Shown: positions 1 through 64,000 of the stretch, piece by piece | How the letters are laid out: each line of letters begins with the position of its first letter | Position numbering within the stretch: the first letter of the stretch is position 1 | Source of the DNA: an uncultured Candidatus Nitrosopumilus sp. | Lineage (GTDB): Archaea; Thermoproteota; Nitrososphaeria; Nitrososphaerales; Nitrosopumilaceae | Reading direction: 5' to 3' | Assembly (NCBI GenBank): GCA_951812655.1 | Contig: OX638319.1 | Span: 1,465,620-1,529,619 of the forward strand | Length of the DNA stretch: 64,000 bases | The notes under the pieces: generated by a model | What the model saw: the letters and a program-made list of their open reading frames with translations, nothing else | Told to the model about the DNA's origin: nothing | Database searches by the model: none | Made by a program: the position numbers and the translations under genes

Positions 1-2
1 AC

Positions 3-77
3 GCATATGAGGAACTGGCAAGGAAACTGCGCCAAAGAATCTACCAGTCGCTGAACGTGGAGGAAGAATACGCATGA
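3..77 (+). CDS. 3' end of an unidentified casposon gene (partial)
   Basis: An open frame enters from the left edge and ends in TGA at 75-77, giving about 24 charged residues ending in EEEYA. Its stop overlaps the start of the DNA polymerase gene as ATGA, so the two are translationally coupled. The tail is too short to assign a family. Confidence 0.6.
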   Translation, partial: AYEELARKLRQRIYQSLNVEEEYA

Positions 78-2908
78 AACTGGGCAAAATGGGCGTGATC
101 AATGTACCTCAGGCAGAGTCAATCAGCCTCAGATGCTATACTGGAAACTACAGGCCTGTCTCACGCTATTCCCACAACGAAAATGCCAATAATGGAATGG
201 TGTTAACTTTCAGCACTGAGACCACTTCTGACCAGCAACAGACCCTGACCTTTGGCTCCTGTGCAGTCTGGATTAACGGCACATTGTATAAGATTTGTCT
301 TTTCCATGATGAGAATCGGGACTCCGAGAAAGTTGATATGATAAAAAAAGTTGGAGAAACACTGCAAAAAGAAAAGGACTGCATTGTAACCGTATCATCC
401 AAGGATGAGTTTGTGACAAGGGTCTTCTATCCGTATGTCTATGAGGCAAGGGCAAAGTATGTCGGCTTTGACTTGCCATACGAGTTGTCTAGACTTGCAT
501 CATCATGGGGAACTGCAAGAAAAATCCAAGATGCGTTTTCAATGAAACTAGTTGATGGCATTCCACGTCTTCCCGCAATCAGGATTAAGAGCATAAACGG
601 AAATGCGGCATTCATCCAGTTTGCAACTCCGCTAAGGACAAAAAGCGAGAAGAAGAAATTCCCAACCCGCAAGGTGTACAGAGGGTATTTCCTGGATTTG
701 AAAACAATAGGACATGCAATGAGCAACAAGTCCTTTGATGCAATGGATGGACTTGCAAGAACGTTTGATGTAGATGCAAACCTGAAAAGCAAGAAAGGGA
801 TTACGGAAGCTGCAATCAGAAGCAATGTGGACAAAACACTGACAATGTATAATATCTACTGCAGAATTATTTCCGTGTTACAGAATACGTTTTTGGTAAA
901 ACCAAACAATGCAAACAATCTGTACTCTCCAGCTTCAATTGGGAAACACTATCTAGAGAAGCTAAACATCAAGCCGCTCCTGGAGAAAAATCCAGATTTT
1001 TCAAAAGAAATTCTAGGAAACATGATGACTGCATTTTATGCAGGACGGGTCGAAACCAGAATCAGAAAAACACCCGTTCCAGTTACTTATCTGGATTGCA
1101 CCAGTACCTATCCTACAATGTTCTTGCTGATGGAAATGTATCCGTTTTTGACTGCAGAGAAAATTGAACATTCTGTCACTACACAACAGACGCAGAAATT
1201 CCTTGATGGGGTCACCCTGCAGGACGTTTCACAAAAGGAGACATGGAGGCAGCTGACCACAATCTGCAAGGTAGTTCCAGACGGCAACATGATTGTGCCT
1301 GTACGCTCCGGATACGGCTCCAAGAAAGCCCAAAACATAGGCGTAAACCCTCTCAAAAGCACCGATGGAACGAGCCTGTGGTATACCGTATCTGACCTGA
1401 TAGCCTCAAAGTTGCTTACGGGTCACACATCAATAATTGAAAAGGCAATTACATTCTCTCCTGCAGGAATACAGCAAAACATTCCTGATGAGGACGTGGA
1501 AATTTTCAAGGGAGTGACAGTCAATCCGAGAAAAGAGAATTTCATCAAGCAACTAATCGAGAAGCGGTTGGAGATGAAGCGACCCTCAGAAAATTCTGAA
1601 ATTGATAGCACAATACAGAACACGATAAAAATAATCGCAAACACCGCAGCATACGGCATACACATCCAGGTAAACTCTGAAAAATCTGAGAAGCAAAACG
1701 AACCAGTAAAGGTCTATGGAATTGATGAATCGTTTTCCATAGATCAAAACACAGTATCAAGAAAGGAGATTCCTGCAAGGCACTTCAATCCCATATTGGG
1801 AGTCTTCTTGCCTGCAGCTGCAAGGTTAGTTTTGGCAGCCGCCGAAAGTATCGTTACATCACACAGAGACGGATACGTTGCCTACATGGATACAGACAGC
1901 ATTATGGTTTCACCAAAACATGCAAGTGGGATTCAGAAGTTTTTCCAGAAACTCAATCCATATGAAAACAAGGACGTGCAGATTATGAAAGTTGAAAAAT
2001 CTGATGATGGAAAACTGTTGGAGAACGTATTGTTCTTCGGAATCTCATCCAAGAGATACGTTTTGTTTGAACATAACGAAATGAAAAACAAATTCAGCAT
2101 TCGCAAGTTCACGTCTCACGGTTTGGCCCATCTGTTGGACGTGGATGCAGAGAAATGGTGGGATGACATACGTGCAATGCATCATCATCCGGAAAGAAAG
2201 CAGGACATACTTGACAGGTATGATAACAAGTATGCAGTATCCAAAATGAGCATCACGACACCAAATGTGTTGAAGAAATTCGGTAACTTGAGACCGTTTG
2301 ACAAAATACTTGTCGGTACAGGATGCAAAAGCGATGGCAACGGCAATGCGATAATTCCGACCTTGCCGTACCTTGATGCAAGAAACAGAGAATGCATCCA
2401 GTACATGCCGTTTACAAATTATCCCACAGGTGAGAGATATTCAGGCTCTGTAGACACCATTCCCTACTGGAAGCCGTTAAGTGAAATGCTGGATGAATAT
2501 GCCAATCACAGGGAGGCAAAGTCAGGCGGAAACATTGGCTTGCTGCCTCGATTACGCATGAAAATAGGCAAGAATTTGATAAAATACGTGGGAAAGGAGG
2601 TGGCAAACCTTGATGCTGCCAACATCCTGGGAGTCACGGAAAATTCTGGCGGTCGTACTGTCTATGACAATCTTGAAGAAAGAATACTTGAGATTAGACC
2701 ACGAGATTCCCACAGATTTGGAATGTCAAGGAGCAACTTGATTGCAATCCAAAAGAAAATCAGAAGCAATGACTCTATAGTGAATCTCCAGAAAGGCACC
2801 ATCAAAAAACTACAAAAGGCATTTTCGGACGTTGTTTCGGAAAATTGCCGGAATGATGACCGGAAAGAAAGTGACACTGTGATTGAACGGGAGGTGATAA
2901 TGAAATAA
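74..2908 (+). CDS. polB: Family B DNA polymerase of casposon type (probably protein-primed)
   Basis: The 944-residue protein should replicate or repair the casposon DNA. Polymerase motif A is seen as YLDCTSTYPT with the metal Asp near residue 341, motif B as KIIANTAAYG (519-528), and motif C as YMDTDS (604-609). An exonuclease-like GFDLPYELSRL stretch lies near residue 131. Thaumarchaeal (family 1) casposons are known to carry protein-primed PolB, and that class fits best; I could not verify the TPR insertions that define it. The start overlaps the previous stop (ATGA). The stop overlaps the next start (TAATG). A decayed paralog of the last third lies at 54.1-55.0 kb. All three catalytic motifs are intact, so it may be active. 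Confidence 0.88.
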   Translation: MKLGKMGVINVPQAESISLRCYTGNYRPVSRYSHNENANNGMVLTFSTETTSDQQQTLTFGSCAVWINGTLYKICLFHDENRDSEKVDMIKKVGETLQKEKDCIVTVSSKDEFVTRVFYPYVYEARAKYVGFDLPYELSRLASSWGTARKIQDAFSMKLVDGIPRLPAIRIKSINGNAAFIQFATPLRTKSEKKKFPTRKVYRGYFLDLKTIGHAMSNKSFDAMDGLARTFDVDANLKSKKGITEAAIRSNVDKTLTMYNIYCRIISVLQNTFLVKPNNANNLYSPASIGKHYLEKLNIKPLLEKNPDFSKEILGNMMTAFYAGRVETRIRKTPVPVTYLDCTSTYPTMFLLMEMYPFLTAEKIEHSVTTQQTQKFLDGVTLQDVSQKETWRQLTTICKVVPDGNMIVPVRSGYGSKKAQNIGVNPLKSTDGTSLWYTVSDLIASKLLTGHTSIIEKAITFSPAGIQQNIPDEDVEIFKGVTVNPRKENFIKQLIEKRLEMKRPSENSEIDSTIQNTIKIIANTAAYGIHIQVNSEKSEKQNEPVKVYGIDESFSIDQNTVSRKEIPARHFNPILGVFLPAAARLVLAAAESIVTSHRDGYVAYMDTDSIMVSPKHASGIQKFFQKLNPYENKDVQIMKVEKSDDGKLLENVLFFGISSKRYVLFEHNEMKNKFSIRKFTSHGLAHLLDVDAEKWWDDIRAMHHHPERKQDILDRYDNKYAVSKMSITTPNVLKKFGNLRPFDKILVGTGCKSDGNGNAIIPTLPYLDARNRECIQYMPFTNYPTGERYSGSVDTIPYWKPLSEMLDEYANHREAKSGGNIGLLPRLRMKIGKNLIKYVGKEVANLDAANILGVTENSGGRTVYDNLEERILEIRPRDSHRFGMSRSNLIAIQKKIRSNDSIVNLQKGTIKKLQKAFSDVVSENCRNDDRKESDTVIEREVIMK

Positions 2909-3369
2909 TGGCCGGAATGATAGAGAACAGTACCGGAATGATAGAGAACAGTACCGGAATGATAGAGAACAGTATCGGAATGATAGAAAATTCCACCGGA
3001 TTGATAGAGGAGAATGCCGGAATGATGACCGAAACTAATGAGATAGAACGTACTGCAAGTGGAAGAAAAAAGCGTAGCAGGGAACGAGGAAAGGACAGCA
3101 AGCCTAGAAACTTCCCACTACATACAATCAAGAATCTGCCACAGTTCAGAGACAAGTCACATCAGGAAGTTAGAGAATACATACTTGCAAAGAAGGGAAT
3201 TGACATTGGAGGCAATTTTAATCTTGGAAGTATAATCATGCCAATCTTAATCGTGTCTGCAATAGTTGCAGGAGGATACGGATTATACTGGTTGATAAAA
3301 CAACTCCAGAAACGAAAAGAAACACAAAATGAGAATGTTGCAAATCCACACAACATGACTTGTGAATGA
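2908..3369 (+). CDS. Small casposon protein with 7-residue repeats and a C-terminal membrane segment
   Basis: The family is not recognised. The 153-residue protein starts with about six copies of a GMIENST-like heptad encoded by exact 21-bp steps (CCGG at 2912, 2933, 2954, 2996, 3017; TCGG at 2975). A strongly basic middle (RKKRSRERGKDSKPRNF) follows, then a conserved FPLHTxKNLPQFRDKSHQEVR stretch and one membrane helix near residues 108-130. Its start overlaps the polB stop (TAATG), with GGAGGTGAT about ten bases upstream as a ribosome site. A paralog at 54995-55396 is still open although its neighbours are broken. Position next to a protein-primed-type polymerase suggests a priming or membrane-anchoring partner, but this is only inference. 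Confidence 0.75.
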   Translation: MAGMIENSTGMIENSTGMIENSIGMIENSTGLIEENAGMMTETNEIERTASGRKKRSRERGKDSKPRNFPLHTIKNLPQFRDKSHQEVREYILAKKGIDIGGNFNLGSIIMPILIVSAIVAGGYGLYWLIKQLQKRKETQNENVANPHNMTCE

Positions 3370-3409
3370 TTTCTACGTGTTGCTTTTATGCAAAACTCGC
3401 AAAACCAAA

Positions 3410-3481
3410 CCATAATAGATAGGTTGGAGGTTTCTTCCCGACCGTAGTGACCTCACAACCATCTATTTTATTTCATTATGG
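3410..3481. terminator. Long imperfect hairpin between convergent genes
   Basis: CCATAAT at 3410 pairs with ATTATGG ending at 3481. Inside it, a GATAGGTTGGAGGT arm pairs with ACCTCACAACCATC around an 18-base loop. The hairpin sits between the plus-strand casposon gene and the minus-strand kelch gene, so a bidirectional terminator is the simplest reading. It could also be a relic of the casposon's target or end. Confidence 0.4.
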
Positions 3482-3521
3482 GTGAATATCGGAACATGCA
3501 AAAAATTGACTTAATCCAAGC

Positions 3522-4574
3522 TCATTGCCTCATTGCAGTTAGTCGGGATTTTGAAAGCGTGATCACTGCAACAATGGAAATTGCCATTACAAACAATGCT
3601 GCAACCCCAAATTCTGGGATTGCCGTATTATGATATTTTTCAGTTATTGCACTGTAGCTGGATCCCGGGGCTATTCCTCCTCCAATAAGATAGATGGAAT
3701 CACCAACAGTGGACGAGGCCAGACCGTGTCTTGAAATTGGCATCGGTGTCTGTTCAAGCCATCCTTCTCCAGGGAGATATGCCTCATTTTCCTCAAACGT
3801 GCCTGACAGTCCCTCCCCTCCAAATACAAAGATGGCGCCACCAAGAACCGATGCAGTCAATCCGCTTCGTGCTGTAGGCAAAGGTTCCAAAACAGTCCAC
3901 GTGTCGGATTGATAGTCATACATTTCAGCTGCATGCAGGTTGTTCTGTCCTGTCCTTCCGCCAATCGTATACAGCTTGTCATCAATGACAGCAGAGGCAA
4001 GATGTTCCCTTGGCGTTGGCAAACCTGATTTGGATTCCCAGGAATCTGTGGCAGGATCATATGTCTCGTTTTTGTCCAGAGATGACTTGTTGTATCCGCC
4101 TATTGCGTACAGCTTGCCGTCAACAAACTGCGCAGTTAGCGCGCCTCGCGGGGTTGGCATGTCCTGACCCTTGCTCCACGCATCAGTTTCTAAATCATAA
4201 ATTAGCAGCGAATCAGTTGGAATCCAACCATCCAGATAGCCACCAACAACGTAGATTTTGTTTTCATATGTTGCAGCTCCTGCATGATGTAACGATACTG
4301 GCATGGGTGTGCCTGTATGCCAGGAATCATCTTTTGTATCAAGAATGAAGACGGTGTTTGTTGCCTGCTCACGATTGTTTAGTCCGCCCATGGCATAGAT
4401 TTTTTCCTCAATCGCCACTGATTTCATCTCAGAGCGCACCTCTGGCATGTCTGAGAGTCTCTCCCATCCTTCAGCAGGTTCCTCTGCAAATGCAGGAATG
4501 ACGGAATACAAGGAAAATGAAAGCATGATCATAAAAATTGCAATCATGCGGATTTGTGTCATCAGAATACTCAA
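3522..4574 (-). CDS. Exported kelch-repeat protein with PEFG-CTERM anchor
   Basis: A signal peptide is followed by six kelch blades (repeated GG...YD...W patterns, such as KIYAMGGLNN and KIYVVGGYLDG), giving a complete beta-propeller of about 290 residues. The C-terminus has IPEFG, a hydrophobic helix and basic residues, the PEFG-CTERM sorting signal of Thaumarchaeota that is processed by an archaeosortase. The protein should sit on the cell surface and bind a ligand or partner; the ligand cannot be told. The first codon is TTG, and an in-frame ATG at 4562 is an equally good start. It is the last gene of a three-gene operon with 4576-5049 and 5057-5347. Confidence 0.85.
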   Translation of the reverse strand: MSILMTQIRMIAIFMIMLSFSLYSVIPAFAEEPAEGWERLSDMPEVRSEMKSVAIEEKIYAMGGLNNREQATNTVFILDTKDDSWHTGTPMPVSLHHAGAATYENKIYVVGGYLDGWIPTDSLLIYDLETDAWSKGQDMPTPRGALTAQFVDGKLYAIGGYNKSSLDKNETYDPATDSWESKSGLPTPREHLASAVIDDKLYTIGGRTGQNNLHAAEMYDYQSDTWTVLEPLPTARSGLTASVLGGAIFVFGGEGLSGTFEENEAYLPGEGWLEQTPMPISRHGLASSTVGDSIYLIGGGIAPGSSYSAITEKYHNTAIPEFGVAALFVMAISIVAVITLSKSRLTAMRQ

Positions 4575-4575
4575 G

Positions 4576-5049
4576 TCATATCATGTCCTTTAAGAATCCC
4601 TCAAATTCGTCACTGGGTACAACAGTTACGATGTGAATCTGTCCCAACTGGGTCAACCATTGACGCTTGTCATAATAATTGTAGATTCCTTCTTTTGTTG
4701 GAATTACTGTGATGGTATCGCTTTCTCCCGGAGACAGAAGATCTGTTTGAACGTTCAAGCCGTCAATGTATAATCTGTGATGGGTTGTTCCGTTATTGAT
4801 TACGGTCAGGATGTATGCAAATGAAGTTCGTGACAGCAAAGTCGGGTTGGCCTCTCCCTTGACTCCCGTAATTCCCACAATCTGTACCTTGCCGTCAACC
4901 TCCTGAAATGCCACGGTCTGCTCCACTTTTTCTGGATAGAAAAGTGGCACCTCTCTGACGTTTCCCTGGCCCACAAACCCAATCATTGCAGCCAGCGCAA
5001 CAACTCCGCTAGCAAGACCAGCAATGATTATCATCTTCTCACGTCTCAT
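4576..5049 (-). CDS. Membrane-anchored cupredoxin-like protein without copper ligands
   Basis: The 157-residue protein has one N-terminal membrane helix (residues 5-27) and an extracytoplasmic beta-sandwich. The stretch LSPGESDTITVIPTKEGIYNYYD matches the strand pattern of plastocyanin-like domains. I see no Cys-x-His-Met cluster after it, so a blue copper site is unlikely. It lies between the kelch gene and a second small anchored protein in one operon, so the three may form one surface assembly. The fold assignment is moderately sure and the role is unknown. Confidence 0.6.
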   Translation of the reverse strand: MRREKMIIIAGLASGVVALAAMIGFVGQGNVREVPLFYPEKVEQTVAFQEVDGKVQIVGITGVKGEANPTLLSRTSFAYILTVINNGTTHHRLYIDGLNVQTDLLSPGESDTITVIPTKEGIYNYYDKRQWLTQLGQIHIVTVVPSDEFEGFLKDMI

Positions 5050-5056
5050 GACTGCC

Positions 5057-5347
5057 CTAGTTGGTGGGATTCATCAGTATCGCCCGCTCCTTTACCTTTG
5101 CATCATAGGTGGCAACTATCACGTCTCCCGCTTTTGCATCACATTGACCTATGTTGATTGCAAATCCGTCAAATGATTCTGCAATGCATCCGTCTTCTGT
5201 GTTTGCAATTACTTTGACTTTCTCAGTTACCTCATCGGGGGAAACATACCACGTCAGATAAGCAAACAGTCCGGCTGCAATTATGATCACACCAATAAAT
5301 ATTTGAATAGTGACTTTGTTGTTTTTTATCATGTCAGTCATATGCAC
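5057..5347 (-). CDS. Small membrane-anchored protein, unknown function
   Basis: This 96-residue protein has one N-terminal membrane helix (about residues 12-32) and a short outer domain with two Cys residues (EDGCIAE and NIGQCDA) that could form a disulfide. It is the first gene of the operon that continues into the cupredoxin-like and kelch proteins, 7 bases before the next start. A TATTATTCC stretch about 25 bases upstream of the ATG may be the TATA box. I do not recognise the family. Confidence 0.55.
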   Translation of the reverse strand: MHMTDMIKNNKVTIQIFIGVIIIAAGLFAYLTWYVSPDEVTEKVKVIANTEDGCIAESFDGFAINIGQCDAKAGDVIVATYDAKVKERAILMNPTN

Positions 5348-5418
5348 ATGTGTAGCATTTGTGGAATAATACAGCTGCTGTTATTTGAGAGTTCTACCAA
5401 TGTTTTTTATTATTAGTA

Positions 5419-5817
5419 ATGCCATTTCAAATCATGCAGCAGACACATCTGGATACGCGTGGGAAATTCAAGATTCTTTTGCTTATTTCCGGAGTCATAT
5501 CTGTTGCAAGCGTACCTCTCTTTTTGCCTCATTTTATTCACGGTCATGGTGTTCATACCGGAATTCACATGATAGGAATAACTCTGGGTTCTTTTCTTTC
5601 AGTTGTGGGTGCCATAACCTATCTGGAATACAGGACAACCAGGCTATTGCTGGTATTTTTTGCATTTTTGGCAGTCACTGCAGCAGAGATACTGTCTGCA
5701 CTGAACATGGTGTTTCTCTTCTGGCCTTCGTATTCTAGCGTGGATTCCATTATGACGCATCTGCTAATTGTCATGATGCTCACTTTCTTCTCAATCGGGA
5801 TATTCAGGAGGGACTGA
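5419..5817 (+). CDS. Four-helix membrane protein, unknown
   Basis: The 132-residue protein has four hydrophobic helices. An ATG at 5434 (MQQTHLD) may be the real start, because a TTTTTATTATT TATA-like box lies about 25 bases before it, which would give a leaderless mRNA. It lies two bases upstream of a winged-helix regulator with an AGGAGGG ribosome site between them, so the pair is one transcription unit. It may be a sensor or target of that regulator. The family is not recognised. Confidence 0.6.
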   Translation: MPFQIMQQTHLDTRGKFKILLLISGVISVASVPLFLPHFIHGHGVHTGIHMIGITLGSFLSVVGAITYLEYRTTRLLLVFFAFLAVTAAEILSALNMVFLFWPSYSSVDSIMTHLLIVMMLTFFSIGIFRRD

Positions 5818-5818
5818 C

Positions 5819-6325
5819 ATGAGAAATCCATACAAAAAAAGAAAAACAATCTTGAAGATGGTGGAAAATGATCCTGGAGTTGGCTTTATTGATATTCAGA
5901 AGGAGACAGGGTATGGGAACGGAGTATTAAGCCATCACTTGAAAATGTTGGAAAGCAAAAATCTGATCAGAGTGCTGCGAACAGAAAGAAAGATGTGGGC
6001 CTTTCCAATCAATTCAGACCCAAGCGAGGACGTTCTTAGAATTTACCTGAGAAGAGAAACCTGTCAGAAAATCCTGCTCTTGCTGATGAGGCAAGATACC
6101 GCGGCATTTTCACATATCTGCAACGAGATAAAAAAGAGTCCCAGTACAACTTCAACCACATTAAAAACGCTAGTTGAGAATGGACTGGTAAAAAAAATCC
6201 CCGGATTTGAGGTGAGGTACTGTCTTGTAGACCACGATAGAACCGTAGACATTGTCAGCAAGACCAAGATCTCAAAAACAGAAGTACTCAAAGACAGGTT
6301 TGCAGACACCTTCTCATATTTGTGA
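5819..6325 (+). CDS. Double winged-helix transcriptional regulator
   Basis: There are two helix-turn-helix units in 168 residues. The first (residues 15-55) has a GVLSHHLKMLESKNLIRV recognition region of ArsR/MarR type. The second (80-130) has the pattern STTSTTLKTLVENGLVKK. No metal-binding Cys cluster is visible. It is transcribed with the four-helix membrane protein upstream, which suggests a one-component system responding to a membrane signal. Function as a DNA-binding regulator is firm; the target genes are unknown. Confidence 0.75.
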   Translation: MRNPYKKRKTILKMVENDPGVGFIDIQKETGYGNGVLSHHLKMLESKNLIRVLRTERKMWAFPINSDPSEDVLRIYLRRETCQKILLLLMRQDTAAFSHICNEIKKSPSTTSTTLKTLVENGLVKKIPGFEVRYCLVDHDRTVDIVSKTKISKTEVLKDRFADTFSYL

Positions 6326-6407
6326 TTCCGGATTTTTTCGTACACTGGTAGAACCATCAAACAGGGTCCATCATTAATTAGGGAACAATTGTGTAAATTA
6401 ATTCAGC

Positions 6408-6623
6408 ATGAATGTATGCAAGGGATTGTGCCAGCATTTTGAAGCCCAGCAGATTAGCGGACTTGCTAGATATGGAAGCGGTCAAAGACGGCATTCACAA
6501 TGTTCTATTTTTATAATTTCTCAAGATGCAAGGTGTCCGTGTTGCCATATTGATCTCAGGCTTAGAACAGGACTAAACAACTCAAGAAAAGATCTTGATG
6601 AAAAACAAACCGTTAGACATTGA
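6408..6623 (+). CDS. Small zinc-ribbon protein (thaumarchaeal family)
   Basis: The 71-residue protein has the layout CKGLC...RYGSGQRRHSQC...RCPCCHIDLRLRTG. This is the pattern of a small zinc-binding family common in Thaumarchaeota, usually CKGxC...G.KRC..C......G.WCPCCG..LR. One of the usual central Cys residues is replaced by His (RRHSQC). A second member lies at 21130-21339. The role is not established; DNA or RNA binding is likely. The 3' end overlaps the start of the transporter gene. Confidence 0.65.
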   Translation: MNVCKGLCQHFEAQQISGLARYGSGQRRHSQCSIFIISQDARCPCCHIDLRLRTGLNNSRKDLDEKQTVRH

Positions 6624-7515
6624 TAATTTGTTCATGTCTCGCATATCTGAAAACTATGTCTTGCTGGGTTACGTCTCTGCAATAACATCTGCAGTCCTGT
6701 TTGGATCTGTATCCACTGTTGCCAAACCGGCACTGATTTCAATTCACCCCATTTTGCTTGCCTCTTTTGTCTACTTTTTGGCATCCCTTGTTGCAACTCC
6801 TTTGATTCAAAAGAAAAAATTCTCGATTTCAAGCAAGGACAAGGGACTGCTGTTAATAATTGCAGTATCAGGAGCAGTCGTTGGTCCCACACTGTTTTTT
6901 ATCGGACTAGAAGATGCTGCAGCTTCAGATTCTGCACTATTGCTTAATGGTGAAATTATTTTTTCAGTGTTTCTTGCAATTTTGTTATTCAGAGAGAAGC
7001 TCCCAACAGTCGGCTATCTGGCTGCTGTCCTGATAATTACTGGCGTAGTTATCGTAACTACCGATATGGAATTTTCTTATTCTGCATTTGATGTCAGGAA
7101 TGTCGGAAACCTGTTCATTATTGGGGCTACTTTATTTTGGGCATTGGATAACAACCTCAGCAAAATCCTCAGTACCCGGCTGGATGTTGCACGGATTGTC
7201 CAGATAAAGTCACTAATTGGAGGATCCATTTTGCTATTGCTAGTCTTTCTTCTTCAGATTCCTATTGACATGGAATTGGAGCATTTGCCAAACGTTCTGC
7301 TTTTAGGCACCGCGGGGTTTGGTGCGTCCATATTCTTCTTTTTGCACGGACTAAAGAGAATCGGAACAGTAAAGACAGTCATGGTATTTTCAACATCTTC
7401 TGCATTTGGCCTTGTCTTTGCGTCATTGTTTTTGCAAGAAGAGATAAGCCACATCCAACTCATTGCAATGGGAGTGATTTTATCTGGAATCTATCTTTTG
7501 TATAGAAAACAATGA
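6598..7515 (+). CDS. DMT-superfamily transporter (EamA type)
   Basis: Ten hydrophobic helices in two similar halves of about 145 residues each fit the EamA drug/metabolite transporter family. The second half has FHGLKRIGTVKTVMVFSTSSAFGLVFASLFLQEEIS, close to the family's conserved helix 8-9 region. The substrate cannot be told; relatives export amino acids or other metabolites. A TTG at 6595 and an ATG at 6634 are alternative starts. It is followed after 9 bases by an exported PEFG protein in the same direction. Confidence 0.8.
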   Translation: MKNKPLDIDNLFMSRISENYVLLGYVSAITSAVLFGSVSTVAKPALISIHPILLASFVYFLASLVATPLIQKKKFSISSKDKGLLLIIAVSGAVVGPTLFFIGLEDAAASDSALLLNGEIIFSVFLAILLFREKLPTVGYLAAVLIITGVVIVTTDMEFSYSAFDVRNVGNLFIIGATLFWALDNNLSKILSTRLDVARIVQIKSLIGGSILLLLVFLLQIPIDMELEHLPNVLLLGTAGFGASIFFFLHGLKRIGTVKTVMVFSTSSAFGLVFASLFLQEEISHIQLIAMGVILSGIYLLYRKQ

Positions 7516-7524
7516 GGTGATGCG

Positions 7525-9219
7525 TTGAAAAATATATTGATTCTATGTGCGATGGTTGGGTTTTTGCCTCTGATTGCAAGCGCTTACGGGCACGGTGTTG
7601 GAAGCGAGACACTTCCGCCACAAATGATTGGAAACTACAATTCGACAGTTTTCCTAAAATCCTGGCCAAATTCAGTTGAGGAAAATATTCAGGAAAAGCA
7701 AATCTCCTTGACAATCTATGATGTTGAAACAGAGGAGCATCTCCATAACATGAAAATTGATTTTACAGTATCAAACCATGGGGAAATCCTATTCTCTGAT
7801 AATTTTGAGATAGAGGAAGGTACGTTCTCCATGATTTTTTCACCTCCTGGTAGTTTGACAGTAGATGAGACCCTGGACAAACTGTTTGACACGATAACTG
7901 AATTTGATACAAACCAAATCCAGGTAGATGAAGACATTTTTTCAGAGGGAGGCCTCTATGACTTTGACATCGTAGTGAGAACCGTGGATTCTTTTGACAG
8001 TGATCTGGAAGAACCTGTGCACTTTAAGGGGTCGTTGTCAATACCAAAAAAATACGAGTACCAAACAGAATCCAATCACAACGTTAGCGTAACATCATTT
8101 TATGATGTAGTGGACTCGTTTAGTTTCTCGCCGGACTCTATGAGCTTTTCAATGCCGTTTGAATGGTCTGATGAGAATGTTTCCCAGGTCTCTGTTGTGC
8201 ATGAAGAGATTCACATCCCAAAGTCTCTGTCGTCTTGGATTGTAGGCGACTACTATTTGGAGATAAATGAGAAAACTGCGCCTAATTCTCTAATCACAAT
8301 AGACGACTATTCTGTGGAGGAAGAGAGGATAATTCATGTTATAATCCCCCAGAGATATCTGCCTGAGTTTGAAGATGATCTGCACCAGATGCGCTTTGAG
8401 CTAAAACCCACTTCATCTCCTTCAGAACCGTTGTCTGCTCCGACTAGAAACGGCGAGTTTGACGTGACATTGCAGTGGAATGCCCCCAATATTGTGTGGG
8501 GCAAGCCAATCACCTTCGAGGTAAAGATTGAGGACACGTTTGTCCCCTACAAGGTGGTAAAAAAAATCCCGTTTCACATGTCTATGATCCAAGATGACAA
8601 GGTAATCTTTGAGAAAGACTTTGACGGGGTAAAAAACATCGAATCAAAACTAAATACGTTTGAATTCGCTTTTGAAGAATCTCATGAAGGGACAGTCAAA
8701 TTGCTCATCGAAGACATAGAATCTAACAACTATGCAAGCACCGAATTTGCCTTTGCAGTGGATGCACCGGCCCTCAAGTTCCCAATAACGATACCAAGTC
8801 AAACAAAAGATGGAGCCAGTGGCAGCTATGATGTTGACATGACGTGGATTCCGGCAGATATTCTTCCTGATGAAGAGTCAGAATTCATCTTTACCATCTA
8901 TGAAAAAAATAGTAAAATTCCCATCATGGATGCATATTATGAGTTTGTCCTGATCAAAGATGGCGAGGAAATTCTCAGAAAGCCTGGAATTGCTCCTGCA
9001 GGAGGTTATTTTGAGGACTATGTGTTTGCAGATGAGCATTCTGGTAAGATGCTGGTAAAATTGGACAGGATAAACAGGTCTGATGAATACGCAGAGATTT
9101 CAGTGAATGTTGTTCCTGAGTTTGGCCCATTTGCAATTCTAATTCTTAGCGTATCTCTGATTGCAATACTGTTGGCAACAAGAAATACCAGTTTTCTAAA
9201 ATATGGTTTTAGATCATAG
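7525..9219 (+). CDS. Large exported PEFG-CTERM protein with beta-sandwich repeats
   Basis: The TTG start is preceded by GAGGTGA. A signal peptide (residues 1-23, ending ASAYGHG) leads into about 500 residues of mostly beta structure. A domain with the pattern FDVTLQWNAPNIVWGKPITFEVKI near residue 312 recurs as YDVDMTWIPADILPDEESEFIFTI near 435. The end has VPEFG, a hydrophobic helix and basic residues, the PEFG-CTERM sorting signal. The repeats resemble CopC/Ig-like sandwiches. It should be a surface-displayed structural or binding protein. No enzyme motif is seen. Confidence 0.75.
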   Translation: MKNILILCAMVGFLPLIASAYGHGVGSETLPPQMIGNYNSTVFLKSWPNSVEENIQEKQISLTIYDVETEEHLHNMKIDFTVSNHGEILFSDNFEIEEGTFSMIFSPPGSLTVDETLDKLFDTITEFDTNQIQVDEDIFSEGGLYDFDIVVRTVDSFDSDLEEPVHFKGSLSIPKKYEYQTESNHNVSVTSFYDVVDSFSFSPDSMSFSMPFEWSDENVSQVSVVHEEIHIPKSLSSWIVGDYYLEINEKTAPNSLITIDDYSVEEERIIHVIIPQRYLPEFEDDLHQMRFELKPTSSPSEPLSAPTRNGEFDVTLQWNAPNIVWGKPITFEVKIEDTFVPYKVVKKIPFHMSMIQDDKVIFEKDFDGVKNIESKLNTFEFAFEESHEGTVKLLIEDIESNNYASTEFAFAVDAPALKFPITIPSQTKDGASGSYDVDMTWIPADILPDEESEFIFTIYEKNSKIPIMDAYYEFVLIKDGEEILRKPGIAPAGGYFEDYVFADEHSGKMLVKLDRINRSDEYAEISVNVVPEFGPFAILILSVSLIAILLATRNTSFLKYGFRS

Positions 9220-9245
9220 ATGAATTTCTAAAAAAATAAAAAAAA

Positions 9246-9755
9246 TTAGGAATGGTCTGGCTTATCATGTTCTTCATGTCCTACTGTTTCACCAAAGGAC
9301 TGGACGTAAATGGTAATTGAGGCAGTAGGCCCAAACCTTATTTTTTTGTCTAATGGGTTGCCGATTGCAACGTCAGTTACAAGCATGTCTTCCTCCGGAG
9401 GCAGGTCGATGTGATAGAGACACATGTTCCCAGGAGAGGACAATTCATGCACGATGTTGCCATTATTCAGACTAATTGCTTCCATCTCCGGTGCTACTCC
9501 AAGCAACACATTGACTTTGCCATTGCCTTCTGCATCGCAATTTGCCTTTAGTGCAAGATGTCCGCTTGCAATTGCATCTGGTGTCGAGTCAAACATCAAC
9601 AGGTAGTCATTTGCGGGAATGCTCTTGAATGCAAGATATTGCGAGGTGTGGAGTCGTTCCATCTCCATCTCCTTGCTCTCTGCAGGAACTGCAACAGTGG
9701 AAATTGCCACTACCGACGTAACTGCAAAAAGCAAACTTGCGATAATCTTTTTCAT
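9246..9755 (-). CDS. Secreted protein, unknown
   Basis: A clear signal peptide (MKKIIASLLFAVTSVVAISTV, ending VPAES) precedes a 140-residue domain. It contains two Cys (LKANCDAEG and NMCLYHID) likely to form a disulfide and ends in a His/Asp/Glu-rich tail (GHEEHDKPDHS) that could bind metal. No membrane anchor is seen. The family is not recognised. The gene converges with the PEFG gene 7525-9219. Confidence 0.55.
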   Translation of the reverse strand: MKKIIASLLFAVTSVVAISTVAVPAESKEMEMERLHTSQYLAFKSIPANDYLLMFDSTPDAIASGHLALKANCDAEGNGKVNVLLGVAPEMEAISLNNGNIVHELSSPGNMCLYHIDLPPEEDMLVTDVAIGNPLDKKIRFGPTASITIYVQSFGETVGHEEHDKPDHS

Positions 9756-9958
9756 CGATAAGAAGTCGGAGCAAAATCATGATAAACAATTTGGTACATT
9801 TCGCGAATCTACCATAGTTCAACATAGCCCATAATTTTTTTACTGGATTATCTTATCATGATTTTTTTGTCGGTTTATCTAAACTGCAAAACACATGTGT
9901 GTCAATTTTGAACTGATTTGATGTTTGTACTATTTTTGACTACCTTTATTAGAAATAT

Positions 9959-10678
9959 TTGGAAATTTGTATTGTGCGAATATTATTGATAATGGCAATG
10001 TTGATTATTCCAAGTTTGGCCGGAATCGCATATGGTCATACAGTTGATTCTGTTGGAGATTACCGGGTGGAAATTGGTTGGATGAATGAGCCGGTTGTTT
10101 CAGGGGAAACCAACGCGATCGAGTTCTACGTTAGCCCTCTCATCCCTTGCCCTGAAATAGAAAAGGCGATAAAATGTGCAGAATCACAAGATTTCCAAAA
10201 CGGAGTTGCAGATTTAAGAAAAACAATCAAAATGCAACTAATCTTTAAGGATGAAAACATCACACTTCCACTTTCACCTGATCATAACATTCCAGGAAAA
10301 TACTATGCATTTGTCAACCCAACTGTGTCAGGATTCTATCAAGCTAATGTTCTGGGATCCATCAAGGACACTCCAATCAGCTTGTCGATGCATCCTCCAA
10401 AGGTTGCCGAACGGTCATACATTGAATTTCCAAAAAAAGAGCATGAAGAAATAATTGAGCAGCACAACACCATCCAATCAAAACACGATGAACTAGAAAT
10501 CAGGCTCAATACTGTGCAATCTCAGTACAATAATCTAGAGTCTAAAATTGACTCTGTTGAAAAGAAACTAGAGCAAGAGCAGCAATCTGATGGGTTCTCG
10601 GGTTTTGATTATGCAAGCATTGCAATAGCCGTCACTGCTTTGGCTTTGGGAGTGTTTGCCGTGAGGAAGAGCAGATAG
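9959..10678 (+). CDS. Exported coiled-coil protein with C-terminal membrane anchor
   Basis: A signal peptide ends near residue 26 (AYGHTVDS). A beta-rich outer domain of about 120 residues follows, resembling CopC/FixH-type sandwiches (YRVEIGWMNEPVVSGETNAIEFYV). A heptad-like coiled coil spans about residues 160-205 (EEIIEQHNTIQSKHDELEIRL...). The end is one membrane helix and KSR. The TTG start at 9959 is preceded by CTTTATTAG. GTG and ATG codons further in are possible starts. It is probably a surface protein held by its C-terminus; the role is unknown. Confidence 0.6.
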   Translation: MEICIVRILLIMAMLIIPSLAGIAYGHTVDSVGDYRVEIGWMNEPVVSGETNAIEFYVSPLIPCPEIEKAIKCAESQDFQNGVADLRKTIKMQLIFKDENITLPLSPDHNIPGKYYAFVNPTVSGFYQANVLGSIKDTPISLSMHPPKVAERSYIEFPKKEHEEIIEQHNTIQSKHDELEIRLNTVQSQYNNLESKIDSVEKKLEQEQQSDGFSGFDYASIAIAVTALALGVFAVRKSR

Positions 10679-10703
10679 CTCGAAAAATCAATTTTTTTGA
10701 TGG

Positions 10704-10994
10704 ATGCACATAATGTCCCACACAGGAGTAGACGTAATTGATTTTATTTTATTTACAATCTATCCTGTTATTGCTCTTTTTTGCATCGAAATGATTAGCA
10801 GAATCATTAAGATTCCAAAATGGTTAAAGCTTACAACCCAAGGATTTGTGTCAATAGGGTTTGCTGTCGCATATCTGACATTTCCTGGAGATACTAAATT
10901 CCCACTTACAGCCATGGTGTTGATTGCATTAGGATTGGCAATATTTTATCAAGCAAGACGCGCAAAAAGCAATCCTGAAAACAGTATCTATTAG
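10704..10994 (+). CDS. Three-helix membrane protein, unknown
   Basis: This 96-residue protein consists of three hydrophobic helices (about residues 11-33, 44-60 and 67-84) joined by short basic loops, ending QARRAKSNPENS. It is 25 bases downstream of the coiled-coil surface protein and probably co-transcribed. I do not recognise the family. Confidence 0.55.
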   Translation: MHIMSHTGVDVIDFILFTIYPVIALFCIEMISRIIKIPKWLKLTTQGFVSIGFAVAYLTFPGDTKFPLTAMVLIALGLAIFYQARRAKSNPENSIY

Positions 10995-11123
10995 AATTTT
11001 AACTTGGAGGTTTACAGTTTAGTTTGGTTTCATTAAATAACAATTTCTTTTTGTAAAACCTTACCCAATTCAGAATAAACAATTGAAACCATAGTTAAAT
11101 AATATGAAATTGTAATTGTAGCA

Positions 11124-11240
11124 ATGGCTTGCGGATGTTCACCAAATAACGATAACTGTATTGATGCAAATTGCAACTGTCAGAAAACAGGGGTTTGTAC
11201 TTGTGGTCCCAATTGTAACTGTGCAGCAAACAAGAAATAA
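11124..11240 (+). CDS. Metallothionein-like Cys-rich mini-protein
   Basis: An ATG-started frame of 38 codons encodes nine Cys, mostly as C-x-C pairs (ACGCS, NCNCQ, CTCGPNCNC), with no aromatic or bulky hydrophobic core. That is the hallmark of metallothioneins, which bind copper, zinc or cadmium in the cytoplasm. A TTAAATAA box about 26 bases upstream predicts a leaderless transcript. It is a stand-alone gene. Assignment rests on composition only, since these proteins have little alignable sequence. Confidence 0.7.
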   Translation: MACGCSPNNDNCIDANCNCQKTGVCTCGPNCNCAANKK

Positions 11241-11495
11241 AAAAGTATAGTTACAGTTCAATATACAACTGCTCACGTCTTCTTTATTTTCTATTTTTGG
11301 ATCAGGACACGTAGAGGAATGTTTTTTTGATATGATAAAGATTTTTCAGAAATTAAAAGAACAGATAAAATAATAGATTGCTGTAAAGTTGAAACGTCCT
11401 GTCCTATAAACATGAGTGAAATTCTTACAATTTTATTTCGTAATTAGATCATTGTACGGGTTTTATTAAGGGTGGAATAATACCATTACTCCAAC

Positions 11496-12314
11496 ATGGA
11501 TGAATTAAAAATAAAAAAAGATTTTACAGATATTTACACGCAAGATTCCCCATATGAATATCTAAAGGAAATGGATAGATTGGAATATTCCATACCAGAT
11601 TCTACAAAACCTTTGTACAACTCCATCATAGAACAACTTGAAGATACATTATCTCTACCCATCAATGTTTTAGATTTGGGAAGTTCATACGGTATCAATT
11701 CATCATTAATGAAATTTAATTTAACAATGTCAAAATTGAATGATTTCTTTTTAAACGGATCTGAACCTACAAAAAAAGAAACCAAACAATTCTACAAGAA
11801 ATGCGATAGCAATGATAACATGAATTTCTATCAAATAGATATTTCAAAAGAGGCCCTAAAATTCTCCGAAGAGATGAATCTGTGTGAGAGGGGCATGAAT
11901 GTTGATCTTGAATCTGAAAAATTAGATTTACTGGAATCACTACCGAAAATGGATGTGGTGATTGCAACTGGCTGTATCGGCTATATCGGATACAAGGCAA
12001 TTTTGAATCTACTAAAGGTAATTAAAAATAGACAATCTAATTCAATCGAATCTGAAACAGAGTATGCCCCACCAATCTTTGCGTTCTCTGTTCTTAGAAT
12101 GTTTGACATGGAAGATATCAAAGAAGTTTTTGAGATATATGGTTACTCTATTGTAAAAAGCGACATAAAACCAATACGTCAAAGAAACTTTGCTGATGCT
12201 AAAGAAAAAGCACAAACTGTTTCTCTATTACGTGAGATGAAAATCAATACTGAAGAATATGAAGATGATGGTAAATTATATGCTGACTTTTATATTGCAA
12301 AATCCAAAAATTAA
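11496..12314 (+). CDS. SAM-dependent methyltransferase-like protein
   Basis: Residues 57-66 (INVLDLGSSYG) form the glycine-rich SAM-binding motif I of class I methyltransferases. DVVIATGCIGYIGYKAI (about 152-168) fits the motif IV region. The 272-residue protein is acidic and AT-rich in codon use. The substrate is unknown. The gene stands alone, and its 3' end faces the 96-bp palindrome at 12404. Confidence 0.65.
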   Translation: MDELKIKKDFTDIYTQDSPYEYLKEMDRLEYSIPDSTKPLYNSIIEQLEDTLSLPINVLDLGSSYGINSSLMKFNLTMSKLNDFFLNGSEPTKKETKQFYKKCDSNDNMNFYQIDISKEALKFSEEMNLCERGMNVDLESEKLDLLESLPKMDVVIATGCIGYIGYKAILNLLKVIKNRQSNSIESETEYAPPIFAFSVLRMFDMEDIKEVFEIYGYSIVKSDIKPIRQRNFADAKEKAQTVSLLREMKINTEEYEDDGKLYADFYIAKSKN

Positions 12315-12403
12315 ATTCCGCATTTAAAATAAAAATAAGAAATAGTGTAATTAAAAAACCATCATTTAGACATAAACACAATATTTTTTTATTAAATTTA
12401 ATT

Positions 12404-12499
12404 TCCACGTGGGTCTTTTATTTCGTACACTAACTATAACCCCAATAACATTGTGCTGGGGATATAGTTTAGAGGTTAATTACTGGACCCACGTGGAAA
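12404..12499. repeat. 96-bp nested palindromic element, copy 1
   Basis: The ends are TTCCACGTGGGT and ACCCACGTGGAA, a perfect 12-bp inverted repeat that itself contains the palindrome CCACGTGG. In the middle, AACTATAACCCCA pairs with TGGGGATATAGTT (one mismatch) around the loop ATAACATTGTGC. A second copy of exactly the same length lies at 32274-32369. Both copies sit between convergent genes downstream of a methyltransferase gene. It could be a non-autonomous mobile element (MITE) or a structured bidirectional terminator. Confidence 0.8.
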
Positions 12500-12533
12500 G
12501 TAAAAAAATTCGGAAATGTAGATGTGAATGTAT

Positions 12534-13379
12534 CTATCCAACGTTTATTTTTTTAATCTGATTTGTCCATTGTTTAAAATGAACTTTTAATGCAGATATA
12601 TCGTCAGGGGATAACGGATTGTTATGAGCAACCACGTTTCTCGAAGTACCTATGATCTCAATCATTGTTTTGACCCAATGCTGTTGGGGCAATAATGAAA
12701 CAAATTCTTTCCAATTATTTTCAATAATACTAGTTAGCTCTTCTATATCGGTATAAAAAATGGGGTGTGCACCACGTTTTCCATGCCATCTATTTTTATC
12801 TTCATCATTAATTCGAATTTCTACTTTTTGTTTTACTTTGATAGGAATTGTTGCTTTATCCCACCAATCTTTATCATATTTTGAAACCATCACGTGTTGA
12901 ATCAACCCTCTTACAGAGTTTTCAAAAATATAGAAAATTGGATATATATCCGCCATTTTTTGTGCTTCGTTTAACATTTGTTTTGGAAGAATAGGATGAT
13001 CAATTTGAGTATGAGTTCCAATATTCACAACAATATTCCTTTCTGGTGATTTTTTTTGAATTTTGGTTTTTTTGTTTAAGACATGATCATTTTCAGATTT
13101 TTCTAGATTGTTTTTTGTAACATTTTTTCCAAATGCGACATTGATTTGAGAGCTAAAATTCGCCATTATTTCTTGAAATTCTTTTAATTCTGATTCTCGT
13201 TTTTCTTTTTTTAAAATTTCTGCAACGGGTATGTTTTTTTGTGTTGCAAGTACATACATTGCAATCTCTGAAGTGGCAGAATAATTAGTAATGTTTTTTA
13301 CTTTTTCTATCTCTGAATACATCCTCCTTTGTTTCATTTTCTGAAGAATTTTATTTCGTATAGTATTACTTGCAGACAT
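12534..13379 (-). CDS. Swt1-type HEPN protein at the end of the HTH operon
   Basis: The 281-residue protein has a lysine-rich N-terminal half and a C-terminal HEPN domain of the Swt1 kind. The recognisable parts are YPIFYIFENSVRGLIQHVM, a KNRWHGKRGAHPIFYTDIEELTSIIENNWKEF region, and the R-x4-H signature RNVVAH at residues 247-252. HEPN domains with this motif are known metal-independent RNases in toxin-antitoxin and defence systems. It is the last gene of a six-gene operon of small HTH proteins, 40 bases after the fifth. RNase or RNA-binding activity is inferred from the motif. Confidence 0.7.
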   Translation of the reverse strand: MSASNTIRNKILQKMKQRRMYSEIEKVKNITNYSATSEIAMYVLATQKNIPVAEILKKEKRESELKEFQEIMANFSSQINVAFGKNVTKNNLEKSENDHVLNKKTKIQKKSPERNIVVNIGTHTQIDHPILPKQMLNEAQKMADIYPIFYIFENSVRGLIQHVMVSKYDKDWWDKATIPIKVKQKVEIRINDEDKNRWHGKRGAHPIFYTDIEELTSIIENNWKEFVSLLPQQHWVKTMIEIIGTSRNVVAHNNPLSPDDISALKVHFKQWTNQIKKINVG

Positions 13380-13419
13380 TTTTCTTCAAATCATAATCCA
13401 TGTGTATTCCAAAGTTATT

Positions 13420-13647
13420 TTATTCATCATCTTCCATTTCTTCATCTTTAGATGATTTTAATTTACTTTTTGTCACTTTAACTTGATTTTCACTTTTCCC
13501 CAAAATTTCTGCAATTTCTTTGTTTTTCAATCCTAAGGAATCTAATTTTCCAACTTGTTTGTTAACTGGCATTCCTTGCAAAATATTTGCGGCTAATAAC
13601 TTACAAATTACATCTAATTTCCTAGTTATTTTATTATCATCAGTCAT
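13420..13647 (-). CDS. Small sigma-region-4-like HTH protein
   Basis: The 75 residues are dominated by a helix-turn-helix (LGLKNKEIAEILGKSENQVKVTKSKLK, about residues 35-62) of the kind found in sigma-70 region 4 and LuxR-like domains. A Lys/Asp/Glu tail follows. Its start overlaps the end of 13644-14003 by 4 bases. It probably binds DNA, possibly as a heteromer with its paralogous neighbours. Confidence 0.65.
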   Translation of the reverse strand: MTDDNKITRKLDVICKLLAANILQGMPVNKQVGKLDSLGLKNKEIAEILGKSENQVKVTKSKLKSSKDEEMEDDE

Positions 13648-14003
13648 CTTTTTTCATTTTCTTTTTTCTTCAATTCAATTTTTGGAATTTCTATGCCAAA
13701 ATCTTCAAGTGCAAATATTCTTTTGAATCTAGTTCCACGTTTAACTGGAATTGATTCGCCTATGCCAATTTTTTCCCATTCTTTCCAATATTTAGAAACG
13801 GTGCCAGCTCCTACATTTCCTTTATCTACAATGTCATCTTGATTGTTTTCACCATCACTCAAGTAATAGATTGTTCGTTTAATTTCAGAATCAAGAGTGG
13901 ATTCTAGAATCTTTTTCACATCTCCATATGCAGTGATTTTGGTCCATTTCAAAAGATCTTTTAATGTATCTAAAATGGCTTGATTTAATTTTGAATCAGT
14001 CAA
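13644..14003 (-). CDS. HTH protein of the tandem paralog array (4th gene)
   Basis: The 119 residues follow the layout of the array: an amphipathic N-terminal helix, then a three-helix DNA-binding unit (IYYLSDGENNQDDIVDKGNVGAGTVSKYWKEWEKIGI), then a basic C-terminal extension (FALEDFGIEIPKIE). It is the closest paralog of 14000-14377, sharing L.DG..... and the W..WEKIGI / W.KWSKIGI turn. It overlaps both neighbours by 4 bases, so expression is coupled. Confidence 0.7.
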   Translation of the reverse strand: MTDSKLNQAILDTLKDLLKWTKITAYGDVKKILESTLDSEIKRTIYYLSDGENNQDDIVDKGNVGAGTVSKYWKEWEKIGIGESIPVKRGTRFKRIFALEDFGIEIPKIELKKKENEKR

Positions 14004-14377
14004 TTATTCTCCTCAATATTGGATTTGATGTTCTTTGTATTCTCATTTTTCTTAGATTTTGGAATATCTATTCCCACTTCTTCAAGAGATACAAAATGCT
14101 TCATTCTTCCTTTAAATTTTTTAGATTCTTCAACTATACCAATTTTTGACCATTTTTGCCAATATGCAATTATTGTAGATTTGCTATTCAAACCAATTTC
14201 TTTGGCTATGTCTCTAGTTGTTCTTACACCATCACTTAATTCATAAGCAATTTTCTCATTTTCAGATTTTAAGACCTTTGATAAAATGTCATGCAATTTA
14301 TCTAAACTTTGAAACTTTGTCCATTTTGCTATTTCATTCAACTCTTCTAAAATCAAATCTAATTTTTCTTCACTCAT
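14000..14377 (-). CDS. HTH protein of the tandem paralog array (3rd gene)
   Basis: This 125-residue paralog has the HTH in AYELSDGVRTTRDIAKEIGLNSKSTIIAYWQKWSKIGI (about residues 45-85). Next comes the same FVSLEEVGIDIPK segment as its neighbour, then a Lys/Asn/Glu tail. The DG..(T)..DIA pattern is shared by four of the five array members and marks one expanded family. The gene ends in a 4-base overlap with the next. Confidence 0.7.
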   Translation of the reverse strand: MSEEKLDLILEELNEIAKWTKFQSLDKLHDILSKVLKSENEKIAYELSDGVRTTRDIAKEIGLNSKSTIIAYWQKWSKIGIVEESKKFKGRMKHFVSLEEVGIDIPKSKKNENTKNIKSNIEENN

Positions 14378-14389
14378 TTTATTCTTATC

Positions 14390-14707
14390 TTAATCCAAAA
14401 GTCCTGTATTGTTATAGTAGGATTCTTTTCCTGTTTTTGTTATAGAAATTATTCCATATTTCGTTAGTTCTGAAACTTTCTTTTTTACTGTAATTTCTGC
14501 AACACCCAAATTATTTGCTATTTCTTTAACCATGTCTGAATAGTTTTTCGTTCCATCACATAGAGAAATAATCTTGGCAAAAACCTTGTCTTTGTTTATT
14601 TCTTCTTTAAACTTAGATAATTTTTCTAAATTACTAAGTTTTAGCAAGGTTATGATCTTATCTAGTTTATCTGAAATTCCCTTTAACATTATTTCATCAT
14701 TCGACAT
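14390..14707 (-). CDS. HTH protein of the tandem paralog array (2nd gene)
   Basis: The 105 residues start with the array-typical MSNDEIMLKGISDKLDKIITLL amphipathic helix. The winged HTH is ISLCDGTKNYSDMVKEIANNLGVAEITVKKKVSELTKYGII (about 47-87). The gene overlaps the first array gene by 11 bases. The N-terminal helix may mediate dimerisation between paralogs; that is inference from its heptad-like spacing. Confidence 0.7.
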   Translation of the reverse strand: MSNDEIMLKGISDKLDKIITLLKLSNLEKLSKFKEEINKDKVFAKIISLCDGTKNYSDMVKEIANNLGVAEITVKKKVSELTKYGIISITKTGKESYYNNTGLLD

Positions 14708-15020
14708 TTTTTATTCTCCAATTTTTTGGAACATAATCAAAAACTCTTTTAGGAATGCCACGTTTTTCAACTGAAATCAAACTGGCGTTTTGTAAATCTT
14801 TGATAATTAATTGAACATATCGAATTGATACCTTGGCTTTGGTTGAAATTTCATTCGTGGTGTTAATTCCATCACACAAGGCCCAAATTTTCTTCTTTTC
14901 ATCGGTTGTAATGATTGCCTCTAATTCATTTTGTATGTCATTTCTAGCCATAACTAACAATAATTGCTTAATTTCTCCTAATTGTTTCGAAACTTCTTCC
15001 ATTATTTGTTCACTCGTCAT
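14697..15020 (-). CDS. HTH protein of the tandem paralog array (1st gene)
   Basis: The 107 residues contain MTSEQIMEEVSKQLGEIKQLLLVM as N-terminal helix and a winged HTH with IWALCDGINTTNEISTKAKVSIRYVQLIIKDLQNASLI (about 44-81). A wing-like segment (EKRGIPKRVFDYVP) follows. It is the promoter-proximal gene. A TTATAA box 27 bases before the ATG indicates a leaderless transcript, so it should be the most expressed member and a candidate autoregulator. Confidence 0.72.
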   Translation of the reverse strand: MTSEQIMEEVSKQLGEIKQLLLVMARNDIQNELEAIITTDEKKKIWALCDGINTTNEISTKAKVSIRYVQLIIKDLQNASLISVEKRGIPKRVFDYVPKNWRIKNVE

Positions 15021-15042
15021 TAGTATACCTAACGTACAATAT

Positions 15043-15050
15043 GTTTATAA
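15043..15050 (-). promoter_or_regulatory. TATA box of the HTH/HEPN operon
   Basis: On the minus strand TTATAAAC lies about 27 bases before the first ATG of the operon. This is the spacing of an archaeal TATA box on a leaderless gene. The palindromic stretch TTAGGTATACTAA lies between box and start, where a repressor would block transcription. Confidence 0.6.
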
Positions 15051-15458
15051 GTATTATGCGTAATTAATTATATTTAATTGACCATTGGGTACTTTACGGT
15101 AAATTATGATGAAATTATTACTTTCATGATAATTTTATACCTAATTTTCACGTTATTATCAACTATTTTTTCTAATATCAATATTTGATATTTTGGTCAT
15201 AAAATTTAACTTGAATATATTCAATTTTAAAATTTTATATAGATTTATGCCTAAATTAATAAATTTTTAATTTATTGCTATTCGCCAATACTAAAGAACA
15301 TAGTTTTTCTAAATTGAAATAGAATGGTAATTACACCCTAGATATTTTTATTTTGTAATGATGTGCTGATACCACTTTTCAAAAACCCATATCTCAACAT
15401 AATCTCTATGAATGCGTTAGTGTAGTTTTTTTATAATATGTTTAAGATTTAAACAAAA
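15051..15458. other. AT-rich gap between casposase and HTH operon with TATRCCTAA sites
   Basis: About 400 bases with no supported gene and roughly 25 percent GC. The nonamer TATRCCTAA occurs at 15137 and 15246, and a third time at 15024 just inside the HTH promoter. The repeated sites could be operators for the HTH proteins. This is a pattern observation on three short sites in AT-rich DNA, so chance is not excluded. Confidence 0.4.
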
Positions 15459-16691
15459 TTATCGAATTTTCAAAAGAATTTTCTCACAAATTTTGGGATT
15501 TTTTCCTTCAGATAAATTCTTCTTGATATACCATAGAGTAGATTTGTTAATCCCTAGTTGTTTTCGTTCATCAAAAGTCATATTCAAAATCTTTTTTTGT
15601 AATTCCACATCATCATTCCTGTTCAATTGCATCTTTGGAATAACAAAACCAATTTCTTTTTTCTTATCTATAATAAAATTGGATAGTTGTTGTAAATTAT
15701 CCTGTAGAATAATTTGATATGAGTAATTCTTTCCATTTTTATAATTACATCTAGCATTAAAGTTTGAATTTATTTTCTCAATGAGTAATTTAGCAACATC
15801 TTCTCCCAATCTAGTATGATAATTCTCAGTGATGATAAAATCAGATTTTTTGATCATCTTTCCTTCCAATAATTGAATAACTGAAACATCAATGAGCCAT
15901 CTAAACAATTCTTGAATGTCATAGACTAATGGTGTTCTACTCTGATTAATCTCATGTAAAAATCCAATTGAATAATCCATTCCTACTGAGTTGATTGACT
16001 TTCTTATTTCTGATTCTAAAATAGCGTAACCGTAATTCAATAAGGCATTGATCTCATCAGACGCATTGTAATTTCTAGAGTTTGTCTTGTTCTTTCTCCC
16101 AGTAAAATTAAACTCTGGATACAACTCATTGAATATCGCAGTTAGATTCTCATGATAAATTCTAGCGATTCTTCCCTCATATGTCATCAATTGTTTTATT
16201 GATTTTGAAATGTCCTGTTTCTCACTGTTCTTCATGATGCCCAACAAAAACAAATCTTCTTTTTCTGCGGATTTTCTGATTTTGACAAAATCTATCGATT
16301 CATAAAATTTTGACAATCCTTCCAACAAGTTCAGGGAATGTTCTACCTTGGTCTGGACTATCTTCAGGGCAATCTCGAATCTATTATTGCAATCAAGGTA
16401 CTTTTGGTACTGCTTTACGCGTAATTTACCTGATTTTGGCTGCTCTGGCATCACATTTGCCAGTAATTGGCCGTTCCAGTTCAGTAATGTCAGATTGATG
16501 TTGTGCTTTGAGAGCCACCTCATTGCCTCAAACGTGATGTTGCCAGTATGCCCGTCAATGATAATTCCATCATGATTGATCTTGTGAGGATAAAATTCCA
16601 GTCTTGTATCTTTTAGTCTGTTTGTTATGATCAGCTTTCTCTTGTCCACGTTGATTGATGTTCCAAAGCCTGTGATAAGTAGAGGATTCAA
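15459..16691 (-). CDS. cas1: Casposase: Cas1 integrase with C-terminal HTH
   Basis: The 410-residue protein has the Cas1 N-terminal beta domain (IIIDGHTGNITFEAMRWLSKHNINLTLL). The catalytic helical domain has the family's acidic/His residues at E226 (YAILESEI), H246 (GFLHEIN), D258 and E261 (LVYDIQELFRWLID). The end is an extra HTH (ERKQLGINKSTLWYIKKNL), absent from CRISPR Cas1 and typical of casposases. No cas2 or CRISPR repeats are near. The start is TTG, 26 bases after a CATAAAAT box. The first ~130 codons have normal GC and the rest is very AT-rich, as if recombined. All catalytic residues are present, so it may be active. Confidence 0.88.
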   Translation of the reverse strand: MNPLLITGFGTSINVDKRKLIITNRLKDTRLEFYPHKINHDGIIIDGHTGNITFEAMRWLSKHNINLTLLNWNGQLLANVMPEQPKSGKLRVKQYQKYLDCNNRFEIALKIVQTKVEHSLNLLEGLSKFYESIDFVKIRKSAEKEDLFLLGIMKNSEKQDISKSIKQLMTYEGRIARIYHENLTAIFNELYPEFNFTGRKNKTNSRNYNASDEINALLNYGYAILESEIRKSINSVGMDYSIGFLHEINQSRTPLVYDIQELFRWLIDVSVIQLLEGKMIKKSDFIITENYHTRLGEDVAKLLIEKINSNFNARCNYKNGKNYSYQIILQDNLQQLSNFIIDKKKEIGFVIPKMQLNRNDDVELQKKILNMTFDERKQLGINKSTLWYIKKNLSEGKNPKICEKILLKIR

Positions 16692-16700
16692 ATTGTTTAA

Positions 16701-16740
16701 GATTTGATTTTATGATACAAGAACTTTATGTAGAAATAAT
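16701..16740 (-). promoter_or_regulatory. Conserved 40-bp casposon leader before cas1, copy B
   Basis: This 40-bp block ends 9 bases before the TTG start. It is repeated with 34-35 of 40 identities, and the same 9-base gap, before the cas1 remnants at 51463 and 54001. It contains the TATA-like CATAAAAT. It begins right next to the stop codon of 16742-17539, so it may also include the left terminal repeat of the element. Confidence 0.65.
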
Positions 16741-16741
16741 T

Positions 16742-17539
16742 CTAATCCAGTTTGCTTATAGATTCTAGTTTCTCTATTATTTTCAAACCAAATTCTTCAC
16801 ATTTTGCAAGATCATGTAATGCATTGTTAGTTCCTGTAGAGTTGAATCTTAATACGAGAGAATATTTTTCATCTCTTGCTCGAATTACGGCTTCTGTATT
16901 TCTTGACTTGGAATCTATCATTCCATCATAATGAATTTCAAGATGTTCCGCAGGAGATGGGGGAATTTGATTTAATCTCTCTTCTTTTATCTTTGAGGGA
17001 AGATTTCTCATGTCAGATACCCTTCTGTGTATATCCTTTATCGTAAACTCTTCATGTGATGTTTTTTCTAAATTCAACAGTGTCGCATCAGAATTTTGCT
17101 TTCCTTTGATGCTCAACGCTACCAATAACTCGCATGGGGAGATGGCAAAGTTGGCAAACTGATTTAGTGTCTTGATCACTGATTTTATTTCGTCCAGATT
17201 TTCTGCAAGATTGTATTGTATTTGCTCTAATTTTTCTCCAAACTTGTACAAGATTACAGGTTCGTCATGTGAAAAATCAATATTGCAGTATTTGCCTTTT
17301 AGCTGATACATGTCACCTTTGCTGTGTTTTTTAATGCTGGACGGATCTGATCCTAGTTTGTTTTCAATCTTTTTACCATACTTGTCATAGGCTGCCATGA
17401 GTCCAATATCATAGTGCTTTATTGTGTAACCTCGATTTAGCATGATTTCCTTTCCTTGATTCTTGTCAGAAACCGGTGTTTCCAAGATAATTGCAAATGT
17501 GATGATTTTGCAGATCATATGATGACCCTCATTTTGCAT
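16742..17539 (-). CDS. Unknown protein between Cdc48-N-like gene and casposase
   Basis: The 265-residue protein has no family I recognise. It looks soluble and cytoplasmic, with mixed alpha/beta segments (EHLEIHYDGMIDSK, AVIRARDEKYSLVLRFNSTGTNNAL). An internal ATG at 17518 has GAGGGT six bases upstream and may be the real start. It follows the Cdc48-N-like gene by 7 bases, so the two are one operon. Its stop codon is at the edge of the cas1 leader, the kind of gene-end position casposons insert into. Confidence 0.5.
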   Translation of the reverse strand: MQNEGHHMICKIITFAIILETPVSDKNQGKEIMLNRGYTIKHYDIGLMAAYDKYGKKIENKLGSDPSSIKKHSKGDMYQLKGKYCNIDFSHDEPVILYKFGEKLEQIQYNLAENLDEIKSVIKTLNQFANFAISPCELLVALSIKGKQNSDATLLNLEKTSHEEFTIKDIHRRVSDMRNLPSKIKEERLNQIPPSPAEHLEIHYDGMIDSKSRNTEAVIRARDEKYSLVLRFNSTGTNNALHDLAKCEEFGLKIIEKLESISKLD

Positions 17540-17546
17540 TCAAGAA

Positions 17547-18617
17547 TCAATCTGAGTGATGTCTGTCCTTTAATGCAAAGCTGGTCTTCCAAGGTCCCTG
17601 AATTATAGAAAACGAGGGAAACTTGTCTATTTTTGCATACTCGAATTTTGTTGCCCTCATCGGTTTTCGTCCAAATGATGCATTTCCAGGAGGAAAACGC
17701 TCCTGCATGAGAATCTCATGCAATGTAATGGTGAGACTTTTTACATCAGACCCAAATGGTCTTCCGTGAAATTCGTGCCTGTATTCAAATCCTTCAACAG
17801 AGTGTGTGCCTCCTCCACCATGACTGCTCAAATCATATGGGTTTCCAAGATCGTCTTCTAAGGTCACTATCACAGACACATGACCACTCCCCTTGTTCAT
17901 CCGATTAGAATCAAAGTCACTTTTTATGTAAAGATAGAACCGGAATCCCGTATCAAAGATCTCAATGGATGGAATCATCACATTTACGCTGTTTCGGTCC
18001 TCCTCGTATACTATGGGAATGACATCTTGCAGTTTTTCTAGAACGGGACCTCCAGATGATGAACGTAGCACACCAGGATTAGCAGATACAAACTCAAGAT
18101 GCGTATCCTTTGTGATCTGGCCATAATCAGCAGGCTCTACAGAAGTTATCAGGCATCCAAAATTATTTTGGGGATCAGTGTCATGGAACATAAACCTGTC
18201 ATCCTTTGAGACAACCAGTCCGTCTATTTTTTCTGTCCCAATTTTTGAAGTGTTAGGATTGGAATTTAGCAACATCATGCATACTCTGCTTGCAGGAACT
18301 GTCCCGTCATGAATCTTTTCTACAGTTATCGGAATTAGTCCTGCTCCGTGGCGGTTGATGTTTTGCAGAACAAGATTGCTTGCTCTGATTTGCGGCAGAA
18401 TTACAGGATTGTCATTAAGGTATGTGATTTCAGAGTCATTTGGAATTACGTAACCGTCATCAACTGAACGGCATATTGCACCTGTACTTTTCACTCCGGA
18501 GATTTTTACGGTATCTCCCTCACGTATTCCCATCTCCTGCATCCTGCTTTTTTCTATTCGGACCACGGATGTGTCATAATCATCCACGGGAAATGTAGAG
18601 AGTCTGAAACGGTTCAA
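17547..18617 (-). CDS. Cdc48/VAT N-domain protein with C-terminal beta-sandwich, no ATPase
   Basis: Residues 1-100 match the double-psi beta-barrel N domain of archaeal Cdc48/VAT (VVRIEKSRMQEMGIREGDTVKISG...IRASNLVLQNINRHGAGLIPITVEKI). The AAA+ modules are missing. The C-terminal ~130 residues (DDLGNPYDLSSHGGGGTHS... ending IIQGPWKTSFAL) form a beta-sandwich that is also found in 50008-51366. The N domain binds substrates or adaptors in VAT, so this may be a stand-alone recognition protein. Both family members in this window lie beside cas1 sequences. Confidence 0.6.
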   Translation of the reverse strand: MNRFRLSTFPVDDYDTSVVRIEKSRMQEMGIREGDTVKISGVKSTGAICRSVDDGYVIPNDSEITYLNDNPVILPQIRASNLVLQNINRHGAGLIPITVEKIHDGTVPASRVCMMLLNSNPNTSKIGTEKIDGLVVSKDDRFMFHDTDPQNNFGCLITSVEPADYGQITKDTHLEFVSANPGVLRSSSGGPVLEKLQDVIPIVYEEDRNSVNVMIPSIEIFDTGFRFYLYIKSDFDSNRMNKGSGHVSVIVTLEDDLGNPYDLSSHGGGGTHSVEGFEYRHEFHGRPFGSDVKSLTITLHEILMQERFPPGNASFGRKPMRATKFEYAKIDKFPSFSIIQGPWKTSFALKDRHHSD

Positions 18618-18674
18618 TGCTTACATGCTTTGATACTTTTCTTTTATTCATAAAGTATTCCAATCTTTAACAAT

Positions 18675-18824
18675 TCATGGCAAGACAAGATTATGCCAAT
18701 ACTCTTTCTGCTTGTAATCATCTTGCTTTGTAGGGCGGGCTTTTTTGAAATGCCGTTTCAATCTGACCTCTTCAGTGAACAACACATTGCATTTTTCGCA
18801 TTTGAATGGTTTGGAGGCTTTCAC
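18675..18824 (-). CDS. Tiny C2H2-like zinc-finger protein
   Basis: The frame starts at GTG and encodes 49 residues: FKCEKCNVLFTEEVRLKRHFKKARPT and a polar tail. C-x2-C and the first zinc-binding His of a C2H2 finger are in place, but the second His is not where expected. The finger may be degenerate or use another ligand. Upstream the frame closes quickly, so GTG is the only start. Short single-finger proteins of this sort occur in Thaumarchaeota. Confidence 0.5.
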   Translation of the reverse strand: MKASKPFKCEKCNVLFTEEVRLKRHFKKARPTKQDDYKQKEYWHNLVLP

Positions 18825-18867
18825 TGTCTGTTTTGTACATGATTAACCTAAAATCAGTTTGTAGGAT

Positions 18868-19749
18868 TTACCATTTGAATAGTTTTCTCAAGGTGATTGC
18901 ATACAGTCCGTAGACAAATTTTGTGCTCTTTAGCATGTATCCAAAAACAAACCCTTTCTTCATGTTTATGCTGTCTTTTGTCTTCTTGTATTCTAGGGAC
19001 AATAGCAGATGCTTTGAATCAATGTCGGACTTGCCAAAAATGGAGTATATCTCCTCTATCTCTTGCTTTGTTGTGGATAGCGGCCTGTCTAATGCAAAAA
19101 GTACGTCATCACATGCCCAAAAGTTTGCCTTTACGGCATGAGAAAAGGCAGATTTTGGACTGTATGGAAATATTACAAAACTCATCAGCAATAGCAGCAT
19201 TGCGTTGAAGGATGCCTTTACCTTCTCAATCGCAGGAACCGTTTTCGGAATTTCATCTCTAATGTCTTTGCCATACAGTATGATTCCGGTGTTTTTTATT
19301 CTCTGAAGGAACAATCCAAGTGATGCAACGGTTCTTGTTCCAAGTTCTGCCTTGAGATCTTTTCTTATCTTGAATCCCTTCAGGTCCAGTTGGTCCTGGG
19401 CCACCACGTAAAATGGCTGCCCAAACATCATCTTGTTTTCTGTTTTAAAGATTAGATCCAGCGCAAGACTGTCCGTCTTTTTGTAGGATGTGCATGTTTC
19501 AGATAGCTTCAGGTCATATTTTGCATCAAGTGCAAGCAAAAGTTCGCTCAGATGGTTTTCAATCTCTTTGCACAGTTTTTTGTCCTTGACTATCACTATG
19601 CAATCAATGTCTGACTTGCCACGTATCCACTCACCAGTTGTTGCAGATCCAAACAATACAAAAGACACAATTTCGTTTGGATACTTCTTGACTAGCATGG
19701 ATACAAACTCGTCCATGAACTGTCCTAGTTTCTTGTTTTGAATTGGCAA
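18868..19749 (-). CDS. Nucleotidyltransferase-fold protein
   Basis: The motif LFGSATTGEWIRGKSDID (residues 32-49) is the GS-x10-DxD active-site signature of the MNT/aminoglycoside nucleotidyltransferase fold. A third Asp is in SLALDLIF near residue 108. A helical C-terminal half of about 150 residues follows. Substrate unknown; relatives adenylylate small molecules, tRNA ends or toxins. The start codon is TTG. No HEPN partner gene is adjacent, so it is not the usual MntA-HepT pair. Confidence 0.7.
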   Translation of the reverse strand: MPIQNKKLGQFMDEFVSMLVKKYPNEIVSFVLFGSATTGEWIRGKSDIDCIVIVKDKKLCKEIENHLSELLLALDAKYDLKLSETCTSYKKTDSLALDLIFKTENKMMFGQPFYVVAQDQLDLKGFKIRKDLKAELGTRTVASLGLFLQRIKNTGIILYGKDIRDEIPKTVPAIEKVKASFNAMLLLLMSFVIFPYSPKSAFSHAVKANFWACDDVLFALDRPLSTTKQEIEEIYSIFGKSDIDSKHLLLSLEYKKTKDSINMKKGFVFGYMLKSTKFVYGLYAITLRKLFKW

Positions 19750-19899
19750 TGAAGATCAAATTGTTTTGTTTGACAGGGATTCATAAAGCGTTCTAATGAT
19801 TAGTGTGGTGACTCTATCTATACTTACACTCGTTGCAAGAAATTGAAATTGTAACAAGTCATAAATAATTCAAAACAATCTAAATCCTGATCACTATTC

Positions 19900-20460
19900 A
19901 TGCCGCAGACAAGACCCATAATCAGCATTGAAAACGTCGTGGCATCAGCTACAGTCAACCAGGAACTGGATCTTGTTGACATTCAGAAAAAATTTCCCAA
20001 AGTGGAGTACGACCGTGAGCAGTTTCCAGGCGCCTGCTTTAGACTTGAAAAACCAAAAACTGCCACCTTGCTGTTTCGGACGGGAAAGATGGTGTGCACC
20101 GGTTCAAAATCTGAAGAGATGGCAAGAAAGGCAGTGAAAATGGTAGTTGAGAGTCTCAGGGAGAAAAAAATCAAGATAAAAAATGATGCCCTTGTAACAG
20201 TACAGAACATCGTAGCATCCATCAATCTCGGAGGGACAATACATCTGGAAAAGGCAGCAAGGACCGTACCCAGAAGCATGTATGAGCCTGAGCAATTTCC
20301 GGGACTAATACACAGGATGGTGGATCCAAAGGTGGCGATACTTGTCTTTGCATCAGGCAAGCTGGTGTGCACCGGAGGCAAGACGGCACCGGATGTCCAT
20401 CGTGCCGTAAACTCACTGCATGTCTTACTGGAAGAAAAAGAACTGATGATTTATGACTAG
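19900..20460 (+). CDS. tbp: TATA-box-binding protein
   Basis: The 186 residues form the two-fold repeated TBP saddle: IISIENVVASATVNQELDL...EQFPGACFRLEKPKTATLLFRTGKMVCTG and VTVQNIVASINLGGTIHLE...EQFPGLIHRMVDPKVAILVFASGKLVCTGGK. It binds TATA boxes and recruits TFB and RNA polymerase. It lacks extra domains and looks complete. The array of 21-bp phased motifs starts 57 bases after its stop. Confidence 0.97.
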   Translation: MPQTRPIISIENVVASATVNQELDLVDIQKKFPKVEYDREQFPGACFRLEKPKTATLLFRTGKMVCTGSKSEEMARKAVKMVVESLREKKIKIKNDALVTVQNIVASINLGGTIHLEKAARTVPRSMYEPEQFPGLIHRMVDPKVAILVFASGKLVCTGGKTAPDVHRAVNSLHVLLEEKELMIYD

Positions 20461-20516
20461 ATTGAATAAAGTAATTTAAAATTTCAAGAATTGATTATTA
20501 AAAATACAATCATCCT

Positions 20517-20915
20517 TATCGATTCGGTAACTCTGATATCAATCGGTAGATGGATTTATCAATTCGGTATCTTTTCGGAGAATCACATTGTCAATTCGGA
20601 GAGAAATGTTATCAATTCGGCAGAATGGTTATCTTTCCGGTAACAGAATTTATCTTTCAGGTGTGATTTTCTGTTATTCCGACAGAATATTCCGAGATTA
20701 CCGGATTGATAACTATCTTTCCGGGGAACCAAAATGATTTTTCCGATACGATTCTACATTTTCCGGGTTGATATCTCCGAAACTCCCGAGACTTTGTCGA
20801 TACTTTCCGAGAGTTTTGATCGTCATTCTATCTTTCCGGCTATCAATTCGGGGATTTTGTCGAGACTTTGTCGATACTTTCCGAGAGTTTTCCGAAACTG
20901 CCGGAAAGATATCGA
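20517..20915 (+). repeat. Left array: ~21-bp phased TATCWWTYCGG motifs
   Basis: The 11-mer TATCWWTYCGG or a close variant starts at 20517, 20537, 20557, 20568, 20589, 20610, 20630, 20651, 20672 and 20714, with more degenerate units to about 20915. Spacing is 20-21 bp with one 11-bp step, that is, whole helical turns. The region is non-coding: the 20-bp steps and stops break any long frame. Together with the decamer block that follows it is a diverged inverted copy of 45601-46171. Protein-binding iterons are the best guess. Confidence 0.75.
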
Positions 20916-21005
20916 AACTATGGTCTGATCGCTACAACCCTAATTTGATGATTCATTGCAGGTTAAACACGTTCAGTCCATTCTCATTGGACGTTTTTGG
21001 GCATT

Positions 21006-21133
21006 GTCCAGTTTTGTACATAGATAGATTCCAATATAGTCCAAAGATGTCCAATATAGTCCAAAGATGTCCAGTTTTGTCCAATAATGTCAAAATTTGT
21101 CCAAGAACATCCAAAACTGTCAAGAAATGTCAA
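21006..21133 (+). repeat. Left array: 10-bp phased GTCCA motifs
   Basis: The pentamer GTCCA or a one-base variant occurs at 21029, 21039, 21049, 21059, 21069, 21079, 21089, 21099, 21109, 21119 and 21129, exactly every 10 bases. Two more out-of-phase units lie at 21006 and 21016. One unit per helical turn puts all copies on one face of the DNA. The array ends at the stop codon of the zinc-ribbon gene 21130-21339. A matching inverted block is at 45601. Confidence 0.8.
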
Positions 21134-21339
21134 ACTTGGGAATTTTCACGATGCCTCTGCTTGGACTGATTGCCCTTGGGCTTGTTTCTCAGCATATGCC
21201 CACAACAGGGACACCATAGTCCTTCCCACTTTATGTAGATGTCACATGTGGTGCATCTCTTTGCCCCCTGTCTGTACCAAGAATCAGCCCTCTTTCCCTT
21301 TGTCACTGTGTACCTGTGGCAGATTCCGTTGCATGTCAT
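21130..21339 (-). CDS. Small zinc-ribbon protein (thaumarchaeal family)
   Basis: The 69 residues have the full family pattern: CNGICHRY...RQGAKRCTTCDIYIKWEGLWCPCCGHMLRNKPKG. The KRC..C...GLWCPCCG part is a complete four-Cys zinc site. It is the intact counterpart of 6408-6623. The role is unknown. The 3' end touches the 10-bp array, and the gene is divergent to the exported protein at 21395. Confidence 0.75.
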   Translation of the reverse strand: MTCNGICHRYTVTKGKRADSWYRQGAKRCTTCDIYIKWEGLWCPCCGHMLRNKPKGNQSKQRHRENSQV

Positions 21340-21357
21340 CTTTGTGCTACAACAAGG

Positions 21358-21375
21358 TAGAATTCTTTATGAATC
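21358..21375 (+). promoter_or_regulatory. GAAYT-TTATGAA promoter 1
   Basis: TAGAATTCTTTATGAATC places a TATA-like TTTATGAA 26 bases before the ATG at 21395, giving a leaderless mRNA. The same GAAYT-N2-3-TTATGAA layout precedes five other exported-protein starts between 22.5 and 46.3 kb. Confidence 0.6.
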
Positions 21376-21394
21376 TGCAAATAAAAGACAACGC

Positions 21395-22489
21395 ATGAGA
21401 ATGGGAACTGTCGTGGCTTTGTTGTTTTCATCCGTATTGATTCCTGTGATTGTTGATGAGGCCTATGCAAAATGCATGGTTGGCGATGAATGCTATGGAT
21501 CTCCACTAGTCCCTCCGTTGAAATTCCAATTTCAATATTTTGCACTGCCCGATATCATATGCCCCAATCAAGATCACGTTTTAACTGAGAGACCAAATGG
21601 AAAACTCGCATGCGTTACAAGCAGTATGGCAGAAAAGACCGGGTGGCACATACATTACATGAATGTAGTTGATGCCAAAGGTCAGGTCCATATTGTGTCT
21701 CCCGGAATAATTTCTTGGATTCCTTTTGAGATAACCGGAGCCACACTTGATAAGATGGTATACGAAAATCAGATGCTGGTCGTATCAGTTACGCCAAACG
21801 ATGAACATGGGGTACTGTCAGTTGAATTACCCTTAGGTTCAGTTCCAGCAAATTTTGAGTACTGTGGTACTGACAACGAGAACCCGTTTGACACGCCATT
21901 TGTTATGATCATTGACGGACAAAAATACCCTCTAGTTGAAGGCATAAACTCACGGGGTCAGCCTGCTGTAAACATTCCTCTTGATGAAAATTCAGAGACC
22001 GTTGAGATAGTCAGGACTTGCAATGACCCATCCAAAAAATCTTCAATTGATTCTGATTCCAAAAAAATGGAAGACGTGCAAGACCTAGAAAATATGAGAA
22101 AAAGCATACTGGAACTTGAATTTAATGATAACATCATAACGGTACTCATCAGCGATGAGACATATTTTGGAGCAATGACCTCTTTTGAATTTACAACCAT
22201 TTCTGTTTCTAATTTGGTGCATGCCCATGACATGTTGCCTGAGACAAGCATGAACGACCGCATAATAGCAGGATCCATACTGTCTGAGATAGTCAAGGCA
22301 GGAACCTACATCACGCAAAATGGGGATAAGGAATTCTGGTATGCTATAGGTGGAATTGAATCTCAGGTAATTACAATTGAGCTGCGAGACCATGAGTTTG
22401 ACAGGATTGTATTTGTCTCTGAGAACAGCAAGGAATGGATTAAACAGATCAATGATATTGTAAGTTCTACAGAACAAGTTCACAATTGA
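21395..22489 (+). CDS. Secreted protein with Cys module and a C-terminal domain shared with 42229-43782
   Basis: The ATG is chosen from the promoter spacing. A signal peptide ends at EAYA, followed by CMVGDECYG and the module IICPNQDHVLTERPNGKLACVT, which recurs in six other exported proteins here. The middle part (WIPFEITGATLDKMVYENQMLVVSV) resembles a beta-sandwich. The last ~130 residues (DVQDLENMRKSILELEFNDNIITVLISDE...) are almost identical to the C-terminus of 42229-43782 on the opposite strand, so the domain was recently duplicated. Function unknown; secreted or surface-bound. Confidence 0.7.
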   Translation: MRMGTVVALLFSSVLIPVIVDEAYAKCMVGDECYGSPLVPPLKFQFQYFALPDIICPNQDHVLTERPNGKLACVTSSMAEKTGWHIHYMNVVDAKGQVHIVSPGIISWIPFEITGATLDKMVYENQMLVVSVTPNDEHGVLSVELPLGSVPANFEYCGTDNENPFDTPFVMIIDGQKYPLVEGINSRGQPAVNIPLDENSETVEIVRTCNDPSKKSSIDSDSKKMEDVQDLENMRKSILELEFNDNIITVLISDETYFGAMTSFEFTTISVSNLVHAHDMLPETSMNDRIIAGSILSEIVKAGTYITQNGDKEFWYAIGGIESQVITIELRDHEFDRIVFVSENSKEWIKQINDIVSSTEQVHN

Positions 22490-22599
22490 TAGAATTTCTT
22501 ATGAATTTGAAGACAAAAAATGAAAACATGAGGGGTGGAATTGTTGTGGTTTTGTTGTTTGCAGCAGTCTTAATCCAAGTCATATCTGATCTCATTTGA
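22490..22599 (+). pseudogene. Duplicated promoter and signal-peptide fragment
   Basis: TAGAATTTCTTATGAATTTG at 22490 copies the promoter of the preceding gene. The frame from ATG 22501 or 22528 gives MRGGIVVVLLFAAVLIQVISD, nearly the signal peptide of 21395-22489, and then stops after DLI. It is a tandem copy of promoter plus export signal that lost its body. A real 24-33-residue membrane peptide cannot be excluded. Confidence 0.55.
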
Positions 22600-22624
22600 G
22601 ATAAATAATGCGTGAATGGTAAGA

Positions 22625-23254
22625 TTATTTTTTTGACTTGTAAATTGCATAAACTGTTTGAATCCAAGATCGGCGTAATTCTTTAGTGTCTTTTCCCATT
22701 ATCCTTCCTACCAAAGTACCCCTATACAATGAACCAAAACCATTCATGATGTCATATAATTCTGAATCTGAATAATTTTTAAGAAGATTTGTGGTATCTC
22801 GTATTTGTTTTAATGTTTCAAGACCCCATTTGCCAGTTTCCTTCTCTATCCCCAATAACAATTTTCTTAATTTTGGATTGTGATCAGATTCCATCATTCC
22901 TTCAATCCACAATCTCTCTAAATCTTTTGTACCCACAACAACACTGTCATAGTATTCTTCTAGATCTTCTAACAATGTATCTTCCTCACACATTTGTAAA
23001 TTTTGTCTTTTTTCAAAAAAATCCATTGTTTTTTTCATCGTGGTGTTTATATTTTCTGTACACACCACAAAAAATAGATCCTCTTTGTTTGAAAAATGGT
23101 GATATAATCCACCTTTACTGACTTTTGCAGTTAATGCAATATCTTTCAGGGATGTACCGGCATAACCTTTCTTTGCAAAATTTTTAGCAGCTGAAACTAG
23201 AATTTTCTTTTTCATTTCTTCTGGATTTTTTATTGGACCTTTCTGCATCTGCAA
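22625..23254 (-). CDS. TetR-family repressor
   Basis: The N-terminal HTH is classical for TetR: ILVSAAKNFAKKGYAGTSLKDIALTAKVSKGGLYHHFSNKEDLF (about residues 18-61). A 140-residue helical ligand and dimer domain follows. The first codon is TTG; an ATG two codons in is an equal choice. The gene is divergent from the monooxygenase operon at 23520 and most likely represses both. A perfect-arm palindrome lies 3 bases from its start. Confidence 0.9.
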   Translation of the reverse strand: MQMQKGPIKNPEEMKKKILVSAAKNFAKKGYAGTSLKDIALTAKVSKGGLYHHFSNKEDLFFVVCTENINTTMKKTMDFFEKRQNLQMCEEDTLLEDLEEYYDSVVVGTKDLERLWIEGMMESDHNPKLRKLLLGIEKETGKWGLETLKQIRDTTNLLKNYSDSELYDIMNGFGSLYRGTLVGRIMGKDTKELRRSWIQTVYAIYKSKK

Positions 23255-23256
23255 CT

Positions 23257-23271
23257 ATGATAATTTATCAT
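23257..23271. promoter_or_regulatory. Palindrome at the tetR start
   Basis: ATGATAA-T-TTATCAT has two perfect 7-base arms around one base and touches the tetR start. TGCATCT with ATGATA follows twice nearby. It is a natural autoregulatory operator candidate, though AT-rich palindromes also arise by chance. Confidence 0.4.
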
Positions 23272-23361
23272 ATATCAAAATTTTGCATCTATGATATGTC
23301 TAAAAAGAGGTTCAAAAACAAGGTTTTTTGTGCTTGTTTATTCTAAATATACTTTACAGGT

Positions 23362-23385
23362 CGGTTGACCGGTTTGTTTATATAA
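23362..23385 (+). promoter_or_regulatory. Operator-like CGGTTGACCG and TATA box of the monooxygenase operon
   Basis: CGGTTGACCG (23362-23371) is palindromic except for its two central bases and is the only GC-rich palindrome in this AT-rich gap. TTTATATAA (23377-23385) follows six bases later. The arrangement fits a TetR-type operator covering the BRE/TATA region. The gene start is about 135 bases further, so this mRNA has a leader. Confidence 0.5.
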
Positions 23386-23519
23386 TTTGTTTGCGGAATC
23401 TAAGATGAAAATCATTTGTCAATCCAGCTCATTGTAGGGAAAAACGTATCTAGTTCAAAATACTGCACTCCCATGACCTCAGAGATTTGGGTTAATTCTA
23501 AATTTTCGGGAGAGATGAA

Positions 23520-24713
23520 ATGAGTCTCAAAAACAAAAAAGCGATAATTATCGGATGCGGCATTGCTGGACCTTCACTTGCTATTGCATTAAAACATGTG
23601 GGAATTAATTCTGAAATATTTGAATCGTCAAAATCTACCCCTGACTTTGGAATTTTATCATTTACCTCAAATGCAATATCTGCATTAAAAGCGCTTGATG
23701 TATTTGAAAATTTTAAGAGTAATTCAACACCTGGCACATATTTTTATAAGCACAGTGGGAAAATACTCAAAACTCCCAGTTTTTTCCAAGAATTAAAAAA
23801 ACATAATCTTAATGATGGAATTACTATATTTAGAAGTCATCTTATTCAGGTTTTAAAAGACAAGACAATTTCAAACGGAATACAAATTAATTTTGGCAAA
23901 AAACTTGTAGATATTCAAGAAGAGCCGGATAAAATAATTGCAAATTTTGCAGACGGTACAAATGCAGAAGGGGATTTTTTGATTGGTTGCGATGGTCCCT
24001 TTTCTAAAACAAGAAACATCATTCTTCCCAACTCTCCATCTCCAGCATATACTGGAAACATTTGGACAGGAGTAGATTTAGGAATTTATACAAAATTCGA
24101 TCTTGTACCTAATGCATTTCACATGACTTTTGGCAAAAAAGCATATTCTGGCACTCTGACATTTTCTGATAAACATACTGTATGGTGGACAAATGTTCCT
24201 TGTTCTGAAAATGATTTGCACAAATTCAATGATATGTCTGCTGAAGATTGGACCGCAAAATTAATTGAATTACACCAGAATGACTGTCCTCGCATGGTTG
24301 ACTCTATTCGTGCGGGTAAAAACAAACATGTTAGAATTCCACTATATGATATCCCTCATCTTCCAACATGGCACAAGAATAATGTTTGTCTGATAGGGGA
24401 TGCTGCACATGCTACATCTCCATATGTAGGACAAGGAGCAGCCATGGCTATGGAAGATGCAGTGATATTGGCTATGTGTCTACGAGATATTCCCGATGTG
24501 AATGATGCATTTACAAAATTTGAGAAATTACGAAAAAAGAGAACTGAGAAAATAGTGAAAACATCCCAACAATCTGGAAAATTTATGACTGCGTCTAATC
24601 CTTTCAAACAGGTATTACGGAATTTATTGTTACCAGTTACAATTTCATCTTCTATTAAAAAATTAAACTGGATTTTCTCATACAAATTAGATTGGAGTGA
24701 GAAAATAGAATGA
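23520..24713 (+). CDS. FAD-dependent monooxygenase (group A, first paralog)
   Basis: The 397-residue protein has the dinucleotide fold IIGCGIAGPSLAIALKHVGI at the N-terminus, EGDFLIGCDGPFSKTR near residue 150 (DG motif), and CLIGDAAHATSPYVGQGAAMAMEDA near 290 (GD motif). These three mark PHBH-type flavin hydroxylases. The substrate is unknown. It overlaps an obvious paralog by 4 bases. GGGAGAGATGAA precedes the ATG. It is the first gene of a five-gene operon probably controlled by the divergent TetR. Confidence 0.9.
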   Translation: MSLKNKKAIIIGCGIAGPSLAIALKHVGINSEIFESSKSTPDFGILSFTSNAISALKALDVFENFKSNSTPGTYFYKHSGKILKTPSFFQELKKHNLNDGITIFRSHLIQVLKDKTISNGIQINFGKKLVDIQEEPDKIIANFADGTNAEGDFLIGCDGPFSKTRNIILPNSPSPAYTGNIWTGVDLGIYTKFDLVPNAFHMTFGKKAYSGTLTFSDKHTVWWTNVPCSENDLHKFNDMSAEDWTAKLIELHQNDCPRMVDSIRAGKNKHVRIPLYDIPHLPTWHKNNVCLIGDAAHATSPYVGQGAAMAMEDAVILAMCLRDIPDVNDAFTKFEKLRKKRTEKIVKTSQQSGKFMTASNPFKQVLRNLLLPVTISSSIKKLNWIFSYKLDWSEKIE

Positions 24714-25903
24714 AAGCAATAATTATCGGATGCGGCATTGCAGGACCAGTTCTTGCATTGGCATTACATAAAGCAGGAATCGACTCCGAAATATTTGAAG
24801 CGCAAAAATCACTAGATGACGATGCAGGATTGTTCCATTATCTTTCCCCAAATGGAATGAACGTGTACAACGTCTTGGGAATATATGATAAAATTTTCAA
24901 TTTAGGACATGTTTGCAATAAAACCACACTCAATGATGAAAATGGGAATACTTTTGCTTCTTTTGATGAGGGTAATTCCATGAATGAGTTTGGGGCAAAT
25001 AGCATCATGATTAAACGAGGTGTCTTGACTAAAGCTCTTCGTGAAGAAATAATCGATAAAAGAATTGCTTTGCATTTTAATAAAAAACTAAAAGATATTG
25101 AGGATCTTGGAAACAAAGTCATTGCACGTTTTGAAGATGGCACTAGTGCAGAAGGTGATTTCCTCATCGGATGTGACGGGATACATTCACGTGCTCGAAA
25201 AATCCTGATGCCTGATGCCCCAAAACCATCCTACACAAAACTTGTCATGGCTGGCGGATATGCAAAAATCCCTAGCAAAAATCACAAAAACAGCATGATT
25301 TATGCCAATTATTGCAAACGAGCCTATCTTGCCTATTTCATACTTCCAAGTGGCGAGGTCTGGTGGTGGAATGCGCAATCATATCCGGAAGAACCAAGCA
25401 AAGCGGATCTACAAAAAATCACCGATAAGCAATGGCAAGAACACATGATTGAACTTTACAATGAAGATTCTTCAATTATTCAGGAGATTGTCCAATCTGA
25501 CGAAAATGATTTTATGAAATATCCGATATCAGATATGCCCCCATTGGATACATGGTACAAAGGAAATGTATGTCTAATTGGAGATGCAGTGCATGCTACA
25601 TCACCCACGAATGGTCAAGGTGCTGCCATGGCAAGTGAGGATGGGGTGACGCTTGCAAAGTGCTTGCGAGACATGGAATCGCCGCAAAAAGCATTTGAAA
25701 AATTTCAAGAATTGCGAAAAGAGAGAGTAGACAAGATAGTAAAATTCGGACGTCGAAATGGTGACGGCTATTTTCTTACCAATCCTATGAAAAAATGGTT
25801 CAGAAACACCCTGATACGCATAATGACTTCTCCCATGATTTTCAATCGCATGAAAAAAGAGTTTTTTGGTTATGATGTGAAATGGGATGAAAAAATAGAA
25901 TGA
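24710..25903 (+). CDS. FAD-dependent monooxygenase (group A, second paralog)
   Basis: Same length and motifs as its neighbour: IIGCGIAGPVLALALHKAGI, EGDFLIGCDGIHSRARK, CLIGDAVHATSPTNGQGAAMASEDG. Tandem duplication of a hydroxylase with coupled ATGA overlap suggests two successive oxidations of one substrate, or a heteromer. It also resembles geranylgeranyl-reductase/halogenase-type flavoproteins at this level. Overlaps the membrane-protein gene by 4 bases. Confidence 0.9.
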   Translation: MKAIIIGCGIAGPVLALALHKAGIDSEIFEAQKSLDDDAGLFHYLSPNGMNVYNVLGIYDKIFNLGHVCNKTTLNDENGNTFASFDEGNSMNEFGANSIMIKRGVLTKALREEIIDKRIALHFNKKLKDIEDLGNKVIARFEDGTSAEGDFLIGCDGIHSRARKILMPDAPKPSYTKLVMAGGYAKIPSKNHKNSMIYANYCKRAYLAYFILPSGEVWWWNAQSYPEEPSKADLQKITDKQWQEHMIELYNEDSSIIQEIVQSDENDFMKYPISDMPPLDTWYKGNVCLIGDAVHATSPTNGQGAAMASEDGVTLAKCLRDMESPQKAFEKFQELRKERVDKIVKFGRRNGDGYFLTNPMKKWFRNTLIRIMTSPMIFNRMKKEFFGYDVKWDEKIE

Positions 25904-26427
25904 AAATTAATTTGAGATGGGTTGACAAATTCATCATTGCAGCAATAATTCAAGGTGCGGTAATTGCTGTAATGGCACTAGTCATTGTAACAATACAGAT
26001 GCTAAATAATGAAATTAACATAATTCAGTATCTTTCATTGTCTTTTGATGGTACTGCAAAATGGTTCTTTTTGGGAATCATCTTTCATCTTATCATAATA
26101 GTCGCAGTTGCAGTTACTGCATTGTTTTACAGTCATCTTGAGATAACTTTACAAAAAAAATTCTCAAGAAAAGCAAACATTCTAGCTACAATCCACTTAC
26201 TTGGAATGAATGTTGGTGGTGCAGGTTCTATGATGATTATGACATATGCAGGTTTGGCAGGGACAGGATTGCTCAGTATCTTCACTGAAGGAAAATTAGG
26301 TCCAAAATACCCTGCAATCATGGATTCATTTATCGAGCCTATTGGGGCATTCATTGCATTTTTAGCAATAGGTGTCATGTGTGGAGGTTTAGGTTTTGTA
26401 TTGGCATACAGGAACATTGAGGATTAA
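25900..26427 (+). CDS. Four-helix membrane protein of the monooxygenase operon
   Basis: 175 residues with four membrane helices (about 10-34, 50-75, 95-120, 145-168). The last two are Gly-rich (MNVGGAGSMMIMTYAGLAGTG, AIGVMCGGLGFVLAY). The family is not recognised. Translational coupling with both flavoprotein genes suggests that their substrate or product is a membrane lipid or pigment. Confidence 0.6.
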   Translation: MKINLRWVDKFIIAAIIQGAVIAVMALVIVTIQMLNNEINIIQYLSLSFDGTAKWFFLGIIFHLIIIVAVAVTALFYSHLEITLQKKFSRKANILATIHLLGMNVGGAGSMMIMTYAGLAGTGLLSIFTEGKLGPKYPAIMDSFIEPIGAFIAFLAIGVMCGGLGFVLAYRNIED

Positions 26428-26436
26428 TGAAATAAC

Positions 26437-27630
26437 ATGTCTGTTGAAATTCTAAATTATTCTTTGTCTGTGATTTTGATAATCATTTCTTTTATGTGGA
26501 TATTTTTGATATATTCATTATACAAATCCATAAAATTCTCTCCACGTTTGGATGTCTTTGAAAAACAAGATCATGGCACTCCAAAAGTTTCAGTCATAAT
26601 TCCTGCAAGAAATGAGGAACATAATATTGGAAGATGTTTGGATTCGTTACTTGAACAAACATATGAAAATTATGAAATTGTTGTAATCAACGATTCATCT
26701 GAAGACAAAACAGGAGATATTATTGCACAATATGCAAAGAAGCATTCCAACATTGTGGCTGTAACTGCAAACCCAAAACCTGATGAATGGATGGGTAAAA
26801 ATTGGGCATGCATGGAAGGATACAAAAAAGCGTCGGGCAAATTATTATTATTTACTGATGCTGACACAATACATTCTAAAAATATAATTTCATTAACTGC
26901 ATCTCATTTACTCTCTTGCAATCTTGATGCTTTGACTGCCATACCTAGATTAAATATGAATAATGTTTGGCCAAAAATTTCTTTTAACATGTTAAGTTGT
27001 ATGACCCAAGCACAATATTCTCCTCTACAGCTTAATGATCCCTCTAAAAAAGTAGGTATATTTTTTGGAAGTTTCTTTATGCTATATCGAAAAGTTTACG
27101 AAGCCATTGGCACACATGAGAGCGTAAAATCGGACATTATTGAAGATGGATTACTAGGTCAGAAAACAAAAGATATGAAATACAAACTAAAGATAGTGCG
27201 AGGAGAGCATTTAATTCAAGCAAGTTATGGAAGTGATGGTTCTGTTTGGGATGGATTGAATAGAGTAATAATTCCTACATTCTTTAAACAAAGGAAATTT
27301 GTGATTGGAATGTTTATGATGACTTTTCTTTTACTATTATTTCCATTTTTGAATTTAGGATATTCTTCTTTGTTTATTTTGGATTCATTATCCTTTCAAA
27401 CTCTTTTTGTATCATCAATAATGGCTTCATTTTTGATATTACTTTCAGCGACAATTCATGCTAAGAGATTATTTGCATTAAAAACAATTCATGGTTTGCT
27501 GGCACCTATTGGCAGTACAATTTTGATATTTGGTGTAATTAATGGAATGATACAAGCCATTCAAAACCCCATAGTAGCATGGAAGAAACGAAGTATTGCT
27601 GTGTGTAATAGAATTGGGGATGAAAAATGA
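26437..27630 (+). CDS. Membrane glycosyltransferase family 2
   Basis: One N-terminal helix precedes a GT-A domain: VSVIIPARNEEHNIGRCLDSLLEQTYENYEIVVINDSS, the metal-binding DADT (near residue 146) and DIIEDGLLGQK as the catalytic ED region. Three C-terminal helices follow. The architecture fits HpnB/CrtQ-like enzymes that glycosylate hopanoids or carotenoid acids. With two flavin hydroxylases next to it, glycosylation of an oxidised lipid or carotenoid is plausible but unproven. Confidence 0.85.
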   Translation: MSVEILNYSLSVILIIISFMWIFLIYSLYKSIKFSPRLDVFEKQDHGTPKVSVIIPARNEEHNIGRCLDSLLEQTYENYEIVVINDSSEDKTGDIIAQYAKKHSNIVAVTANPKPDEWMGKNWACMEGYKKASGKLLLFTDADTIHSKNIISLTASHLLSCNLDALTAIPRLNMNNVWPKISFNMLSCMTQAQYSPLQLNDPSKKVGIFFGSFFMLYRKVYEAIGTHESVKSDIIEDGLLGQKTKDMKYKLKIVRGEHLIQASYGSDGSVWDGLNRVIIPTFFKQRKFVIGMFMMTFLLLLFPFLNLGYSSLFILDSLSFQTLFVSSIMASFLILLSATIHAKRLFALKTIHGLLAPIGSTILIFGVINGMIQAIQNPIVAWKKRSIAVCNRIGDEK

Positions 27631-28667
27631 AGGTTAAAAGAATTTTAAAATATTCTGGCATCTCTGTTGCCGTTTTGATGGTGGGCTTTCTTGCCGTAGC
27701 GCAAATTGCATATCAGAGCATAGCTGAAATCGTTCCTCCAGGTACAATGTACTCGATTAATGATACAGAAATTCACATGTATTGTACTGGATCAAATAAC
27801 GATGAAAAACCAACAATAATCATCATCTCTGGAGGAAGTACTGCAAGTCTGGAGTATTTTTATCTGCAGGAGAAGTTATCTCAAACCATTCGTACATGCA
27901 CTTATGATACTGCAGGAATGGGTTGGAGTCCTGCAAACGACATTCCATATACTGCAAAAAACATGTCTGATGAATTATACCAACTCTTACAGACTGCACA
28001 AATTGACGGTCCGCTAATCCTGGCAGGACATGACGTGGGTGGAATCACAGGCCTGGTTTACAGTGCAGAACATAACGAACAGGTTGGAGGATTAGCGATT
28101 ATTGATCCAAGTCACTATGATCAACCCGGTTATTTTGGAGAAGAATTCAAAGAGAAATTTGACAAAAGAATACAGGAATCTTTGGCCAATTTTTGGCTGG
28201 TAGAACTTGGCAATAATCTTGGAATCATGCATTTGTTAGGCATTTGGAATCATCCCGAACAAACCATGCAAGAATACAATGAAATGCGTTCATCATTATA
28301 TAGGTGGAATCCTCCCTTTTCTGCAATAAAATCGATGGCCAGTAATATTGACTTGATTTCTGAACAGGGAAAAGAAGCACATCATGACCGGGGAGATTTG
28401 CCAATGATTGTTATTTCAGCAGCAGGTCCAATTGCAGGCGATTCTAGAGAGATAGGAGGAATACCAATAACGGAATACAGGAAAGGCCTTGATGAACTTC
28501 ATAAAGACTTGGCAGGATTGTCAAGTAATGGCAAACATGTCATTGTAAACGGGACAAGTCATACCAACATAGTATACAATGATGAGATAGCAGAGCACAT
28601 TCTGGATCTGGTTCCTCTGATTGAAGATATACAAAACGAAAGATCAACCCATGCAAGATTTAATTAA
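27627..28667 (+). CDS. Alpha/beta hydrolase with Asp at the nucleophile position
   Basis: A single N-terminal membrane anchor precedes an alpha/beta hydrolase domain: IIISGGSTASLEYF (oxyanion region), DTAGMGWS, and the nucleophile elbow AGHDVGG with Asp at residue 136 instead of Ser. GTSHTNI near residue 313 supplies the catalytic His. An Asp nucleophile is the mark of epoxide hydrolases and haloalkane dehalogenases. Epoxide hydrolysis would fit the upstream monooxygenases. It overlaps the glycosyltransferase gene by 4 bases and ends the operon. Confidence 0.8.
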   Translation: MKVKRILKYSGISVAVLMVGFLAVAQIAYQSIAEIVPPGTMYSINDTEIHMYCTGSNNDEKPTIIIISGGSTASLEYFYLQEKLSQTIRTCTYDTAGMGWSPANDIPYTAKNMSDELYQLLQTAQIDGPLILAGHDVGGITGLVYSAEHNEQVGGLAIIDPSHYDQPGYFGEEFKEKFDKRIQESLANFWLVELGNNLGIMHLLGIWNHPEQTMQEYNEMRSSLYRWNPPFSAIKSMASNIDLISEQGKEAHHDRGDLPMIVISAAGPIAGDSREIGGIPITEYRKGLDELHKDLAGLSSNGKHVIVNGTSHTNIVYNDEIAEHILDLVPLIEDIQNERSTHARFN

Positions 28668-28949
28668 AAATAAATTCCATGAGAATTTTGACATGAATTT
28701 CAAGGACAATAACGAAAAACTAACTGACCATCAGGAAAAAAGAACTGCGAATATGGACAGAAAATGGACACGCCAACTATTACAATTTCAAATCAAAAAA
28801 AGAATTACCCAAAGGAGTTTCAGGCTCTGTTGCCATGGTAAACCACAGAACAGTAAAGTGGAGTCCAGACACAAACAGATGGAACTATATCTGTAGGCAA
28901 GCAAAAAGACAAGACAATCAGTGAAAAAGTAGCCTAAACAAAAAAACCA
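28668..28949. other. Gap with a possible gene fragment
   Basis: A plus-strand frame without a proper start reads ...KELPKGVSGSVAMVNHRTVKWSPDTNRWNYICRQ and closes near 28923. It looks like protein-coding sequence but has no ribosome site or promoter. It is probably a remnant; an internal ATG would give only about 27 residues. Confidence 0.3.
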
Positions 28950-29273
28950 TTATTTGTTTTTGGCAAGATTTAATGCATTTTCATAAGCCAATTCAATCCA
29001 TTTCATTGCTACATTTGAACTTGAAATCTTTGCAGAATCAATCTCAATCCAGCCCATCTTGGCACCGTGTGAGAATGGTTTTATCGCTTTATGTGCAACA
29101 GCATCTTCCTGTTTTTCTTTTGGTAGTCTGACAATTATTTGGTAATCGTTTTTGTTGCTAAACCCTACAAAGAATTTCTTTGATGTTAAATAACACTGAT
29201 ATCCAAACATGGGTCTAGTTGTGACATCCTTGAGTTGTTCAACCTTGTTTTTTATTGATTGGTAATTTTTCAA
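28950..29273 (-). CDS. TfoX N-terminal-domain protein
   Basis: 107 residues match the TfoX_N domain: RPMFGYQCYLTSKKFFVGFSNKNDYQIIVRL, then PFSHGAKMGWIEID and an AMKWIELAYENAL helix. In archaea these short proteins have no known role; they may act in regulation. The gene is convergent with the monooxygenase operon and stands alone. Confidence 0.75.
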   Translation of the reverse strand: MKNYQSIKNKVEQLKDVTTRPMFGYQCYLTSKKFFVGFSNKNDYQIIVRLPKEKQEDAVAHKAIKPFSHGAKMGWIEIDSAKISSSNVAMKWIELAYENALNLAKNK

Positions 29274-29329
29274 TTGAAATTATCACCTAGTGACAAACTA
29301 ACCTGTATCTTAGTATTGTGGATTTAGAT

Positions 29330-29929
29330 TCATTTTGAATCATTTTCTAACCATTTTAGAATCTCAAAAATATGTTTATCAGGTGGAAAAATTGGGTAAA
29401 ACACCTTGACAATCAGAGATTCCAGTACAATCAATGTGAGTCTTTTGTACATCATCTTGCTTTCAAATCTGAATGTGGGAATGTTGAGTTTCTCTTGAAA
29501 TTTCAAATCACTGTCAGAAACCAATGGCTGTAGAAATTTTCTAAGTGATGATATTTTTGTCAGATCGTCAATTGACTGAGTTGAAATTCCAATTGACGCT
29601 GCGTCATATCTTTGCAAATCATTATGGTGTTTACTCATTGAAATGTTCTGAGGAGTACATCCACGTGCACCTGGAATGTTGTCCCATTCTGATGACGGCA
29701 CATGTTCACCCGGGATGGCAACCATCGGGAAGAAGTACAGGATTTTGTAACGAGAATCAATTTCTGAAAGATCCAGTACAGGATCTTTTGTGGATAATAA
29801 CGACATGCGTGGAATCGTCATTCCCAAAAGATGGTCAGATTTTCCATCATCAATTGGTTGAGGCAAACCCTCTGGCAGTTTTATAAATTCTTCACCCATT
29901 TGATATTTTGGATGATTCTTTCTTATCAT
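29330..29929 (-). CDS. Peroxiredoxin-like protein (AhpC/TSA)
   Basis: The thioredoxin-fold stretch YKILYFFPMVAIPG (61-74) is followed by GARGCTPQN with the presumed peroxidatic Cys at residue 91, as in BCP-type peroxiredoxins. The IGISTQSIDDL region also fits. A resolving Cys is not obvious (1-Cys type). An unusual insertion, GEHVPSSEWDNIPG, sits before the Cys. It should reduce peroxides in the cytoplasm. Confidence 0.75.
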   Translation of the reverse strand: MIRKNHPKYQMGEEFIKLPEGLPQPIDDGKSDHLLGMTIPRMSLLSTKDPVLDLSEIDSRYKILYFFPMVAIPGEHVPSSEWDNIPGARGCTPQNISMSKHHNDLQRYDAASIGISTQSIDDLTKISSLRKFLQPLVSDSDLKFQEKLNIPTFRFESKMMYKRLTLIVLESLIVKVFYPIFPPDKHIFEILKWLENDSK

Positions 29930-30069
29930 ATCAAGTTGTCTTCTTGTATGTGATGCTCTGAAACTCTAGATCCAAAAAGAAGTTCCGCAGGGGCTATTTC
30001 AGTCTCAAATTTGAAAAGTATCTTTAATACGTCTTCTTTAAGTACGTTTTTCAAATCAGTTTGACATCT

Positions 30070-31389
30070 ATGAAGCAAATTTTATCTCTAATTACTGCAT
30101 TTGCAATGTTTGGAGTAATTTTTAGTGTCTTGCCTTCAACATATGCTCAAATTTCGAATGTTGAAACTAGTGAACAAACAACCCTTAGTAACGAATTGTT
30201 GAACAATCCTCTGGCACAAGAAATTTTACGAAAAATTGAAGAATCAAAAAGAAAGATTGCCAAGCTTGAACAGCAAAATTATGACAATCTGCAAGCGCAG
30301 AAATTCCTTGAAGACCGACGTGCAGTTGCATTGGACAGTCTGAATCATGCTTTGATTTCATGGGAGGAAAAATGGCATGAATTTTCTCCCAAAGTTGCAT
30401 ATCAGAAATTCATTGACAAGATGCCATTAGGTGTTCAGGGCACTTATGCAAAACAATTTGAATTTACAGAGAAAAAGCATGAATTGGGAGTAACTGCAAA
30501 AACCACTGCACTTGATAATGGAATTACTTCTCCCAAGGCATTGGAAAAATTTAACAGTGCTGCAAGATCAACTGTAAGTGAATTATCAAATTACAACGAA
30601 AAAATCCAACCAAATTATGCTGAATCTCTTAAGAAAAAAATCTCTGAGAGAATTACATATTGGGATGACCGGATGAATGGTCTCGATGAACGAATTGAAA
30701 AAGACCAAATGATCATAGACAGGGATTATTCAATTCGATTATCATCCTTGTCTCAAAATGAGCGAATCGATATACGTGAAATTCTTCAACTCTACAATAC
30801 AGGAACCGTGACACGTATCGAACTTTCCAATGAACTAGGTGACATTCGTGAAAAATACCATCCAATTAAAGAAAAAATACTACATGAAAAAGCAGAAGCA
30901 CTGTCAGAACTGGAATCAAAATATGACAGTTGGTTACCAGATACAATGGAAAGTCTGATGTCAAGTCGACATCCAATAGATGTCAATATTGCGATAGTCT
31001 GGAATTCTGATGCTGAACGTTACGATGTGGTTTCAACGACAACTGCATTTTCAACTTCTGACCAGCCCATCATGACAGGACTTGTGTCTGCCCCAAATGA
31101 AATTAAATTATTCTGGCAGTCTCCGGCAAGTATTGATGGCGTACTGGTCACAGGATATAAAATTGAGGTAAAGGAAGATAATCAACCATATGTCGTATTG
31201 GCAGAAGATACTGAAACCAGAAATACGTCGTATACGCATACAGATCTGATCAAAGGTGAATTTTACACCTACCGAGTTTCTGCAATTACTGATGCTAGAA
31301 TTAGTGATCCTTCCAATGAGATTCGTGCCAATACTGCAACAACTACATTTGACATGAGTAAGGAACTACATGACTTGGTAGAGAAATGA
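30070..31389 (+). CDS. Exported coiled-coil protein with fibronectin type III domain
   Basis: The ATG at 30070 is preferred over the TTG at 30061. The signal peptide ends STYAQI. Residues 50-290 are almost wholly helical with long charged heptads (EESKRKIAKLEQQNYDNLQAQKF and others). Residues 320-415 form a fibronectin type III fold (PNEIKLFWQSPASIDGVLVTGYKIEV... TYRVSAITDARISDPSNEI). It is probably a fibrous surface or secreted structural protein. No anchor is seen at the C-terminus. Confidence 0.75.
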   Translation: MKQILSLITAFAMFGVIFSVLPSTYAQISNVETSEQTTLSNELLNNPLAQEILRKIEESKRKIAKLEQQNYDNLQAQKFLEDRRAVALDSLNHALISWEEKWHEFSPKVAYQKFIDKMPLGVQGTYAKQFEFTEKKHELGVTAKTTALDNGITSPKALEKFNSAARSTVSELSNYNEKIQPNYAESLKKKISERITYWDDRMNGLDERIEKDQMIIDRDYSIRLSSLSQNERIDIREILQLYNTGTVTRIELSNELGDIREKYHPIKEKILHEKAEALSELESKYDSWLPDTMESLMSSRHPIDVNIAIVWNSDAERYDVVSTTTAFSTSDQPIMTGLVSAPNEIKLFWQSPASIDGVLVTGYKIEVKEDNQPYVVLAEDTETRNTSYTHTDLIKGEFYTYRVSAITDARISDPSNEIRANTATTTFDMSKELHDLVEK

Positions 31390-31541
31390 ATATTGGGATT
31401 TTGATAATTTAAATCCGTTTAGTTATCTAATGGTTTTTACTCCCATCAAATTTTGTCAGATCAATTAATTACTTTGTTCTTTTGTTATGCCTAATTTTAG
31501 AACAGAATACTTTATCACCATCTCAAATAGAGAAAAAGAAA

Positions 31542-32249
31542 ATGAAAAAATCCACTCCTGATGAAATTCGAGAACGCTTTGACAAGGATGTTGACCGATT
31601 TTCCAATCTTGAAACGGGACAAAAAGCCACAATTGATGCCACCTTACAAATGGATTTGGTCACATCCTCTGCGTACTATGTGAATAAAAATGCAAAAAAA
31701 ATCCTCGACATAGGATGTGGTGCAGGCAACTATACTGTAAAGTTATTACAAAAAATATCCACTCTTGACTGCACACTTTTGGATTTGAGTCTACCCATGC
31801 TGAAGCAAGCTGAAAAAAGAGTCAAAGAATTAACTTCTGGACAAGTAAGAACCATTCAGGGGGACATACGAGAAATAGATGTCGGACAAGAAAAATATGA
31901 CATAGTAATTTCAGCTGCTGTACTTCATCACCTTAGAGAACCTACTGAATGGAAAAGTGTTTTTGAAAAAATATATGATTCACTAGTCCCCGGAGGTTCC
32001 TTTTGGGTATTTGATCTTGTTTCTCAAGAAGATGATCAAATTCAAAAGATGAACATGGATAGATACGGAAATTATCTTACAAGCGAAGGAGGAAAATCTT
32101 ACAAGGATCATGTATTTGACTATATTGAAAAAGAAGACACTCCCAGATCAATAACGTTTCAATTAGAACTTATGAAAGATGTTGGTTTTAGAAAAATCGA
32201 TATCCTTCACAAAAATTCTGTTTTTGGTTCCTTTGGGGCAATAAAGTAA
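31542..32249 (+). CDS. Class I SAM-dependent methyltransferase
   Basis: Motif I is ILDIGCGAGNYTVKLL, motif II is TLLDLSLPMLKQA, and DIVISAAVLHHLREPTEW is the motif IV/post region. All are typical of the UbiE/Methyltransf_11-25 group. The frame is open from 31482, but the ATG at 31542 (MKKSTPDEIRERF) is the more likely start. Substrate unknown. Its 3' end faces the second 96-bp palindrome, as the other methyltransferase gene faces the first. Confidence 0.85.
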   Translation: MKKSTPDEIRERFDKDVDRFSNLETGQKATIDATLQMDLVTSSAYYVNKNAKKILDIGCGAGNYTVKLLQKISTLDCTLLDLSLPMLKQAEKRVKELTSGQVRTIQGDIREIDVGQEKYDIVISAAVLHHLREPTEWKSVFEKIYDSLVPGGSFWVFDLVSQEDDQIQKMNMDRYGNYLTSEGGKSYKDHVFDYIEKEDTPRSITFQLELMKDVGFRKIDILHKNSVFGSFGAIK

Positions 32250-32273
32250 TTTCAATTTTCATGATTGAATCTT

Positions 32274-32369
32274 TTCCACGTGGGTACTAAATCTAACCTC
32301 CTAACTATATCCCCAATAACATTGTGCTGGGGTTATAGTTAGTGGTGTAAATACTGGACCCACGTGGAA
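32274..32369. repeat. 96-bp nested palindromic element, copy 2
   Basis: The ends TTCCACGTGGGT and ACCCACGTGGAA and the loop ATAACATTGTGC are the same, in the same orientation, as in copy 1 at 12404. The two arms between them are swapped: TAACCTC...AACTATATCCCCA is on the left here but on the right (as complement) in copy 1. CTT flanks the element on both sides (32271-32273 and 32370-32372), a possible 3-bp target duplication. Confidence 0.8.
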
Positions 32370-32399
32370 CTTTGTTTTATTCAAAAAAGAAGAAGAAAA

Positions 32400-32492
32400 T
32401 TAATTTCTAAAATTTGCCTGCCTATGACTCTTGCATTCTGCTAAAAGGATCCCACCAGTCTCATCAATTGCACACCCACATTGTAATTCCAT
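32400..32492 (-). CDS. Possible 30-residue Cys protein
   Basis: An ATG frame encodes MELQCGCAIDETGGILLAEC and ten more residues, with a C-x-C...C pattern that could bind a metal. A TATA-like ATTATAC lies upstream. It ends just before the 96-bp element. Support is limited to the Cys pattern and plausible codon use. Confidence 0.4.
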   Translation of the reverse strand: MELQCGCAIDETGGILLAECKSHRQANFRN

Positions 32493-32578
32493 GTATAGAA
32501 TTATTGTATAATTGATTAAACCATAGGGATATGTTTTATCGTGATCTACAGTCTATACATAATCTATTTCTCCAAAAA

Positions 32579-33745
32579 TCATTCAGGTCTATCATACTGA
32601 AAAGACCAAGAGAGGGTATACAGATTATCATCGTACGTCATGTATCGCTGACCATTGTACGCCGCACCCAATAATTCCTTTAATTGTGCACTTTCATCTG
32701 AGGATACAGTCCTGTACATTATGTTTTCTGGCTCACCTACAAAACTCATTGAACTCTGCAGGTTTGGAAAGTTCTCAATTTTTTCCCCAGTCATTTCAAT
32801 TGGCGGAATAATCCAATCATCATAATCAAATTGCATTTTTTCAACTTTAACCCACAATGGCCAAGGAGGAATTGATATTCTGATCTCTTTGGCGTCTGAG
32901 TCAAATGGAACAATGTGCATTTGATAATGATCACGTTTGTTATGGTTAACTGTCTCAACTTCATTTCCATCAACTGTCACTACGAAATCGCTCCAATGAT
33001 CAGGATACGTATTCAGCATGCCATGAGGAATGCTTACGGCAATAGTGCCATTTGTTTGAGGAATTAGCTCAAATGTCAGCGATATAGTTTCCGCATGCGC
33101 TATGTTGTTTCTGATCACATGTTCAGAAGTAACCCCAGATAATGTGCCGCCATCAACATCATAGCGAACGGTTCCATGCCAGATGTCGTCATCAACGGTT
33201 TTGGTTTTTACTGGATGGCCCCAACCTCTCTCAACCAACACATCAGCTGACTTGCCAGTTACACATGCGGGAGTCTTTTTGTTTTCTTTGACTAGCAATT
33301 CCATGCCGTCATTGCAAAGTACTCCCACATAGCTTTGAGGATGTCGTTCACTAAACTGGAATTTTGGGGGATCAAATTCTCCCAGGTACTTTCCGTGTTC
33401 TCTTGGAACCTCTCCCTTCAGGTAATAGTATGTCCAAACATTGCGATTTGAATCAGTATAATGTGGAGATTTGTGATGCAGCCACTGCTCCAATCCGTGC
33501 TGTTCTATGACTTTGAGCATCTCGTTCTTTTTTTGATTCATCCATTGTTCCCCTTTGTAATCAAAATACCCTAGCCAATCAATTTTTTCTTGCTCAATTC
33601 CCGGATAGCACGAGGGACAGCCATAACATGGAGCACCCGGCCAATCAGAATCAGGCATGCATAAAGCTGAAACATCATCAATTACAATCAGCATGGATGC
33701 TAGTGACATTATTCCTGCAAATATTATCAAAAGACTAGTCTTCAT
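32579..33745 (-). CDS. Secreted protein with Cys module (last gene of the exported operon)
   Basis: The signal peptide ends DVSALC. An N-terminal Cys cluster (APCYGCPSCYPG) is followed by a helical segment and the module GVLCNDGMELLVKENKKTPACVTGKSADVLVERGWGHP. A ~180-residue beta-sandwich ends the protein. Its start overlaps the previous gene by 11 bases through the shared junction that reads ENED-stop in one frame and MKTSLL in the next. No enzyme motif seen; likely a surface or periplasm-like binding protein. Confidence 0.65.
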   Translation of the reverse strand: MKTSLLIIFAGIMSLASMLIVIDDVSALCMPDSDWPGAPCYGCPSCYPGIEQEKIDWLGYFDYKGEQWMNQKKNEMLKVIEQHGLEQWLHHKSPHYTDSNRNVWTYYYLKGEVPREHGKYLGEFDPPKFQFSERHPQSYVGVLCNDGMELLVKENKKTPACVTGKSADVLVERGWGHPVKTKTVDDDIWHGTVRYDVDGGTLSGVTSEHVIRNNIAHAETISLTFELIPQTNGTIAVSIPHGMLNTYPDHWSDFVVTVDGNEVETVNHNKRDHYQMHIVPFDSDAKEIRISIPPWPLWVKVEKMQFDYDDWIIPPIEMTGEKIENFPNLQSSMSFVGEPENIMYRTVSSDESAQLKELLGAAYNGQRYMTYDDNLYTLSWSFQYDRPE

Positions 33746-35636
33746 TTTCTACTCCACAATAGTAGTAATCTAATGGTAGTCGCTCATATCCCGAATCCCC
33801 AATTATCAAATACTTTCCTCGTTCTTCACAAATTGGAAAATTCGTAAAGTCTGATTCATTCCAAATTCTTAGAACTTCTAGGGGTGGATATACAGGCTCG
33901 TAATATGGACAAGAATAAACAATTCGATGTTTGTAGATTAAGTCATCATCCGTATGTTCATTTCCAATTTCTTTTTTCAAATGATATACTTCTAGAGTAG
34001 GTGAAGTACAACCATTTCCCCACCCTGATTCTACTACAGTAAATGTTGGTGACGAGCCAATTTCAACATATCTTGTCAAGTCTTCAAGTTTGATATTAAT
34101 CCAAGTTGGAGGCGTTGTACTTTGAAATTCTATTTCATTGATATCTGAAATTGTATAGTGAGAAATCTCAAAACATCTGTCTAGGGTTTTACTACTAGAG
34201 TTTTCTTCATCATGTTCAGTTGCAGGTTTTATTTCACAAAAATTAATAATTTTGTCATTTGCCATCAAGAAATATTTGGTCATTCCTTCTGGAAATTCAT
34301 CAGTTGGATTTAGCACGTAAATACATTCATCGTTATAGATTACTTGGTTTGTAAAGCAGTGAACTTCTGTAAGAGTATAGGTAGATTCTGGTTCAGGTAT
34401 TGGTTCAGGTTCTGGAGATGCAGTTCTTGGTGGATCTTTTAGTGGAAAATGTTGATTTCCATTATCTGAATGACATTCATGCAATGTTGGAGAATATGTA
34501 AATCCTTTATTGCAATATCCATGATACTTTAATTCAAATTCTGTGGTACATGTATTTGTATATCCATTATACACTAAATCTTCTTTACAATCAATTACAC
34601 ATTTGAACAAAGGTTCAAAGTACGAAAATCCATCACTACAAGTTTTATCAGAAGATTCATGATTTATTGTATCAAAATTTGAATAACAATCTACAAAGAC
34701 ATAAGCATAGGCTTTGTCTGACTGCAAATTCTTTAGAGTGACTTCTACGCCTTCAACACCATTTTGCATTATTTTATCATAATCTACAAATTCTACGTTG
34801 CTATCTTTTAGAATATAATATCCGCCTTGAATCAATTTGGAGTTTTCAGGACAATGCTCTGCAAGCATTCCTTCAGAGTTAGGATCCATGAATGTTGAAA
34901 CCATATCTGTATGAGGTTTGGCCCATTTCCTTTCAATCAATTTATCCAAAGTGTATGGTGTTACACAAACTGATTTATCATTATCATGGAATTTCCATGC
35001 CTTGAACATGTTTGGTTTACAGCCGTTATCATATGGATTAATACTTCGAGATAATGTAACGCTGCTATCATCCATTTTTCCCCCATAGGTTGGTCCTGAA
35101 TTTAATCGATTAACATCATCTGAAACTATTTCAAATTCAATTTCCAATACTGCAGAAAATGCAGTAGGATTATCCATTGATTCCCAAACAGTGGATGTTG
35201 CAGTATAATCTCCTAGTACAGTAGGAGTCCACAATATAGATGGTGAAAAAATTGATTTAGGTTCCAGTGTAATATCAACCCAATCCACAAATACTCGCTC
35301 TTGATCTTGATCAAATACTTGTATTCCATATATCAAAGACTGTTTGACATCTTGTACATTTTCAATATCTGATCTAAACATTATTTGATGTCCAGCCTCA
35401 ATTTTGTCTAACTTGTTTTCATCCATAGAATAAACACCAAATGACGATATTGGAACTCTTTCAAATGGTGCGTCAGCATATGTAACTGGAATTATAAAAT
35501 CTACAAATATCCATACACAGTCCAAAAATAGAGGTTGTCCTTTCTCTTCCAGACAATCAGTTGTGATTATTGTTTGTAAACTTCCAATGGTTACAGCAAC
35601 TATGATTAATGGAATGGTTATGATTCTAGTTTTCAT
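33735..35636 (-). CDS. Large secreted multi-Cys protein, unknown
   Basis: 633 residues. After the signal peptide come a beta-sandwich (about 60-180), a Cys module (NGCKPNMFKAWKFHDNDKSVCVTPYTLDKLIERKW), and a row of three small Cys units (CSDGFSYFEPLFKCVIDC, CTTEFELKYHGYC, CNKGFTYSPTLHEC). A Pro/Glu linker (PEPEPIPEPES) and another beta-domain follow. The Cys units look like repeated disulfide-linked knots. It is AT-richer than its neighbours. Starts in a 4-base overlap with 35633-36145. Function unknown. Confidence 0.6.
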   Translation of the reverse strand: MKTRIITIPLIIVAVTIGSLQTIITTDCLEEKGQPLFLDCVWIFVDFIIPVTYADAPFERVPISSFGVYSMDENKLDKIEAGHQIMFRSDIENVQDVKQSLIYGIQVFDQDQERVFVDWVDITLEPKSIFSPSILWTPTVLGDYTATSTVWESMDNPTAFSAVLEIEFEIVSDDVNRLNSGPTYGGKMDDSSVTLSRSINPYDNGCKPNMFKAWKFHDNDKSVCVTPYTLDKLIERKWAKPHTDMVSTFMDPNSEGMLAEHCPENSKLIQGGYYILKDSNVEFVDYDKIMQNGVEGVEVTLKNLQSDKAYAYVFVDCYSNFDTINHESSDKTCSDGFSYFEPLFKCVIDCKEDLVYNGYTNTCTTEFELKYHGYCNKGFTYSPTLHECHSDNGNQHFPLKDPPRTASPEPEPIPEPESTYTLTEVHCFTNQVIYNDECIYVLNPTDEFPEGMTKYFLMANDKIINFCEIKPATEHDEENSSSKTLDRCFEISHYTISDINEIEFQSTTPPTWINIKLEDLTRYVEIGSSPTFTVVESGWGNGCTSPTLEVYHLKKEIGNEHTDDDLIYKHRIVYSCPYYEPVYPPLEVLRIWNESDFTNFPICEERGKYLIIGDSGYERLPLDYYYCGVENED

Positions 35637-36145
35637 TTTCTATTTTCCTCAGGTGAGACCATACAATATTGATTTTCCAAATAACTCAAAACATCTTCTT
35701 GCGCTACCTCATGTTGCAGTTCATCTCCAACCCAGCAATAAAATTTTAGATGAGTTTGCTCATAACTGTCATCAAAATAGATATTCATTCTAACTTGAAA
35801 ATCATCATCATTTCCTGCAAAATACGAGATATGATCATCTCGTACTGATACGTTAGCATCATTATATTTGGTATAAAATGCTATAACTTCTGACTTGTCT
35901 TTGTAACGTTCAATTGATTCCAGTTTGTGGGCTTGTTTTTTGGCATGGTCTTCTCGGGCATCAGACCAATCTGGAAGATGTCCATTCAGAAATAGTTCCC
36001 AACAATGTTCAAGCCCGGAGCGAGGGGTTTTCATCCACACAGGAGGATACAGGCAATCATGCATTTGAACAAAAAGATACGAGGCAATGCCTGAAATAAT
36101 TATTGCAATTGCAATCATAGTTATTATCAAAAGCCTAGTTTTCAT
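35633..36145 (-). CDS. Exported protein, unknown
   Basis: 170 residues: MKTRLLIIT signal-anchor (residues 1-24), then HDCLYPPVWMKTPRSGLEHCWELFLNGH, a Cys pair also seen at the N-terminus of 48064-49959 (CTSMPGYGHNPRQNDMWDCLQH). A small alpha/beta domain follows. The 11-base overlap with the preceding gene gives GEREDEN-stop and MKTRLL from the same DNA. Confidence 0.55.
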   Translation of the reverse strand: MKTRLLIITMIAIAIIISGIASYLFVQMHDCLYPPVWMKTPRSGLEHCWELFLNGHLPDWSDAREDHAKKQAHKLESIERYKDKSEVIAFYTKYNDANVSVRDDHISYFAGNDDDFQVRMNIYFDDSYEQTHLKFYCWVGDELQHEVAQEDVLSYLENQYCMVSPEENRK

Positions 36146-36878
36146 CTTCTCTTTCTCCGATAGCGAGGGATTTTTCTCTAGATTCTGGAGTCATGCAAAT
36201 GCCAGACGCATAAACTTCGTTCTCTTTGCAATTAACGGTCTTAACAGTGAGTCCTGCATTGGCGCCTGATATTACGTGCTCATACTGATAATCCCTATCG
36301 GTTGAATCCTTCCAAGTTATCTTGATGGACTCATTATCTGATACAAACTCCGGAATCGGACTTCCCGCATACGGACTGGTTTTTTCTTTTTGAACGTATA
36401 GGGTTTTTTGGCCAAGGAAGAATTCTCCCTTATCATGACTGACTGAATAATGAATCGAATCCGGATCTTCTGTAATCCAAGCCAGAAACAATTTGTCTTC
36501 AAAATATGCAATTCTTGGATGGCCCCCATCCCAAAGCTGTTTTTTATCAAATGTTACGCCACGATCATTGCTTGTTGCCATCCAAACCGTTCCATTTTCA
36601 TGCCATGTCAGGTAAGGCTGATCATTCCAAGCCATCATGGATCCGCCAGTTGATTCTAAATCATTTACCTGAATTGGTTTTGAGAAAGTTTTTCCACCAT
36701 CATGACTATGTGAGAATAAAGCATGTGTTGTCTGCTTTCCTGTTTCTGAAATTTTTACTTGTTTAATTTCAAATGTGTACTGATATTTTTCATCATCTGC
36801 ATGGTCATATGCAAAAGCCACTATGCCCAATACAGATAAGATAAACAAACTCGATAAAATCAAAAGTCTAGTCTTCAT
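36135..36878 (-). CDS. Secreted Asp-box (BNR) beta-propeller protein
   Basis: After the signal peptide, three Asp-box repeats of the S-x-D-x-G-x-T-F type are seen (SHDGGKTFSKP, SNDRGVTFDKK, SHDKGEFFLG). They are spaced as in sialidase-like propellers. At 247 residues it is shorter than a six-bladed sialidase and lacks an obvious Arg triad, so it is probably a binding protein. The C-terminus has CKENEVYASGIC. It is coupled to the gene before it (4-base overlap) and after it (11-base overlap). Confidence 0.65.
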   Translation of the reverse strand: MKTRLLILSSLFILSVLGIVAFAYDHADDEKYQYTFEIKQVKISETGKQTTHALFSHSHDGGKTFSKPIQVNDLESTGGSMMAWNDQPYLTWHENGTVWMATSNDRGVTFDKKQLWDGGHPRIAYFEDKLFLAWITEDPDSIHYSVSHDKGEFFLGQKTLYVQKEKTSPYAGSPIPEFVSDNESIKITWKDSTDRDYQYEHVISGANAGLTVKTVNCKENEVYASGICMTPESREKSLAIGEREDEN

Positions 36879-37447
36879 TTTATTTTTCCATCAAATGCTA
36901 TTTTACTGTCATATTCTACTGATTCATTGGTTATCACTGTCGGAGCAGAGTCAAACAACCCTCTAAACTGGCACGTTTTTTCCAGTTTGGGATTAAAATC
37001 ATCATAATACTTGCAGTGATCAAGGCATTCAGATACGCCCGTTATGGATTGAGACGTGGTGCTTCCCTGAAAAGTTCCATCTGGCATGACCATGCTAGAT
37101 GATATGCTGCATTGGCCCTGTTCCCATTCTGGCACGATTAAGCCACTGGGCAATACGATAATTGATATCGGAATTATTGTGACAAAAATAAGCATCATTT
37201 TCTTGTATTTTTTTATCAATGGCAACCATGATGGATTGACTTTGAACAGTGCACGATAAACAAAATAAAGTAGCAATCCCGTGCTTACAAGTGAGTATAA
37301 TGAAAACCCTGAGAAATAACTCATGCCCGTTCCAGGCAATAGAATATGAGGTATCAGAGACATGGGTATGATTGCAAAAAAATAGCAAAGTATGCCAATG
37401 GCAATCCAGATGACTCTTTTGCGCAAGTTTTCAAAATAATTTGTCAT
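36875..37447 (-). CDS. Membrane protein with outer Cys domain, next to AmoB-like gene
   Basis: 190 residues with about four membrane helices in the first 110 residues. An outer tail has four Cys (GQCSIS, SECLDHC, KTCQF), probably disulfide-bonded. It does not resemble AmoA or AmoC as far as I can see. It follows the AmoB-like gene with a 4-base overlap, so the two products may interact in the membrane. Confidence 0.55.
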   Translation of the reverse strand: MTNYFENLRKRVIWIAIGILCYFFAIIPMSLIPHILLPGTGMSYFSGFSLYSLVSTGLLLYFVYRALFKVNPSWLPLIKKYKKMMLIFVTIIPISIIVLPSGLIVPEWEQGQCSISSSMVMPDGTFQGSTTSQSITGVSECLDHCKYYDDFNPKLEKTCQFRGLFDSAPTVITNESVEYDSKIAFDGKIK

Positions 37448-38097
37448 TTTCTTTTTCTCTGTTTCCTCACCTGCATGAAAACAACCCCATACCCTAAACC
37501 AATTATCATTAAAACAAAACCTACGGCATAAGGAATGTAAAATTCAAGCAATTCCCCTTCTGTAACGTCTTGTGAACCTTCTACCATTATTGTTTGACCC
37601 GGACCAATGTATCTAAAAGACGAGATGTCGGCATTGGGATCTGTGTGTATATGATAGATTCCACTCTTTAGCGGAATCATCTCTATTGAGTATGAGAACG
37701 TCTTGTCTCCTTCCAACACATACGCATCTGGCTCAGATTTGATATCCATGTACCAGTGATTCTGATTGAGCGGTACAAGAATTGGTTTTGTGCACATCTC
37801 TTGGACCAGACACAAAAAATTGGATTTTAAAAGACTGACAAACCATGAATCCATACTTACATAATCGAATCTGACATCCATTTTTCCCTGGATGTCTCTT
37901 TCTATTATAGATGAAAGAGTACCGTTTATGAAGAAAGATTCTCCCACAGATACTGTCGTTTTTGAAAATGTCTCATTCTCAATCCTGTAGTATGCTGTGT
38001 TAAACCTGGCTCCAAGTCCGTGCCCATGCGCCTCTAGTTCCGCACACCATGCAAAAACTACGAGAAATGCCATAATTGCCAAAAGCCTAGTCTTCAT
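37444..38097 (-). CDS. AmoB-like copper-site membrane protein (orphan paralog)
   Basis: The 217-residue protein follows archaeal ammonia monooxygenase subunit B along its length. A signal peptide ends before HGHG, so His would be the mature N-terminus. YRIENETFS...ERDIQG, SGIYHIHTD, GPGQTIMVEG, and one C-terminal helix after IPY follow. H24 and the H149-x-H151 pair match the three ligands of the AmoB/PmoB copper site. An extra ~35-residue insert with two Cys (about 80-115) is not in the canonical subunit. No amoA or amoC is adjacent. The start used is the ATG at 38097 in the 11-base overlap. Role unknown; copper binding is well supported by motif. Confidence 0.7.
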   Translation of the reverse strand: MKTRLLAIMAFLVVFAWCAELEAHGHGLGARFNTAYYRIENETFSKTTVSVGESFFINGTLSSIIERDIQGKMDVRFDYVSMDSWFVSLLKSNFLCLVQEMCTKPILVPLNQNHWYMDIKSEPDAYVLEGDKTFSYSIEMIPLKSGIYHIHTDPNADISSFRYIGPGQTIMVEGSQDVTEGELLEFYIPYAVGFVLMIIGLGYGVVFMQVRKQRKRK

Positions 38098-38947
38098 TTT
38101 CCCACCACTCTGCATTGTCAGGAATTGCACATAACAAAGGAAGGTCTCTGTCTAGCCCATAGTCTTTGACATATCCGTTGACGATTGCACCACTGAAAAA
38201 GTCATTTCTGTTATCTCCTGGCCGTTCTCCACAATACCCTATAGCATCAGGATCAGTGAAGTTGAGATTTAGCTTTCCGATCTTGAACTTGGGTTCGATG
38301 TTTTTCATCCCTGCATTGTTTTTGATGTATTTGAGAAGAGTCATGGCATGCATCTCTTCATCTTCAGGAGAAAAATAGGACAACTCGTCTATTGTCAGAA
38401 AAGTCAACTCTGTCTGCGCATTGCAAAAGCATGATGCTGTATTCACCTTGCAGGGATGCGGGTTTTCTGAATACATTGTAATTTTTTTTGGATTTGAGAT
38501 GGAGTCTATCTCAAACCACTTGGTCTGTAAATCAGTGTCAATGACTGCACCGCACCCAGGATCTCCTGAAAATGCGGGACCTCCAGTCACGATCAGTGTG
38601 TCTGGATTGTAGTTGACCTGGTTTAGAGTAAGCAGATTTCCAACCTCATCCATGCCAGTTGATTTTGAAGAAAGCATTTCATTTGCTGTTGTTTTATCTG
38701 CCTTTCTTTTCTCAAGTACGTGATTTACACATTCTTGGATACTGGACTCATTTACTCCAAAAGGAAGACCAATTGACTCCATCGAAAATATTCCATCAGA
38801 GTTTTCATCAAATAAATTGGAGTATTTCTGAAGATGGTCGGCAACTGGTTTGTTGCAGACAGACCCATATTCCATCCAGATTATAGAAGCACCTACAGAA
38901 GATGCAATGATTGCAATTACAGCAATTATCAAAACCCTGGGATTCAT
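38087..38947 (-). CDS. Exported Cys-containing protein, unknown
   Basis: 286 residues with an N-terminal anchor (MNPRVLIIAVIAIIASSVG) and at least eight Cys (SVCNKP, GDPGCGAV, HPCKVNTASCFCN, GYCGE, LLCAIP). An EF-hand-like NLFDENSDGIFSM (DENSDG) near residue 47 could bind calcium. It ends in AEWWENED by the 11-base junction into the AmoB-like gene. The family is not recognised. Confidence 0.55.
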   Translation of the reverse strand: MNPRVLIIAVIAIIASSVGASIIWMEYGSVCNKPVADHLQKYSNLFDENSDGIFSMESIGLPFGVNESSIQECVNHVLEKRKADKTTANEMLSSKSTGMDEVGNLLTLNQVNYNPDTLIVTGGPAFSGDPGCGAVIDTDLQTKWFEIDSISNPKKITMYSENPHPCKVNTASCFCNAQTELTFLTIDELSYFSPEDEEMHAMTLLKYIKNNAGMKNIEPKFKIGKLNLNFTDPDAIGYCGERPGDNRNDFFSGAIVNGYVKDYGLDRDLPLLCAIPDNAEWWENED

Positions 38948-39300
38948 TTTACCCCTTTTCCAATCAATTCGTTTATCTTCTTGGATACATCGTCACTGTC
39001 TTCCAACTCCAGAATTATTTTAGAGTAAAAGTTTGATTTTAAAACCAAGATGAGAAAACGATGTTTTCTCTTTTTGACATACCAGAACTGTTTTTGGGTT
39101 CCTGCAAGGTATGTTCCAATCTCCAAGAGTTTGGGCAGATTTGTTCCTGCTATCTTCATTCCAGGTAAATTGTGTGATTCTTCTGAAATGGCAGAGACAA
39201 TGTTGCCATATGGAATGTAAAATGATCCCTTTGCAGCACCTGTCTTTTCTAGAATGTTGAGGTTGATTCTCAAATGGTCATCAAACAGAATTACTTTCAT
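38944..39300 (-). CDS. Small PH-like domain protein, unknown
   Basis: 118 residues without signal peptide: KGSFYIPYGNIVSAISEE, AGTQKQFWYVKKRKHRFLILVLKSNFYSKIILELED and a final helix. The strand pattern with one C-terminal helix suggests a bacterial-type PH domain. It is the only clearly cytoplasmic product in this exported-protein operon and overlaps the next gene by 4 bases. Confidence 0.5.
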   Translation of the reverse strand: MKVILFDDHLRINLNILEKTGAAKGSFYIPYGNIVSAISEESHNLPGMKIAGTNLPKLLEIGTYLAGTQKQFWYVKKRKHRFLILVLKSNFYSKIILELEDSDDVSKKINELIGKGVK

Positions 39301-39308
39301 TTTCTAAC

Positions 39309-39704
39309 CTACCAGCACCCATTACCATCAATGTCATTTGGAGATGGGTTATGTATCATAACATGCGGATACCAATCCCTAAGATCTCCACATGTATAGA
39401 TGAACTCATACTTGCCAAAATTTTTTTCAACGCGTAATTCAGCTATCAATGAATCATTGTTAACAGCACCATATCCCCACGCAGACAGTATCATTCCAGG
39501 GGATTTACCGCGGCCAGAAAAGTGTTCAGGATATACTGACTTGAAATGCTTTACAATGCCTTCATCGTCAAACCTTTCATGAAACTCTTCCAAAGACATT
39601 TCAGGTTCTGTATGAATAAAAATTACCTGCATTAATAGGGCCACATAAAGCAACACTGACACTGCCGCTGCTATTGCGATAATTGCCATGATTTTGGTCT
39701 TCAT
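39309..39704 (-). CDS. Exported protein, unknown
   Basis: The frame is open from 39746, but the ATG at 39704 (MKTKIMAIIAIAAAVSVLLYV) gives a proper anchor and a 4-base overlap with the gene before it. 131 residues with two Cys near the end (YTCGDLRDWYPH, NGCW). No family recognised. Confidence 0.5.
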   Translation of the reverse strand: MKTKIMAIIAIAAAVSVLLYVALLMQVIFIHTEPEMSLEEFHERFDDEGIVKHFKSVYPEHFSGRGKSPGMILSAWGYGAVNNDSLIAELRVEKNFGKYEFIYTCGDLRDWYPHVMIHNPSPNDIDGNGCW

Positions 39705-40798
39705 TTCCCAGTCAAGCCCCATTCTGAGCAGCCTTCTCTTGCCCATGATTCATCTGCAAACTCACTGGTATGGCAATACATGCCATCAAAATACTCAGAA
39801 TCAAATTTAACCAGTTCTTCATTGAGATTCAAGCCATTGCAGTATACTGTTCCCAGGATTCTACCGCTGCCGATAAGTCCTTCAAATGGGCGCAGATTAT
39901 CCTGGTCAACTAGCGCATCAGAACCAACGGGACATACGCTCTCCAGAAACGCCTTGGCTTTTTGCCCTTCCTCCTCGTCTAGTTGTGTAGAAGATATCAA
40001 TACAAGGCCAAACCTGGCATGATCAACTCTGACAGTATCCCCGTCAAGTATCTCGGTGACCGTTCCCGTAAAGCATCTTGGACTAAATGACGTCGGGCAA
40101 CTCTCGGGATTTTTAGACTCTTCTGAGACATGCAATGGTTTGTCTTTGGAATCATGGCAGATGTGTGTGATTTTGATGATTCTGGAATTCGCATCTAGTG
40201 GAATGTGTAAAGTGACAGGAGTACCATGAAAGTCCTGCTCATAATCCAGATCATGCTCGACATCATTGATGACTGCAATGTATGATGTCTTTACGGGACC
40301 TATTTTCAGATCACACGGTTCTGAATTTGCATCAAGCAAGTCATACGGAATCTGAAATGACAATGCGCCATCCTCGGCATACGGTCTTGTGGTTGCAATC
40401 AATGAGTTGTTCTCAAATGAGAGTTTCTCAAAAATTGCACCCCTTATTTCAAAATGAACATCATAATACAAATTTTCTTTTTCCAATACCCGAAGGGCTT
40501 TGTACTCCGCAATGTACCTGTAATCCATGTGCTGCCATGTCCTTTCTATCGTGTCTGACGTCAGACAGGCCAGTTTTTTGTTGGACCTCTCAACTAGCAT
40601 GTGATCGTATCGGGGACAGGTGATGTCAAACAGTGAGACGTCCTGTCTGACTTGCTTCTTTAACGGCTCAATTCCTGCGATGCGACGGCAGTCCTCCCCA
40701 TTAATGCATTTTGCAGAAGCATCAGGCGCATCCAAAGCTACCAACGCTATAGATGCCAAGACAATGTCCGCAATGATTATCAAAAATCTGTTTTTCAT
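39701..40798 (-). CDS. Secreted protein with Cys module and staphylococcal-nuclease-like domain
   Basis: A signal peptide (ATG 40798 chosen, TGGAG upstream) ends ASAKC. The module FDITCPRYDHMLVERSNKKLACLT and a beta-domain follow. A TNase-like domain (about 245-350) starts with CFTGTVTEILDGDTVRVDHARFGLVLISS and continues with DALVDQDN, RILGTVYCNG and SEFADESWAREGC. The catalytic Arg expected after the GDT strand is not there (LVLISSTQ). One Arg remains in GSGRILG. Nuclease activity is doubtful. It is a paralog of 40814-42177. Confidence 0.65.
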   Translation of the reverse strand: MKNRFLIIIADIVLASIALVALDAPDASAKCINGEDCRRIAGIEPLKKQVRQDVSLFDITCPRYDHMLVERSNKKLACLTSDTIERTWQHMDYRYIAEYKALRVLEKENLYYDVHFEIRGAIFEKLSFENNSLIATTRPYAEDGALSFQIPYDLLDANSEPCDLKIGPVKTSYIAVINDVEHDLDYEQDFHGTPVTLHIPLDANSRIIKITHICHDSKDKPLHVSEESKNPESCPTSFSPRCFTGTVTEILDGDTVRVDHARFGLVLISSTQLDEEEGQKAKAFLESVCPVGSDALVDQDNLRPFEGLIGSGRILGTVYCNGLNLNEELVKFDSEYFDGMYCHTSEFADESWAREGCSEWGLTGK

Positions 40799-40813
40799 CT
40801 TTTTCTCCAAATC

Positions 40814-42177
40814 CTATTTGGAACAGCCTTCTCTTGCCCAGGATTCATCTGCAAACTCACTGGCATGGCAATAGGTACTGTCGAAAGTCCCAAGTTCGCG
40901 TTGCAGTAATATTTCATTGATATTGTAACCGTTGCAATAGACCACAGCTAGTATCGATGCATCAGCAGTGAATCCGTCTGACTGCTGTATATTATCCTGA
41001 TCCACCAGCGCATCAGTCCCATCTGGACAGTATCTCTCGACCACTCCTTTGGCACCTTTCCATCCCTCTTCACCTGATTGAGGGACGGATATCAGTGCAA
41101 GGTTAATTGAGACATCATTGATCTGAACTGTGTCCCCATCAACTACATCCGTTATCTTACCTGCAAAACACCTTGAGGAAAATGATTGAGGACAATCGTC
41201 TGAATTTTTAGGATCACTTGAAGGCTCATCTGTGGAATTCAGGCTTGCCAGGTATCCTATCCCCTTGAGGAAATATTGTGGTCCGCGGTCTGATTCTGCC
41301 CACGTCCACGCATTGTGTTTTATCGTGCCATAAAGATGAGGGTCATCACCATATGCTATCTTGTAGACATCAATCTCTTTCATTGATGGCATGATGATAA
41401 TCTCACGGTCTGCCAGAAACTGAATTGCAGAAATTAGTGTCTGATCATCAATCTGTCCCTCATTCCACCATCGTGCGTTATGCTCTATCCAGTATGGGAT
41501 GTGTACGGAGGAGAATGTCTCAGATGAAACATCAGATGAATTCCCTGTGTCGATGGGAATGATTTGAACAGAATCTACAATGGCATCAAACACCGGAAGG
41601 TAGTCTGGAAATCCATCCCATACACTGTATGTGAAAACATATCTAGAATTGCCATCGATTATGAATACCTCTGACATAACAAGTCTGTGTCCCTCATTGT
41701 CTGATATGGAATATGTCAATTGCCATGCAGGATGGTTTGATACGACAAGGGGTTTTGATTCAACTACCTTGAGATCATTTCCTTTGGTTTGCAGTATCCT
41801 CACATGTGACTCTGCAATCTCTTCAGGAGTTATCTTGCTGTCACGGTACATGTATTCCATGGAAATGAGTCCGGTGCTTCCTGGAGCCCAGAACCGTGCA
41901 ACAAACGGGGCATTTTGGAGGCCGTCAATCAGACTCCAGTTTCAGGATATTCCAAGTTTACACCGATTTTGGTATTCTCATAAGGCCAATAGGTATTTTG
42001 GAGGCCGTCAATCAACAATCGGTCTTCTTGAGACTCCAAAGTTACACCAATGTCATCGTTCTGGTAATTCTCATGCTTTTTGTTTTCTTTGTCTTCTGTC
42101 TGTGCAAACGTATCCTGAACTGACAATGTAATTGCAAAAATACCCAATAAACCAAACAAAACAAAACCAAGTTTCAT
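40814..42177 (-). pseudogene. Secreted PsbP-like/SNase-like protein broken by a frameshift
   Basis: The 5' part (ATG 42177) encodes a signal peptide ending DTFAQ and ends at a TGA near 41930. The other frame continues from LIDGLQNAPFVARFWAPG to the end. The break lies in an imperfect ~80-bp tandem repeat: TTTTGGAGGCCGTCAATCA occurs near 41917 and again near 41997. Domains: PsbP-like (YENTKIGVNLEYP), a WWNEGQIDDQTLISAIQFL module, and a TNase-like domain (AGKITDVVDGDTVQIND) without the expected catalytic Arg residues. It could also be one gene with a sequencing error. Confidence 0.6.
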
Positions 42178-42199
42178 GTTCTTTCTTTTTGACATCAAG

Positions 42200-42215
42200 T
42201 TCATAAGAGATTCTG
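42200..42215 (-). promoter_or_regulatory. GAAYT-TTATGAA promoter 3 (exported operon)
   Basis: On the minus strand CAGAATCTCTTATGAA puts its TATA-like TTATGAA 26 bases before the ATG at 42177. It should drive the ~9.6-kb operon that runs to 32579. Confidence 0.55.
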
Positions 42216-42228
42216 TCAATTACAATAC

Positions 42229-43782
42229 CTACTTTCTGGAAATTATCATATCGTTAATTTGCTCAATCCATTTTTTATTATTATCCGATACAAAGACAAT
42301 CCTGTCGTATTCATGGTTCTGCAGTTCAATTGTAATTACCTGGGATTCAATTCCACCTATTGTATACCAGAATTCAATGTCATCGTTTTGGGTGATGTAT
42401 GTACCTGCCTTGACTATCTCAGACAGTATAGATCCTGCTATTATGCGGTCATTCATGCTTGTCTCAGGCAACATGTCATGGGCATGCACCAAACTAGATA
42501 CAGGAATAGTTGTAAATTCAAAAGATGTCATTGCTCCAAAATGTGTCTCATCACTGATAAGTACCGTTATGATGTTGTCATCAAACTCAAGTTCCAGTAT
42601 GCTTGTTCTCATGTTTTCTATGTCCTGCACGTCTTCCATCATTTCCAAATACTTTGCAGGTCCAAACTCTCCAACGTCACTGTCTGAAAGACAGTCATAT
42701 CTTTGCAGATACTCTGTGATATTGTCACTTCCTCGTACAACATATCCCCTATCATGATACTGGTTTGGAGGACAGCTTAGAACGTTGTCCATCTCTCCTG
42801 ATTCAAGATTTTTCACCAAAAACAGCCAGACAGAGCCACCTGGAAGCGAGTCTTTGGCAGCATACTGCTTAAAGTGAAATCCAGACTCGTTGATTCTGTC
42901 AGATTGTATTTCTGCCTGAAGGTATTTCTCAAGGAACAGTTTCACTTCTGGGATGTCAAAATCATCTTCAGGTGTTGATTTGGGTTCTGTTCCAATTCCT
43001 TTTCCTGTATGGTTTGGGATCATGCATTTACCGTCCCATTCTCCACCCGACATTTGACATTTGTAAGAACTTTCCACATCCATGCATTCACCAGTTTCAT
43101 CAAAGAATCCGCCTCCATACAGTTCACACAAATATTTTGGAATATTCTTGTCTGCTTCTGCCCTTGGATCTGTGTCTATCCATCCTCTTTGAATCAGTTT
43201 TGGGATTGTATCAAAATTAACACATGCGGGATAGCCATTGTGTCTCATTACGAGAATCAAAGAGTCCCTGCATTGCATCTCTTCGATTGGAATATCTGAT
43301 CTGAATTGCTTGAGTGGTGAAATAATGTAGGAGTATGGAGGATTGTGGAAAAGATCACATACCCCGTCATTGTCTTTTTCGCCAGTTAGATAGTAACTGC
43401 CAATTATTTTGACTTTACTTGTCTCCTCTGGGAAATTCACAGTTATTACATTTCCAACAATTGAAACGTCATCCCATTCATTCCCGTCAACAAGTATCAT
43501 GAATATCCCTCCATACATTTTACGAGGCAAATCCAACTGTAAAACACCCGTGCCTGTGGATGCAATGGATATGTCAAGTGAGGCCTCATCACAGTTTAGA
43601 CTGATATCATTAATTGTTGCACCGGTTATTTTGTATGGCATGACGTATCTCATCGGATTCTCAATTATCGTAAATGTATCATCATGGTCTTTCATGTCGA
43701 ATTCTTTTTCTGCAATTGCAGTACCAGTAAATCCTAAAGACAGTGAAATTCCAACAACAATCATCAAAAGTTTGACGTTCAT
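42229..43782 (-). CDS. Secreted protein with Cys module and C-terminal domain shared with 21395-22489
   Basis: 517 residues. The signal peptide ends GTAIAEK. A beta-sandwich with an IPYKITGATINDISLN-type strand pattern follows. The module is MQCRDSLILVMRHNGYPACVNFDTIPKLIQRGW. A small Cys unit (CELYGGGFFDETGECMDV) comes next. The last ~130 residues (DVQDIENMRTSILELEFDDNIITVLISDETHFGAM...) match 21395-22489 almost residue for residue. The two genes point toward each other inside the inverted arrays. Function unknown. Confidence 0.65.
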   Translation of the reverse strand: MNVKLLMIVVGISLSLGFTGTAIAEKEFDMKDHDDTFTIIENPMRYVMPYKITGATINDISLNCDEASLDISIASTGTGVLQLDLPRKMYGGIFMILVDGNEWDDVSIVGNVITVNFPEETSKVKIIGSYYLTGEKDNDGVCDLFHNPPYSYIISPLKQFRSDIPIEEMQCRDSLILVMRHNGYPACVNFDTIPKLIQRGWIDTDPRAEADKNIPKYLCELYGGGFFDETGECMDVESSYKCQMSGGEWDGKCMIPNHTGKGIGTEPKSTPEDDFDIPEVKLFLEKYLQAEIQSDRINESGFHFKQYAAKDSLPGGSVWLFLVKNLESGEMDNVLSCPPNQYHDRGYVVRGSDNITEYLQRYDCLSDSDVGEFGPAKYLEMMEDVQDIENMRTSILELEFDDNIITVLISDETHFGAMTSFEFTTIPVSSLVHAHDMLPETSMNDRIIAGSILSEIVKAGTYITQNDDIEFWYTIGGIESQVITIELQNHEYDRIVFVSDNNKKWIEQINDMIISRK

Positions 43783-43804
43783 TTATTCAGACTGTATTTA
43801 GCAA

Positions 43805-43820
43805 GTTCATAAATAGTTCT
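43805..43820 (-). promoter_or_regulatory. GAAYT-TTATGAA promoter 4
   Basis: On the minus strand AGAACTATTTATGAAC lies 27 bases before the ATG at 43782, the spacing of a TATA box on a leaderless gene. Confidence 0.6.
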
Positions 43821-43860
43821 AATCTTGTATCAGAAAATCTAATTTTTCTTTTCTAGGTAT

Positions 43861-45507
43861 TCATCCCGTGATGGCCCCTCTCTGTTGGGCCTCTTCTTTT
43901 GATATTGGCAAATTTTGCACGTTTGAAAGATTTGTCTCAAGCAAATCTGCATTATTGAGGTTTGCACCCTGTAGGTCCGCACCAGACAGGTTGGCCCCTC
44001 GAAGATTGGCATTTTCCAGGTTTGCATTTTGCATGTTGGTATTTTGCAGACTCGCATTATGCAGATCCGCATATTTTAGGTTTGCAAACTGCATGTTGGC
44101 ATCATCAAAATTCAGTTTTTTTAAGTTTGTCTCAGCCATCATTGCACCCTGTAGGTCCGCACCCTGAAAGTTTGTCCCAGTCATACTTGCAATTTGAAAA
44201 TTCACTCCTCTCAAATCCGCATTTTGGAGGTCTGCATTATCCAGGTTTGAATCATTAATGTGTGTGTTCTTCATATTTGCACCTGTCAGGTCCGCACCAT
44301 GAAGATTTATGCCATAAAGATACGCATCACGGATGTCTGCATTACTCAAGTTTGCACCCTGAAGATTTGTGTACTGAATATTTCTATAATCAAGAACAAT
44401 TCCCTGAAGATTTGCATCTTTGAGGTTTGCATACTCGATATGAACACGTTCTAGGTTGATTTCACGTAAATCCATTCCCTGAATGTCTGCGCCTTCAAGG
44501 GACACTTGAACGTGACTCAGATCCAGGGTTTCTTTTAGATTGTTAAACTCAGACACTTGTCCACCTTCAAGCAACTCGACGAGTTTTTCGTTATCGTTAT
44601 CGCTGTCTGATTTTGCCAATGTGTCGCTCTCATTTTTAGTCCACCCTCGCTCAATCAGCTTCATTTTGGTTTCAGGAGTTACACATGCTATGCGTTTGTC
44701 ATCTGAGATCTCCTGCTCAAGCAACCTGTATCCTGTCTTGCATTCTATCTGTGAAGCACTCACTCCCATCTGGTATTGTATTGATGGCGGGAATTGCTCA
44801 GTTACAATTCCTATCTTTCCAACTTTGGTTTGCGGGACTTTTGTCAGGAGCGTTCCGTCATCATCCACTGAAAACTCCCAGCTTACAGATATCGCACACC
44901 TGTCCTTGTTTATCCCATTTGGCCTGTCGGACTGGAACAAGACCGCATGAAAGTCATAGGTACCGGGACCCAGTCTTTCAGAAGGCATCACCACAGATTT
45001 GCTGTCCCCTGGCAGATATTTTTCATGGTTGTCAACATCGCCTATTGTGGAATTCTGACTGTCTGATTCAAAAACAAATGCAAGATGCGGATAGTCCTTT
45101 ATGTATAATCCACCGGTTATTGAATGACCTGGATGCTTTTTCACATCCACGACATATGCCGGGATTCCATTGCTTTTGGGAAGTGCAGATTCCAAGTAAC
45201 TGTATGAATCTGAATCAGATTCGCCCAAAATTATAAAGAAATTGTCTTCAGTATCATCTATGTTCAGGAGTTGATCTTGATTGGCATCTATGATGCCCGT
45301 TTTGACTTGAGGTTGTATGCTTTCACAGAAAAGAGAACTGTCATCTTCAATAAATTCTAAAATTCCAAAATAATATGAGAATACGTTTGATTGGATGTCC
45401 TCGTTTTCAGATTCTCCAAACGTGGTACCATGACCTGGCTGAATCAATGGACTTGTCAGCATGCCAAAAACAAGAACGGACATCAGGCCAATTCCAAGCA
45501 GAGTCAT
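43861..45507 (-). CDS. Secreted pentapeptide-repeat protein with Cys module
   Basis: A hydrophobic N-terminus (residues 1-25) is followed by an alpha/beta outer domain and the module QIECKTGYRLLEQEISDDKRIACVTPETKMKLIERGW. From about residue 325 to the end run ~40 pentapeptide units of the A(D/N)LxG type (GANLSNADIRDAYLYGINLHG...). They form a right-handed quadrilateral beta-helix of about ten coils. Such a long helix is a rigid rod, probably a surface spacer or ligand. The nucleotide repeats make this gene prone to recombination. Confidence 0.85.
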   Translation of the reverse strand: MTLLGIGLMSVLVFGMLTSPLIQPGHGTTFGESENEDIQSNVFSYYFGILEFIEDDSSLFCESIQPQVKTGIIDANQDQLLNIDDTEDNFFIILGESDSDSYSYLESALPKSNGIPAYVVDVKKHPGHSITGGLYIKDYPHLAFVFESDSQNSTIGDVDNHEKYLPGDSKSVVMPSERLGPGTYDFHAVLFQSDRPNGINKDRCAISVSWEFSVDDDGTLLTKVPQTKVGKIGIVTEQFPPSIQYQMGVSASQIECKTGYRLLEQEISDDKRIACVTPETKMKLIERGWTKNESDTLAKSDSDNDNEKLVELLEGGQVSEFNNLKETLDLSHVQVSLEGADIQGMDLREINLERVHIEYANLKDANLQGIVLDYRNIQYTNLQGANLSNADIRDAYLYGINLHGADLTGANMKNTHINDSNLDNADLQNADLRGVNFQIASMTGTNFQGADLQGAMMAETNLKKLNFDDANMQFANLKYADLHNASLQNTNMQNANLENANLRGANLSGADLQGANLNNADLLETNLSNVQNLPISKEEAQQRGAITG

Positions 45508-45530
45508 TCATCAAGCATGATTTTGCTTCC

Positions 45531-45545
45531 TCATAAGTAGTTCGA
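45531..45545 (-). promoter_or_regulatory. GAAYT-TTATGAA promoter 5
   Basis: On the minus strand TCGAACTACTTATGA lies 28 bases before the ATG at 45507. The 10-bp phased array begins about 55 bases upstream of it. Confidence 0.55.
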
Positions 45546-45600
45546 AGAAATCATCAGCAGTCAGCCATCATTGTATCATTTTGATTTTTTAAAACAGGTT

Positions 45601-45674
45601 TGGACAATGTCTGACATTGTTGGACAAAACTGGACATCCTTGGACTTTATTGCACATTTGTATTTGGACAATGT
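45601..45674 (-). repeat. Right array: 10-bp phased TGGAC motifs
   Basis: TGGAC or a one-base variant starts at 45601, 45611, 45621, 45631, 45641 and 45651, exactly every 10 bases, with one out-of-phase unit at 45665. It is the complement of the GTCCA decamer at 21006-21133. The surrounding bases also align, so this is a diverged inverted copy. Confidence 0.75.
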
Positions 45675-45730
45675 CCAAAAATGTCTAATAAAGACGGATT
45701 GAACGTCAGATGTAATCGATAAACTGTCGA

Positions 45731-46171
45731 AATAGAATTACTGCGATCGGATTATTTTTTGACATCTTTCCGACAGTTTCGACAAACTCTCGGTAAATAT
45801 GGAAAAGTTTCGGTAAAATCATCGAATTGATAGCCGGAAAGATAGAACTGCGATCAAAAGTTTCGGAAAATATCGACAAATTCTCGGAAGTTTCGGAATT
45901 ATCAATCCGGAAAAATCCATTTTGGTCTCCTGAAAAATAGTTATCAATTCGGTTGTGCGGAATATTTCACCGGAAAGATGGAAAGTCACACCGGAAAGAT
46001 AGATTCTGTTACCGGAAAGATAGATTCTGTTACCGGAAAGATAGAACTTCTCATCGAATTGATAAAATGTTTCTCCGAAAAGATACCTGATTGATAAACT
46101 TCGAAACTAGATTAGCTCCGAATTGATAATCCGTTACACTGAATTAATAATTTTGTCATCCAAATTGATAC
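45731..46171 (-). repeat. Right array: 21-bp phased CCGRAWWGATA motifs
   Basis: Motif starts at 45970, 45991, 46012, 46033, 46054, 46075, 46086, 46118, 46139 and 46160: steps of 21 bp with one of 11 bp and one of 32 bp. More degenerate units reach back to about 45731. The 11-bp step falls at the same place as in the left array. Part reads as a heptad peptide (TGKIDSV) but is broken by stops. The block lies between divergent promoters for 45507 and 46259. Confidence 0.78.
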
Positions 46172-46218
46172 CGAAAAGAAACTCAAAATACCAAAATACA
46201 TTTCAAAAACCACATGAA

Positions 46219-46236
46219 TAGAACTACTTATGAACA
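46219..46236 (+). promoter_or_regulatory. GAAYT-TTATGAA promoter 6 (serpin)
   Basis: TAGAACTACTTATGAACA puts TTATGAA about 28 bases before the serpin ATG at 46259. It is the best match to the consensus and lies 48 bases from the 21-bp array. Confidence 0.6.
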
Positions 46237-46258
46237 CTATTTTGCGGTTAGATGAATA

Positions 46259-48052
46259 ATGAACAAGATGTTTTTCATAATGATACTTTTTGGAGTTGTC
46301 CTGGTCCCTGCCAACCTTGCTTATGCTTCAATTAATCCAAACTCTCTTCTAGATGAAGAAGAGATACCTTTGCCAGACCAAACCAAGGAACTATTATCTA
46401 CATGTCCTGATGTCTGGAAGGATTTCTTTACCAGATCACCCGAGAAAAAACAATTCATGGATGATGTTACAAAGGGCCTAATTTCAAATACACCGGAGTT
46501 TCAATCGCTGAGCGGGAGCATACAGTCCATTACTGCACACTATATACATAACTTGGATTCGCCCTGTCCTCCAGAGGCATACGCTTACGGAACTTTCAGA
46601 TCAGAAAACAACAATGACATACACAGATTCGTATTGGAGTTTAACAGCGTTTATTTTCGATACATGGTTAATGACATGCTGCCGCAGTATGCATCATCAT
46701 CATCTGTTCAGGATGAAAAGCAAAACGAATCTCCAGTACTTTCACCGCTAAAACAGATTCTTTCTGGAATATCTCCTCAAGACATTGTATGTAGTGAAGG
46801 ATTACACCTAGTACTTACTTTATCTGAAAAACCTGCATGTGTAAAAGAACAATCCATTTCAAAATTAATCGCCAGAGGTTGGATAGACGATTCAAAAAAA
46901 CTGAGTCCAGATATAGAAAAAATTCCCACTGATCCTGTTCTTGCCAAGAAAATAACCGACGCAACCAACCAATTTGCACTTGACTTTTACAAGCATGAGT
47001 CAGAGAACGAAAATGAAAACATATTCTTCTCATCACCCAGCATCTCTACTGCATTCTCAATACTGTATGAGGGTGCAAGAGGCGAGACCGCAGACGAGAT
47101 GCAAAAAGTGTTTGGATTTCCAAAAGATGATGATGAGAGACGAGTTGGATTTTTCTCATTTGGCGACACGATAGGCCAGAAAAATGATGATGAAAATACC
47201 ATGCAGATGGCAAATGCGTTATGGCTTGCAGACGGGTTTGCACCATTGCCTGAATATGTTGACACGGCCAAAACGTACTATTCCAGCTCAGTTGATTCTG
47301 TGAATTTTGCAAACGACCAGGGACGACTTGAAATAAATGATTGGGCAAAATCAAAGACACAGGACAGAATCAAGGAACTGCTCAAACCTGGCTCTACTGA
47401 TGCTAGTACCAAAATGGTAATCACAAATGCCATCTACTTTAACGGGGCATGGGAGCATCCGTTTGATTCTGAGGATACCTATGAGGCAGACTTTGCAGTA
47501 GATTCAGACAAGACGGTAAAAGTTTCCATGATGTCATATCCTCACAAGATGAAATTCAACCACACATCAACTGAACAGATGCAGATGCTCCAGATTCCCT
47601 ACAAGGCAAATGCTCTTTCCATGCTGATAATATTGCCTCACAATACAGATGACATGCAGTCTGTCGAGAAATCACTCACAGTGGAGAACCTAAAACTCTG
47701 GAAAAGTCAGTTCTATAACTACGGAACCGTAATTCACATGCCAAAATTTACGCTTGAAACAGAGTACAACCTAAAAGAATCCCTGACAGAAATGGGAATG
47801 CCATCCGTGTTCGGTCCGGCTGACCTAAGCGGCATAACAGGCAGCAAGGGACTGTTTGTATCTGAAGCAGTGCACAAGGCATTTGTAGATGTAAACGAAA
47901 AGGGAACAGAATCTGCAGCTGCAACTGCAATCAACCTTGACGAGTCAAGCGGGCGGGCATTCAAGGCAGACCGTCCTTTCATCTTCATCATACAGGATAA
48001 CGAGACAGAAAGCATTCTGTTTATGGGTAGGGTGATGGATCCAACTGCATAG
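46259..48052 (+). CDS. Secreted serpin with N-terminal extension
   Basis: Signal peptide (ends NLAYAS), a ~150-residue helical domain, the Cys module (DIVCSEGLHLVLTLSEKPACVKEQSISKLIARGW), then a complete serpin of about 365 residues. Serpin marks: NIFFSSPSISTAFSILYEGARGET, VITNAIYFNGAWEHPFD, MLQIPYKANALSMLIILP. The hinge VNEKGTESAAATAIN and FKADRPFIFII are also present. The hinge is of inhibitory type (small residues P15-P8). Counting from the hinge puts P1 near Glu/Ser in DESSGR, so a Glu- or Ser/Gly-directed target rather than trypsin. It should trap proteases outside the cell. Co-transcribed with 48064. Confidence 0.92.
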   Translation: MNKMFFIMILFGVVLVPANLAYASINPNSLLDEEEIPLPDQTKELLSTCPDVWKDFFTRSPEKKQFMDDVTKGLISNTPEFQSLSGSIQSITAHYIHNLDSPCPPEAYAYGTFRSENNNDIHRFVLEFNSVYFRYMVNDMLPQYASSSSVQDEKQNESPVLSPLKQILSGISPQDIVCSEGLHLVLTLSEKPACVKEQSISKLIARGWIDDSKKLSPDIEKIPTDPVLAKKITDATNQFALDFYKHESENENENIFFSSPSISTAFSILYEGARGETADEMQKVFGFPKDDDERRVGFFSFGDTIGQKNDDENTMQMANALWLADGFAPLPEYVDTAKTYYSSSVDSVNFANDQGRLEINDWAKSKTQDRIKELLKPGSTDASTKMVITNAIYFNGAWEHPFDSEDTYEADFAVDSDKTVKVSMMSYPHKMKFNHTSTEQMQMLQIPYKANALSMLIILPHNTDDMQSVEKSLTVENLKLWKSQFYNYGTVIHMPKFTLETEYNLKESLTEMGMPSVFGPADLSGITGSKGLFVSEAVHKAFVDVNEKGTESAAATAINLDESSGRAFKADRPFIFIIQDNETESILFMGRVMDPTA

Positions 48053-48063
48053 GTGGCTAAAAA

Positions 48064-49959
48064 ATGAAAGATAGACTTTTGATAATAATTGGAATGATTG
48101 TTGCAGGTCTCCTAATTGCCAGTATTTCTGGATACATCATGTACAAACAAAGCGAATGCACATCAATGCCTGGATATGGGCACAATCCAAGACAAAATGA
48201 CATGTGGGATTGTTTGCAGCATGAGGTAAAAGATACATCTGACACACAATACCAGATACCATCTCATGTCTATGAAATTTGGCAGTCAAATGGAATTGTC
48301 ATTTATGGCACGGTAGGAGAATCTGTGCATGACAGCCCTGTCACAATAAAAATTGAAGATAAGGAAGGGGGCCTAATTGAGGTAGTTCAAACAATTCCTG
48401 ATGAATCTGGACGATTTGTTCATGGAGTAATGAAGTATGATTCTGAGGTGTGGGAAAACATCTCAGCATATACTGTCACTGCAACTTATGGCAGTCCCAT
48501 GTCTTTAGGAGATGACAACATCTCTGATCATCTGAATTTGCACAAAGACACCATTCCTCTTAATCCTGAACAAATTTCACAGTTATCCCATGATCAAGTA
48601 ATACAAGTCATCAAAGAATGGAACAAGATTGGCGGAAATTCCCCCTTCACGGTGGTATCGGCCATTGGAGTCAAAGACCATTATGCGTTGGGAGAGCCAA
48701 TGCCATTTTTTGTTCAAAAGTCAGGTTATGGAAATCCCTGCCATGATCAGGGAGTGGTGGTTTTCAAAGAGGATACGCAGACACGTGTGGCCACTGGCTT
48801 TTATCTTGAGGCATGTAATTTTGAACAAGAAGAGGCGGTAGCTGAACCGTACAACTATCTTGTTCCATACAACCAAGACATTTTTGCAAAACTTGCTCCA
48901 ATCATGGAACCCGGAAACTACATTATGATTGCAGGAGCTGACGATGATTCAAAATACAAAAAGAGATTCACTGTTTCCGACTCAGACTATGTCCATGACT
49001 ACAATGTAACATACGAGCTGCAGAAAGGTTCCAAAGACAACACACAATCAATGACGGTTGATCTCAATTCAGGCAAGATAACAATTAGAGATACGGAGGA
49101 CATGATGAATGAATCATTAATTGATCAAGATACTCTTTACAGAATAAATGCAGAGATCATAGAAAGTGGATTGGCTGTAAATCCGTGGTCCAGTCACAAG
49201 CTAGGAGATGACTGCGATACATGTGATTTCGGAATCATGAAGGTAATAGTAGATGATGTCGTTGTTCATCATCTGATATTTGATGAGACGAATCTAACTT
49301 CACCAGGTCCGTCCATCAAGTTTAGGACAGATTCGTCATATTTTTTCTCGTTAGTTGACTGCATTGCAGCTGAGAATGGCTTTGACACGTTTTGGATATC
49401 TGATTCAGAGGTTTTAGCGGGTGATGAATATGAAGAATGCAGTGCCATTGGCGGAAGCAGAGACAAAAGTACTGTCATTCCAAAATATGGCAAAGAGGAC
49501 TATGATCTTTGGGTAAATGACAACCCCAGAAGAAACGTACCCGAAGGAGCAGGATCTCTGGGAAACACACATGTGCATGCCTCCATACTAGTTATGATAT
49601 TTGGCGACAAGTTTGACTTTTCTGGTTCTAAATACCAGATAAAAAATTCTTACATCCACTTTGAGGGACAGGATGGCAACACAATACACATGCATGCAAC
49701 GGGAGTACCTCTTGAATTTCTGTTTGAATCCATGAACATAGGCATTACAGATGCGTGTTTTGTATTTCCAGATGGCAGAGAGTTTTGCACCAATGACGAA
49801 TATTTTCTAAAGTTTTATGTTAACGGAGAATCTGTTGATTCTGTAGAGGATTATATCATTTCCCAAAATGACAGGATATTGATTTCATATGGGCCTGAAA
49901 ACATCAAAGAGATAAAGGAACAGATTGCGGAGTTGGAACTGCAGGAGATTATTTCATGA
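48064..49959 (+). CDS. Exported multi-domain protein with His-rich C-terminal domain
   Basis: 631 residues: signal-anchor (MKDRLLIIIGMIVAGLLIAS), a Cys pair (CTSMPGYGH...MWDC), two beta-sandwich domains, and a C-terminal domain. That domain starts with NTHVHASILVMIFGDKFDF and has YIHFEGQDGNTIHMHATG and DACFVFPDGREFC. The HxH and HxHxH clusters suggest a metal site. The same kind of C-terminal domain occurs in thaumarchaeal proteins often annotated as disulfide isomerases; I cannot confirm that role. It starts 11 bases after the serpin stop, with AGGTGG as ribosome site. Confidence 0.55.
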   Translation: MKDRLLIIIGMIVAGLLIASISGYIMYKQSECTSMPGYGHNPRQNDMWDCLQHEVKDTSDTQYQIPSHVYEIWQSNGIVIYGTVGESVHDSPVTIKIEDKEGGLIEVVQTIPDESGRFVHGVMKYDSEVWENISAYTVTATYGSPMSLGDDNISDHLNLHKDTIPLNPEQISQLSHDQVIQVIKEWNKIGGNSPFTVVSAIGVKDHYALGEPMPFFVQKSGYGNPCHDQGVVVFKEDTQTRVATGFYLEACNFEQEEAVAEPYNYLVPYNQDIFAKLAPIMEPGNYIMIAGADDDSKYKKRFTVSDSDYVHDYNVTYELQKGSKDNTQSMTVDLNSGKITIRDTEDMMNESLIDQDTLYRINAEIIESGLAVNPWSSHKLGDDCDTCDFGIMKVIVDDVVVHHLIFDETNLTSPGPSIKFRTDSSYFFSLVDCIAAENGFDTFWISDSEVLAGDEYEECSAIGGSRDKSTVIPKYGKEDYDLWVNDNPRRNVPEGAGSLGNTHVHASILVMIFGDKFDFSGSKYQIKNSYIHFEGQDGNTIHMHATGVPLEFLFESMNIGITDACFVFPDGREFCTNDEYFLKFYVNGESVDSVEDYIISQNDRILISYGPENIKEIKEQIAELELQEIIS

Positions 49960-50007
49960 TTAAATTGACATTAGACAAGAGAACAGAATCAGAATTTACG
50001 ATGTTAC

Positions 50008-51366
50008 ATGAATAGTAATTCTGATGCTGCCGTATCGCATCTGATGTTCAGGTCCTATTCTGTAGATGAGGAAGACCAGTGCAAGTCAATCGTAAGGATT
50101 GGAAGAAAACACATGCAGCAGTTAGAAATCAAGGAAGGTGAAATCGTAAGACTTGAGGGCAACACAAAAAGCACTGCTGCCACATGTCTTGCACTTGATG
50201 AGACCAAGAACTATGTGACAATCAAAAATACAAGAATCTATGACGTTGAGATAGAATACAAAGACAAAGGTGGCACATCATCACCAGAAACACCTGACCC
50301 CTATCCAAAAATCAGAATAAGCAGGTTGGTAGACTCGCACTTAGGTTCAAGGGGAGGTCAAACAGGCCTAGTAAGAGTGAGCAAGTTTGAGGACAATGCA
50401 GATGGGTCATTTGAAAATGATAAAGAAGATCATGCTGCAACTGTCATAACACTTGGAACTCTTGACATGTTTGAGAAGATGATGCCCGGATACAAAGACC
50501 AGGTAGACTGGGATGATGCAAGAGAACTATTAATTCAAAAAGATGACAAAATCAGCATTTCCTTCAAGGAAGACTCTTTTGCAGAGCAGAGAAAGGCAGA
50601 GAAACAGCAGCAAGAACAGTTCAGACAGCAGCGAAAACAAAGCAGAGAAACAGGAGGCAAACTCTCTTCACGCCCACCTGTTCCTTTGCCACGATGTTTT
50701 TCCTCGATTGTCCTAGATGTAAAGCCTGAAGGGAAACCCTTTTGGAAAATTGGAAAGAATACAAAGTTTGAGTTTCAGGATGCGGATCCTGACGTGCTGG
50801 AGTCAGGATTCAAGCTAAAACCGAGAAACCTGACAAGAGTAATTCCGATTGCAAAGCAGGTAAACGTGGATGGAATCAACATTGCAGTGGCGTCACTTGA
50901 GATTTATGAAAACATCATGAAGATGATATTTTACTCTGAGCAGCGAGTCAAGATATCTGATTTTACCAACGTGGAGAAGGTAAACAGTATAACAAGCAAT
51001 CTCGGCGAACCAAAATTTGTAATTGCGCTAAGAGACGATCTGGGAAATTCATATCATACCGAATTTGAAAACGGCGGTACCCGACATACTGGGCCAGACC
51101 TTTCCACAAAAGAGGCAGTCTCAGAGCAGGAATGGCATCAGTTCTTGCTGCCCTTGCTTGATCCAAAAGCAAAGGATCTGACAATCAGCATAAGGGAGAT
51201 TCAATGGTTCAAACGCAACCAAGAAGGAATTGACGAATCTCATTTGAACATGCATTCTTCTGCATCATCATCACCATCCAAAACAAACATGCCGCAAGAA
51301 CATCATTCTCCAGGAAAACTTGTTATCATTGAGGGCCCGTGGGAATTCAAAATACTTCTTTTGTAA
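50008..51366 (+). CDS. Cdc48/VAT N-domain protein with C-terminal beta-sandwich, second copy
   Basis: Paralog of 17547-18617. The N-terminus matches the VAT N domain (SIVRIGRKHMQQLEIKEGEIVRLEGNTKSTAATC). A Gln/Arg-rich helical insert spans about 190-220 (EKQQQEQFRQQRKQSRE). The end repeats the shared sandwich (DDLGNSYHTEFENGGTRHT... IIEGPWEFKILLL). There is no AAA+ ATPase. Its 3' end directly precedes a cas1 5'-end remnant, as 17547-18617 precedes the intact cas1 one gene later. It may be a cargo or target-flanking gene of the casposons. Confidence 0.55.
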   Translation: MNSNSDAAVSHLMFRSYSVDEEDQCKSIVRIGRKHMQQLEIKEGEIVRLEGNTKSTAATCLALDETKNYVTIKNTRIYDVEIEYKDKGGTSSPETPDPYPKIRISRLVDSHLGSRGGQTGLVRVSKFEDNADGSFENDKEDHAATVITLGTLDMFEKMMPGYKDQVDWDDARELLIQKDDKISISFKEDSFAEQRKAEKQQQEQFRQQRKQSRETGGKLSSRPPVPLPRCFSSIVLDVKPEGKPFWKIGKNTKFEFQDADPDVLESGFKLKPRNLTRVIPIAKQVNVDGINIAVASLEIYENIMKMIFYSEQRVKISDFTNVEKVNSITSNLGEPKFVIALRDDLGNSYHTEFENGGTRHTGPDLSTKEAVSEQEWHQFLLPLLDPKAKDLTISIREIQWFKRNQEGIDESHLNMHSSASSSPSKTNMPQEHHSPGKLVIIEGPWEFKILLL

Positions 51367-51526
51367 AATAATTGGTTTTGAAAAGAGTAGATCAAAAAAA
51401 ATAATGCATGCAGAACAATTCTGCATAAACTTCATGTATCATAAAATCAAATCAGAAATATTTTGAATCCTCTGCTTTTCACAGGTTTATGTCACATGAT
51501 CAACATTGACAATAAAAAATAATTGG
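51365..51526 (+). mobile_element. Casposon remnant C: leader and first codons of cas1
   Basis: 51414-51453 matches the 40-bp cas1 leader (34 of 40 with the copy at 16701). Nine bases later, TTG at 51463 opens NPLLFTGL..INID, the first ~17 codons of cas1 with a small frameshift, then all homology ends. AAAATAATTGG at 51365-51375 is repeated at 51516-51526, perhaps a target duplication. Only about 150 bp of the element is left. Confidence 0.65.
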
Positions 51527-51536
51527 AAAAAAGAGA

Positions 51537-51791
51537 TCAAGGTTTTGATATGTGCTTTTCTATTGCAGTAACTCTTTCTTGCAGATCAGTGATATCCACA
51601 CGATATGCAGAGGGTTTGCAATCAAAACCGTTGTGTCCATGTGCACATGTTTCAGAATATCTTGGCACTTTGGATTGTTTTTGAGGTGTTGTTTCTTCAG
51701 ACTCTGCGGTGACAAAGGTGGCAGATGTGGCTATGATGCCTATGGACATTACCGATGCAAATACCGCTATCTGAAGGGATTTGCCTTTCAT
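51537..51791 (-). CDS. Small secreted protein, unknown
   Basis: 84 residues: a signal peptide (ends TFVTAES), then a short domain with two Cys (SETCAHGHNGFDC) and a C-terminal helix (DITDLQERVTAIEKHI). It shares an upstream operator-like sequence with 52718-53212, so the two may be co-regulated. No family recognised. Confidence 0.55.
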   Translation of the reverse strand: MKGKSLQIAVFASVMSIGIIATSATFVTAESEETTPQKQSKVPRYSETCAHGHNGFDCKPSAYRVDITDLQERVTAIEKHISKP

Positions 51792-51812
51792 GATTTCTTA
51801 TAATTGATAATA

Positions 51813-51853
51813 CTATTTATCAATATTGATAATTATATTAGTAATTATCATTT
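51813..51853. promoter_or_regulatory. TTTATCAnTATTGATAATTA operator-like site 1
   Basis: CTATTTATCAATATTGATAA is a near-perfect palindrome (TTATCAATATTGATAA), followed by a half site ATTATCATTT. The same arrangement recurs at 53235-53274. It lies just upstream of the small secreted protein 51537-51791. Confidence 0.55.
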
Positions 51854-51875
51854 TTTAGGAGTAAAAATTAGTCAG

Positions 51876-52643
51876 TTAGATTGCCTTTTGATGCTTATAC
51901 AGAGAATATATTATGATTGCATATGATGTGACCCACAATGTAGTCGAATAGTTGCTGATTGTGTAAAAGTCCCCCAATGCCACCAGGTAATAGTTTGCAA
52001 TATCGCCTGCCGCACCTGCAAACATTCCAATCAAAAGAAAGAACCATGCGATGATCAGCTTACTCTTCTTAAACAGGGTAAATCCAGTAACGGCAAAAGA
52101 TACAGTCAGAGATGCGAAAGTGACAGCAACAAGAGCATATGGAAATTCCAAATAATTAACATTGCCTGTACTCAGTACGAGAATAGAATACAACAGGACC
52201 ATTGCGATTGGAATTACAATAAGTAGAGCCTTTTGATATGGAAGGAGACGGTCTGCAAAGTATCGTATGTTAATTGCCATATGGGTCAGCATCAAGACAT
52301 ACTGAATTAGAAAGGACACTTCGGCTATAATTGGAGGGGATTCCTCTCCCAGTAAGTCGACATAATAAACAAACGTGAGTTCCCCCAAAAAAGTAAAAAG
52401 AAAACCCGTACCCAAGATCATATAGGACATCCCAAAGATTCTAGAGTAACTGTAAATTTTTGAAACGACAAAGCATGATGCCGCAGCTGCAAGTGGTGTG
52501 ACAGTCAAAAGTATCCCTGTTCCAAAATACAGGTCATCAGTGGGAGTTTGAGATTCCAAGAAGACATGAAATATGCTCATTGTCACTACCATGAGCACGG
52601 GAACAACGTATGGAAATTGGATTTTTTCAGAGACTGCCTTCAT
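51876..52643 (-). CDS. Seven-helix membrane protein, unknown
   Basis: 255 residues with seven hydrophobic helices and short loops. Conserved-looking charged residues lie inside helices (FTFLGELTFVYY, GAAGDIANYYLV). The size and topology recall 7TM sensor-type proteins, but there is no retinal Lys motif that I can see. It lies between two genes that share an operator-like site and may belong to the same response. Confidence 0.55.
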   Translation of the reverse strand: MKAVSEKIQFPYVVPVLMVVTMSIFHVFLESQTPTDDLYFGTGILLTVTPLAAAASCFVVSKIYSYSRIFGMSYMILGTGFLFTFLGELTFVYYVDLLGEESPPIIAEVSFLIQYVLMLTHMAINIRYFADRLLPYQKALLIVIPIAMVLLYSILVLSTGNVNYLEFPYALVAVTFASLTVSFAVTGFTLFKKSKLIIAWFFLLIGMFAGAAGDIANYYLVALGDFYTISNYSTTLWVTSYAIIIYSLYKHQKAI

Positions 52644-52717
52644 GTGAATAAATTATCTCCTGTTTGAGTAAAAACAATGCGGTCATGTTGATCAAACATA
52701 TTCATGTTCATAAAAAA

Positions 52718-53212
52718 TTAGGAGGAGGGAAGCACAACTGTACCAGATGTAATGCCCTTGTACGTCCAATCGTCCAGATTAAACCATACTCGCGACTGAC
52801 CCTCGCCAGTTGCACCACTAAACTTGCCTTGGCCTCCAGTGACGGTCCATTCAGTCTGACTCATCCCATATTTTCCTCGGCTGTATTCTAGGAAAGATAT
52901 TTCGATGTCGTAAAATGACAGGCTGTTTCCGGATTCGTCAGAAATTGTGTATGTCGTGGCATAATATCCGCCCTCTTCATGTGTAGGATCCTCTATGAAC
53001 TCATACACGCCATAAGTCTCAACTATCCCATCAAATACAGAAAAGAGTCCGAAATCAACGAATGTTCCACTGTAGTCATCCCCATCAGTGTCATATCCTT
53101 CAAAACTGCCTTGAAATGACAATGATGATTCTGCAAATGCGGGAGCAGTACCCACTGTAGTAATAATGCCCACAGATAGTGCTACAAGTATTGCCATGAT
53201 TGTTTTAGTCAT
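52718..53212 (-). CDS. Secreted beta-barrel-type protein
   Basis: 164 residues: a signal peptide (ends PAFAES), then all-beta sequence ending WTVTGGQGKFSGATGEGQSRVWFN...GTVVLP. The GGxGxFxGATGxG turn is found in allene-oxide-cyclase-like and related small barrels. An acidic stretch GYDTDGDDYSG could bind calcium. It is divergent from the wHTH regulator 53305 with an operator-like palindrome between them. Confidence 0.55.
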   Translation of the reverse strand: MTKTIMAILVALSVGIITTVGTAPAFAESSLSFQGSFEGYDTDGDDYSGTFVDFGLFSVFDGIVETYGVYEFIEDPTHEEGGYYATTYTISDESGNSLSFYDIEISFLEYSRGKYGMSQTEWTVTGGQGKFSGATGEGQSRVWFNLDDWTYKGITSGTVVLPSS

Positions 53213-53234
53213 TGGTACTGTTACTGCAATCTAT

Positions 53235-53274
53235 TATTTATCAGTATTGATAATTAGAAATATGATTATCATTT
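53235..53274. promoter_or_regulatory. TTTATCAnTATTGATAATTA operator-like site 2
   Basis: ATTTATCAGTATTGATAATTA followed by ATTATCATTT repeats site 1 at 51813 with few changes. It lies between the divergent secreted protein and the wHTH regulator, the usual place for an autoregulated operator. Confidence 0.6.
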
Positions 53275-53304
53275 ATGTTATTCGTTAAAATACTTGTGTT
53301 GCAT

Positions 53305-53925
53305 ATGACAAGTATGAATCCATTGGATAAGATTGTGGCACAAAGCGTGAGGGATGTTCTGGAAAAGGATCTTGGAAAGCATTCCTACAAAAAAATAGAA
53401 AAGGAGATCAATGACACGTATGGAATTTCCGTATTGGATGCGGTCTCTGACTTTGCAAAGTTTGACCTTGTACTGCGAAAATTCTTTGGAAACAGTGCTG
53501 CAAAACTAGAATCAAAAATTTTCAGAAAAGTCATAGTTGTAGAGAAAAAAGGCAAAGAGGAACCAACAATACTAATCAAGGATCCAAATACGGCAAAGAT
53601 GATTTTTGAGGCATACGGTGATCCAATCAAAAAGATAATTTTGGAATTACTGTTAAAGCAACCAAAATCAATTCCGGAGGCAATATCTCAAATCAAACTT
53701 CCGCAGGCATCAGCGTACAGGCGAGCAAAGGAATTGATACAAGATGGATTGTTGACCATGGCAGGACATACAAAGGCAACAGATGGCAGAAAGGTTACTG
53801 AATATGCTACAACATTTAATCGTGCAACATTTGACGTACAAGACAAAGGACTGTCAGTTAGTGTTAAGCTACAAAACAAGTTTTTGAAAGACAGCTTTGT
53901 GTTTAACTCCATATCTGAAAAATAA
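53305..53925 (+). CDS. Winged-helix transcriptional regulator
   Basis: The frame is open from 53275; ATG 53305 or 53314 is the likely start. The first ~100 residues are helical (SVRDVLEKDLGKHSYKKIEKEINDTYGI). An ArsR-type winged helix follows (GDPIKKIILELLLKQPKSIPEAISQIKLPQASAYRRAKELIQDGLLT, then a beta wing). It probably controls the divergent secreted gene and 51537-51791 through the shared TTATCA palindromes. Ligand unknown. Confidence 0.75.
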   Translation: MTSMNPLDKIVAQSVRDVLEKDLGKHSYKKIEKEINDTYGISVLDAVSDFAKFDLVLRKFFGNSAAKLESKIFRKVIVVEKKGKEEPTILIKDPNTAKMIFEAYGDPIKKIILELLLKQPKSIPEAISQIKLPQASAYRRAKELIQDGLLTMAGHTKATDGRKVTEYATTFNRATFDVQDKGLSVSVKLQNKFLKDSFVFNSISEK

Positions 53926-54000
53926 AAAACATTTTAGAAATTTTGTTGATGATTATTTCTACACAAAGTTATTGTATTATAAAATGATATCAACTGTGCT

Positions 54001-54994
54001 TTGAATCCTCTGATCATCACAGGTTTTGGAACATCAATCAACGTAGACAAACGAAAACTGATCATTACAAACAGACTAAAAGATACAAGACTGGAATTTT
54101 ATCCCCACAAGATTAATCATGATGGAATAGAAGACAAATTCAACATTCACAAGTTCACATCTCATGGTTTGGCCCATCTATTGGACGTTGATAAAGAGAA
54201 ATGGTGGAATGACATACTTGCAATGGAATATTTTCCTGAAACAAAACAAGAGATACTTGACAAGTATGAAAACAAGATGCAGTATCCAAGATGAGCATCA
54301 CAACGCCAAATGTGTTGAAAAGATTTTCCAATCTAAGACCATTCAACAAAATATTGATTGGTACAGGATACAAGACAGATGACAATGGCAATGTGATAAT
54401 TCCAACTTTGCCATACCTTGATGGAACACAGAGGGAATGTATCCAGTACATGCCATTTACAAATTATATCACTGGAGAGAAATTCCCAGATTCCGTAGAT
54501 ACTGTTCTCTAGTGGAAGCCATTGAATGAAACGTTGGATGACTATGCCAACTACTGGAAGCCATTGAATGAAACGTTGGATGACTATGCCAACCACAAGG
54601 AGACAAAGTCAGGTGGAAATATTGGCTTGTTATCCAGATTACGCATGAAAATAGACAGGAATCAGATAAAATATGTCGGAAAGGAGGTGGCAAATCTTGA
54701 TGCCTCTAACATCCTAGGAGTTAGTGAAGATTCTGAGGGTTGTATTGTATATGACAATCTAGAGGAGAAAATACTAGACATTAGACCGAGAGATTCCTAC
54801 AAGCTTGGAATATCTAGGAGTAACTTGATTGCAATCCAAAAGAAAATCAGGAGCAAGGACTCTCAAGTAAAACTTCAGAAAGGAACCATCAAAATGCTAC
54901 AAAAGGCATTTTCTGACACTGTTTCGGGAAATTTCCGGAATGATGACCGGAAAGATAACGACACCATGATTGAACGGGAGGCGATAATGAAATA
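54001..54994 (+). pseudogene. Fused and broken cas1-polB remnant
   Basis: Cas1 part: NPLIITGFGTSINVDKRKLI... to KINHDGI. It is followed directly by the polymerase part DKFNIHKFTSHGLAHLLDVD. Damage: a frameshift near 54285 (the frame ends NKMQYPR), an in-frame TAG where casposon A has TAC (54509-54514 region), and a 42-bp tandem duplication that doubles WKPLNETLDDYAN. The rest follows casposon A's PolB to its last residues (EREAIMK). Confidence 0.85.
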
Positions 54995-55396
54995 ATGACC
55001 GGAATGATAGAAGAGAATACCGGAATGATAGAAGAGAATACCGGAATGATAGAAGAGAATACCGGAATGATAACCGAAACTAATGACAGAGAATACACTG
55101 CAAGTGGAAGAAGAAAACGCAGTAAAGAAAGGGGCAAGGACAGCAAGCCAAGAAACTTCCCACTACATACATTGAAGAACTTGCCACAGTTCAGAGACAA
55201 ATCCCATCAGGAAGTTAGAAAATACATACTTGAAAAGAAGGGAGTTGATATTGAAAGCAATTTCAACTGGAATAAGATAATAGTGTGGATGCTTATGGGA
55301 CTTGCAATTGTTGCAGGTGGAATCGGAATTTGGAAATTATGGAAACAATGGAGTTCTGATGAGAATGCCCGAATCTCAGAAAATCTACAGCCGTGA
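54995..55396 (+). CDS. Small casposon repeat/membrane protein, copy in remnant D
   Basis: 133 residues, fully open: three GMIEENT heptads (21-bp steps), GMITETN, a basic RRKRSKERGKDSKPRNF stretch and the same FPLHTLKNLPQFRDKSHQEVRKYIL core as 2908-3369. One membrane helix (about 91-113) with a different sequence follows. Its start again overlaps the polB stop (TAATG). It has kept its frame while polB and cas1 next to it collected stops, which hints at selection or at recent decay. Confidence 0.7.
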   Translation: MTGMIEENTGMIEENTGMIEENTGMITETNDREYTASGRRKRSKERGKDSKPRNFPLHTLKNLPQFRDKSHQEVRKYILEKKGVDIESNFNWNKIIVWMLMGLAIVAGGIGIWKLWKQWSSDENARISENLQP

Positions 55397-55482
55397 ATAA
55401 TTTTTATTTTCATTCCTTTTTAATTATACATGCTAGTATGACCCTCTCTAGAAATCACCGTATAACAAAATGAATTTGCAGA

Positions 55483-56046
55483 TCATGGCTTTGCAAGAGT
55501 TATGCCGTTTTGTTTTTGATACTTTCCCTTTCTGTCTTTGTACGATGTCTCTGGTTCTTCTGGGCTTTCAAAAAATAAGACTTGTGCAAGACCTTCATTT
55601 GCGTAAATTTTTGCAGGCAGTGGTGTAGTGTTTGATATCTCCAAAGTGACATGACATTCCCATTCTGGCTCAAACGGAGTAACATTGACAATAATCCCAC
55701 ATCGGGCATAAGTTGATTTTCCCAGGCATACGGTCATAGCGTTTCTTGGAATTTTGAAGCATTCCACGCTTCGTGCAAGGGCAAAAGAGTTTGGCGGTAT
55801 AATGCATATTGGACCCTTAAAATCCACAAAGGATTCGGGGTTGAAGTTTTTTGGGTCAACTATTGCGTTGTTTACATTGGTGAAGATCTTGAACTCGTCA
55901 GATACTCTTAGATCATACCCGAAGGATGAAACACCAAACGAAATTACGCCATCCCGCATTTGACTGTCCTCAAACGGCTCTATCATCTTCTTTTCCAAAG
56001 ATTGTTTTTTTATCCATCTGTCGTTTTTGATCAATTTTGTATCCAC
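55483..56046 (-). CDS. dcd: dCTP deaminase
   Basis: 187 residues matching Dcd: [60 protein letters not shown]-type core (here [14 protein letters not shown]), and [13 protein letters not shown]. The catalytic Glu lies in FEPEWE and the structural SSFGYDLR binds the nucleotide. It makes dUTP from dCTP for dTTP synthesis. The start is GTG, inside the 3' end of the siroheme-type fragment. Confidence 0.92.
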
Positions 56047-56362
56047 AAATCAAAAAGCGCTTTGATTCTTTTTTTTGCATCAGCGAGTTTTCCAGCCTTT
56101 AAACTTAGATTAAGTTTCTTATCATCCATTAGACTATACATGAATTCTTTTCGCTCATTTGGAGTTTGAATTTTTGTTTTCGCTAGATTCCTAGCATATT
56201 CATGGACTCTGATGTAGTTTAGATATTCTTTTTTTATTACTTTCTTGAAAATCTCTTCTGCTTCAATTCTGATCTTTTTGGACATTATCGGGCTTTTGCC
56301 CTTTGTAGATATTGCAATCTGCACTATATTTTCTATGTTGATTAGTGATGGATGTGAAAAAT
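56031..56362 (-). pseudogene. C-terminal part of a Met8/CysG-type precorrin-2 dehydrogenase
   Basis: HPSLINIENIVQIAISTKGKSPIMSKKIRIEAEEIF is the conserved PSxI...IAIST-GKSP segment and dimerisation helix of siroheme synthases. The NAD-binding Rossmann domain that should precede it is absent. No start codon precedes the homology except GTG 56324 inside it. The frame runs into a stop before any Rossmann motif. It abuts, head to head, a truncated CbtA-like gene. Confidence 0.65.
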
Positions 56363-56573
56363 CACGGCGTTTGTAGGATATGCGATATTCATCGGAGTGA
56401 CATTTACATTAATGCCTCCAAATCCAGATGAAGTAACAGCTCCAATGGATTTGGTAAACGGCTTTAGAGTGATGTCTGTGCTTGGAGTAAGTGCATTTTG
56501 GGTATCTGCTGCAGTAATTCTGGGCATGTTGTGGCACAAATTAAGACCTGATGCTGAGATTTCTAGTACATAA
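56358..56573 (+). pseudogene. C-terminal part of a CbtA-like cobalt transport protein
   Basis: The frame after a TGA reads FVGYAIFIGVTFTLMPPNPDEVTAPMDLVNGFRVMSVLGVSAFWVSAAVILGMLW. This resembles the last quarter of CbtA membrane proteins (P.xPD.I.AP.dLv..FR..S......W..lG). The earlier helices and the start are missing. The break point coincides with that of the opposite-strand Met8-type fragment. Confidence 0.55.
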
Positions 56574-56593
56574 CTTCTAGTAGAAAGAATACC

Positions 56594-56845
56594 ATGTCGG
56601 GTAAAACTCTGGATGTTAGTTTTGTACTTGTTGGCTGTGAGTATGACATGACTCATTTTGTTGCAAAAAAGCTAAAGCATATTCCAAGGGTAACTAATGT
56701 TCAAGAAACTGTCGGAATGTATGATATCGTTGTGACTATGAAATCAGATTCTTCAGACACGGTAAACAGTATAATTGCAAACAAAATCAGGTTGATTGAA
56801 GGTATAAGAACTACTCTTACTCTGTTTGGCAACAAATCCGCATGA
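56594..56845 (+). CDS. Stand-alone Lrp/AsnC ligand-binding (RAM) domain
   Basis: 83 residues with the RAM ferredoxin-like fold: DVSFVLVGCEYDMTHFVAKKLKHIPRVTNVQETVGMYDIVVTMKSDSSDTVNSII..KIRLIEGIRTTLTLF. There is no DNA-binding HTH. Such proteins bind amino acids and may modify full-length Lrp regulators by co-assembly. It is a single-gene unit. Confidence 0.85.
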   Translation: MSGKTLDVSFVLVGCEYDMTHFVAKKLKHIPRVTNVQETVGMYDIVVTMKSDSSDTVNSIIANKIRLIEGIRTTLTLFGNKSA

Positions 56846-57349
56846 TTGCAAATTAGGAGGCGTAATGTGAGAGAGAAATCAAAAAATCCTGCTTGAGATT
56901 ACTGTTCTTGAAAGAATCTGCTTTATTGCGACATCAAACTTTTCTTGTCCTTCTTTCTTGGTGTCTGTTGTTTTTACTACTGTAGATTTTTCTTGCTTGG
57001 TTGGCTTTTCTCGTGATCTATGGTAAATGTTTTTAATGGCACTGCCTTCAAGTCATCATACACCTCTTTTTTAGGCTGTAGATGCCTATCTTGTAAATTT
57101 TGCACAATTAAGATAGGCAGTCATAGAATAAAAATATTAGTCTTCAAGCATTTGTTGCGTCCTTGATTGCACGTTCTGCAATACTTGGTTTACTGGGTTA
57201 TGTCTTCTACCAATAAAGATCTGTTTTCAGAATTTTACACTAGACAAAGAATGGTTTTTTGTCAGTTGTTGAAATTGTCATGGGGGAAAAATTTGTACAT
57301 CGATAGAAAAACAAACAACCCTTTAGTCTAATGTAGTCAAAAAGGTATC
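56846..57349. other. Gap of 500 bp with a 10-bp-stem hairpin
   Basis: No supported gene. TGCCTATCTT (57083-57092) pairs perfectly with AAGATAGGCA (57110-57119) around 17 bases. On the minus strand a frame ending FDVAIKQILSRTVISSRIF (stop near 56888) looks coding but has no start and shifts frame upstream, so it may be a decayed small gene. Confidence 0.4.
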
Positions 57350-58051
57350 ATGGAGGAGGCAGTTCTATTTGGAGTTGTAATCTTTGGACTGATACATGGG
57401 GTTAGCCCTTCTCATGGTTGGACAGTAGCAATGCTGTTTTCCATGCAAAGCCAAAAACCAATGCTTAGAAGCCTGATTAGCTCCGGAATAATTGCCAGTG
57501 CACACTTTGTATCCTCAATTGTGGTGGTAGTTGCATACCTGCTTGTAGCGACTTTGGTCGAAATACCTGGTGCCTACTTGCAGTATGGCGCAGCATTCGG
57601 ATTAGGAATCCTGGCATACCTGTTTTGGAGGGAAAAAGGGGAGGACTTGGTTCAAACCCAACATGGACATCTACATGATCATGCCGAACATACAGAACAT
57701 GAGCATGTGCATTGGCACAAAGAAACCGGTTACCACTCGCATCCACATGCTCACCAGACTAGGGTTCTGCCCAGTCTGAAGTCAATAGCAGCGTTTGCCT
57801 TTGTGTTGGGATTTGTACATGAAGAAGAATTTGTAATTCTTGCGTTGGCTGTAGGCGGAGTTGAACCACTAATGCTAATGATCGCATATGCAGGCTCTGT
57901 TGCTGCTGCATTGATTGGGATAACGATGCTTGCAGTAAAAGCATACACAAAGTTTCAGTACAAATTCATTCACTACAACAAGTACTTGTCAAAAGTTACC
58001 GCTCTGATATTGGCAGTTATGGCAGTAGGATTTGCAACAGGTATCTTTTAG
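57350..58051 (+). CDS. Nickel/cobalt transporter with His-rich loop (RcnA/NicO-like)
   Basis: 233 residues with six helices. Helix 1 has GLIHGVSPSHGWTVAML and helix 4 has FAFVLGFVHEEEFVILAL, the paired H-rich signatures of NicO/RcnA and UreH-type Ni/Co transporters. The loop between helices 3 and 4 has about 16 His in 50 residues (HGHLHDHAEHTEHEHVHWHKETGYHSHPHAH) to collect metal. The direction of transport is unclear. It lies 800 bp from the truncated CbtA-like gene. Confidence 0.85.
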   Translation: MEEAVLFGVVIFGLIHGVSPSHGWTVAMLFSMQSQKPMLRSLISSGIIASAHFVSSIVVVVAYLLVATLVEIPGAYLQYGAAFGLGILAYLFWREKGEDLVQTQHGHLHDHAEHTEHEHVHWHKETGYHSHPHAHQTRVLPSLKSIAAFAFVLGFVHEEEFVILALAVGGVEPLMLMIAYAGSVAAALIGITMLAVKAYTKFQYKFIHYNKYLSKVTALILAVMAVGFATGIF

Positions 58052-58107
58052 TCAAGTTTATTTTTTCAAGTTTATTTTTTCAATCAGCCTGTCAACCAAC
58101 CATAATC

Positions 58108-58215
58108 ATGAAACAAAAATCAATCTTTGCACTGGTTCTAAGTGCAATACTTGTCTTAACTGTCTCAAGTATGGACTCTGCCTTTGCAGATGACGACAGA
58201 TATGATGACGAGTAA
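58108..58215 (+). CDS. Tiny exported acidic peptide
   Basis: 35 residues: MKQKSIFALVLSAILVLTVS, then SMDSAFA as cleavage region and the mature tail DDDRYDDE. The signal peptide is convincing. The acidic tail could bind metal, which would fit its position 57 bases after the Ni/Co transporter in the same direction. Confidence 0.5.
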   Translation: MKQKSIFALVLSAILVLTVSSMDSAFADDDRYDDE

Positions 58216-58531
58216 GAAAGAGAAGAAAGAAGAAGCTAAAAATCAGGTTACCTGAAAAGACAACAAAAATTTTTTTGTTTTATTACTAAACCTCATCATG
58301 TCTATTTGATTGTGCATTACTAGTAGAATCAATATCTCGCTTTGTTCACAATCCAAGAATGGTGAATTGCCTTTCTTAAAACCCATAAATCAAGATTATC
58401 TAGTTGTTACAAAATGTCTGCAAACTCAGTCTGTCGACTTTAGAACCAGATGCGTTACAGTCCTGCAAATCCTAAAACCATTCTTTAGGATGAGATGTTT
58501 TGGATTTTGACACTACAAAAAAAAGTATAAG
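58216..58531. other. Gap of 316 bp
   Basis: I see no gene, hairpin or repeat that I can support here. A 66-codon plus-strand frame at 58310 lacks coding character and a promoter. Confidence 0.5.
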
Positions 58532-58777
58532 ATGGCTAAATCCACGACATTCGTGGACTCCAGTGATCATGATTCCCATTCTGATGCGCAGATACGGAAC
58601 ATTCTGTCATCCATGAAGAATGTGGCAGTGGTAGGAATATCAAAGAATCCAGAAAAACCGGCACACTATGTTCCAAAATATCTCATGTCACAGGGATACA
58701 ACATAATTCCTGTGAATCCGACTGCGTATGAAATACTTAAAAATTCGGTTTCGTCCTCACTTAATTCTATCAATTAA
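58532..58777 (+). pseudogene. Truncated CoA-binding (YccU-like) protein
   Basis: IRNILSSMKNVAVVGISKNPEKPAHYVPKYLMSQGYNIIPVNPTAYEIL is the Rossmann CoA-binding core. Full-length members run to about 140 residues. Here the frame stops at residue 81 (SLNSIN) and the downstream DNA belongs to an opposite-strand gene. The missing part includes the second half of the fold, so it is most likely a remnant. Confidence 0.65.
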
Positions 58778-59048
58778 AAATCCGTTCTCTTATGTCAGGA
58801 ATATGCTTGTAAACTATATCTCTAATCTTGATCTGATCCTCTTCTGTTGGCGTTTCTGTTTGCGAACTTAAAATGGCACCGCCCATTCCCAATGCCATTC
58901 CCATAATAATGCCATAAACAAACTCCTCGGGGCTATCCACCTTGAAAACATCCTTGTTTTCCTTAATCTCCTCCAAATACGACGGAATTGTGGCGACAGC
59001 GCCATTGATTACCTGGAGAATCAAAGCCTCAAGTTGATCTTCGCTCAT
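58770..59048 (-). CDS. Small protein, unknown
   Basis: 92 residues, mainly helical and acidic, with a Gly/Met-rich segment (YGIIMGMALGMGGAILSS) that is too mild for a certain membrane helix. It overlaps the end of the CoA-binding remnant by 8 bases. No family recognised. Confidence 0.5.
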   Translation of the reverse strand: MSEDQLEALILQVINGAVATIPSYLEEIKENKDVFKVDSPEEFVYGIIMGMALGMGGAILSSQTETPTEEDQIKIRDIVYKHIPDIRERIFN

Positions 59049-59107
59049 GAATCTGATGTGAGATATTTCTTAATAAATTTGCACCTAAGCTTTTTAATCC
59101 CATTTTT

Positions 59108-59521
59108 TTGAACAGATGCATGTTCTCATTCTTTACCACAAAGGAAGCAAATGCTGCGTTGCCAGACGTGATAAAAAAATTTGAATATTCTTTGGCAAAA
59201 AACACAGAAGTAAAAAAAATCGAGCAGGAATTGCAGATGAGCGTTTCAACCACAAATTCTTTTGAAACATACGTCAACCTAAAACAAAAGCTGAATGCAG
59301 CAATTACAAAATTCTACGAATCTGTAGAGATATTGGAAAACACTGGAGTAGTGGTAAAAAGTATCGAACAAGGCCTGTTGGATTTTCCCTCAAAGAGATT
59401 CGAGGAAGAAGTTTGGCTTTGCTGGAAATACGGGGAAACTGTAATAAAATTCTGGCATGAGAAAGATTCAGGATTCATGGGAAGAAAACCTATAGAAGTA
59501 AGTGACGAATCACTGGTCTAG
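59108..59521 (+). CDS. DUF2203 family protein
   Basis: 137 residues with the DUF2203 layout: FFTTKEANAALPDVIKKFEYSL, a long helix, then VVVKSIEQGLLDFPSKRFEEEVWLCWKYGETVIKFWHEKDSGFMGRKPI. The CWKYGE..I.FWHE..SGFMGR part is the family hallmark. Function unknown; found in archaea and bacteria. An ATG at 59120 is an alternative start. Confidence 0.8.
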   Translation: MNRCMFSFFTTKEANAALPDVIKKFEYSLAKNTEVKKIEQELQMSVSTTNSFETYVNLKQKLNAAITKFYESVEILENTGVVVKSIEQGLLDFPSKRFEEEVWLCWKYGETVIKFWHEKDSGFMGRKPIEVSDESLV

Positions 59522-59641
59522 CATCATCATACAGCATACAGATTTCCATCAATCATAAACAATTTTCTGCAGTTAGACAGAGCGGTAGACAAAAAAATCT
59601 CAGAGGTGCAAAAAAATGATTTCATTCAGTGCATCATTAAA

Positions 59642-59776
59642 TCATGCATTTGAAATTGGGTCTACACGAATTTCCAATTTTGAGGATTTGATATCACTCC
59701 AGGCATTTGTTGCCACATCCAATAGTGCATCTACTGCGATGGATACTTCTTTTGATTGAGTTTGATTTGATTTCAT
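59642..59776 (-). CDS. Possible 44-residue protein
   Basis: ATG to TGA frame encoding MKSNQTQSKEVSIAVDALLD and on to ...AWSDIKSSKLEIRVDPISNA. Codon use and the amphipathic helix look coding, and it occupies the middle of a 413-bp gap (59522-59934) that otherwise shows nothing. No family recognised. Confidence 0.4.
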   Translation of the reverse strand: MKSNQTQSKEVSIAVDALLDVATNAWSDIKSSKLEIRVDPISNA

Positions 59777-59934
59777 ACATGATTTATGTGGATTTTGCTT
59801 AATAGTGACTCGTAGAAATTATTCTTTTGTTTCATTATTGAAACAGTAAAAATTTTTTACTTGTCAGATGTTGAAAAGATTATACGAAATATTTTTAAAT
59901 TGTTTTTCAAGTATCAGTTGTCGGCACCCACACT

Positions 59935-60396
59935 ATGAGTAAAAAATCTGAAACATCCAAAAAATATCCATTTATCATCGTCATTGCAGGATTTGTAAGT
60001 ATTGGGATTTTGATGAGCGTTGTTTCGACTCCGGATCATACTCCAAGAACGGATCTTGGGCCAACGACTCTGGTGTCATCAGGACCATTTGTGATTGACA
60101 ATGACACGTACAAGATAGACGAGGTTCTTTTTTTCAGCGTTAATGGAATCATGCCTGGTGAATATGGAAAAGCGGTGTTTACAAGTCCTGATGGAAAGAT
60201 TGCCAACACTGTTTTCTTTGACGGAAGGAAAAATCCCATCCTAAATCATTACTTTACACCAGCTTCAAGCAACGACATGAAAAATTGCGAAAACTGCGAA
60301 TTGGTGGGACAGTGGACCATATCGTTTGAAATGACCGAAGGGCAAAACTATCTTCCCATTTATTTTACTGTAGAATCAAACGCGATAGGCAGTTAA
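59935..60396 (+). CDS. Membrane-anchored protein, unknown
   Basis: 153 residues: an N-terminal anchor (YPFIIVIAGFVSIGILMSVV), then an outer beta-sandwich-like domain (FVIDNDTYKIDEVLFFSVNGIMPGEYGKAVFTSPDGKIANTVFFDG) with a CENC pair (KNCENCELVG). A copper- or disulfide-related role is possible but unproven. Single gene. Confidence 0.55.
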   Translation: MSKKSETSKKYPFIIVIAGFVSIGILMSVVSTPDHTPRTDLGPTTLVSSGPFVIDNDTYKIDEVLFFSVNGIMPGEYGKAVFTSPDGKIANTVFFDGRKNPILNHYFTPASSNDMKNCENCELVGQWTISFEMTEGQNYLPIYFTVESNAIGS

Positions 60397-60447
60397 TCAA
60401 AAATTCCTAAACAGGATAGTCATGTATTGTTGTAGATGACAGTGCCT

Positions 60448-60540
60448 TTAGATCATAGAGCCATGAACTGATGAATCCACCATCTTAGTAAAGACAGTTT
60501 TTGCATCCAATGATCCCAAAATATGAACAAGGTGGTTCAT
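60448..60540 (-). CDS. Possible 30-residue peptide coupled to the O-methyltransferase
   Basis: Its ATG overlaps the methyltransferase stop as ATGA and the frame gives MNHLVHILGSLDAKTVFTKM plus ten residues. The coupling is the main evidence; it could also be a remnant of a longer gene. Confidence 0.3.
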   Translation of the reverse strand: MNHLVHILGSLDAKTVFTKMVDSSVHGSMI

Positions 60541-61157
60541 GATGCCAACTTCATAGTAATCTCTTCCCCGTTTCCAACGGGAGTTGTGATGGTTCGAAGC
60601 TTAGGGTTTTGTTTTAGATGGTCTGAAAACAACTTCATGTCTTGCCTATATTTTTCAGGATACAGCATGTTGTCTGTGATGATGACACCGCCCACAGACA
60701 CCATTGGAAAAATCAGATCAAAGTATTCAACGATGTTTTCTTTATCTGCATCAATTAGTACAAAGTCAAAAAAATCACCATGTTGTTTCTGCATATTCAA
60801 TTCTTTCAGTACGTCCATTGCAAAGCCTTGTTTAATCTTGATGAAGTCATCAACTCCAGCGTTTTGAAAATTCTCCTTAGCTCTTTTGATCTTTGCAGGA
60901 TTTTTTTCAACGGTGACAATTTGACCAGACACGTCCCGAATGGCCTCCGCGCACCAAAGGGTAGAATATCCCACGGACATTCCTATTTCAAGCACGCGTT
61001 TTGCATTTGTTAGACGTAAAATCATATTCAGTAACTCCCCGGTCTCTTTTGTGATTGCAAGCATCCGGTCTTCTGGCGCAATATTGAATTTTTTTGATTT
61101 TTCCAAAGTCGACTGCTCTTCTAGTTTCTCAAGTACATCGCGAATTTGTTTCATCAT
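60537..61157 (-). CDS. O-methyltransferase (family 3, CCoAOMT-like)
   Basis: 206 residues: KRVLEIGMSVGYSTLWCAEAI (motif I), IVTVEKNPAKIKRAKENFQNAGV, FDFVLIDADKENIVEYFD (metal-binding DADK) and GGVIITDNMLYPEKYR with the second metal site DN. All are marks of the cation-dependent catechol/CoA O-methyltransferase family. It should methylate a vicinal-diol-type substrate with SAM in the cytoplasm; the substrate is unknown. Confidence 0.9.
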   Translation of the reverse strand: MMKQIRDVLEKLEEQSTLEKSKKFNIAPEDRMLAITKETGELLNMILRLTNAKRVLEIGMSVGYSTLWCAEAIRDVSGQIVTVEKNPAKIKRAKENFQNAGVDDFIKIKQGFAMDVLKELNMQKQHGDFFDFVLIDADKENIVEYFDLIFPMVSVGGVIITDNMLYPEKYRQDMKLFSDHLKQNPKLRTITTPVGNGEEITMKLAS

Positions 61158-61309
61158 GATGCATTATCGATTTTAAATAATTTAACCATATCCGAATAAA
61201 TCATGATTCACACTTGAAATTGTTCCCTCGGAAGATGAACATGATAGAAATTTGTGTGGAGAGGCATATGAAGTAAGAACATAATCGTGCTCTTCAAAAA
61301 AATAAGGGA

Positions 61310-61846
61310 TTAATCCGTTGTAATCTCCGACCCCACCATGTCCATCGCGAATTTCAAAAACAAAGACAGGGGTCTTTCGGACAGTTGTTTAGAATTCCAT
61401 TCAAGTACAAGTTCATCATAAAAATTCCATTCACGCTCATCGTTTTTGAGATGTGTTTGCATCATCGCCTCAAATTCTTCAGTATTCCAATCTACCGGAC
61501 ACATCTTGCTGTCCATCTGAATTAATTTTCCGGCCTTCATCTGAAACGGGTATGACTTGCACACCGAGGGCTTAACCTCATTAACAGTGCAACGAAAGAT
61601 GTCCCCGGATTCTTTCAGGAACATGCATCCACCGTCATTTTGCTTTAACGCGAGATCTAGTAATCCCTCATCCACATCGATCCCAAGATCAAAGTCTTTT
61701 GCCCCGTGCATTTCAAGAAAGCCCATTGGAGGAATTCCCAATCCGACAGATAGTCGATAGACATCATGGGCATTGACAAAAATTGTGTATTCTTTACAGC
61801 AATTCGTATCACATGTGTCACAAGGAAACTTTCCGGTCACATCCAT
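61310..61846 (-). CDS. YkgJ-family Cys-cluster protein
   Basis: 178 residues with FPCDTCDTNCCKEYTIFVNAHDVYRLSVGLGIPP, GGCMFLKESGDIFRCTVNEVKPSVCKSYPF and a final MCPVDW. This is the CxxCxxxCC...C...C...CxxYP pattern of the YkgJ/CxxCxxCC family, thought to bind zinc or an Fe-S cluster. Enzymatic role unknown. Confidence 0.85.
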   Translation of the reverse strand: MDVTGKFPCDTCDTNCCKEYTIFVNAHDVYRLSVGLGIPPMGFLEMHGAKDFDLGIDVDEGLLDLALKQNDGGCMFLKESGDIFRCTVNEVKPSVCKSYPFQMKAGKLIQMDSKMCPVDWNTEEFEAMMQTHLKNDEREWNFYDELVLEWNSKQLSERPLSLFLKFAMDMVGSEITTD

Positions 61847-62009
61847 TTAATATTCATTTTATAACAAATTCAGTCTCATAATTTATCTCATGGTTTCACA
61901 TGTATACTCACAGCGAAATTGTGATTATGCCATTACTGGTAATCGAGAGATCCACATTCATTGATTCATCATTCATTCATGAAGTTTAGGATTTAGAAAA
62001 TATCACGTT

Positions 62010-62222
62010 CTATTTGTTTAGTCTGTTTTTGTCCCTGCATACACCACAAAGATAATTTTTGAGAAATACCTCGACATCTTTTTTAAACTCGGGTGTTTGA
62101 AAATATTTTGCCCCAGTTTTCATTCCCCCCGGAACTTGTTTGGCACAATTCGTGCAATGGATATCGAGATTAAACCTTACAGTTTCCTCATCTTTGAGAA
62201 TTTTGCCTATTATCACGGCCAC
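62010..62222 (-). CDS. Small zinc-binding protein, unknown
   Basis: 70 residues with two C-x2-C knuckles, IHCTNCAKQVPGG and LCGVCRDK, about 36 residues apart. They would make one zinc site. No DNA-binding pattern is obvious and the family is not recognised. Confidence 0.55.
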   Translation of the reverse strand: MAVIIGKILKDEETVRFNLDIHCTNCAKQVPGGMKTGAKYFQTPEFKKDVEVFLKNYLCGVCRDKNRLNK

Positions 62223-62301
62223 ATTTCATTTGTTTTTGATATAAACGATGTCCCCAGTTCAAACTCATGAATATTATAATGAAAAAGGGAAATCATACTG
62301 A

Positions 62302-63192
62302 ATGTTATCTGTATGGCTAAGAGTGATCAGGGTAAGATTTCTGCTTGCATCGGTAATTGCCGTCTCGGTTGCATTGGCACTAAACTGGTGGCAAAACTCA
62401 TCGATTGATCCTTTTGATGCGGCATTGACATTTGCAGGCGTTATGGCGCTTCATGCAAGCGTAGACCTGTTAAACGATTTTTGGGATTTCAAAAGGGGAA
62501 TAGACACCAAAACGACCAGAACCAAAATGAGTGGAGGCACAGGCGTACTGCCAGAAGGATTACTCAAACCATCCTCGGTATACAGAGCAGGAGTGGCGTT
62601 TTTGATGATTGGCTCTTTGATAGGAGGATATTTTGTAATCACAGACGGCATAACAATAGCAGTAATCTTGGGATTTGCAATTTTATCAATTTACTTTTAC
62701 TCAACGAAGATCGTGGATTCAGGATTAGGGGAATTTTTTGTAGCAGTCAAAGGTTGCATGATAGTAATTGGGACCTTCTTCATCCAAACAGGAGAAATTT
62801 CAGCAGAGTCAATACTTGCAGGAATCATGGTGGGATCTCTGTCGTCGCTGGTATTATTTATCGCATCATTTCCCGACCATGATGCGGACAAATCCAAAGG
62901 AAGAAAGACGCTCGTCATTGCAGTCGGAAAAGAGAGGGCTACAAAATTATTCTGGGTTTTCCCAATGATTGCCTATTCCGCAACAGTTGTCGGGGTGTCA
63001 ACAGGTCTGTTTCCGGCATTCTCATTGATTGTTTTTCTCAGCTTGCCATTGATGATAAAATCCGGAAGAGGACTGCACAAAAATTATGATTGTGTGAAGG
63101 ATCTCATCCCATACATGTCATCTACTTTGATGTTTGGCAGGTTGACCGGAGTCTTATTCATAGTAGGATTCTTGGCAGGACTGGATTTTTAG
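62302..63192 (+). CDS. UbiA/MenA-type membrane prenyltransferase
   Basis: 296 residues with about eight membrane helices. The first Asp-rich motif is LLNDFWDFKRGID (NDxxD, near residue 59) and the second is FPDHDADKSKGRKTL (DxxxD, near 192). These bind the prenyl diphosphate through Mg. The closest layout is MenA/1,4-dihydroxy-2-naphthoate prenyltransferase, which makes menaquinone; other UbiA substrates cannot be excluded. Confidence 0.88.
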   Translation: MLSVWLRVIRVRFLLASVIAVSVALALNWWQNSSIDPFDAALTFAGVMALHASVDLLNDFWDFKRGIDTKTTRTKMSGGTGVLPEGLLKPSSVYRAGVAFLMIGSLIGGYFVITDGITIAVILGFAILSIYFYSTKIVDSGLGEFFVAVKGCMIVIGTFFIQTGEISAESILAGIMVGSLSSLVLFIASFPDHDADKSKGRKTLVIAVGKERATKLFWVFPMIAYSATVVGVSTGLFPAFSLIVFLSLPLMIKSGRGLHKNYDCVKDLIPYMSSTLMFGRLTGVLFIVGFLAGLDF

Positions 63193-63880
63193 AAATTTGG
63201 ATAAAATGCAATGGTGCATAGAATGATTCCTATGGCAGGTTGACGCATTAGTTTTTCGGGTTCCATGGCCTGGTAAACGATAAACAAATATTTTAGTCGC
63301 ACCATTGCATGACTACACTTCTTCATTTTTACATATAACCAGTACGAAGAATTTGTTCATGCGAATCATACGCTTTTGCTAAATATCGTTTTGTGCAATC
63401 TAAAGTGTATTAGAGCTGTCATCAAAAAACAAATCGTTTTTGATCTTAAGATCTAATACAATCACCTGAATCAATTAACCTGTGCATTTCATGATCATTT
63501 CAGGAAAATCATCTTTATTTCATCTCAGGCTAGTCAATTTCTTGTTGCTGCAAAATCACGTGGTTCTTTTTTTCAAAAATGCTTTTTCACATCATGCATC
63601 ACGTTCTCACCTGCGAGTGAAAATGCATAGCGTTCCAGTTTAGGTATGGAACAGATCGATGTCGTGTCATCATCACCCACATGTTTGGAAGTTGTACCAA
63701 ATTACATTATAACCTGAATCTCATAAGGTAAACGGTTGTTAAACCGTAAAGACCAACCTGACTGAATTCCAATAGGAAATCAAGTCATGATTGGTTGATT
63801 TTTCAGGTTACAACACATGCCAGTTTTTTATAAAATATTCACAATTGTAGACATAAATTTAGCAAGTTATTACGTTCTTC
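63193..63880. other. Gap of 688 bp before the right-edge gene
   Basis: No open frame that I would defend. An inverted repeat ACGGTT-GTTA-AACCGT lies at 63732-63747, and a TTTTTATAAAATAT TATA-like stretch at about 63828 may serve the next gene. The rest shows nothing I can support. Confidence 0.45.
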
Positions 63881-64000
63881 ATGGTTTCTGGATTCGCAAC
63901 ATCTGAAGGAACAAAAAAATTTGCCGATGAGTCAGGCGTAAATAAAGAAAACTTTACCGAATTTGAAAGTCTGCACTTGTCTAATGTAGGAATTGGAACT
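63881..64000 (+). CDS. Probable aldo/keto reductase, N-terminal part (cut by window edge)
   Basis: The ATG frame runs off the window: MVSGFATSEGTKKFADESGV, then NKENFTEFESLHLSNVGIGT. The final SNVGIGT resembles the first beta strand of aldo/keto reductases (SSVGIGTYLG in archaeal members). Forty residues are too few to be certain. Confidence 0.5.
   Translation, partial: MVSGFATSEGTKKFADESGVNKENFTEFESLHLSNVGIGT

Follow-up and report, generated by a model that had tools for sequence, protein, structure and literature searches.

Casposon-linked phased repeat arrays beside exported-protein operons in Nitrosopumilus

Two inverted arrays and the genes around them

The window, that is, the whole 64,000-nucleotide stretch of DNA analysed here, comes from an uncultured Candidatus Nitrosopumilus and contains two repeat arrays in opposite orientation, together with the following genes and features.

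74-2908, + strand: casposon family-B DNA polymerase gene (polB), 944 aa; motifs read by eye
2848-3027, - strand: coding array; eight A-site copies inside the 3' end of polB and the small ORF 2908-3369
15459-16691, - strand: cas1 casposase gene, 410 aa; A side of array 1, 3.8 kb outside the array
19900-20460, + strand: TATA-binding protein (TBP) gene; A side of array 1, its 3' end 57 bp from the array
20517-21110, + strand: array 1; A end toward the TBP gene, C end toward the gene at 21395
20517-20851: A block of array 1; 11-bp sites in 21- and 11-bp steps
about 20740-20912: B block of array 1
about 21017-21110: C block of array 1; TCCAA every 10 bp
21139-21360, - strand: short cysteine-rich module (zinc-ribbon-like, by eye), between array 1 and its first C-side gene
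21395-22489, + strand: first C-side gene of array 1, exported-type protein; TTTATGAA box at -29
22625-28667: TetR gene (- strand) and an operon (+ strand) of two FAD monooxygenases, a glycosyltransferase and an alpha/beta hydrolase
32579-45507, - strand: long C-side operon of array 2, exported-type genes; the first, at 43861-45507, encodes a pentapeptide-repeat protein
45600-46181, - strand: array 2, with the grammar of array 1 in reverse; A end toward the serpin gene, C end toward the pentapeptide-repeat gene
46259-48052, + strand: A-side gene of array 2, exported-type protein with a serpin domain; CTTATGA box at -32
53957-55396, + strand: casposon remnant on the A side of array 2; cas1 and polB fragments and a small membrane-protein ORF with a coding array at 54935-55072

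An earlier note on this DNA had described the two arrays as reverse complements that pair block for block. This pairing is real and far above chance: in a global alignment of 20517-21110 (+) with 45600-46181 (-), 438 of 647 columns are identical (68% over alignment columns), and the local score of 374 compares with a mean of 23.1 (sd 2.5, maximum 31) for 200 dinucleotide shuffles. BLASTN aligns query positions 95-644 at 72% identity. The 21-, 11- and 10-bp steps described previously are likewise recovered from the site positions in the left array, where A+ sites lie at 1, 41, 52, 73, 94, 114, 135, 198, 313 and 325, and TCCAA at 514, 524, 534, 544, 564 and 584. The TetR/FAD-monooxygenase operon, the exported-gene operon (at the level of ORFs) and a pair of facing duplicated domains were also confirmed, the latter being 86% complementary over 406 nt (22062-22467 and 42239-42644). 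The pair is not unique, as a third array, own3, is present in the same genome at a distance of 65 kb (G000:1421285-1421881).

Array grammar and coding copies

The array family was characterized in a comparison set of 28 arrays, drawn from four genomes and one casposon contig from a fifth. Membership followed a strict motif scan, and arrays without any B or C site (for example those on G058 C227, G129 C3, and G127 C18, C21 and C82) were left out together with the coding arrays, although C16 was retained despite this rule; G018 and G036 lie outside the comparison. The G127 assembly, a MAG, is fragmented and 8% contaminated, and only the comparisons of own2 and own3 with G053, a complete relative that carries four arrays, are between single-contig genomes. 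The G127 contigs C16 and C27 have a 116-bp exact run in common and may be one locus; they were kept separate and stand outside the six ortholog pairs considered below.

Across the 28 arrays, an array is a series of 0.1-0.65 kb in which an 11-bp site, TATCWWTYCGG, is repeated on one helical face with steps near 11, 21, 32 and 42 bp, and in most arrays this A block is followed by two further motif blocks, B and C. From a given site, further sites follow at +11/12, +20-22, +31-33 or +40-44, with 0.00 at in-between phases. Rayleigh R(10.5) amounts to 0.89, 0.93 and 0.96 for the three own-genome arrays, values that none of 2000 random placements reached in any of the three cases. Over 106 site pairs 21 bp apart, identity is 0.90 in the motif, a figure inflated by the detection rule, and 0.46 in the spacer.

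The same site also occurs in coding-sequence versions, at 2848-3027, 54935-55072 and G000:1447504-1447619. In 38 coding units every Gly codon is GGA and every Ile codon is ATA, while the spacer is variable; elsewhere in the ORFs with coding units, ATA accounts for 16 of 54 Ile codons. Such locking of the codons to the DNA site, with a free spacer, is a strong sign that the site is under selection as DNA.

Other readings of the repeats were set aside. An RNA element was dropped because no Rfam family reached gathering score in the window and because the arrays lie upstream of promoter boxes, which argues against a structured transcript. Integration at a tRNA was rejected, there being no tRNA in the window, as was a viral origin, for which a single stretch with an exact viral_contigs match, without casposon genes, was taken as chance.

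Casposon genes, flanking genes and array polarity

In agreement with the earlier note, no integrase was seen between the arrays, nor any cas1 or polB (21110-45600, small ORFs scanned in part). What had been missed are the casposon genes just outside both arrays; tblastn within 10 kb of each array located casposon genes outside the pair only. The cas1 product on the left matches Cas1 casposases (PF01867, 6e-59; TIGR00287, 4.9e-55; closest PDB chain 6opm, 1.4e-69), and the cas1/polB remnants at 53957-54995 sit 7.8 kb outside the right array. A family-B polymerase with small upstream genes is likewise present, PF00136 being found in two and PF03175 in one of seven aligned homologs, and neither in the window copy. 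A profile search against the PDB gave no notable match for this polymerase, a PF03175 search of the own genome returned one weak match at 1410512 that is not the casposon polymerase, and an AlphaFold model was set aside at a mean pLDDT of 43.

Casposon genes (Cas1, PolB or the small membrane-protein gene) lie within 10 kb of 11 of the 28 arrays, in all 11 cases at the A end; the remaining 17 arrays have none within the available flank, partly because contigs end. Among 95 genomes of the genus, PolB is present in 9 of the 12 genomes with arrays and in 7 of the 83 others, and the small ORF in 12 of 12 and 2 of 83, respectively, a co-occurrence that is partly circular, since the array pattern also detects coding arrays. 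L085 is titled Phycisphaerae, but its PolB and small ORF are of the Nitrosopumilus type, and mis-binning is probable; no casposon genes were found in L099, L077 and L071, three of the other matches not titled Nitrosopumilus.

In G009, G058 (two contigs), G127 (C18 and C51) and G129, casposons have an array directly at their PolB/small-ORF end. This would be expected if the arrays were casposon transposition ends, that is, long terminal inverted repeats (TIRs) in which sites for the casposase or an accessory protein recur as they do in Tn7, and if the window pair bounded one element. Casposon TIRs of up to 602 nt are indeed reported in the accessible part of PMC4046053. However, the available flanks (G009, about 18 kb; G058 C74, 4.6 kb; G127 C75, 7 kb) showed no further array in inverted orientation past cas1, and a search for inverted repeats at and around five loci, which included the array-free G122 and of which none has its right casposon end delimited, gave no clear TIR. 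Both A ends in the window, moreover, point outward, opposite to an element enclosing the island, and we regard transposition ends as improbable. Two inverted pairs do occur at the array-free locus G122, one of 63 bp at 78% and one of 20 bp at 95%, and G127 C18 shows a sharp junction with a cupredoxin flank at 3762.

The genes next to the arrays are mostly transcribed outward, in 24 of 27 cases at the C end and in 16 of 22 on the A side. A YTTATGAR box precedes 26 of 40 outward genes compared with 15 of 166 control ORFs, and an exported-type N-terminus is found in 34 of 40 compared with 18 of 94 ORFs at other loci, under a start-codon rule that was loose but the same for both sets. ORFs in array regions that do not adjoin arrays are also often exported-type (100 of 191). 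Where arrays sit at casposon ends in G058 (two contigs), G127 C18 and G129, the genes on either side run toward the array, which therefore does not lie between divergent promoters there. A TBP paralog stands next to five of the 28 arrays, and a TBP 94% identical to that of the window also adjoins an array in G127.

Direct 21-bp repeats beside a polymerase gene, with coding copies in the PolB/small-ORF junction, could alternatively be iteron-like sites that served casposon replication or partition and became dispersed. Yet most copies precede outward genes with YTTATGAR boxes, and the A-B-C order with exported operons is conserved. In addition, the accessible text of PMC6563490 describes the family 1 casposon polymerase as protein-primed, from which we infer that iterons would not be needed; taken together, these points make replication or partition sites decidedly unlikely.

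One island or two opposed units

Two layouts had been offered for the window, a large element with long inverted ends and two inverted copies of one regulatory locus, of which only the second is supported: arrays are dispersed, casposon genes, where present within 10 kb, lie at the A end, and the island genes are scattered in a relative. As both A ends face outward, the island lies outside both units, and as both C ends face inward, it represents the gap between two opposed casposon-derived units. In G053, its genes are split over three array loci, with the monooxygenase/hydrolase genes at 1315-1318 kb, exp42229 at 1714-1715 kb and others at 1739-1746 kb. The earlier note had held that an island would be refuted by the two arrays being present at the same loci in relatives without the intervening genes varying as a block, and by a lack of variation in orientation or presence, and this is in part what G053 shows, its island genes not moving as a block. 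No ortholog of the window TBP was found in G053 (best match 75%), and the two arrays that flank a similar monooxygenase cargo in G127 have the same rather than opposite orientation.

Orthologous arrays have one flank in common and never both, none of six pairs with one orthologous flank (at least 85% identity, both flanks known) having kept the other. G053a-C64 (C side 74%) was left out of this count, as was own3-G053d, in which the common part comprises only the promoter and first codons of the A-side gene. Array identity tracks the common flank in own3-C63 (58/84%), G053c-C54 (69/90%) and own3-G053d (88/42%); the gradient is weak or absent in the A-sharing pairs own1-C54, own2-G053a and own3-G053b and the C-sharing pairs own2-C7 and G053a-C64. 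That no pair keeps both flanks suggests that operons were exchanged at the arrays during evolution, and only in this sense is the earlier proposal that the arrays could recombine supported.

The inverted arrangement, this reassortment and the facing 406-nt domains with their 42-bp exact run might also be read as a 25-kb invertible island, in which present-day recombination between the arrays inverts the genes in between, as in phase variation. But the two arrays are not the near-identical inverted repeats of an invertible locus, at 68% and with a longest exact match of 25 bp, and no recombinase was seen inside; a present-day flip switch between them is thus unlikely, and with the island genes scattered in G053 we give the invertible island very little credence. 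Array G053a, and probably G127 C64, likewise has the cysteine-rich module at its C side. The serpin gene and zinc ribbon at G053a would fit an inversion between the window arrays, but the similar module on G127 C64, a third array, makes gain or loss equally likely, and the argument was dropped. Least credible of all are ordinary duplicated promoters of paralogous exported genes, phased by archaeal histones and only incidentally linked to casposons: exported genes are common across array regions and islands are hot spots, but the 11-bp site is sequence-specific, its coding copies are codon-locked, and casposon polarity is one-sided.

Proposed role and comparison with known systems

The reading preferred here, to which we assign a probability of roughly 60%, is that the arrays are casposon-linked, polar, bidirectional, phased cis-regulatory modules with exchangeable exported-protein operons. 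Building on the observed phasing, block order, polarity, promoter-box enrichment and flank reassortment, it would assign each array to a Nitrosopumilus casposon lineage, with some 5-18 copies of the 11-bp site, mostly on one helix face (A block), and B and C blocks following in most copies. The A end of the array would face the casposon and its C end an exported-protein operon, and a putative protein occupying the phased sites would govern divergent core promoters, whose YTTATGAR box lies about 30 nt before the start codon. Array copies would have spread with casposons and outlasted casposon decay, and homologous recombination between copies, which we infer as the mechanism of exchange, would swap the attached operons. 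The window would then hold a pair of these units, oppositely oriented and with cargo side facing cargo side, an arrangement that mimics an inverted-end island. More tentatively, the arrays might form a casposon-derived regulon, in which one putative DNA-binding factor, perhaps with the array-linked TBP paralog, reads the phased arrays that head exchangeable exported operons; the same site array is also found within the coding sequence of the casposon's polymerase/small-gene junction, and the arrays could serve as both control switch and crossover point in reshuffling the exported proteome.

Casposons have been studied mainly as ancestors of CRISPR adaptation, and to our knowledge little is known of their effect on host genes. 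Should arrays that travel with them indeed govern and reshuffle large exported-protein operons, casposons would help to regulate and diversify the cell surface of a widespread marine ammonia oxidiser. The arrays also offer a defined bait for the putative binding factor.

Family 1 casposons are known in Nitrosopumilus (NitAR1-C1 and NitAR2-C1; PMC4046053, PMC6563490). As far as the accessible parts of these descriptions extend, the present elements resemble them in the Cas1 casposase, the family-B polymerase, the small genes just upstream of polB, the genus and the patchy distribution, whereas long phased arrays and exported cargo, present here, are not mentioned there. The cas1 gene encodes 410 aa here, compared with a 1044-nt gene reported for N. 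koreensis in the accessible part of PMC6614799. Clear TIRs were not found here in the loci searched.

Tn7/Mu-type ends carry repeated transposase sites, and the arrays are similar to them in having direct sites about 21-22 bp apart at an element edge; unlike such ends, only one array per casposon was found, and arrays also stand alone between host operons. Integron cassette arrays consist of a promoter region followed by exchangeable gene modules, an order that recurs here, although the exchange point is at the array and gene starts. Surface-antigen expression sites contain fast-changing secreted-protein operons that undergo modular exchange. Comparable operons are described for archaeal secreted-protein 'dark matter islands' in the accessible part of PMC4158269. 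The present loci have both features in common with these two systems as so described, but differ in that a common phased array heads each operon and in their linkage to casposons.

Anatomy and distribution of the arrays

The earlier note had described two of the arrays as inverted relatives, and this relationship is real: own1 and own2 share 438 identities over 647 alignment columns, with a local alignment score of 374 against 23.1 ± 2.5 for shuffles (n=200). The facing duplicated domains in the window are equally genuine (406 nt, 86%). The two arrays do not stand alone: a scan of the own genome (1.67 Mb in one contig, of which the window is 1465620-1529619) recovered a third array, and a 100-genome search found four more in the complete relative G053 (G053a-d).

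own1: 20517-21110, plus strand, array
own2: 45600-46181, minus strand, array
own3: 1421285-1421881 of the own genome, third array

The A site, TATCWWTYCGG, recurs at successive spacings of 11/12, 20/21, 31/32, 42, 53, 63, 73 bp and onward; a further site lies at +11, +12, +20-22, +31-33 or +40-44 bp, with intermediate phases at 0.00. Among 106 neighbouring A-site pairs, identity is 0.46 in the spacer and 0.90 in the motif, the latter value being inflated by the detection rule. In most arrays a B block (TTTGTCGA/TTTTCCGA) and then a C block (TCCAA approximately every 10 bp) occur in fixed order, the C block being absent from arrays that adjoin casposon polymerases.

A strict two-site pattern, with one mismatch allowed, found matches in 12 of 95 genus genomes, and the reversed control pattern gave zero matches in every row of the same scan. 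The 28-array set was limited to arrays that carry one or more B or C sites, and draws on the own genome, G053, the fragmented MAG G127, the relative G009 and one casposon contig of G058; a G127 array cut at the edge of contig C16 was retained. The 2.3-Mb G127 gives 99 matches to the two-site pattern, 14 to cas1 and 10 to TBP; casposons, arrays and TBP genes appear to have been amplified there in a burst.

Flank reassortment at the arrays and composition of the island

Arrays have been reassorted relative to their surroundings: six cross-genome pairs with both flanks known have one flanking gene in common (88-94% protein identity), and the opposite flank is also common in none of the six. C numbers denote G127 contigs.

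Common flank on the A (casposon) side: own2-G053a, own3-G053b, own1-C54
Common flank on the C side (heading the exported-protein operon): own2-C7, own3-C63, G053c-C54

Repeats can be wrongly joined in a MAG such as G127; for own2-G053a and own3-G053b both genomes are single contigs. Array identity clearly tracks the common flank in own3-C63, G053c-C54 and own3-G053d; in own1-C54, own2-G053a, own3-G053b, own2-C7 and G053a-C64 this trend is weak or absent.

The ~25.7-kb island from own1 to own2 is a mosaic. Its monooxygenase/hydrolase genes match G053 at 1315-1318 kb and the gene at 42229-43782 matches at 1714-1715 kb; the counterpart of 36125-36885 is at 1739 kb, and those of 39721-40715 and the 22043-22574 domain fall at 1745-1747 kb. 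Similar TetR/monooxygenase/hydrolase cargo lies between two directly oriented arrays on C28. In the window the two A sides face away from each other, the left one towards cas1 at 15459 and the right one towards cas1/polB remnants (53957-54995); the supposed island is therefore the interval separating two units of opposed orientation.

A dispersed MITE-like palindrome of ~100 bp occurs at 12397-12510 and 32270-32376 (arms 32274-32315 and 32328-32369), at 4202-4320 of C54, and on C28.

Genes headed by the arrays

Transcription runs outward from the array for 24 of 27 C-side genes and 16 of 22 A-side genes. Exported-type N-termini characterize 34/40 outward genes, compared with 100/191 other ORFs of the same stretches and 18/94 at unrelated loci. 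Outward genes are likewise enriched in a YTTATGAR box 18-40 nt ahead of a possible start (26/40 versus 15/166 control ORFs); a box of this kind ~30 nt upstream is consistent with an archaeal TATA box serving near-leaderless transcripts. Five of the 28 arrays (own1 and those on C54, C28, C63 and C89) have a TBP gene next to them. This adjacency is a lead rather than proof, since nearly every genome of the genus has TBP matches (94/95, often several per genome).

In 33716-40802 and related G053 and G127 operons, thirty otherwise unrelated exported ORFs have near-identical sequence surrounding their start codons, a pattern that resembles the attachment of a single leader segment to many different proteins; the consensus is GGAGAAAAAGAAA-ATGAAGACTAGACTTTTGATAATT, its coding part biased by selection of the ORFs on their N-terminal pattern. 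A short unannotated domain, approximately C..L.....G.PACV....KLI.RGW, recurs by eye in exported proteins of different architecture:

46259-48052: exported-type serpin gene within a Nitrosopumilus genome
43861-45507: pentapeptide-repeat protein
21395-22489 and 42229-43782: further carriers

Extracellular serpins are discussed as typical of sponge-associated relatives in PMC6790972.

Casposons and the coding version of the site

Of the 28 arrays, 11 have casposon genes no more than 10 kb away, and in all 11 these are on the A side. In G009, G058, G127 and G129, polB and a small ORF are directly followed by an array.

15459-16691: Cas1 casposase gene, 410 aa (PF01867 6e-59; PDB 6opm 1.4e-69)
74-2908: candidate casposon polymerase gene, 944 aa (family-B motifs DCTSTYPTM, KIIANTAAYG and YMDTDS by eye)

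The 74-2908 product itself has no PF00136 or PF03175 match; among seven aligned homologs, two match PF00136 and one PF03175. A 42-bp tandem duplication (54509-54593, 97% match) lies at the start of the polB-fragment ORF. A contig titled Phycisphaerae OFTM243 (JAJDDX010000210.1), probably mis-binned, carries a Nitrosopumilus-type casposon polymerase with a coding array.

At the polB/small-ORF junction, an A site recurs every 21 bp within the reading frame, also in relatives:

2848-3027: coding array
54935-55072: coding array
1447504-1447619 of the own genome: coding array

Across 38 coding units in seven ORFs, every Gly codon is GGA (23/37 in the remainder of the same ORFs) and every Ile codon ATA (16/54). 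Spacer codons are variable. Where units alternate between Met and Leu, the difference falls on a W position of the DNA site. We read this codon pattern as selection on the DNA; Fisher values overstate independence because the units are related by descent.

The comparisons demonstrate site phasing, block order, polarity, box enrichment and flank reassortment. As a proposed mechanism, a putative protein may coat one array face and control the divergent promoters; array copies would spread with casposons, and recombination between copies could exchange cargo operons. In the open PMC library, the listings and text passages covered contain no description of such arrays. PMC6563490 and PMC4046053 describe Nitrosopumilus elements that combine cas1 with polB and carry three or four small genes next to the polymerase gene.

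Follow-up and report, generated by a model that had tools for sequence, protein, structure and literature searches.

Some marine ammonia-oxidising archaea carry arrays of a short DNA site that belong to casposon-type mobile elements. The sites share one helical phase, are constrained as DNA even where they lie within genes and are linked to a small casposon gene, geneB; in their longer form the arrays sit between divergent promoters and join flanking genes that have been reassorted. The explanation we put forward, in which we place about as much trust as doubt, is that of an operator- or iteron-like binding array that was spread by casposons and came to act as a two-way regulatory region and as a recombination junction. 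The array would be cis-acting DNA composed of many 11-bp sites together with a related 11-bp site, spaced by one helical turn or multiples of it, and a sequence-specific protein, as yet unidentified, would bind to one face of the helix in a cooperative manner. The array would belong to a casposon lineage encoding Cas1 with a helix-turn-helix (HTH) domain, an HNH-like protein, a divergent PolB and geneB, where it immediately follows geneB; in a sister lineage it is embedded in the coding sequence of polB/geneB. The long form would have increased in number as an upstream region that regulates both of two divergently transcribed neighbours, and would be the joint where gene modules from the left and the right are swapped. 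The binding protein, its cooperative binding and the control of both promoters are inferred; that the protein is not known speaks against the proposal. An earlier description of such arrays was not found in the literature searched. Casposons are considered to be related to the machinery of CRISPR adaptation and, to our knowledge, little is known about their cis-acting DNA beyond the terminal repeats. If the proposal is true, it provides a defined set of DNA sites and a candidate partner gene with which casposon maintenance and influence on host genes can be tested, as well as a clear example of how an array of regulatory DNA can be retained within protein-coding sequence.

In the window, i.e., the entire stretch of 64,000 nucleotides analysed here, the motif CCGRAWWGATA (TATCWWTYCGG on the opposite strand) has 48 matches with at most one mismatch, compared with 7.0 ± 2.7 in shuffled sequences (maximum 14). 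The complete 1.67-Mb genome contains 53 exact copies, almost all within a few clusters, and three of the reversed pattern. An earlier note on this DNA had placed the motif at four loci. All four exist, and the clusters extend slightly further than described there:

2848..3027, + strand: coding array of 8 sites with steps of 12, 52 and five times 21 bp
20517..20911, − strand: non-coding array of 13 CCGRAWWGATA sites (10 on the − strand, 3 on the + strand) with steps of 40, 11, 21, 21, 20, 21 bp and on
20921..20935, + strand: conserved TGATCG end of the preceding array
45822..46181, + strand: non-coding array of 14 sites, inverted relative to 20517..20911, with 21-bp steps at 45970-46075
54935..55072, + strand: coding array of 6 sites with steps of 12, 52 and three times 21 bp

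The first and last of these clusters are located at two-gene junctions. The two non-coding arrays, which contain sites in both orientations and are mutually inverted, are related copies (77% over 367 bp). Between the sites of array 20517..20911 there is another repeat of 11 bp, TTTYCGARAYT. Outside the window, the genome holds a third related array (genome positions 1421285-1421745) and a small array remnant (1295589-1295631).

Spacing was assessed in 19 non-coding arrays of the present genome and of genomes related to it, for successive sites of the same orientation up to 75 bp apart, yielding 135 values. They fall at 11, 12, 20-22, 31-33, 40-43, 52-55 or 62-63 bp, i.e., at multiples of 10.5 bp, with a phase concentration of R=0.94 at this period, and of 0.92 if spacings of 20-22 bp are excluded. 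The claims of a step of about 21 bp and of a preserved helical phase are thus both borne out: 21 bp is the most common spacing (54 of 135), and 11, 32, 42-43 and 53 bp are present as well. Because the half-steps of 11, 32 and 53 bp occur, the array is not merely a tandemly copied 21-bp unit. Note that the p-values for phasing are too small, since the arrays are related to one another. The number of sites and their spacing vary widely among arrays; the phase does not. The site profile, TATC[AT][AT]T[CT]CGG, carries about 1-2 bits per column, while flanking positions mostly remain below 0.5, and a site amounts to about 17 bits over 11 bp. Several copies of the same specific short site in fixed helical register are what is expected of an operator or centromere iteron array. 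Could the 10.5-bp periodic CG and AT steps instead hold a histone or another architectural nucleoid protein rather than a sequence-specific regulator? The entire region, including both types of site, is indeed periodic at 10-11 bp. However, the information content of the site is far above that of a dinucleotide periodicity and the distribution is limited to genomes with geneB, and we consider this possibility very improbable.

The coding arrays lie within the following genes:

74..2908, + strand: polB (gene A), family-B DNA polymerase with YxDTDS motif, 944 aa
2908..3369, + strand: geneB2, small basic membrane protein with six heptads (AGMIENS, TGMIENS...) derived from motif copies 2912-3027
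54118..54995, + strand: remnant of polB, fused to the start of cas1 (54001-54129)
54995..55396, + strand: second geneB2 copy with four heptads

The 3' codons of polB contain two motif copies (2848 and 2860), which write the C-terminal stretch ...NCRNDDRKESD... in a single frame. geneB2 overlaps the end of polB, and its heptads use another frame of the motif. The last motif copy in polB and the first in geneB are 52 bp apart, which corresponds to five helical turns. Among 41 heptads from nine geneB2 genes, the isoleucine codon of the motif is always ATA (37/37, background 0.32), the glycine codon always GGA (38/38, background 0.48), and the third base of the threonine or alanine codon is C in 30 of 34 cases (background 0.15-0.18), with a variable first base. 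The third base is random in spacer codons 1 and 2 (0.02 bits), and the last spacer codon mostly ends in T. Tandem copying makes these counts less independent; that the spacer wobble bases are random shows, however, that the heptad units have had time to diverge. A protein-coding tandem repeat should conserve amino acids and leave synonymous sites free, which is not what is seen, and from the codon pattern it appears that DNA rather than protein is preserved in the casposon coding arrays. Descent of the arrays from a decayed protein-coding heptad repeat, suggested by the fact that the TGMIENS heptads of geneB2 use the same DNA, is ruled out by this codon test, in which the wobble bases of the motif are constant and the first bases of its codons are variable. 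Non-coding arrays moreover possess both orientations and no frame, casposons of the lineage sister to that in the window carry arrays without any heptads, and we give this origin virtually no credence.

These observations also bear on what the earlier note had proposed. Its suggestion of a function at the DNA level is supported by the phasing, the use of two frames per operon, the fixed motif wobble bases and the recurrence at comparable loci in other genomes, for which it had called. The motif is, as it had stated, kept in the large arrays where the reading frame is not. By the note's own terms, a function at the DNA level would have been refuted by decayed copies of a protein repeat with synonymous-type changes, and the reverse pattern was found. 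The note had left undecided whether the sequence was DNA first and protein later or the other way round. The former order is favoured and the latter is not, because the non-coding form is more common and is found in casposons as well as outside of them, and because loci L135 and L160 join an array to geneB heptads. If this is true, a 21-bp step, equalling two helical turns and seven codons, allows one sequence to serve both DNA and protein roles. Structure prediction for PolB gave an unusable model (pLDDT 30), that for the geneB product was of low confidence without a structural match, and no recognised DNA-binding domain was present in the latter. The region 54001-54995 of the window represents a cas1 start fused to the last third of polB, with a 42-bp tandem duplication at 54509-54593 within the polB remnant.

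The host element was identified by its genes. The integrase is encoded here:

15459..16691, − strand: Cas1, best solved relative 6opm

It matches the Pfam Cas1 family (6e-59), and its closest solved structure is 6opm (E=1e-69). Homologues of gene A match DNA_pol_B (5.9e-6) and DNA_pol_B_2 (5.9e-10) and possess the YxDTDS motif, as expected for PolB. In other Nitrosopumilus genomes, cas1 is divergently oriented and followed by genes for a small basic protein, an HNH-like protein, polB and geneB; cas1 and polB are divergent and 2-3 kb apart in L077, L078 and L070. No terminal repeats (TIR) or target duplications (TSD) were found by the arrays in L070, L077, L078 and the copies in the window's own genome, where left ends may exceed the DNA covered; assignment to casposons therefore rests on gene content. 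Cas1 (15459-16691) and PolB (74-2908), as well as their counterparts in L101 and L103, carry homologous C-terminal HTH domains (hhalign P about 1e-11), and this likeness suggests that integrase and polymerase may recognise the same DNA. Proteins recurring beside cas1 and arrays have CDC48_N-like starts (window 17547-18617 and 50008-51366; L075 9298-10368).

Arrays are present in 10 of 60 Nitrosopumilus genomes, and a profile search detected geneB in exactly these ten (chance p=1.3e-11, with the reservation that array and gene are often physically linked). Cas1 homologues occur in 20 of the 60 genomes and polB of the array clade in seven. A second polB clade (about 33% identical) belongs to casposons that share Cas1 (57-84%) yet lack geneB and arrays; arrays of similar type were not found beside clade-2 polB. 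A role of the array as a Cas1 site was rejected, as the number of genomes with Cas1 is double that with arrays and some casposons have Cas1 but no array. Arrays occur in three contexts: directly 3' of polB-geneB (L070, L077, L078, L079 and L084), within polB/geneB, and between divergent genes. One casposon lineage has a geneB without heptads, then a terminator-like hairpin and then a non-coding array, with about 60-110 bp separating the array from a host gene (e.g., HSP20 or TFB), whose 3' end faces it. The sister lineage, to which the elements in the window belong, has the array inside polB and geneB and none after them. In the copies directly 3' of polB-geneB, the orientation of the array relative to cas1 is constant wherever cas1 is nearby.

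This arrangement invites the interpretation as a casposon maintenance site, made of replication, partition or transposition iterons bound by an element protein (the geneB product, the basic protein F20, or the HTH tails of Cas1 and PolB), the copies near secreted-protein genes being remnants of casposon ends. The position directly behind polB-geneB in constant orientation, the perfect co-occurrence with geneB, the absence of both from clade-2 casposons with a similar Cas1 and the HTH domain common to Cas1 and PolB are all in its favour. However, the array is found on one side only with no adjoining TIR or TSD, in the sister lineage it lies within genes and not at an end, and most copies in the metagenome-assembled genome (MAG) OFTM383 have no casposon gene nearby but do have divergent promoters. 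Furthermore, genome G053 retains four long arrays despite broken geneB copies and the absence of polB. The iterons that the earlier note had in mind remain possible, as the arrays do belong to casposons, but most non-coding copies lie upstream of genes for secreted proteins, and this speaks no less for transcriptional control. We consider the maintenance site rather unlikely. For the binding array proposed here, geneB remains the best-linked candidate partner, and no more than a candidate, given the lack of a recognisable DNA-binding domain and its broken copies in G053, which keeps arrays.

The long form is a conserved region of 350-460 bp between divergent genes, most of which encode secreted proteins. 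It comprises both non-coding arrays of the window and is also found in G053 and, in about twenty copies, in MAG OFTM383. Alignment of 22 long-form loci gave a 262-bp consensus with eight sites at fixed positions in both orientations, the second repeat TTTYCGARAYT and the TGATCG end. In the window, the two long arrays have these surroundings:

19900..20460, + strand: additional TBP gene, its end 56 bp away from the array
21005..21114, + strand: TGTCCAA iteron block with a 10-bp period, separating the array from the following gene
21239..22489, + strand: ORF of 416 aa, start toward the array across the TGTCCAA block
43861..45507, − strand: secreted pentapeptide-repeat protein, start toward the array
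45527..45544, − strand: core promoter (CTTATGA) of the divergent pentapeptide-repeat gene
45600..45690, − strand: TGTCCAA repeats on the other side of array 45822..46181
46220..46237, + strand: core promoter AGAACTACTTATGAACAC of the serpin gene
46259..48052, + strand: secreted serpin, start toward the array

The true start of the 416-aa ORF is probably downstream of a promoter-like site at 21359-21376. At nearly every longer-form locus, at least one gene starts toward the array, typically at a distance of about 80 bp on the left and 170-390 bp on the right. An N-terminal hydrophobic segment is predicted for 29 of 32 array-facing genes versus 108 of 279 in the background (p=9e-9). These genes encode serpins, pentapeptide proteins, many unknown secreted proteins and several TBPs; no domain common to the secreted neighbours was found, and only 4 of 39 gave a match. 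The same core promoter, about RGAANTMYTTATGAACTT, is present on both sides of the array, some 30 bp before the start codon, the left one being 47-89 bp away from the array. The long form thus adjoins promoters, as an operator or centromere array should. Casposon copies facing the 3' ends of host genes such as HSP20 and TFB have no promoter there and do not meet this expectation, which tells against our explanation. The distance between array and promoter is not helically phased (R=0.14), so that simple contact with the basal machinery is unsupported. Genome G013, which is devoid of arrays, has the same core promoter and leader before genes for secreted proteins. The core promoter was therefore rejected as a signal specific to arrays. 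It is a pre-existing type of promoter to which the array has been added, and expression as such does not require the array.

Several minor features accompany these loci. In G013 (L161-L165), a duplicated module of promoter, leader and signal peptide (AGAACACTTTATGAACAT ... ATGAAATATTTTGT) precedes many different genes for secreted proteins. TGTCCAA repeats follow the TGATCG end in most long arrays (e.g., L031, L071, L117 and L142); with their 10-bp period they represent a separate iteron type on the side of the second promoter. TBP genes number five in G000 and G053 and three in most relatives. The two extra ones lie beside or among arrays (window 19900-20460, genome 1455658-1456173), and TBP genes also adjoin arrays in L114, L139, L141, L142 and L158.

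When the flanks were sorted by DNA similarity, each left-neighbour family seen more than once had a different right neighbour every time, and vice versa. Shared flanks are up to 99% identical, no left-right pair was found twice, and identity declines from the shared flank across the array toward the unshared one. Long arrays in L135 and L160 continue directly into geneB2 heptads. Taken together, these findings identify the arrays as joints of rearrangement, brought about by general homology or a specific enzyme. Would this suffice to explain their persistence? The array could be a mobile, recombinogenic spacer, kept because homologous exchange reshuffles cargo genes, with binding secondary or absent. 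The ever-changing right partners of left families with at least two members, the identity gradients crossing within the array and its fusion to geneB2 heptads agree with this idea. Homology alone, however, does not explain fixed wobble bases, strict 10.5-bp steps and inverted sites at fixed positions, and an array-specific recombinase was not identified. We regard a mere spacer as improbable.

Known systems offer partial parallels for the proposed binding array. In pSM19035, one small protein, omega, is both repressor and centromere-binding protein at parS (PMC9499535). As in that system, short non-palindromic sites form runs of direct and inverted copies at several loci per replicon and overlap promoter regions (PMC9499535). 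The parS sites, however, are contiguous 7-bp heptads, whereas the sites described here have 11 bp and steps of 10-11 bp, and our arrays are located on the chromosome, are linked to casposons and to genes for secreted proteins, and occur within coding DNA too. The centromere iterons parC and tubC of type II and III partition systems, likewise tandem direct repeats, are bound cooperatively, also repress their promoter and flank it on both sides in one plasmid (PMC5016525). Unlike there, neither a cytomotive NTPase nor a ParR/TubR gene was identified beside the arrays. By analogy, the array may work like the operator-centromere arrays pSM19035 parS and R1 parC, but a protein that binds it has not been demonstrated; because no cognate protein or NTPase was identified, it cannot be assigned to either family. 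Thaumarchaeal casposons of family 1 resemble the present elements in encoding Cas1 and PolB, in small genes upstream of polB and in insertion near the 3' ends of host genes (PMC4046053, PMC6563490). Family-1 Cas1 (NitAR1) is reported to have no C-terminal HTH, in contrast to the Cas1 described here (PMC6614799). An array or a geneB-like partner is not mentioned in those parts of the family-1 accounts that were consulted (PMC4046053, PMC6563490). CRISPR arrays share with ours the presence of repeats in a cas1-bearing region. A CRISPR-like array was nevertheless rejected: The sites have 11 bp, variable gaps of 0-10 bp and both orientations, and there are no identical repeats of 25-40 bp and no unique spacers.

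A more far-reaching version, which we offer only tentatively and judge unlikely, holds that in some Nitrosopumilus a casposon-born operator- or centromere-like array has turned into a hub acting across the genome: Pairs of divergent secreted-protein genes would be controlled through it by a single element-linked protein and would be reassorted at it, and in one casposon lineage its DNA would be maintained within a pair of overlapping genes, in two reading frames.

Outside the genus, no exact paired site was found in viral contigs and no match to the array in phage records. The matches at L131, L143 and L147 were rejected, as they are coding repeats of different sequence. Contig L129 (JAJDDX010000210.1), filed under a Phycisphaerae MAG, carries a Nitrosopumilus casposon polB and geneB2 and is probably mis-binned.

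Follow-up and report, generated by a model that had tools for sequence, protein, structure and literature searches.

Direct repeats spaced by about one helical turn are found in the iterons of ParR/parC plasmid centromeres, where they lie on one face of the DNA and are coated by protein. The arrays described here differ from these in being multi-copy chromosomal sites at promoters, and partner genes were not recognised by eye. A second close system is formed by the operators of BldC from Streptomyces, which are one-turn direct repeats in variable number that are bound head to tail by cooperative multimers bending the DNA (PMC5859096). Our arrays likewise consist of direct repeats one helical turn apart, and the BldC repeat CAATTCGGA resembles our word TATCAATTCGG, a likeness that we take as a lead only. 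BldC operators differ in their two to four repeats, compared with tens here, and in their bacterial host. By analogy, BldC shows that such a binding mode exists, and one-turn direct-repeat operators are already known from bacteria in a short form. Arrays that extend over tens of turns, stay in register through 20–40% divergence and occur many times within a single genome are undescribed for archaea in the literature searched.

The archaeal histone positioning sequence Clone20 alternates A/T and G/C at the helical period, as the arrays do, but the arrays have fixed words of 7–11 bp and are restricted to one lineage (PMC10151503). Family-1 casposons of Nitrosopumilus have been described (PMC4046053, PMC6563490). 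They resemble the elements discussed below in having Cas1 without CRISPR, a pPolB-like gene and small genes between the two, and they come from the same genus; they differ in that the matching main-text passages of the two papers do not mention phased arrays.

Modular structure of the element

In the window (the entire 64-kb stretch of DNA that we analysed, from a genome assembled as one contig of 1.67 Mb), eleven units within one mismatch of GTCCA follow each other exactly 10 bp apart at 21029–21133. The units are TTCCA at 21029, GTCCA at 21039, 21049, 21059, 21069, 21079 and 21099, GTCAA at 21089, 21119 and 21129, and ATCCA at 21109; two further units, at 21006 and 21016, precede the chain and are separated from it by a 13-bp step. 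The initial annotation had reported the eleven units, and the sequence bears them out; in 60 sequences of 64 kb simulated under an order-2 Markov model, the longest chain at one mismatch reaches only 2–4 units. In the real window, 10, 20 and 30 are the only periods between 6 and 30 that yield chains of more than three.

Six complementary units had also been noted at 45601–45651. The site is real, but its strict regularity was slightly overstated: CTGAC at 45611 departs from the unit at two positions, and the longest chain by strict count is four. Although this chain alone is near the chance level, the second site is genuine because it is homologous to the first element in inverted orientation (88% over 58 bp and 77% over 367 bp). 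Judged by this homology, the copy at 45.6–46.2 kb (w2) is an inverted paralogue of the first (w1). A third copy is located at genome position 1421842, 65 kb away.

The GTCCA array, originally taken to be the element, is only one module of a phased, casposon-linked element. It constitutes the right-hand end (module C) of a noncoding stretch of 500–700 bp (∼600 bp) that comprises, from left to right, module A, module B, a variable linker, a dyad and module C. Module A is built from words of the form TATCWWTYCGG, such as TATCAATTCGG, and module B from the words CCGAAACT, TTTGTCGA and TTTCCGAGAG plus two TGATCG sites; TTTCCGA/TTTGTCGA is a further A+B word pair. The unit of module C is TGTCCAANWW, with seven conserved positions (0.9–1.7 bits per core position) and three free ones, and the module is opened by a dyad of consensus TTTTGGACAWTGTCCA that is common to most copies.

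In w1, phased words of modules A+B occupy 20517–20931 on the plus strand, with TGATCG sites at 20817 and 20926. They are followed by the linker (20932–20998, plus strand), which shows no phase lock, the dyad GGGCATTGTCCA (20999–21010, strand not assigned) on the left edge of the GTCCA array, and module C (21005–21134, plus strand) with 13 TGTCMA units at 10 bp and one 13-bp step. The inverted paralogue w2 lies on the minus strand, with modules A+B at 45745–46190 and module C, composed of the dyad and seven units with one 14-bp step, at 45602–45677.

Association with casposons

The A pair pattern is present in 12 of 95 Nitrosopumilus congeners, and the reversed control gives zero matches. Nine of these 12 array genomes encode a casposon-type PolB, compared with six of the 83 others (p = 8e-7); G143 is without PolB and has several Cas1 copies. 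The arrays track one casposon lineage (family-1). Many of the copies we analysed are drawn from a single metagenome bin, G198, with 8% contamination. In a scan of 84,980 species genomes, repeated A-pattern matches fall almost entirely in Nitrosopumilus, and short 21-bp runs appear in a few bacterial contigs. Eight units (L308, 5399–5578) are found in a Phycisphaerae bin (OFTM243) with a shared sample-series name prefix (OFTM); its casposon-like A words may be, and probably are, due to contamination or a mis-binned contig.

The casposon core has the order Cas1, small genes, PolB, small ORF, terminator-like hairpin and A+B, and homology between cores stops just past the second TGATCG. The searches made in G222 and G203 gave neither terminal inverted repeats nor a target-site duplication. 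In the window, a Cas1-family casposase is encoded at 15459–16691 on the minus strand (PF01867, E = 6e-59), outside any CRISPR locus, as the tandem-repeat list of the window contains no repeat array of CRISPR size. The family B DNA polymerase (74–2908, plus strand) owes its casposon-type label to synteny with Cas1 and a YMDTDS motif. Searches by profile, against PDB and by fold brought up no match for this PolB in Pfam, PHROG or PDB; its structure model (pLDDT 32) is unusable, and no relatives were found in phage records or viral contigs. Behind it lies the small ORF (2908–3369, plus strand), which ends in a C-terminal hydrophobic segment. A decayed core at 53952–55272 (plus strand) retains a 5′ fragment of Cas1, the PolB C-terminus and a fragment of the small ORF with A words.

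The N-terminal heptads of the small ORF, GMIENST, are encoded in frame by 21-bp A-type words (2912–3026); the A-type word is a coding repeat in this ORF and a noncoding array elsewhere. Next to the casposon PolB end or the array, an hsp20 gene is found repeatedly (L062, 2946–3290; L136; L138; L140). We rejected a viral origin of the arrays: four GTCCA units at 10 bp occur in 59 stretches of viral contigs, control pentamers in 42 and 22, and the A pattern has one match there.

A+B might be the terminal region of the casposon, serving a nucleoprotein complex for excision, integration or protein-primed replication, with the stand-alone copies as leftover ends. The fact that A+B follows PolB, the small ORF or both in no fewer than eight casposon contexts, the end of homology after the second TGATCG and the restriction of the arrays to one casposon lineage are all consistent with this. 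However, no matching inverted end was found past Cas1 in G222 or G203; none of the casposon cores was seen to contain a GTCCA array, and the stand-alone copies retain order, orientation and phase and are placed between promoters. We therefore consider a role as casposon end unlikely.

Register on the DNA helix

All 14 copies tested have an A+B Fourier peak at 10.4–10.6 bp, and in ten of these copies no shuffle reaches the G+C peak of A+B, the exceptions being L076, L125, L126 and L127. Word spacings cluster near 11, 21, 32, 42 and 53 bp. Neighbouring A words on the same strand are separated by 11–12, 19–22, 31–32, 40–43, 52–55 or 61–63 bp, with no values in between, and 270 of 328 A-word spacings deviate by at most 1 bp from whole turns, compared with an expectation of about 20%. 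Between the two TGATCG sites the distance is 55, 66, 76–78, 98 or 108–109 bp, depending on the copy.

GTCCA spacings (n = 147) were determined with a parser that has no built-in preference for 10. Of these, 122 are 10 bp, six are 20 bp, 17 are 13–16 bp and one each is 19 and 24 bp; spacings of 8, 9, 11 or 12 bp do not occur. Most module C arrays have one or two steps of 13–16 bp, and when these are counted, a turn averages 10.36 bp (18 arrays). The period, initially described as a strict 10 bp, is thus 10 bp from unit to unit, whereas the steps shift the mean toward the 10.5-bp helical repeat; they may serve to reset the phase against the helix. Modules B and C are not locked in phase to each other (distances of 72–75 versus 88–92 bp). 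The placement of every unit on one face of the DNA, as put forward in the initial annotation, is supported by these data, and the intrinsic curvature it suggested is predicted by two wedge models, under both of which the curvature of A+B exceeds that of its shuffles in almost every copy.

Phased A/T and G/C words could also position histones or bend the DNA with no dedicated protein involved. Archaeal histones favour alternating A/T and G/C motifs (PMC10151503), each of six genomes searched has one histone gene, and the predicted curvature points in the same direction. Nevertheless, array-free congeners have histones as well, and the specificity of the words (TGTCCAA, 0.9–1.7 bits per core position) exceeds what bending needs, which makes an element of this kind improbable.

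Orthologous arrays

Copies w1, L075 (G143), L274 and L122 (G198) share their right-hand flanking sequence. Orthology is anchored by a zinc-ribbon ORF remnant (21131–21337, minus strand), which is broken in frame, ends within the last GTCCA units and has copies in L075 and L274. Over their last 100 bp the four arrays align without gaps and the 10-bp register is kept. Pooled over five pairs, which are non-independent, differences amount to 63 of 240 in the core (26%) and 87 of 190 in the spacers (46%, p = 3e-5).

The initial annotation had made its reading depend on the period in orthologous arrays of close relatives, and the period is kept there; the element is therefore not a neutral microsatellite, for which no selection on spacing or unit sequence would be expected. 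Expansion by slippage would explain the near-identical 20-bp duplications (21026–21084), the 21-bp runs and the 20 bp by which w1 exceeds its L274 orthologue. It does not explain why diverged units keep an exact spacing with no 9, 11 or 12 bp, or why cores are conserved over spacers, and we regard it as very improbable.

Promoters and neighbouring genes

Most copies are placed between divergent TATA-type promoters with a box of the form GAAYTCYTTATGAAC (also written CTTATGAAC), usually 20–40 nt before the start codon. On the A side, 18 of 23 copies have a TATA-type box at a distance of 29–71 bp, against a background of 0.07 per 150 bp. A box on the C side is present in about 14 copies; it is 35–92 bp away in eleven, and w1, L075 and L274 have it past the zinc-ribbon remnant, at about 200–233 bp.

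The first intact C-side gene leading away from the array is exported-like, according to a simple hydrophobicity rule for signal peptides, in 21 of 25 copies, compared with 33 of 148 ORFs elsewhere (22%). One of the 21, L274, was counted via its orthologue since its called start is wrong. In three of the exceptions (L124, L276 and L136) the 3′ end of a gene faces the array, and the remaining one, L079, has a non-exported neighbour. Because the 21 exported genes represent six unlinked families, common descent of the gene alone is an insufficient explanation. The location upstream of exported genes that had been anticipated is therefore found for most copies; in w1, however, the broken zinc-ribbon ORF intervenes, and 230 bp separate the GTCCA array from the promoter of the exported gene.

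The C-side gene of w1 (21395–22489, plus strand), which encodes an exported protein, has its promoter box GAATTCTTTATGAA at 21360–21373. Copy w2 is flanked on its C side by an exported pentapeptide-repeat protein gene (43861–45507, minus strand) with a CTTATGA box upstream, and on its A side by a divergent exported serpin gene (46259–48052, plus strand). Since A+B of L138 and L140 is flanked by convergent genes, A+B is not solely a promoter element.

A TATA-binding protein (TBP) gene (19900–20460, plus strand) has its 3′ end facing the A side of w1. TBP genes adjoin several arrays (this one, L269, L270, L279, L124 and L062), and G000 has about five. No clear genome-wide tie between extra TBP genes and arrays emerged: G000, G143 and G198 have 10, 10 and 19 TBP domains, and array-free congeners reach 17.

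A role as iterons, for partition (centromere-like) or as an origin, in an element able to live extrachromosomally would agree with the nearby element polymerase and with the general resemblance of one-turn direct repeats to plasmid iterons, but the arrays are present in many copies per chromosome, are tied to exported-gene promoters and have no partition genes beside them that we could recognise by eye, so that such a function is highly doubtful. Transcription into a structured RNA, suggested by folding z-scores as low as −5 in several copies, is more doubtful still, as both strands score low, which is expected from inverted words, and DNA-helix phasing would have no role.

A proposed one-face scaffold for gene pairs

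The explanation we prefer, and to which we give about an even chance, is that the element is a one-face array for a putative oligomerising protein, forming the shared scaffold of exported-gene pairs and spread by casposon-linked recombination. With words of about 7–11 bp repeated once per helical turn or at whole multiples, copies of the protein would line up next to one another on a single face of the curved DNA, over as many as 50–60 turns. An array located between two divergent TATA-type promoters would act as their common regulatory scaffold, in the simplest form as an on/off or silencing filament. It would have been spread and reshuffled together with one family-1 casposon lineage, whose polymerase operon carries A+B at its 3′ side, and recombination inside arrays would give the flanking genes new partners. 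The cooperative filament-like protein binding suggested initially is supported as far as one-face phasing is concerned; the binding itself we infer.

A search with the model of the BldC family, HTH_17 (PF12728), gave no match in the array-bearing genomes G000, G143 and G198. The conserved casposon protein p170 was rejected as a candidate binder: it has a weak HTH-like region (residues 17–81, best Z 4.9) and no PDB sequence match, and it is absent from the G143 stretches examined.

The arrays provide a concrete starting point for asking how exported proteins are controlled and diversified in ammonia-oxidising archaea, and what casposons carry besides the integrase.

Exchange of flanking sequence

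Eight pairs of copies have 0.4–1.5 kb of flank in common, at 81–92% identity and starting 1–38 bp from the array. All eight flank homologies are one-sided and none is two-sided. For L075, L270 and L279 the other flank is common to a different partner, and the same is true of w2 and g3. We rejected a fixed crossover point: along paired elements identity drops at differing places, so there is no single site. The variable crossover zone is easier to reconcile with general recombination than with a fixed site.

Taken one step further, the casposon-derived array could be both a promoter-controlling filament site and a recombination junction by which Nitrosopumilus shuffles divergent surface-protein gene pairs. 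We put this forward as a speculation that is probably wrong; if true, these archaea would possess a system for surface variation that has a DNA scaffold of its own.

G198 contains two assembly branch points (C58/C59 and C89/C90) with common ends of exactly 141 bp at array boundaries, which could be repeated flanks or mixed strains. The serpin encoded in the window at 46259–48052, an archaeal exported serpin, is 89% identical to one beside array L075 in G143. Finally, positions 28000–50000 of the window, like L061, form an island of exported-protein genes, many of them with a domain of ∼50 residues that ends in KLIERGW.
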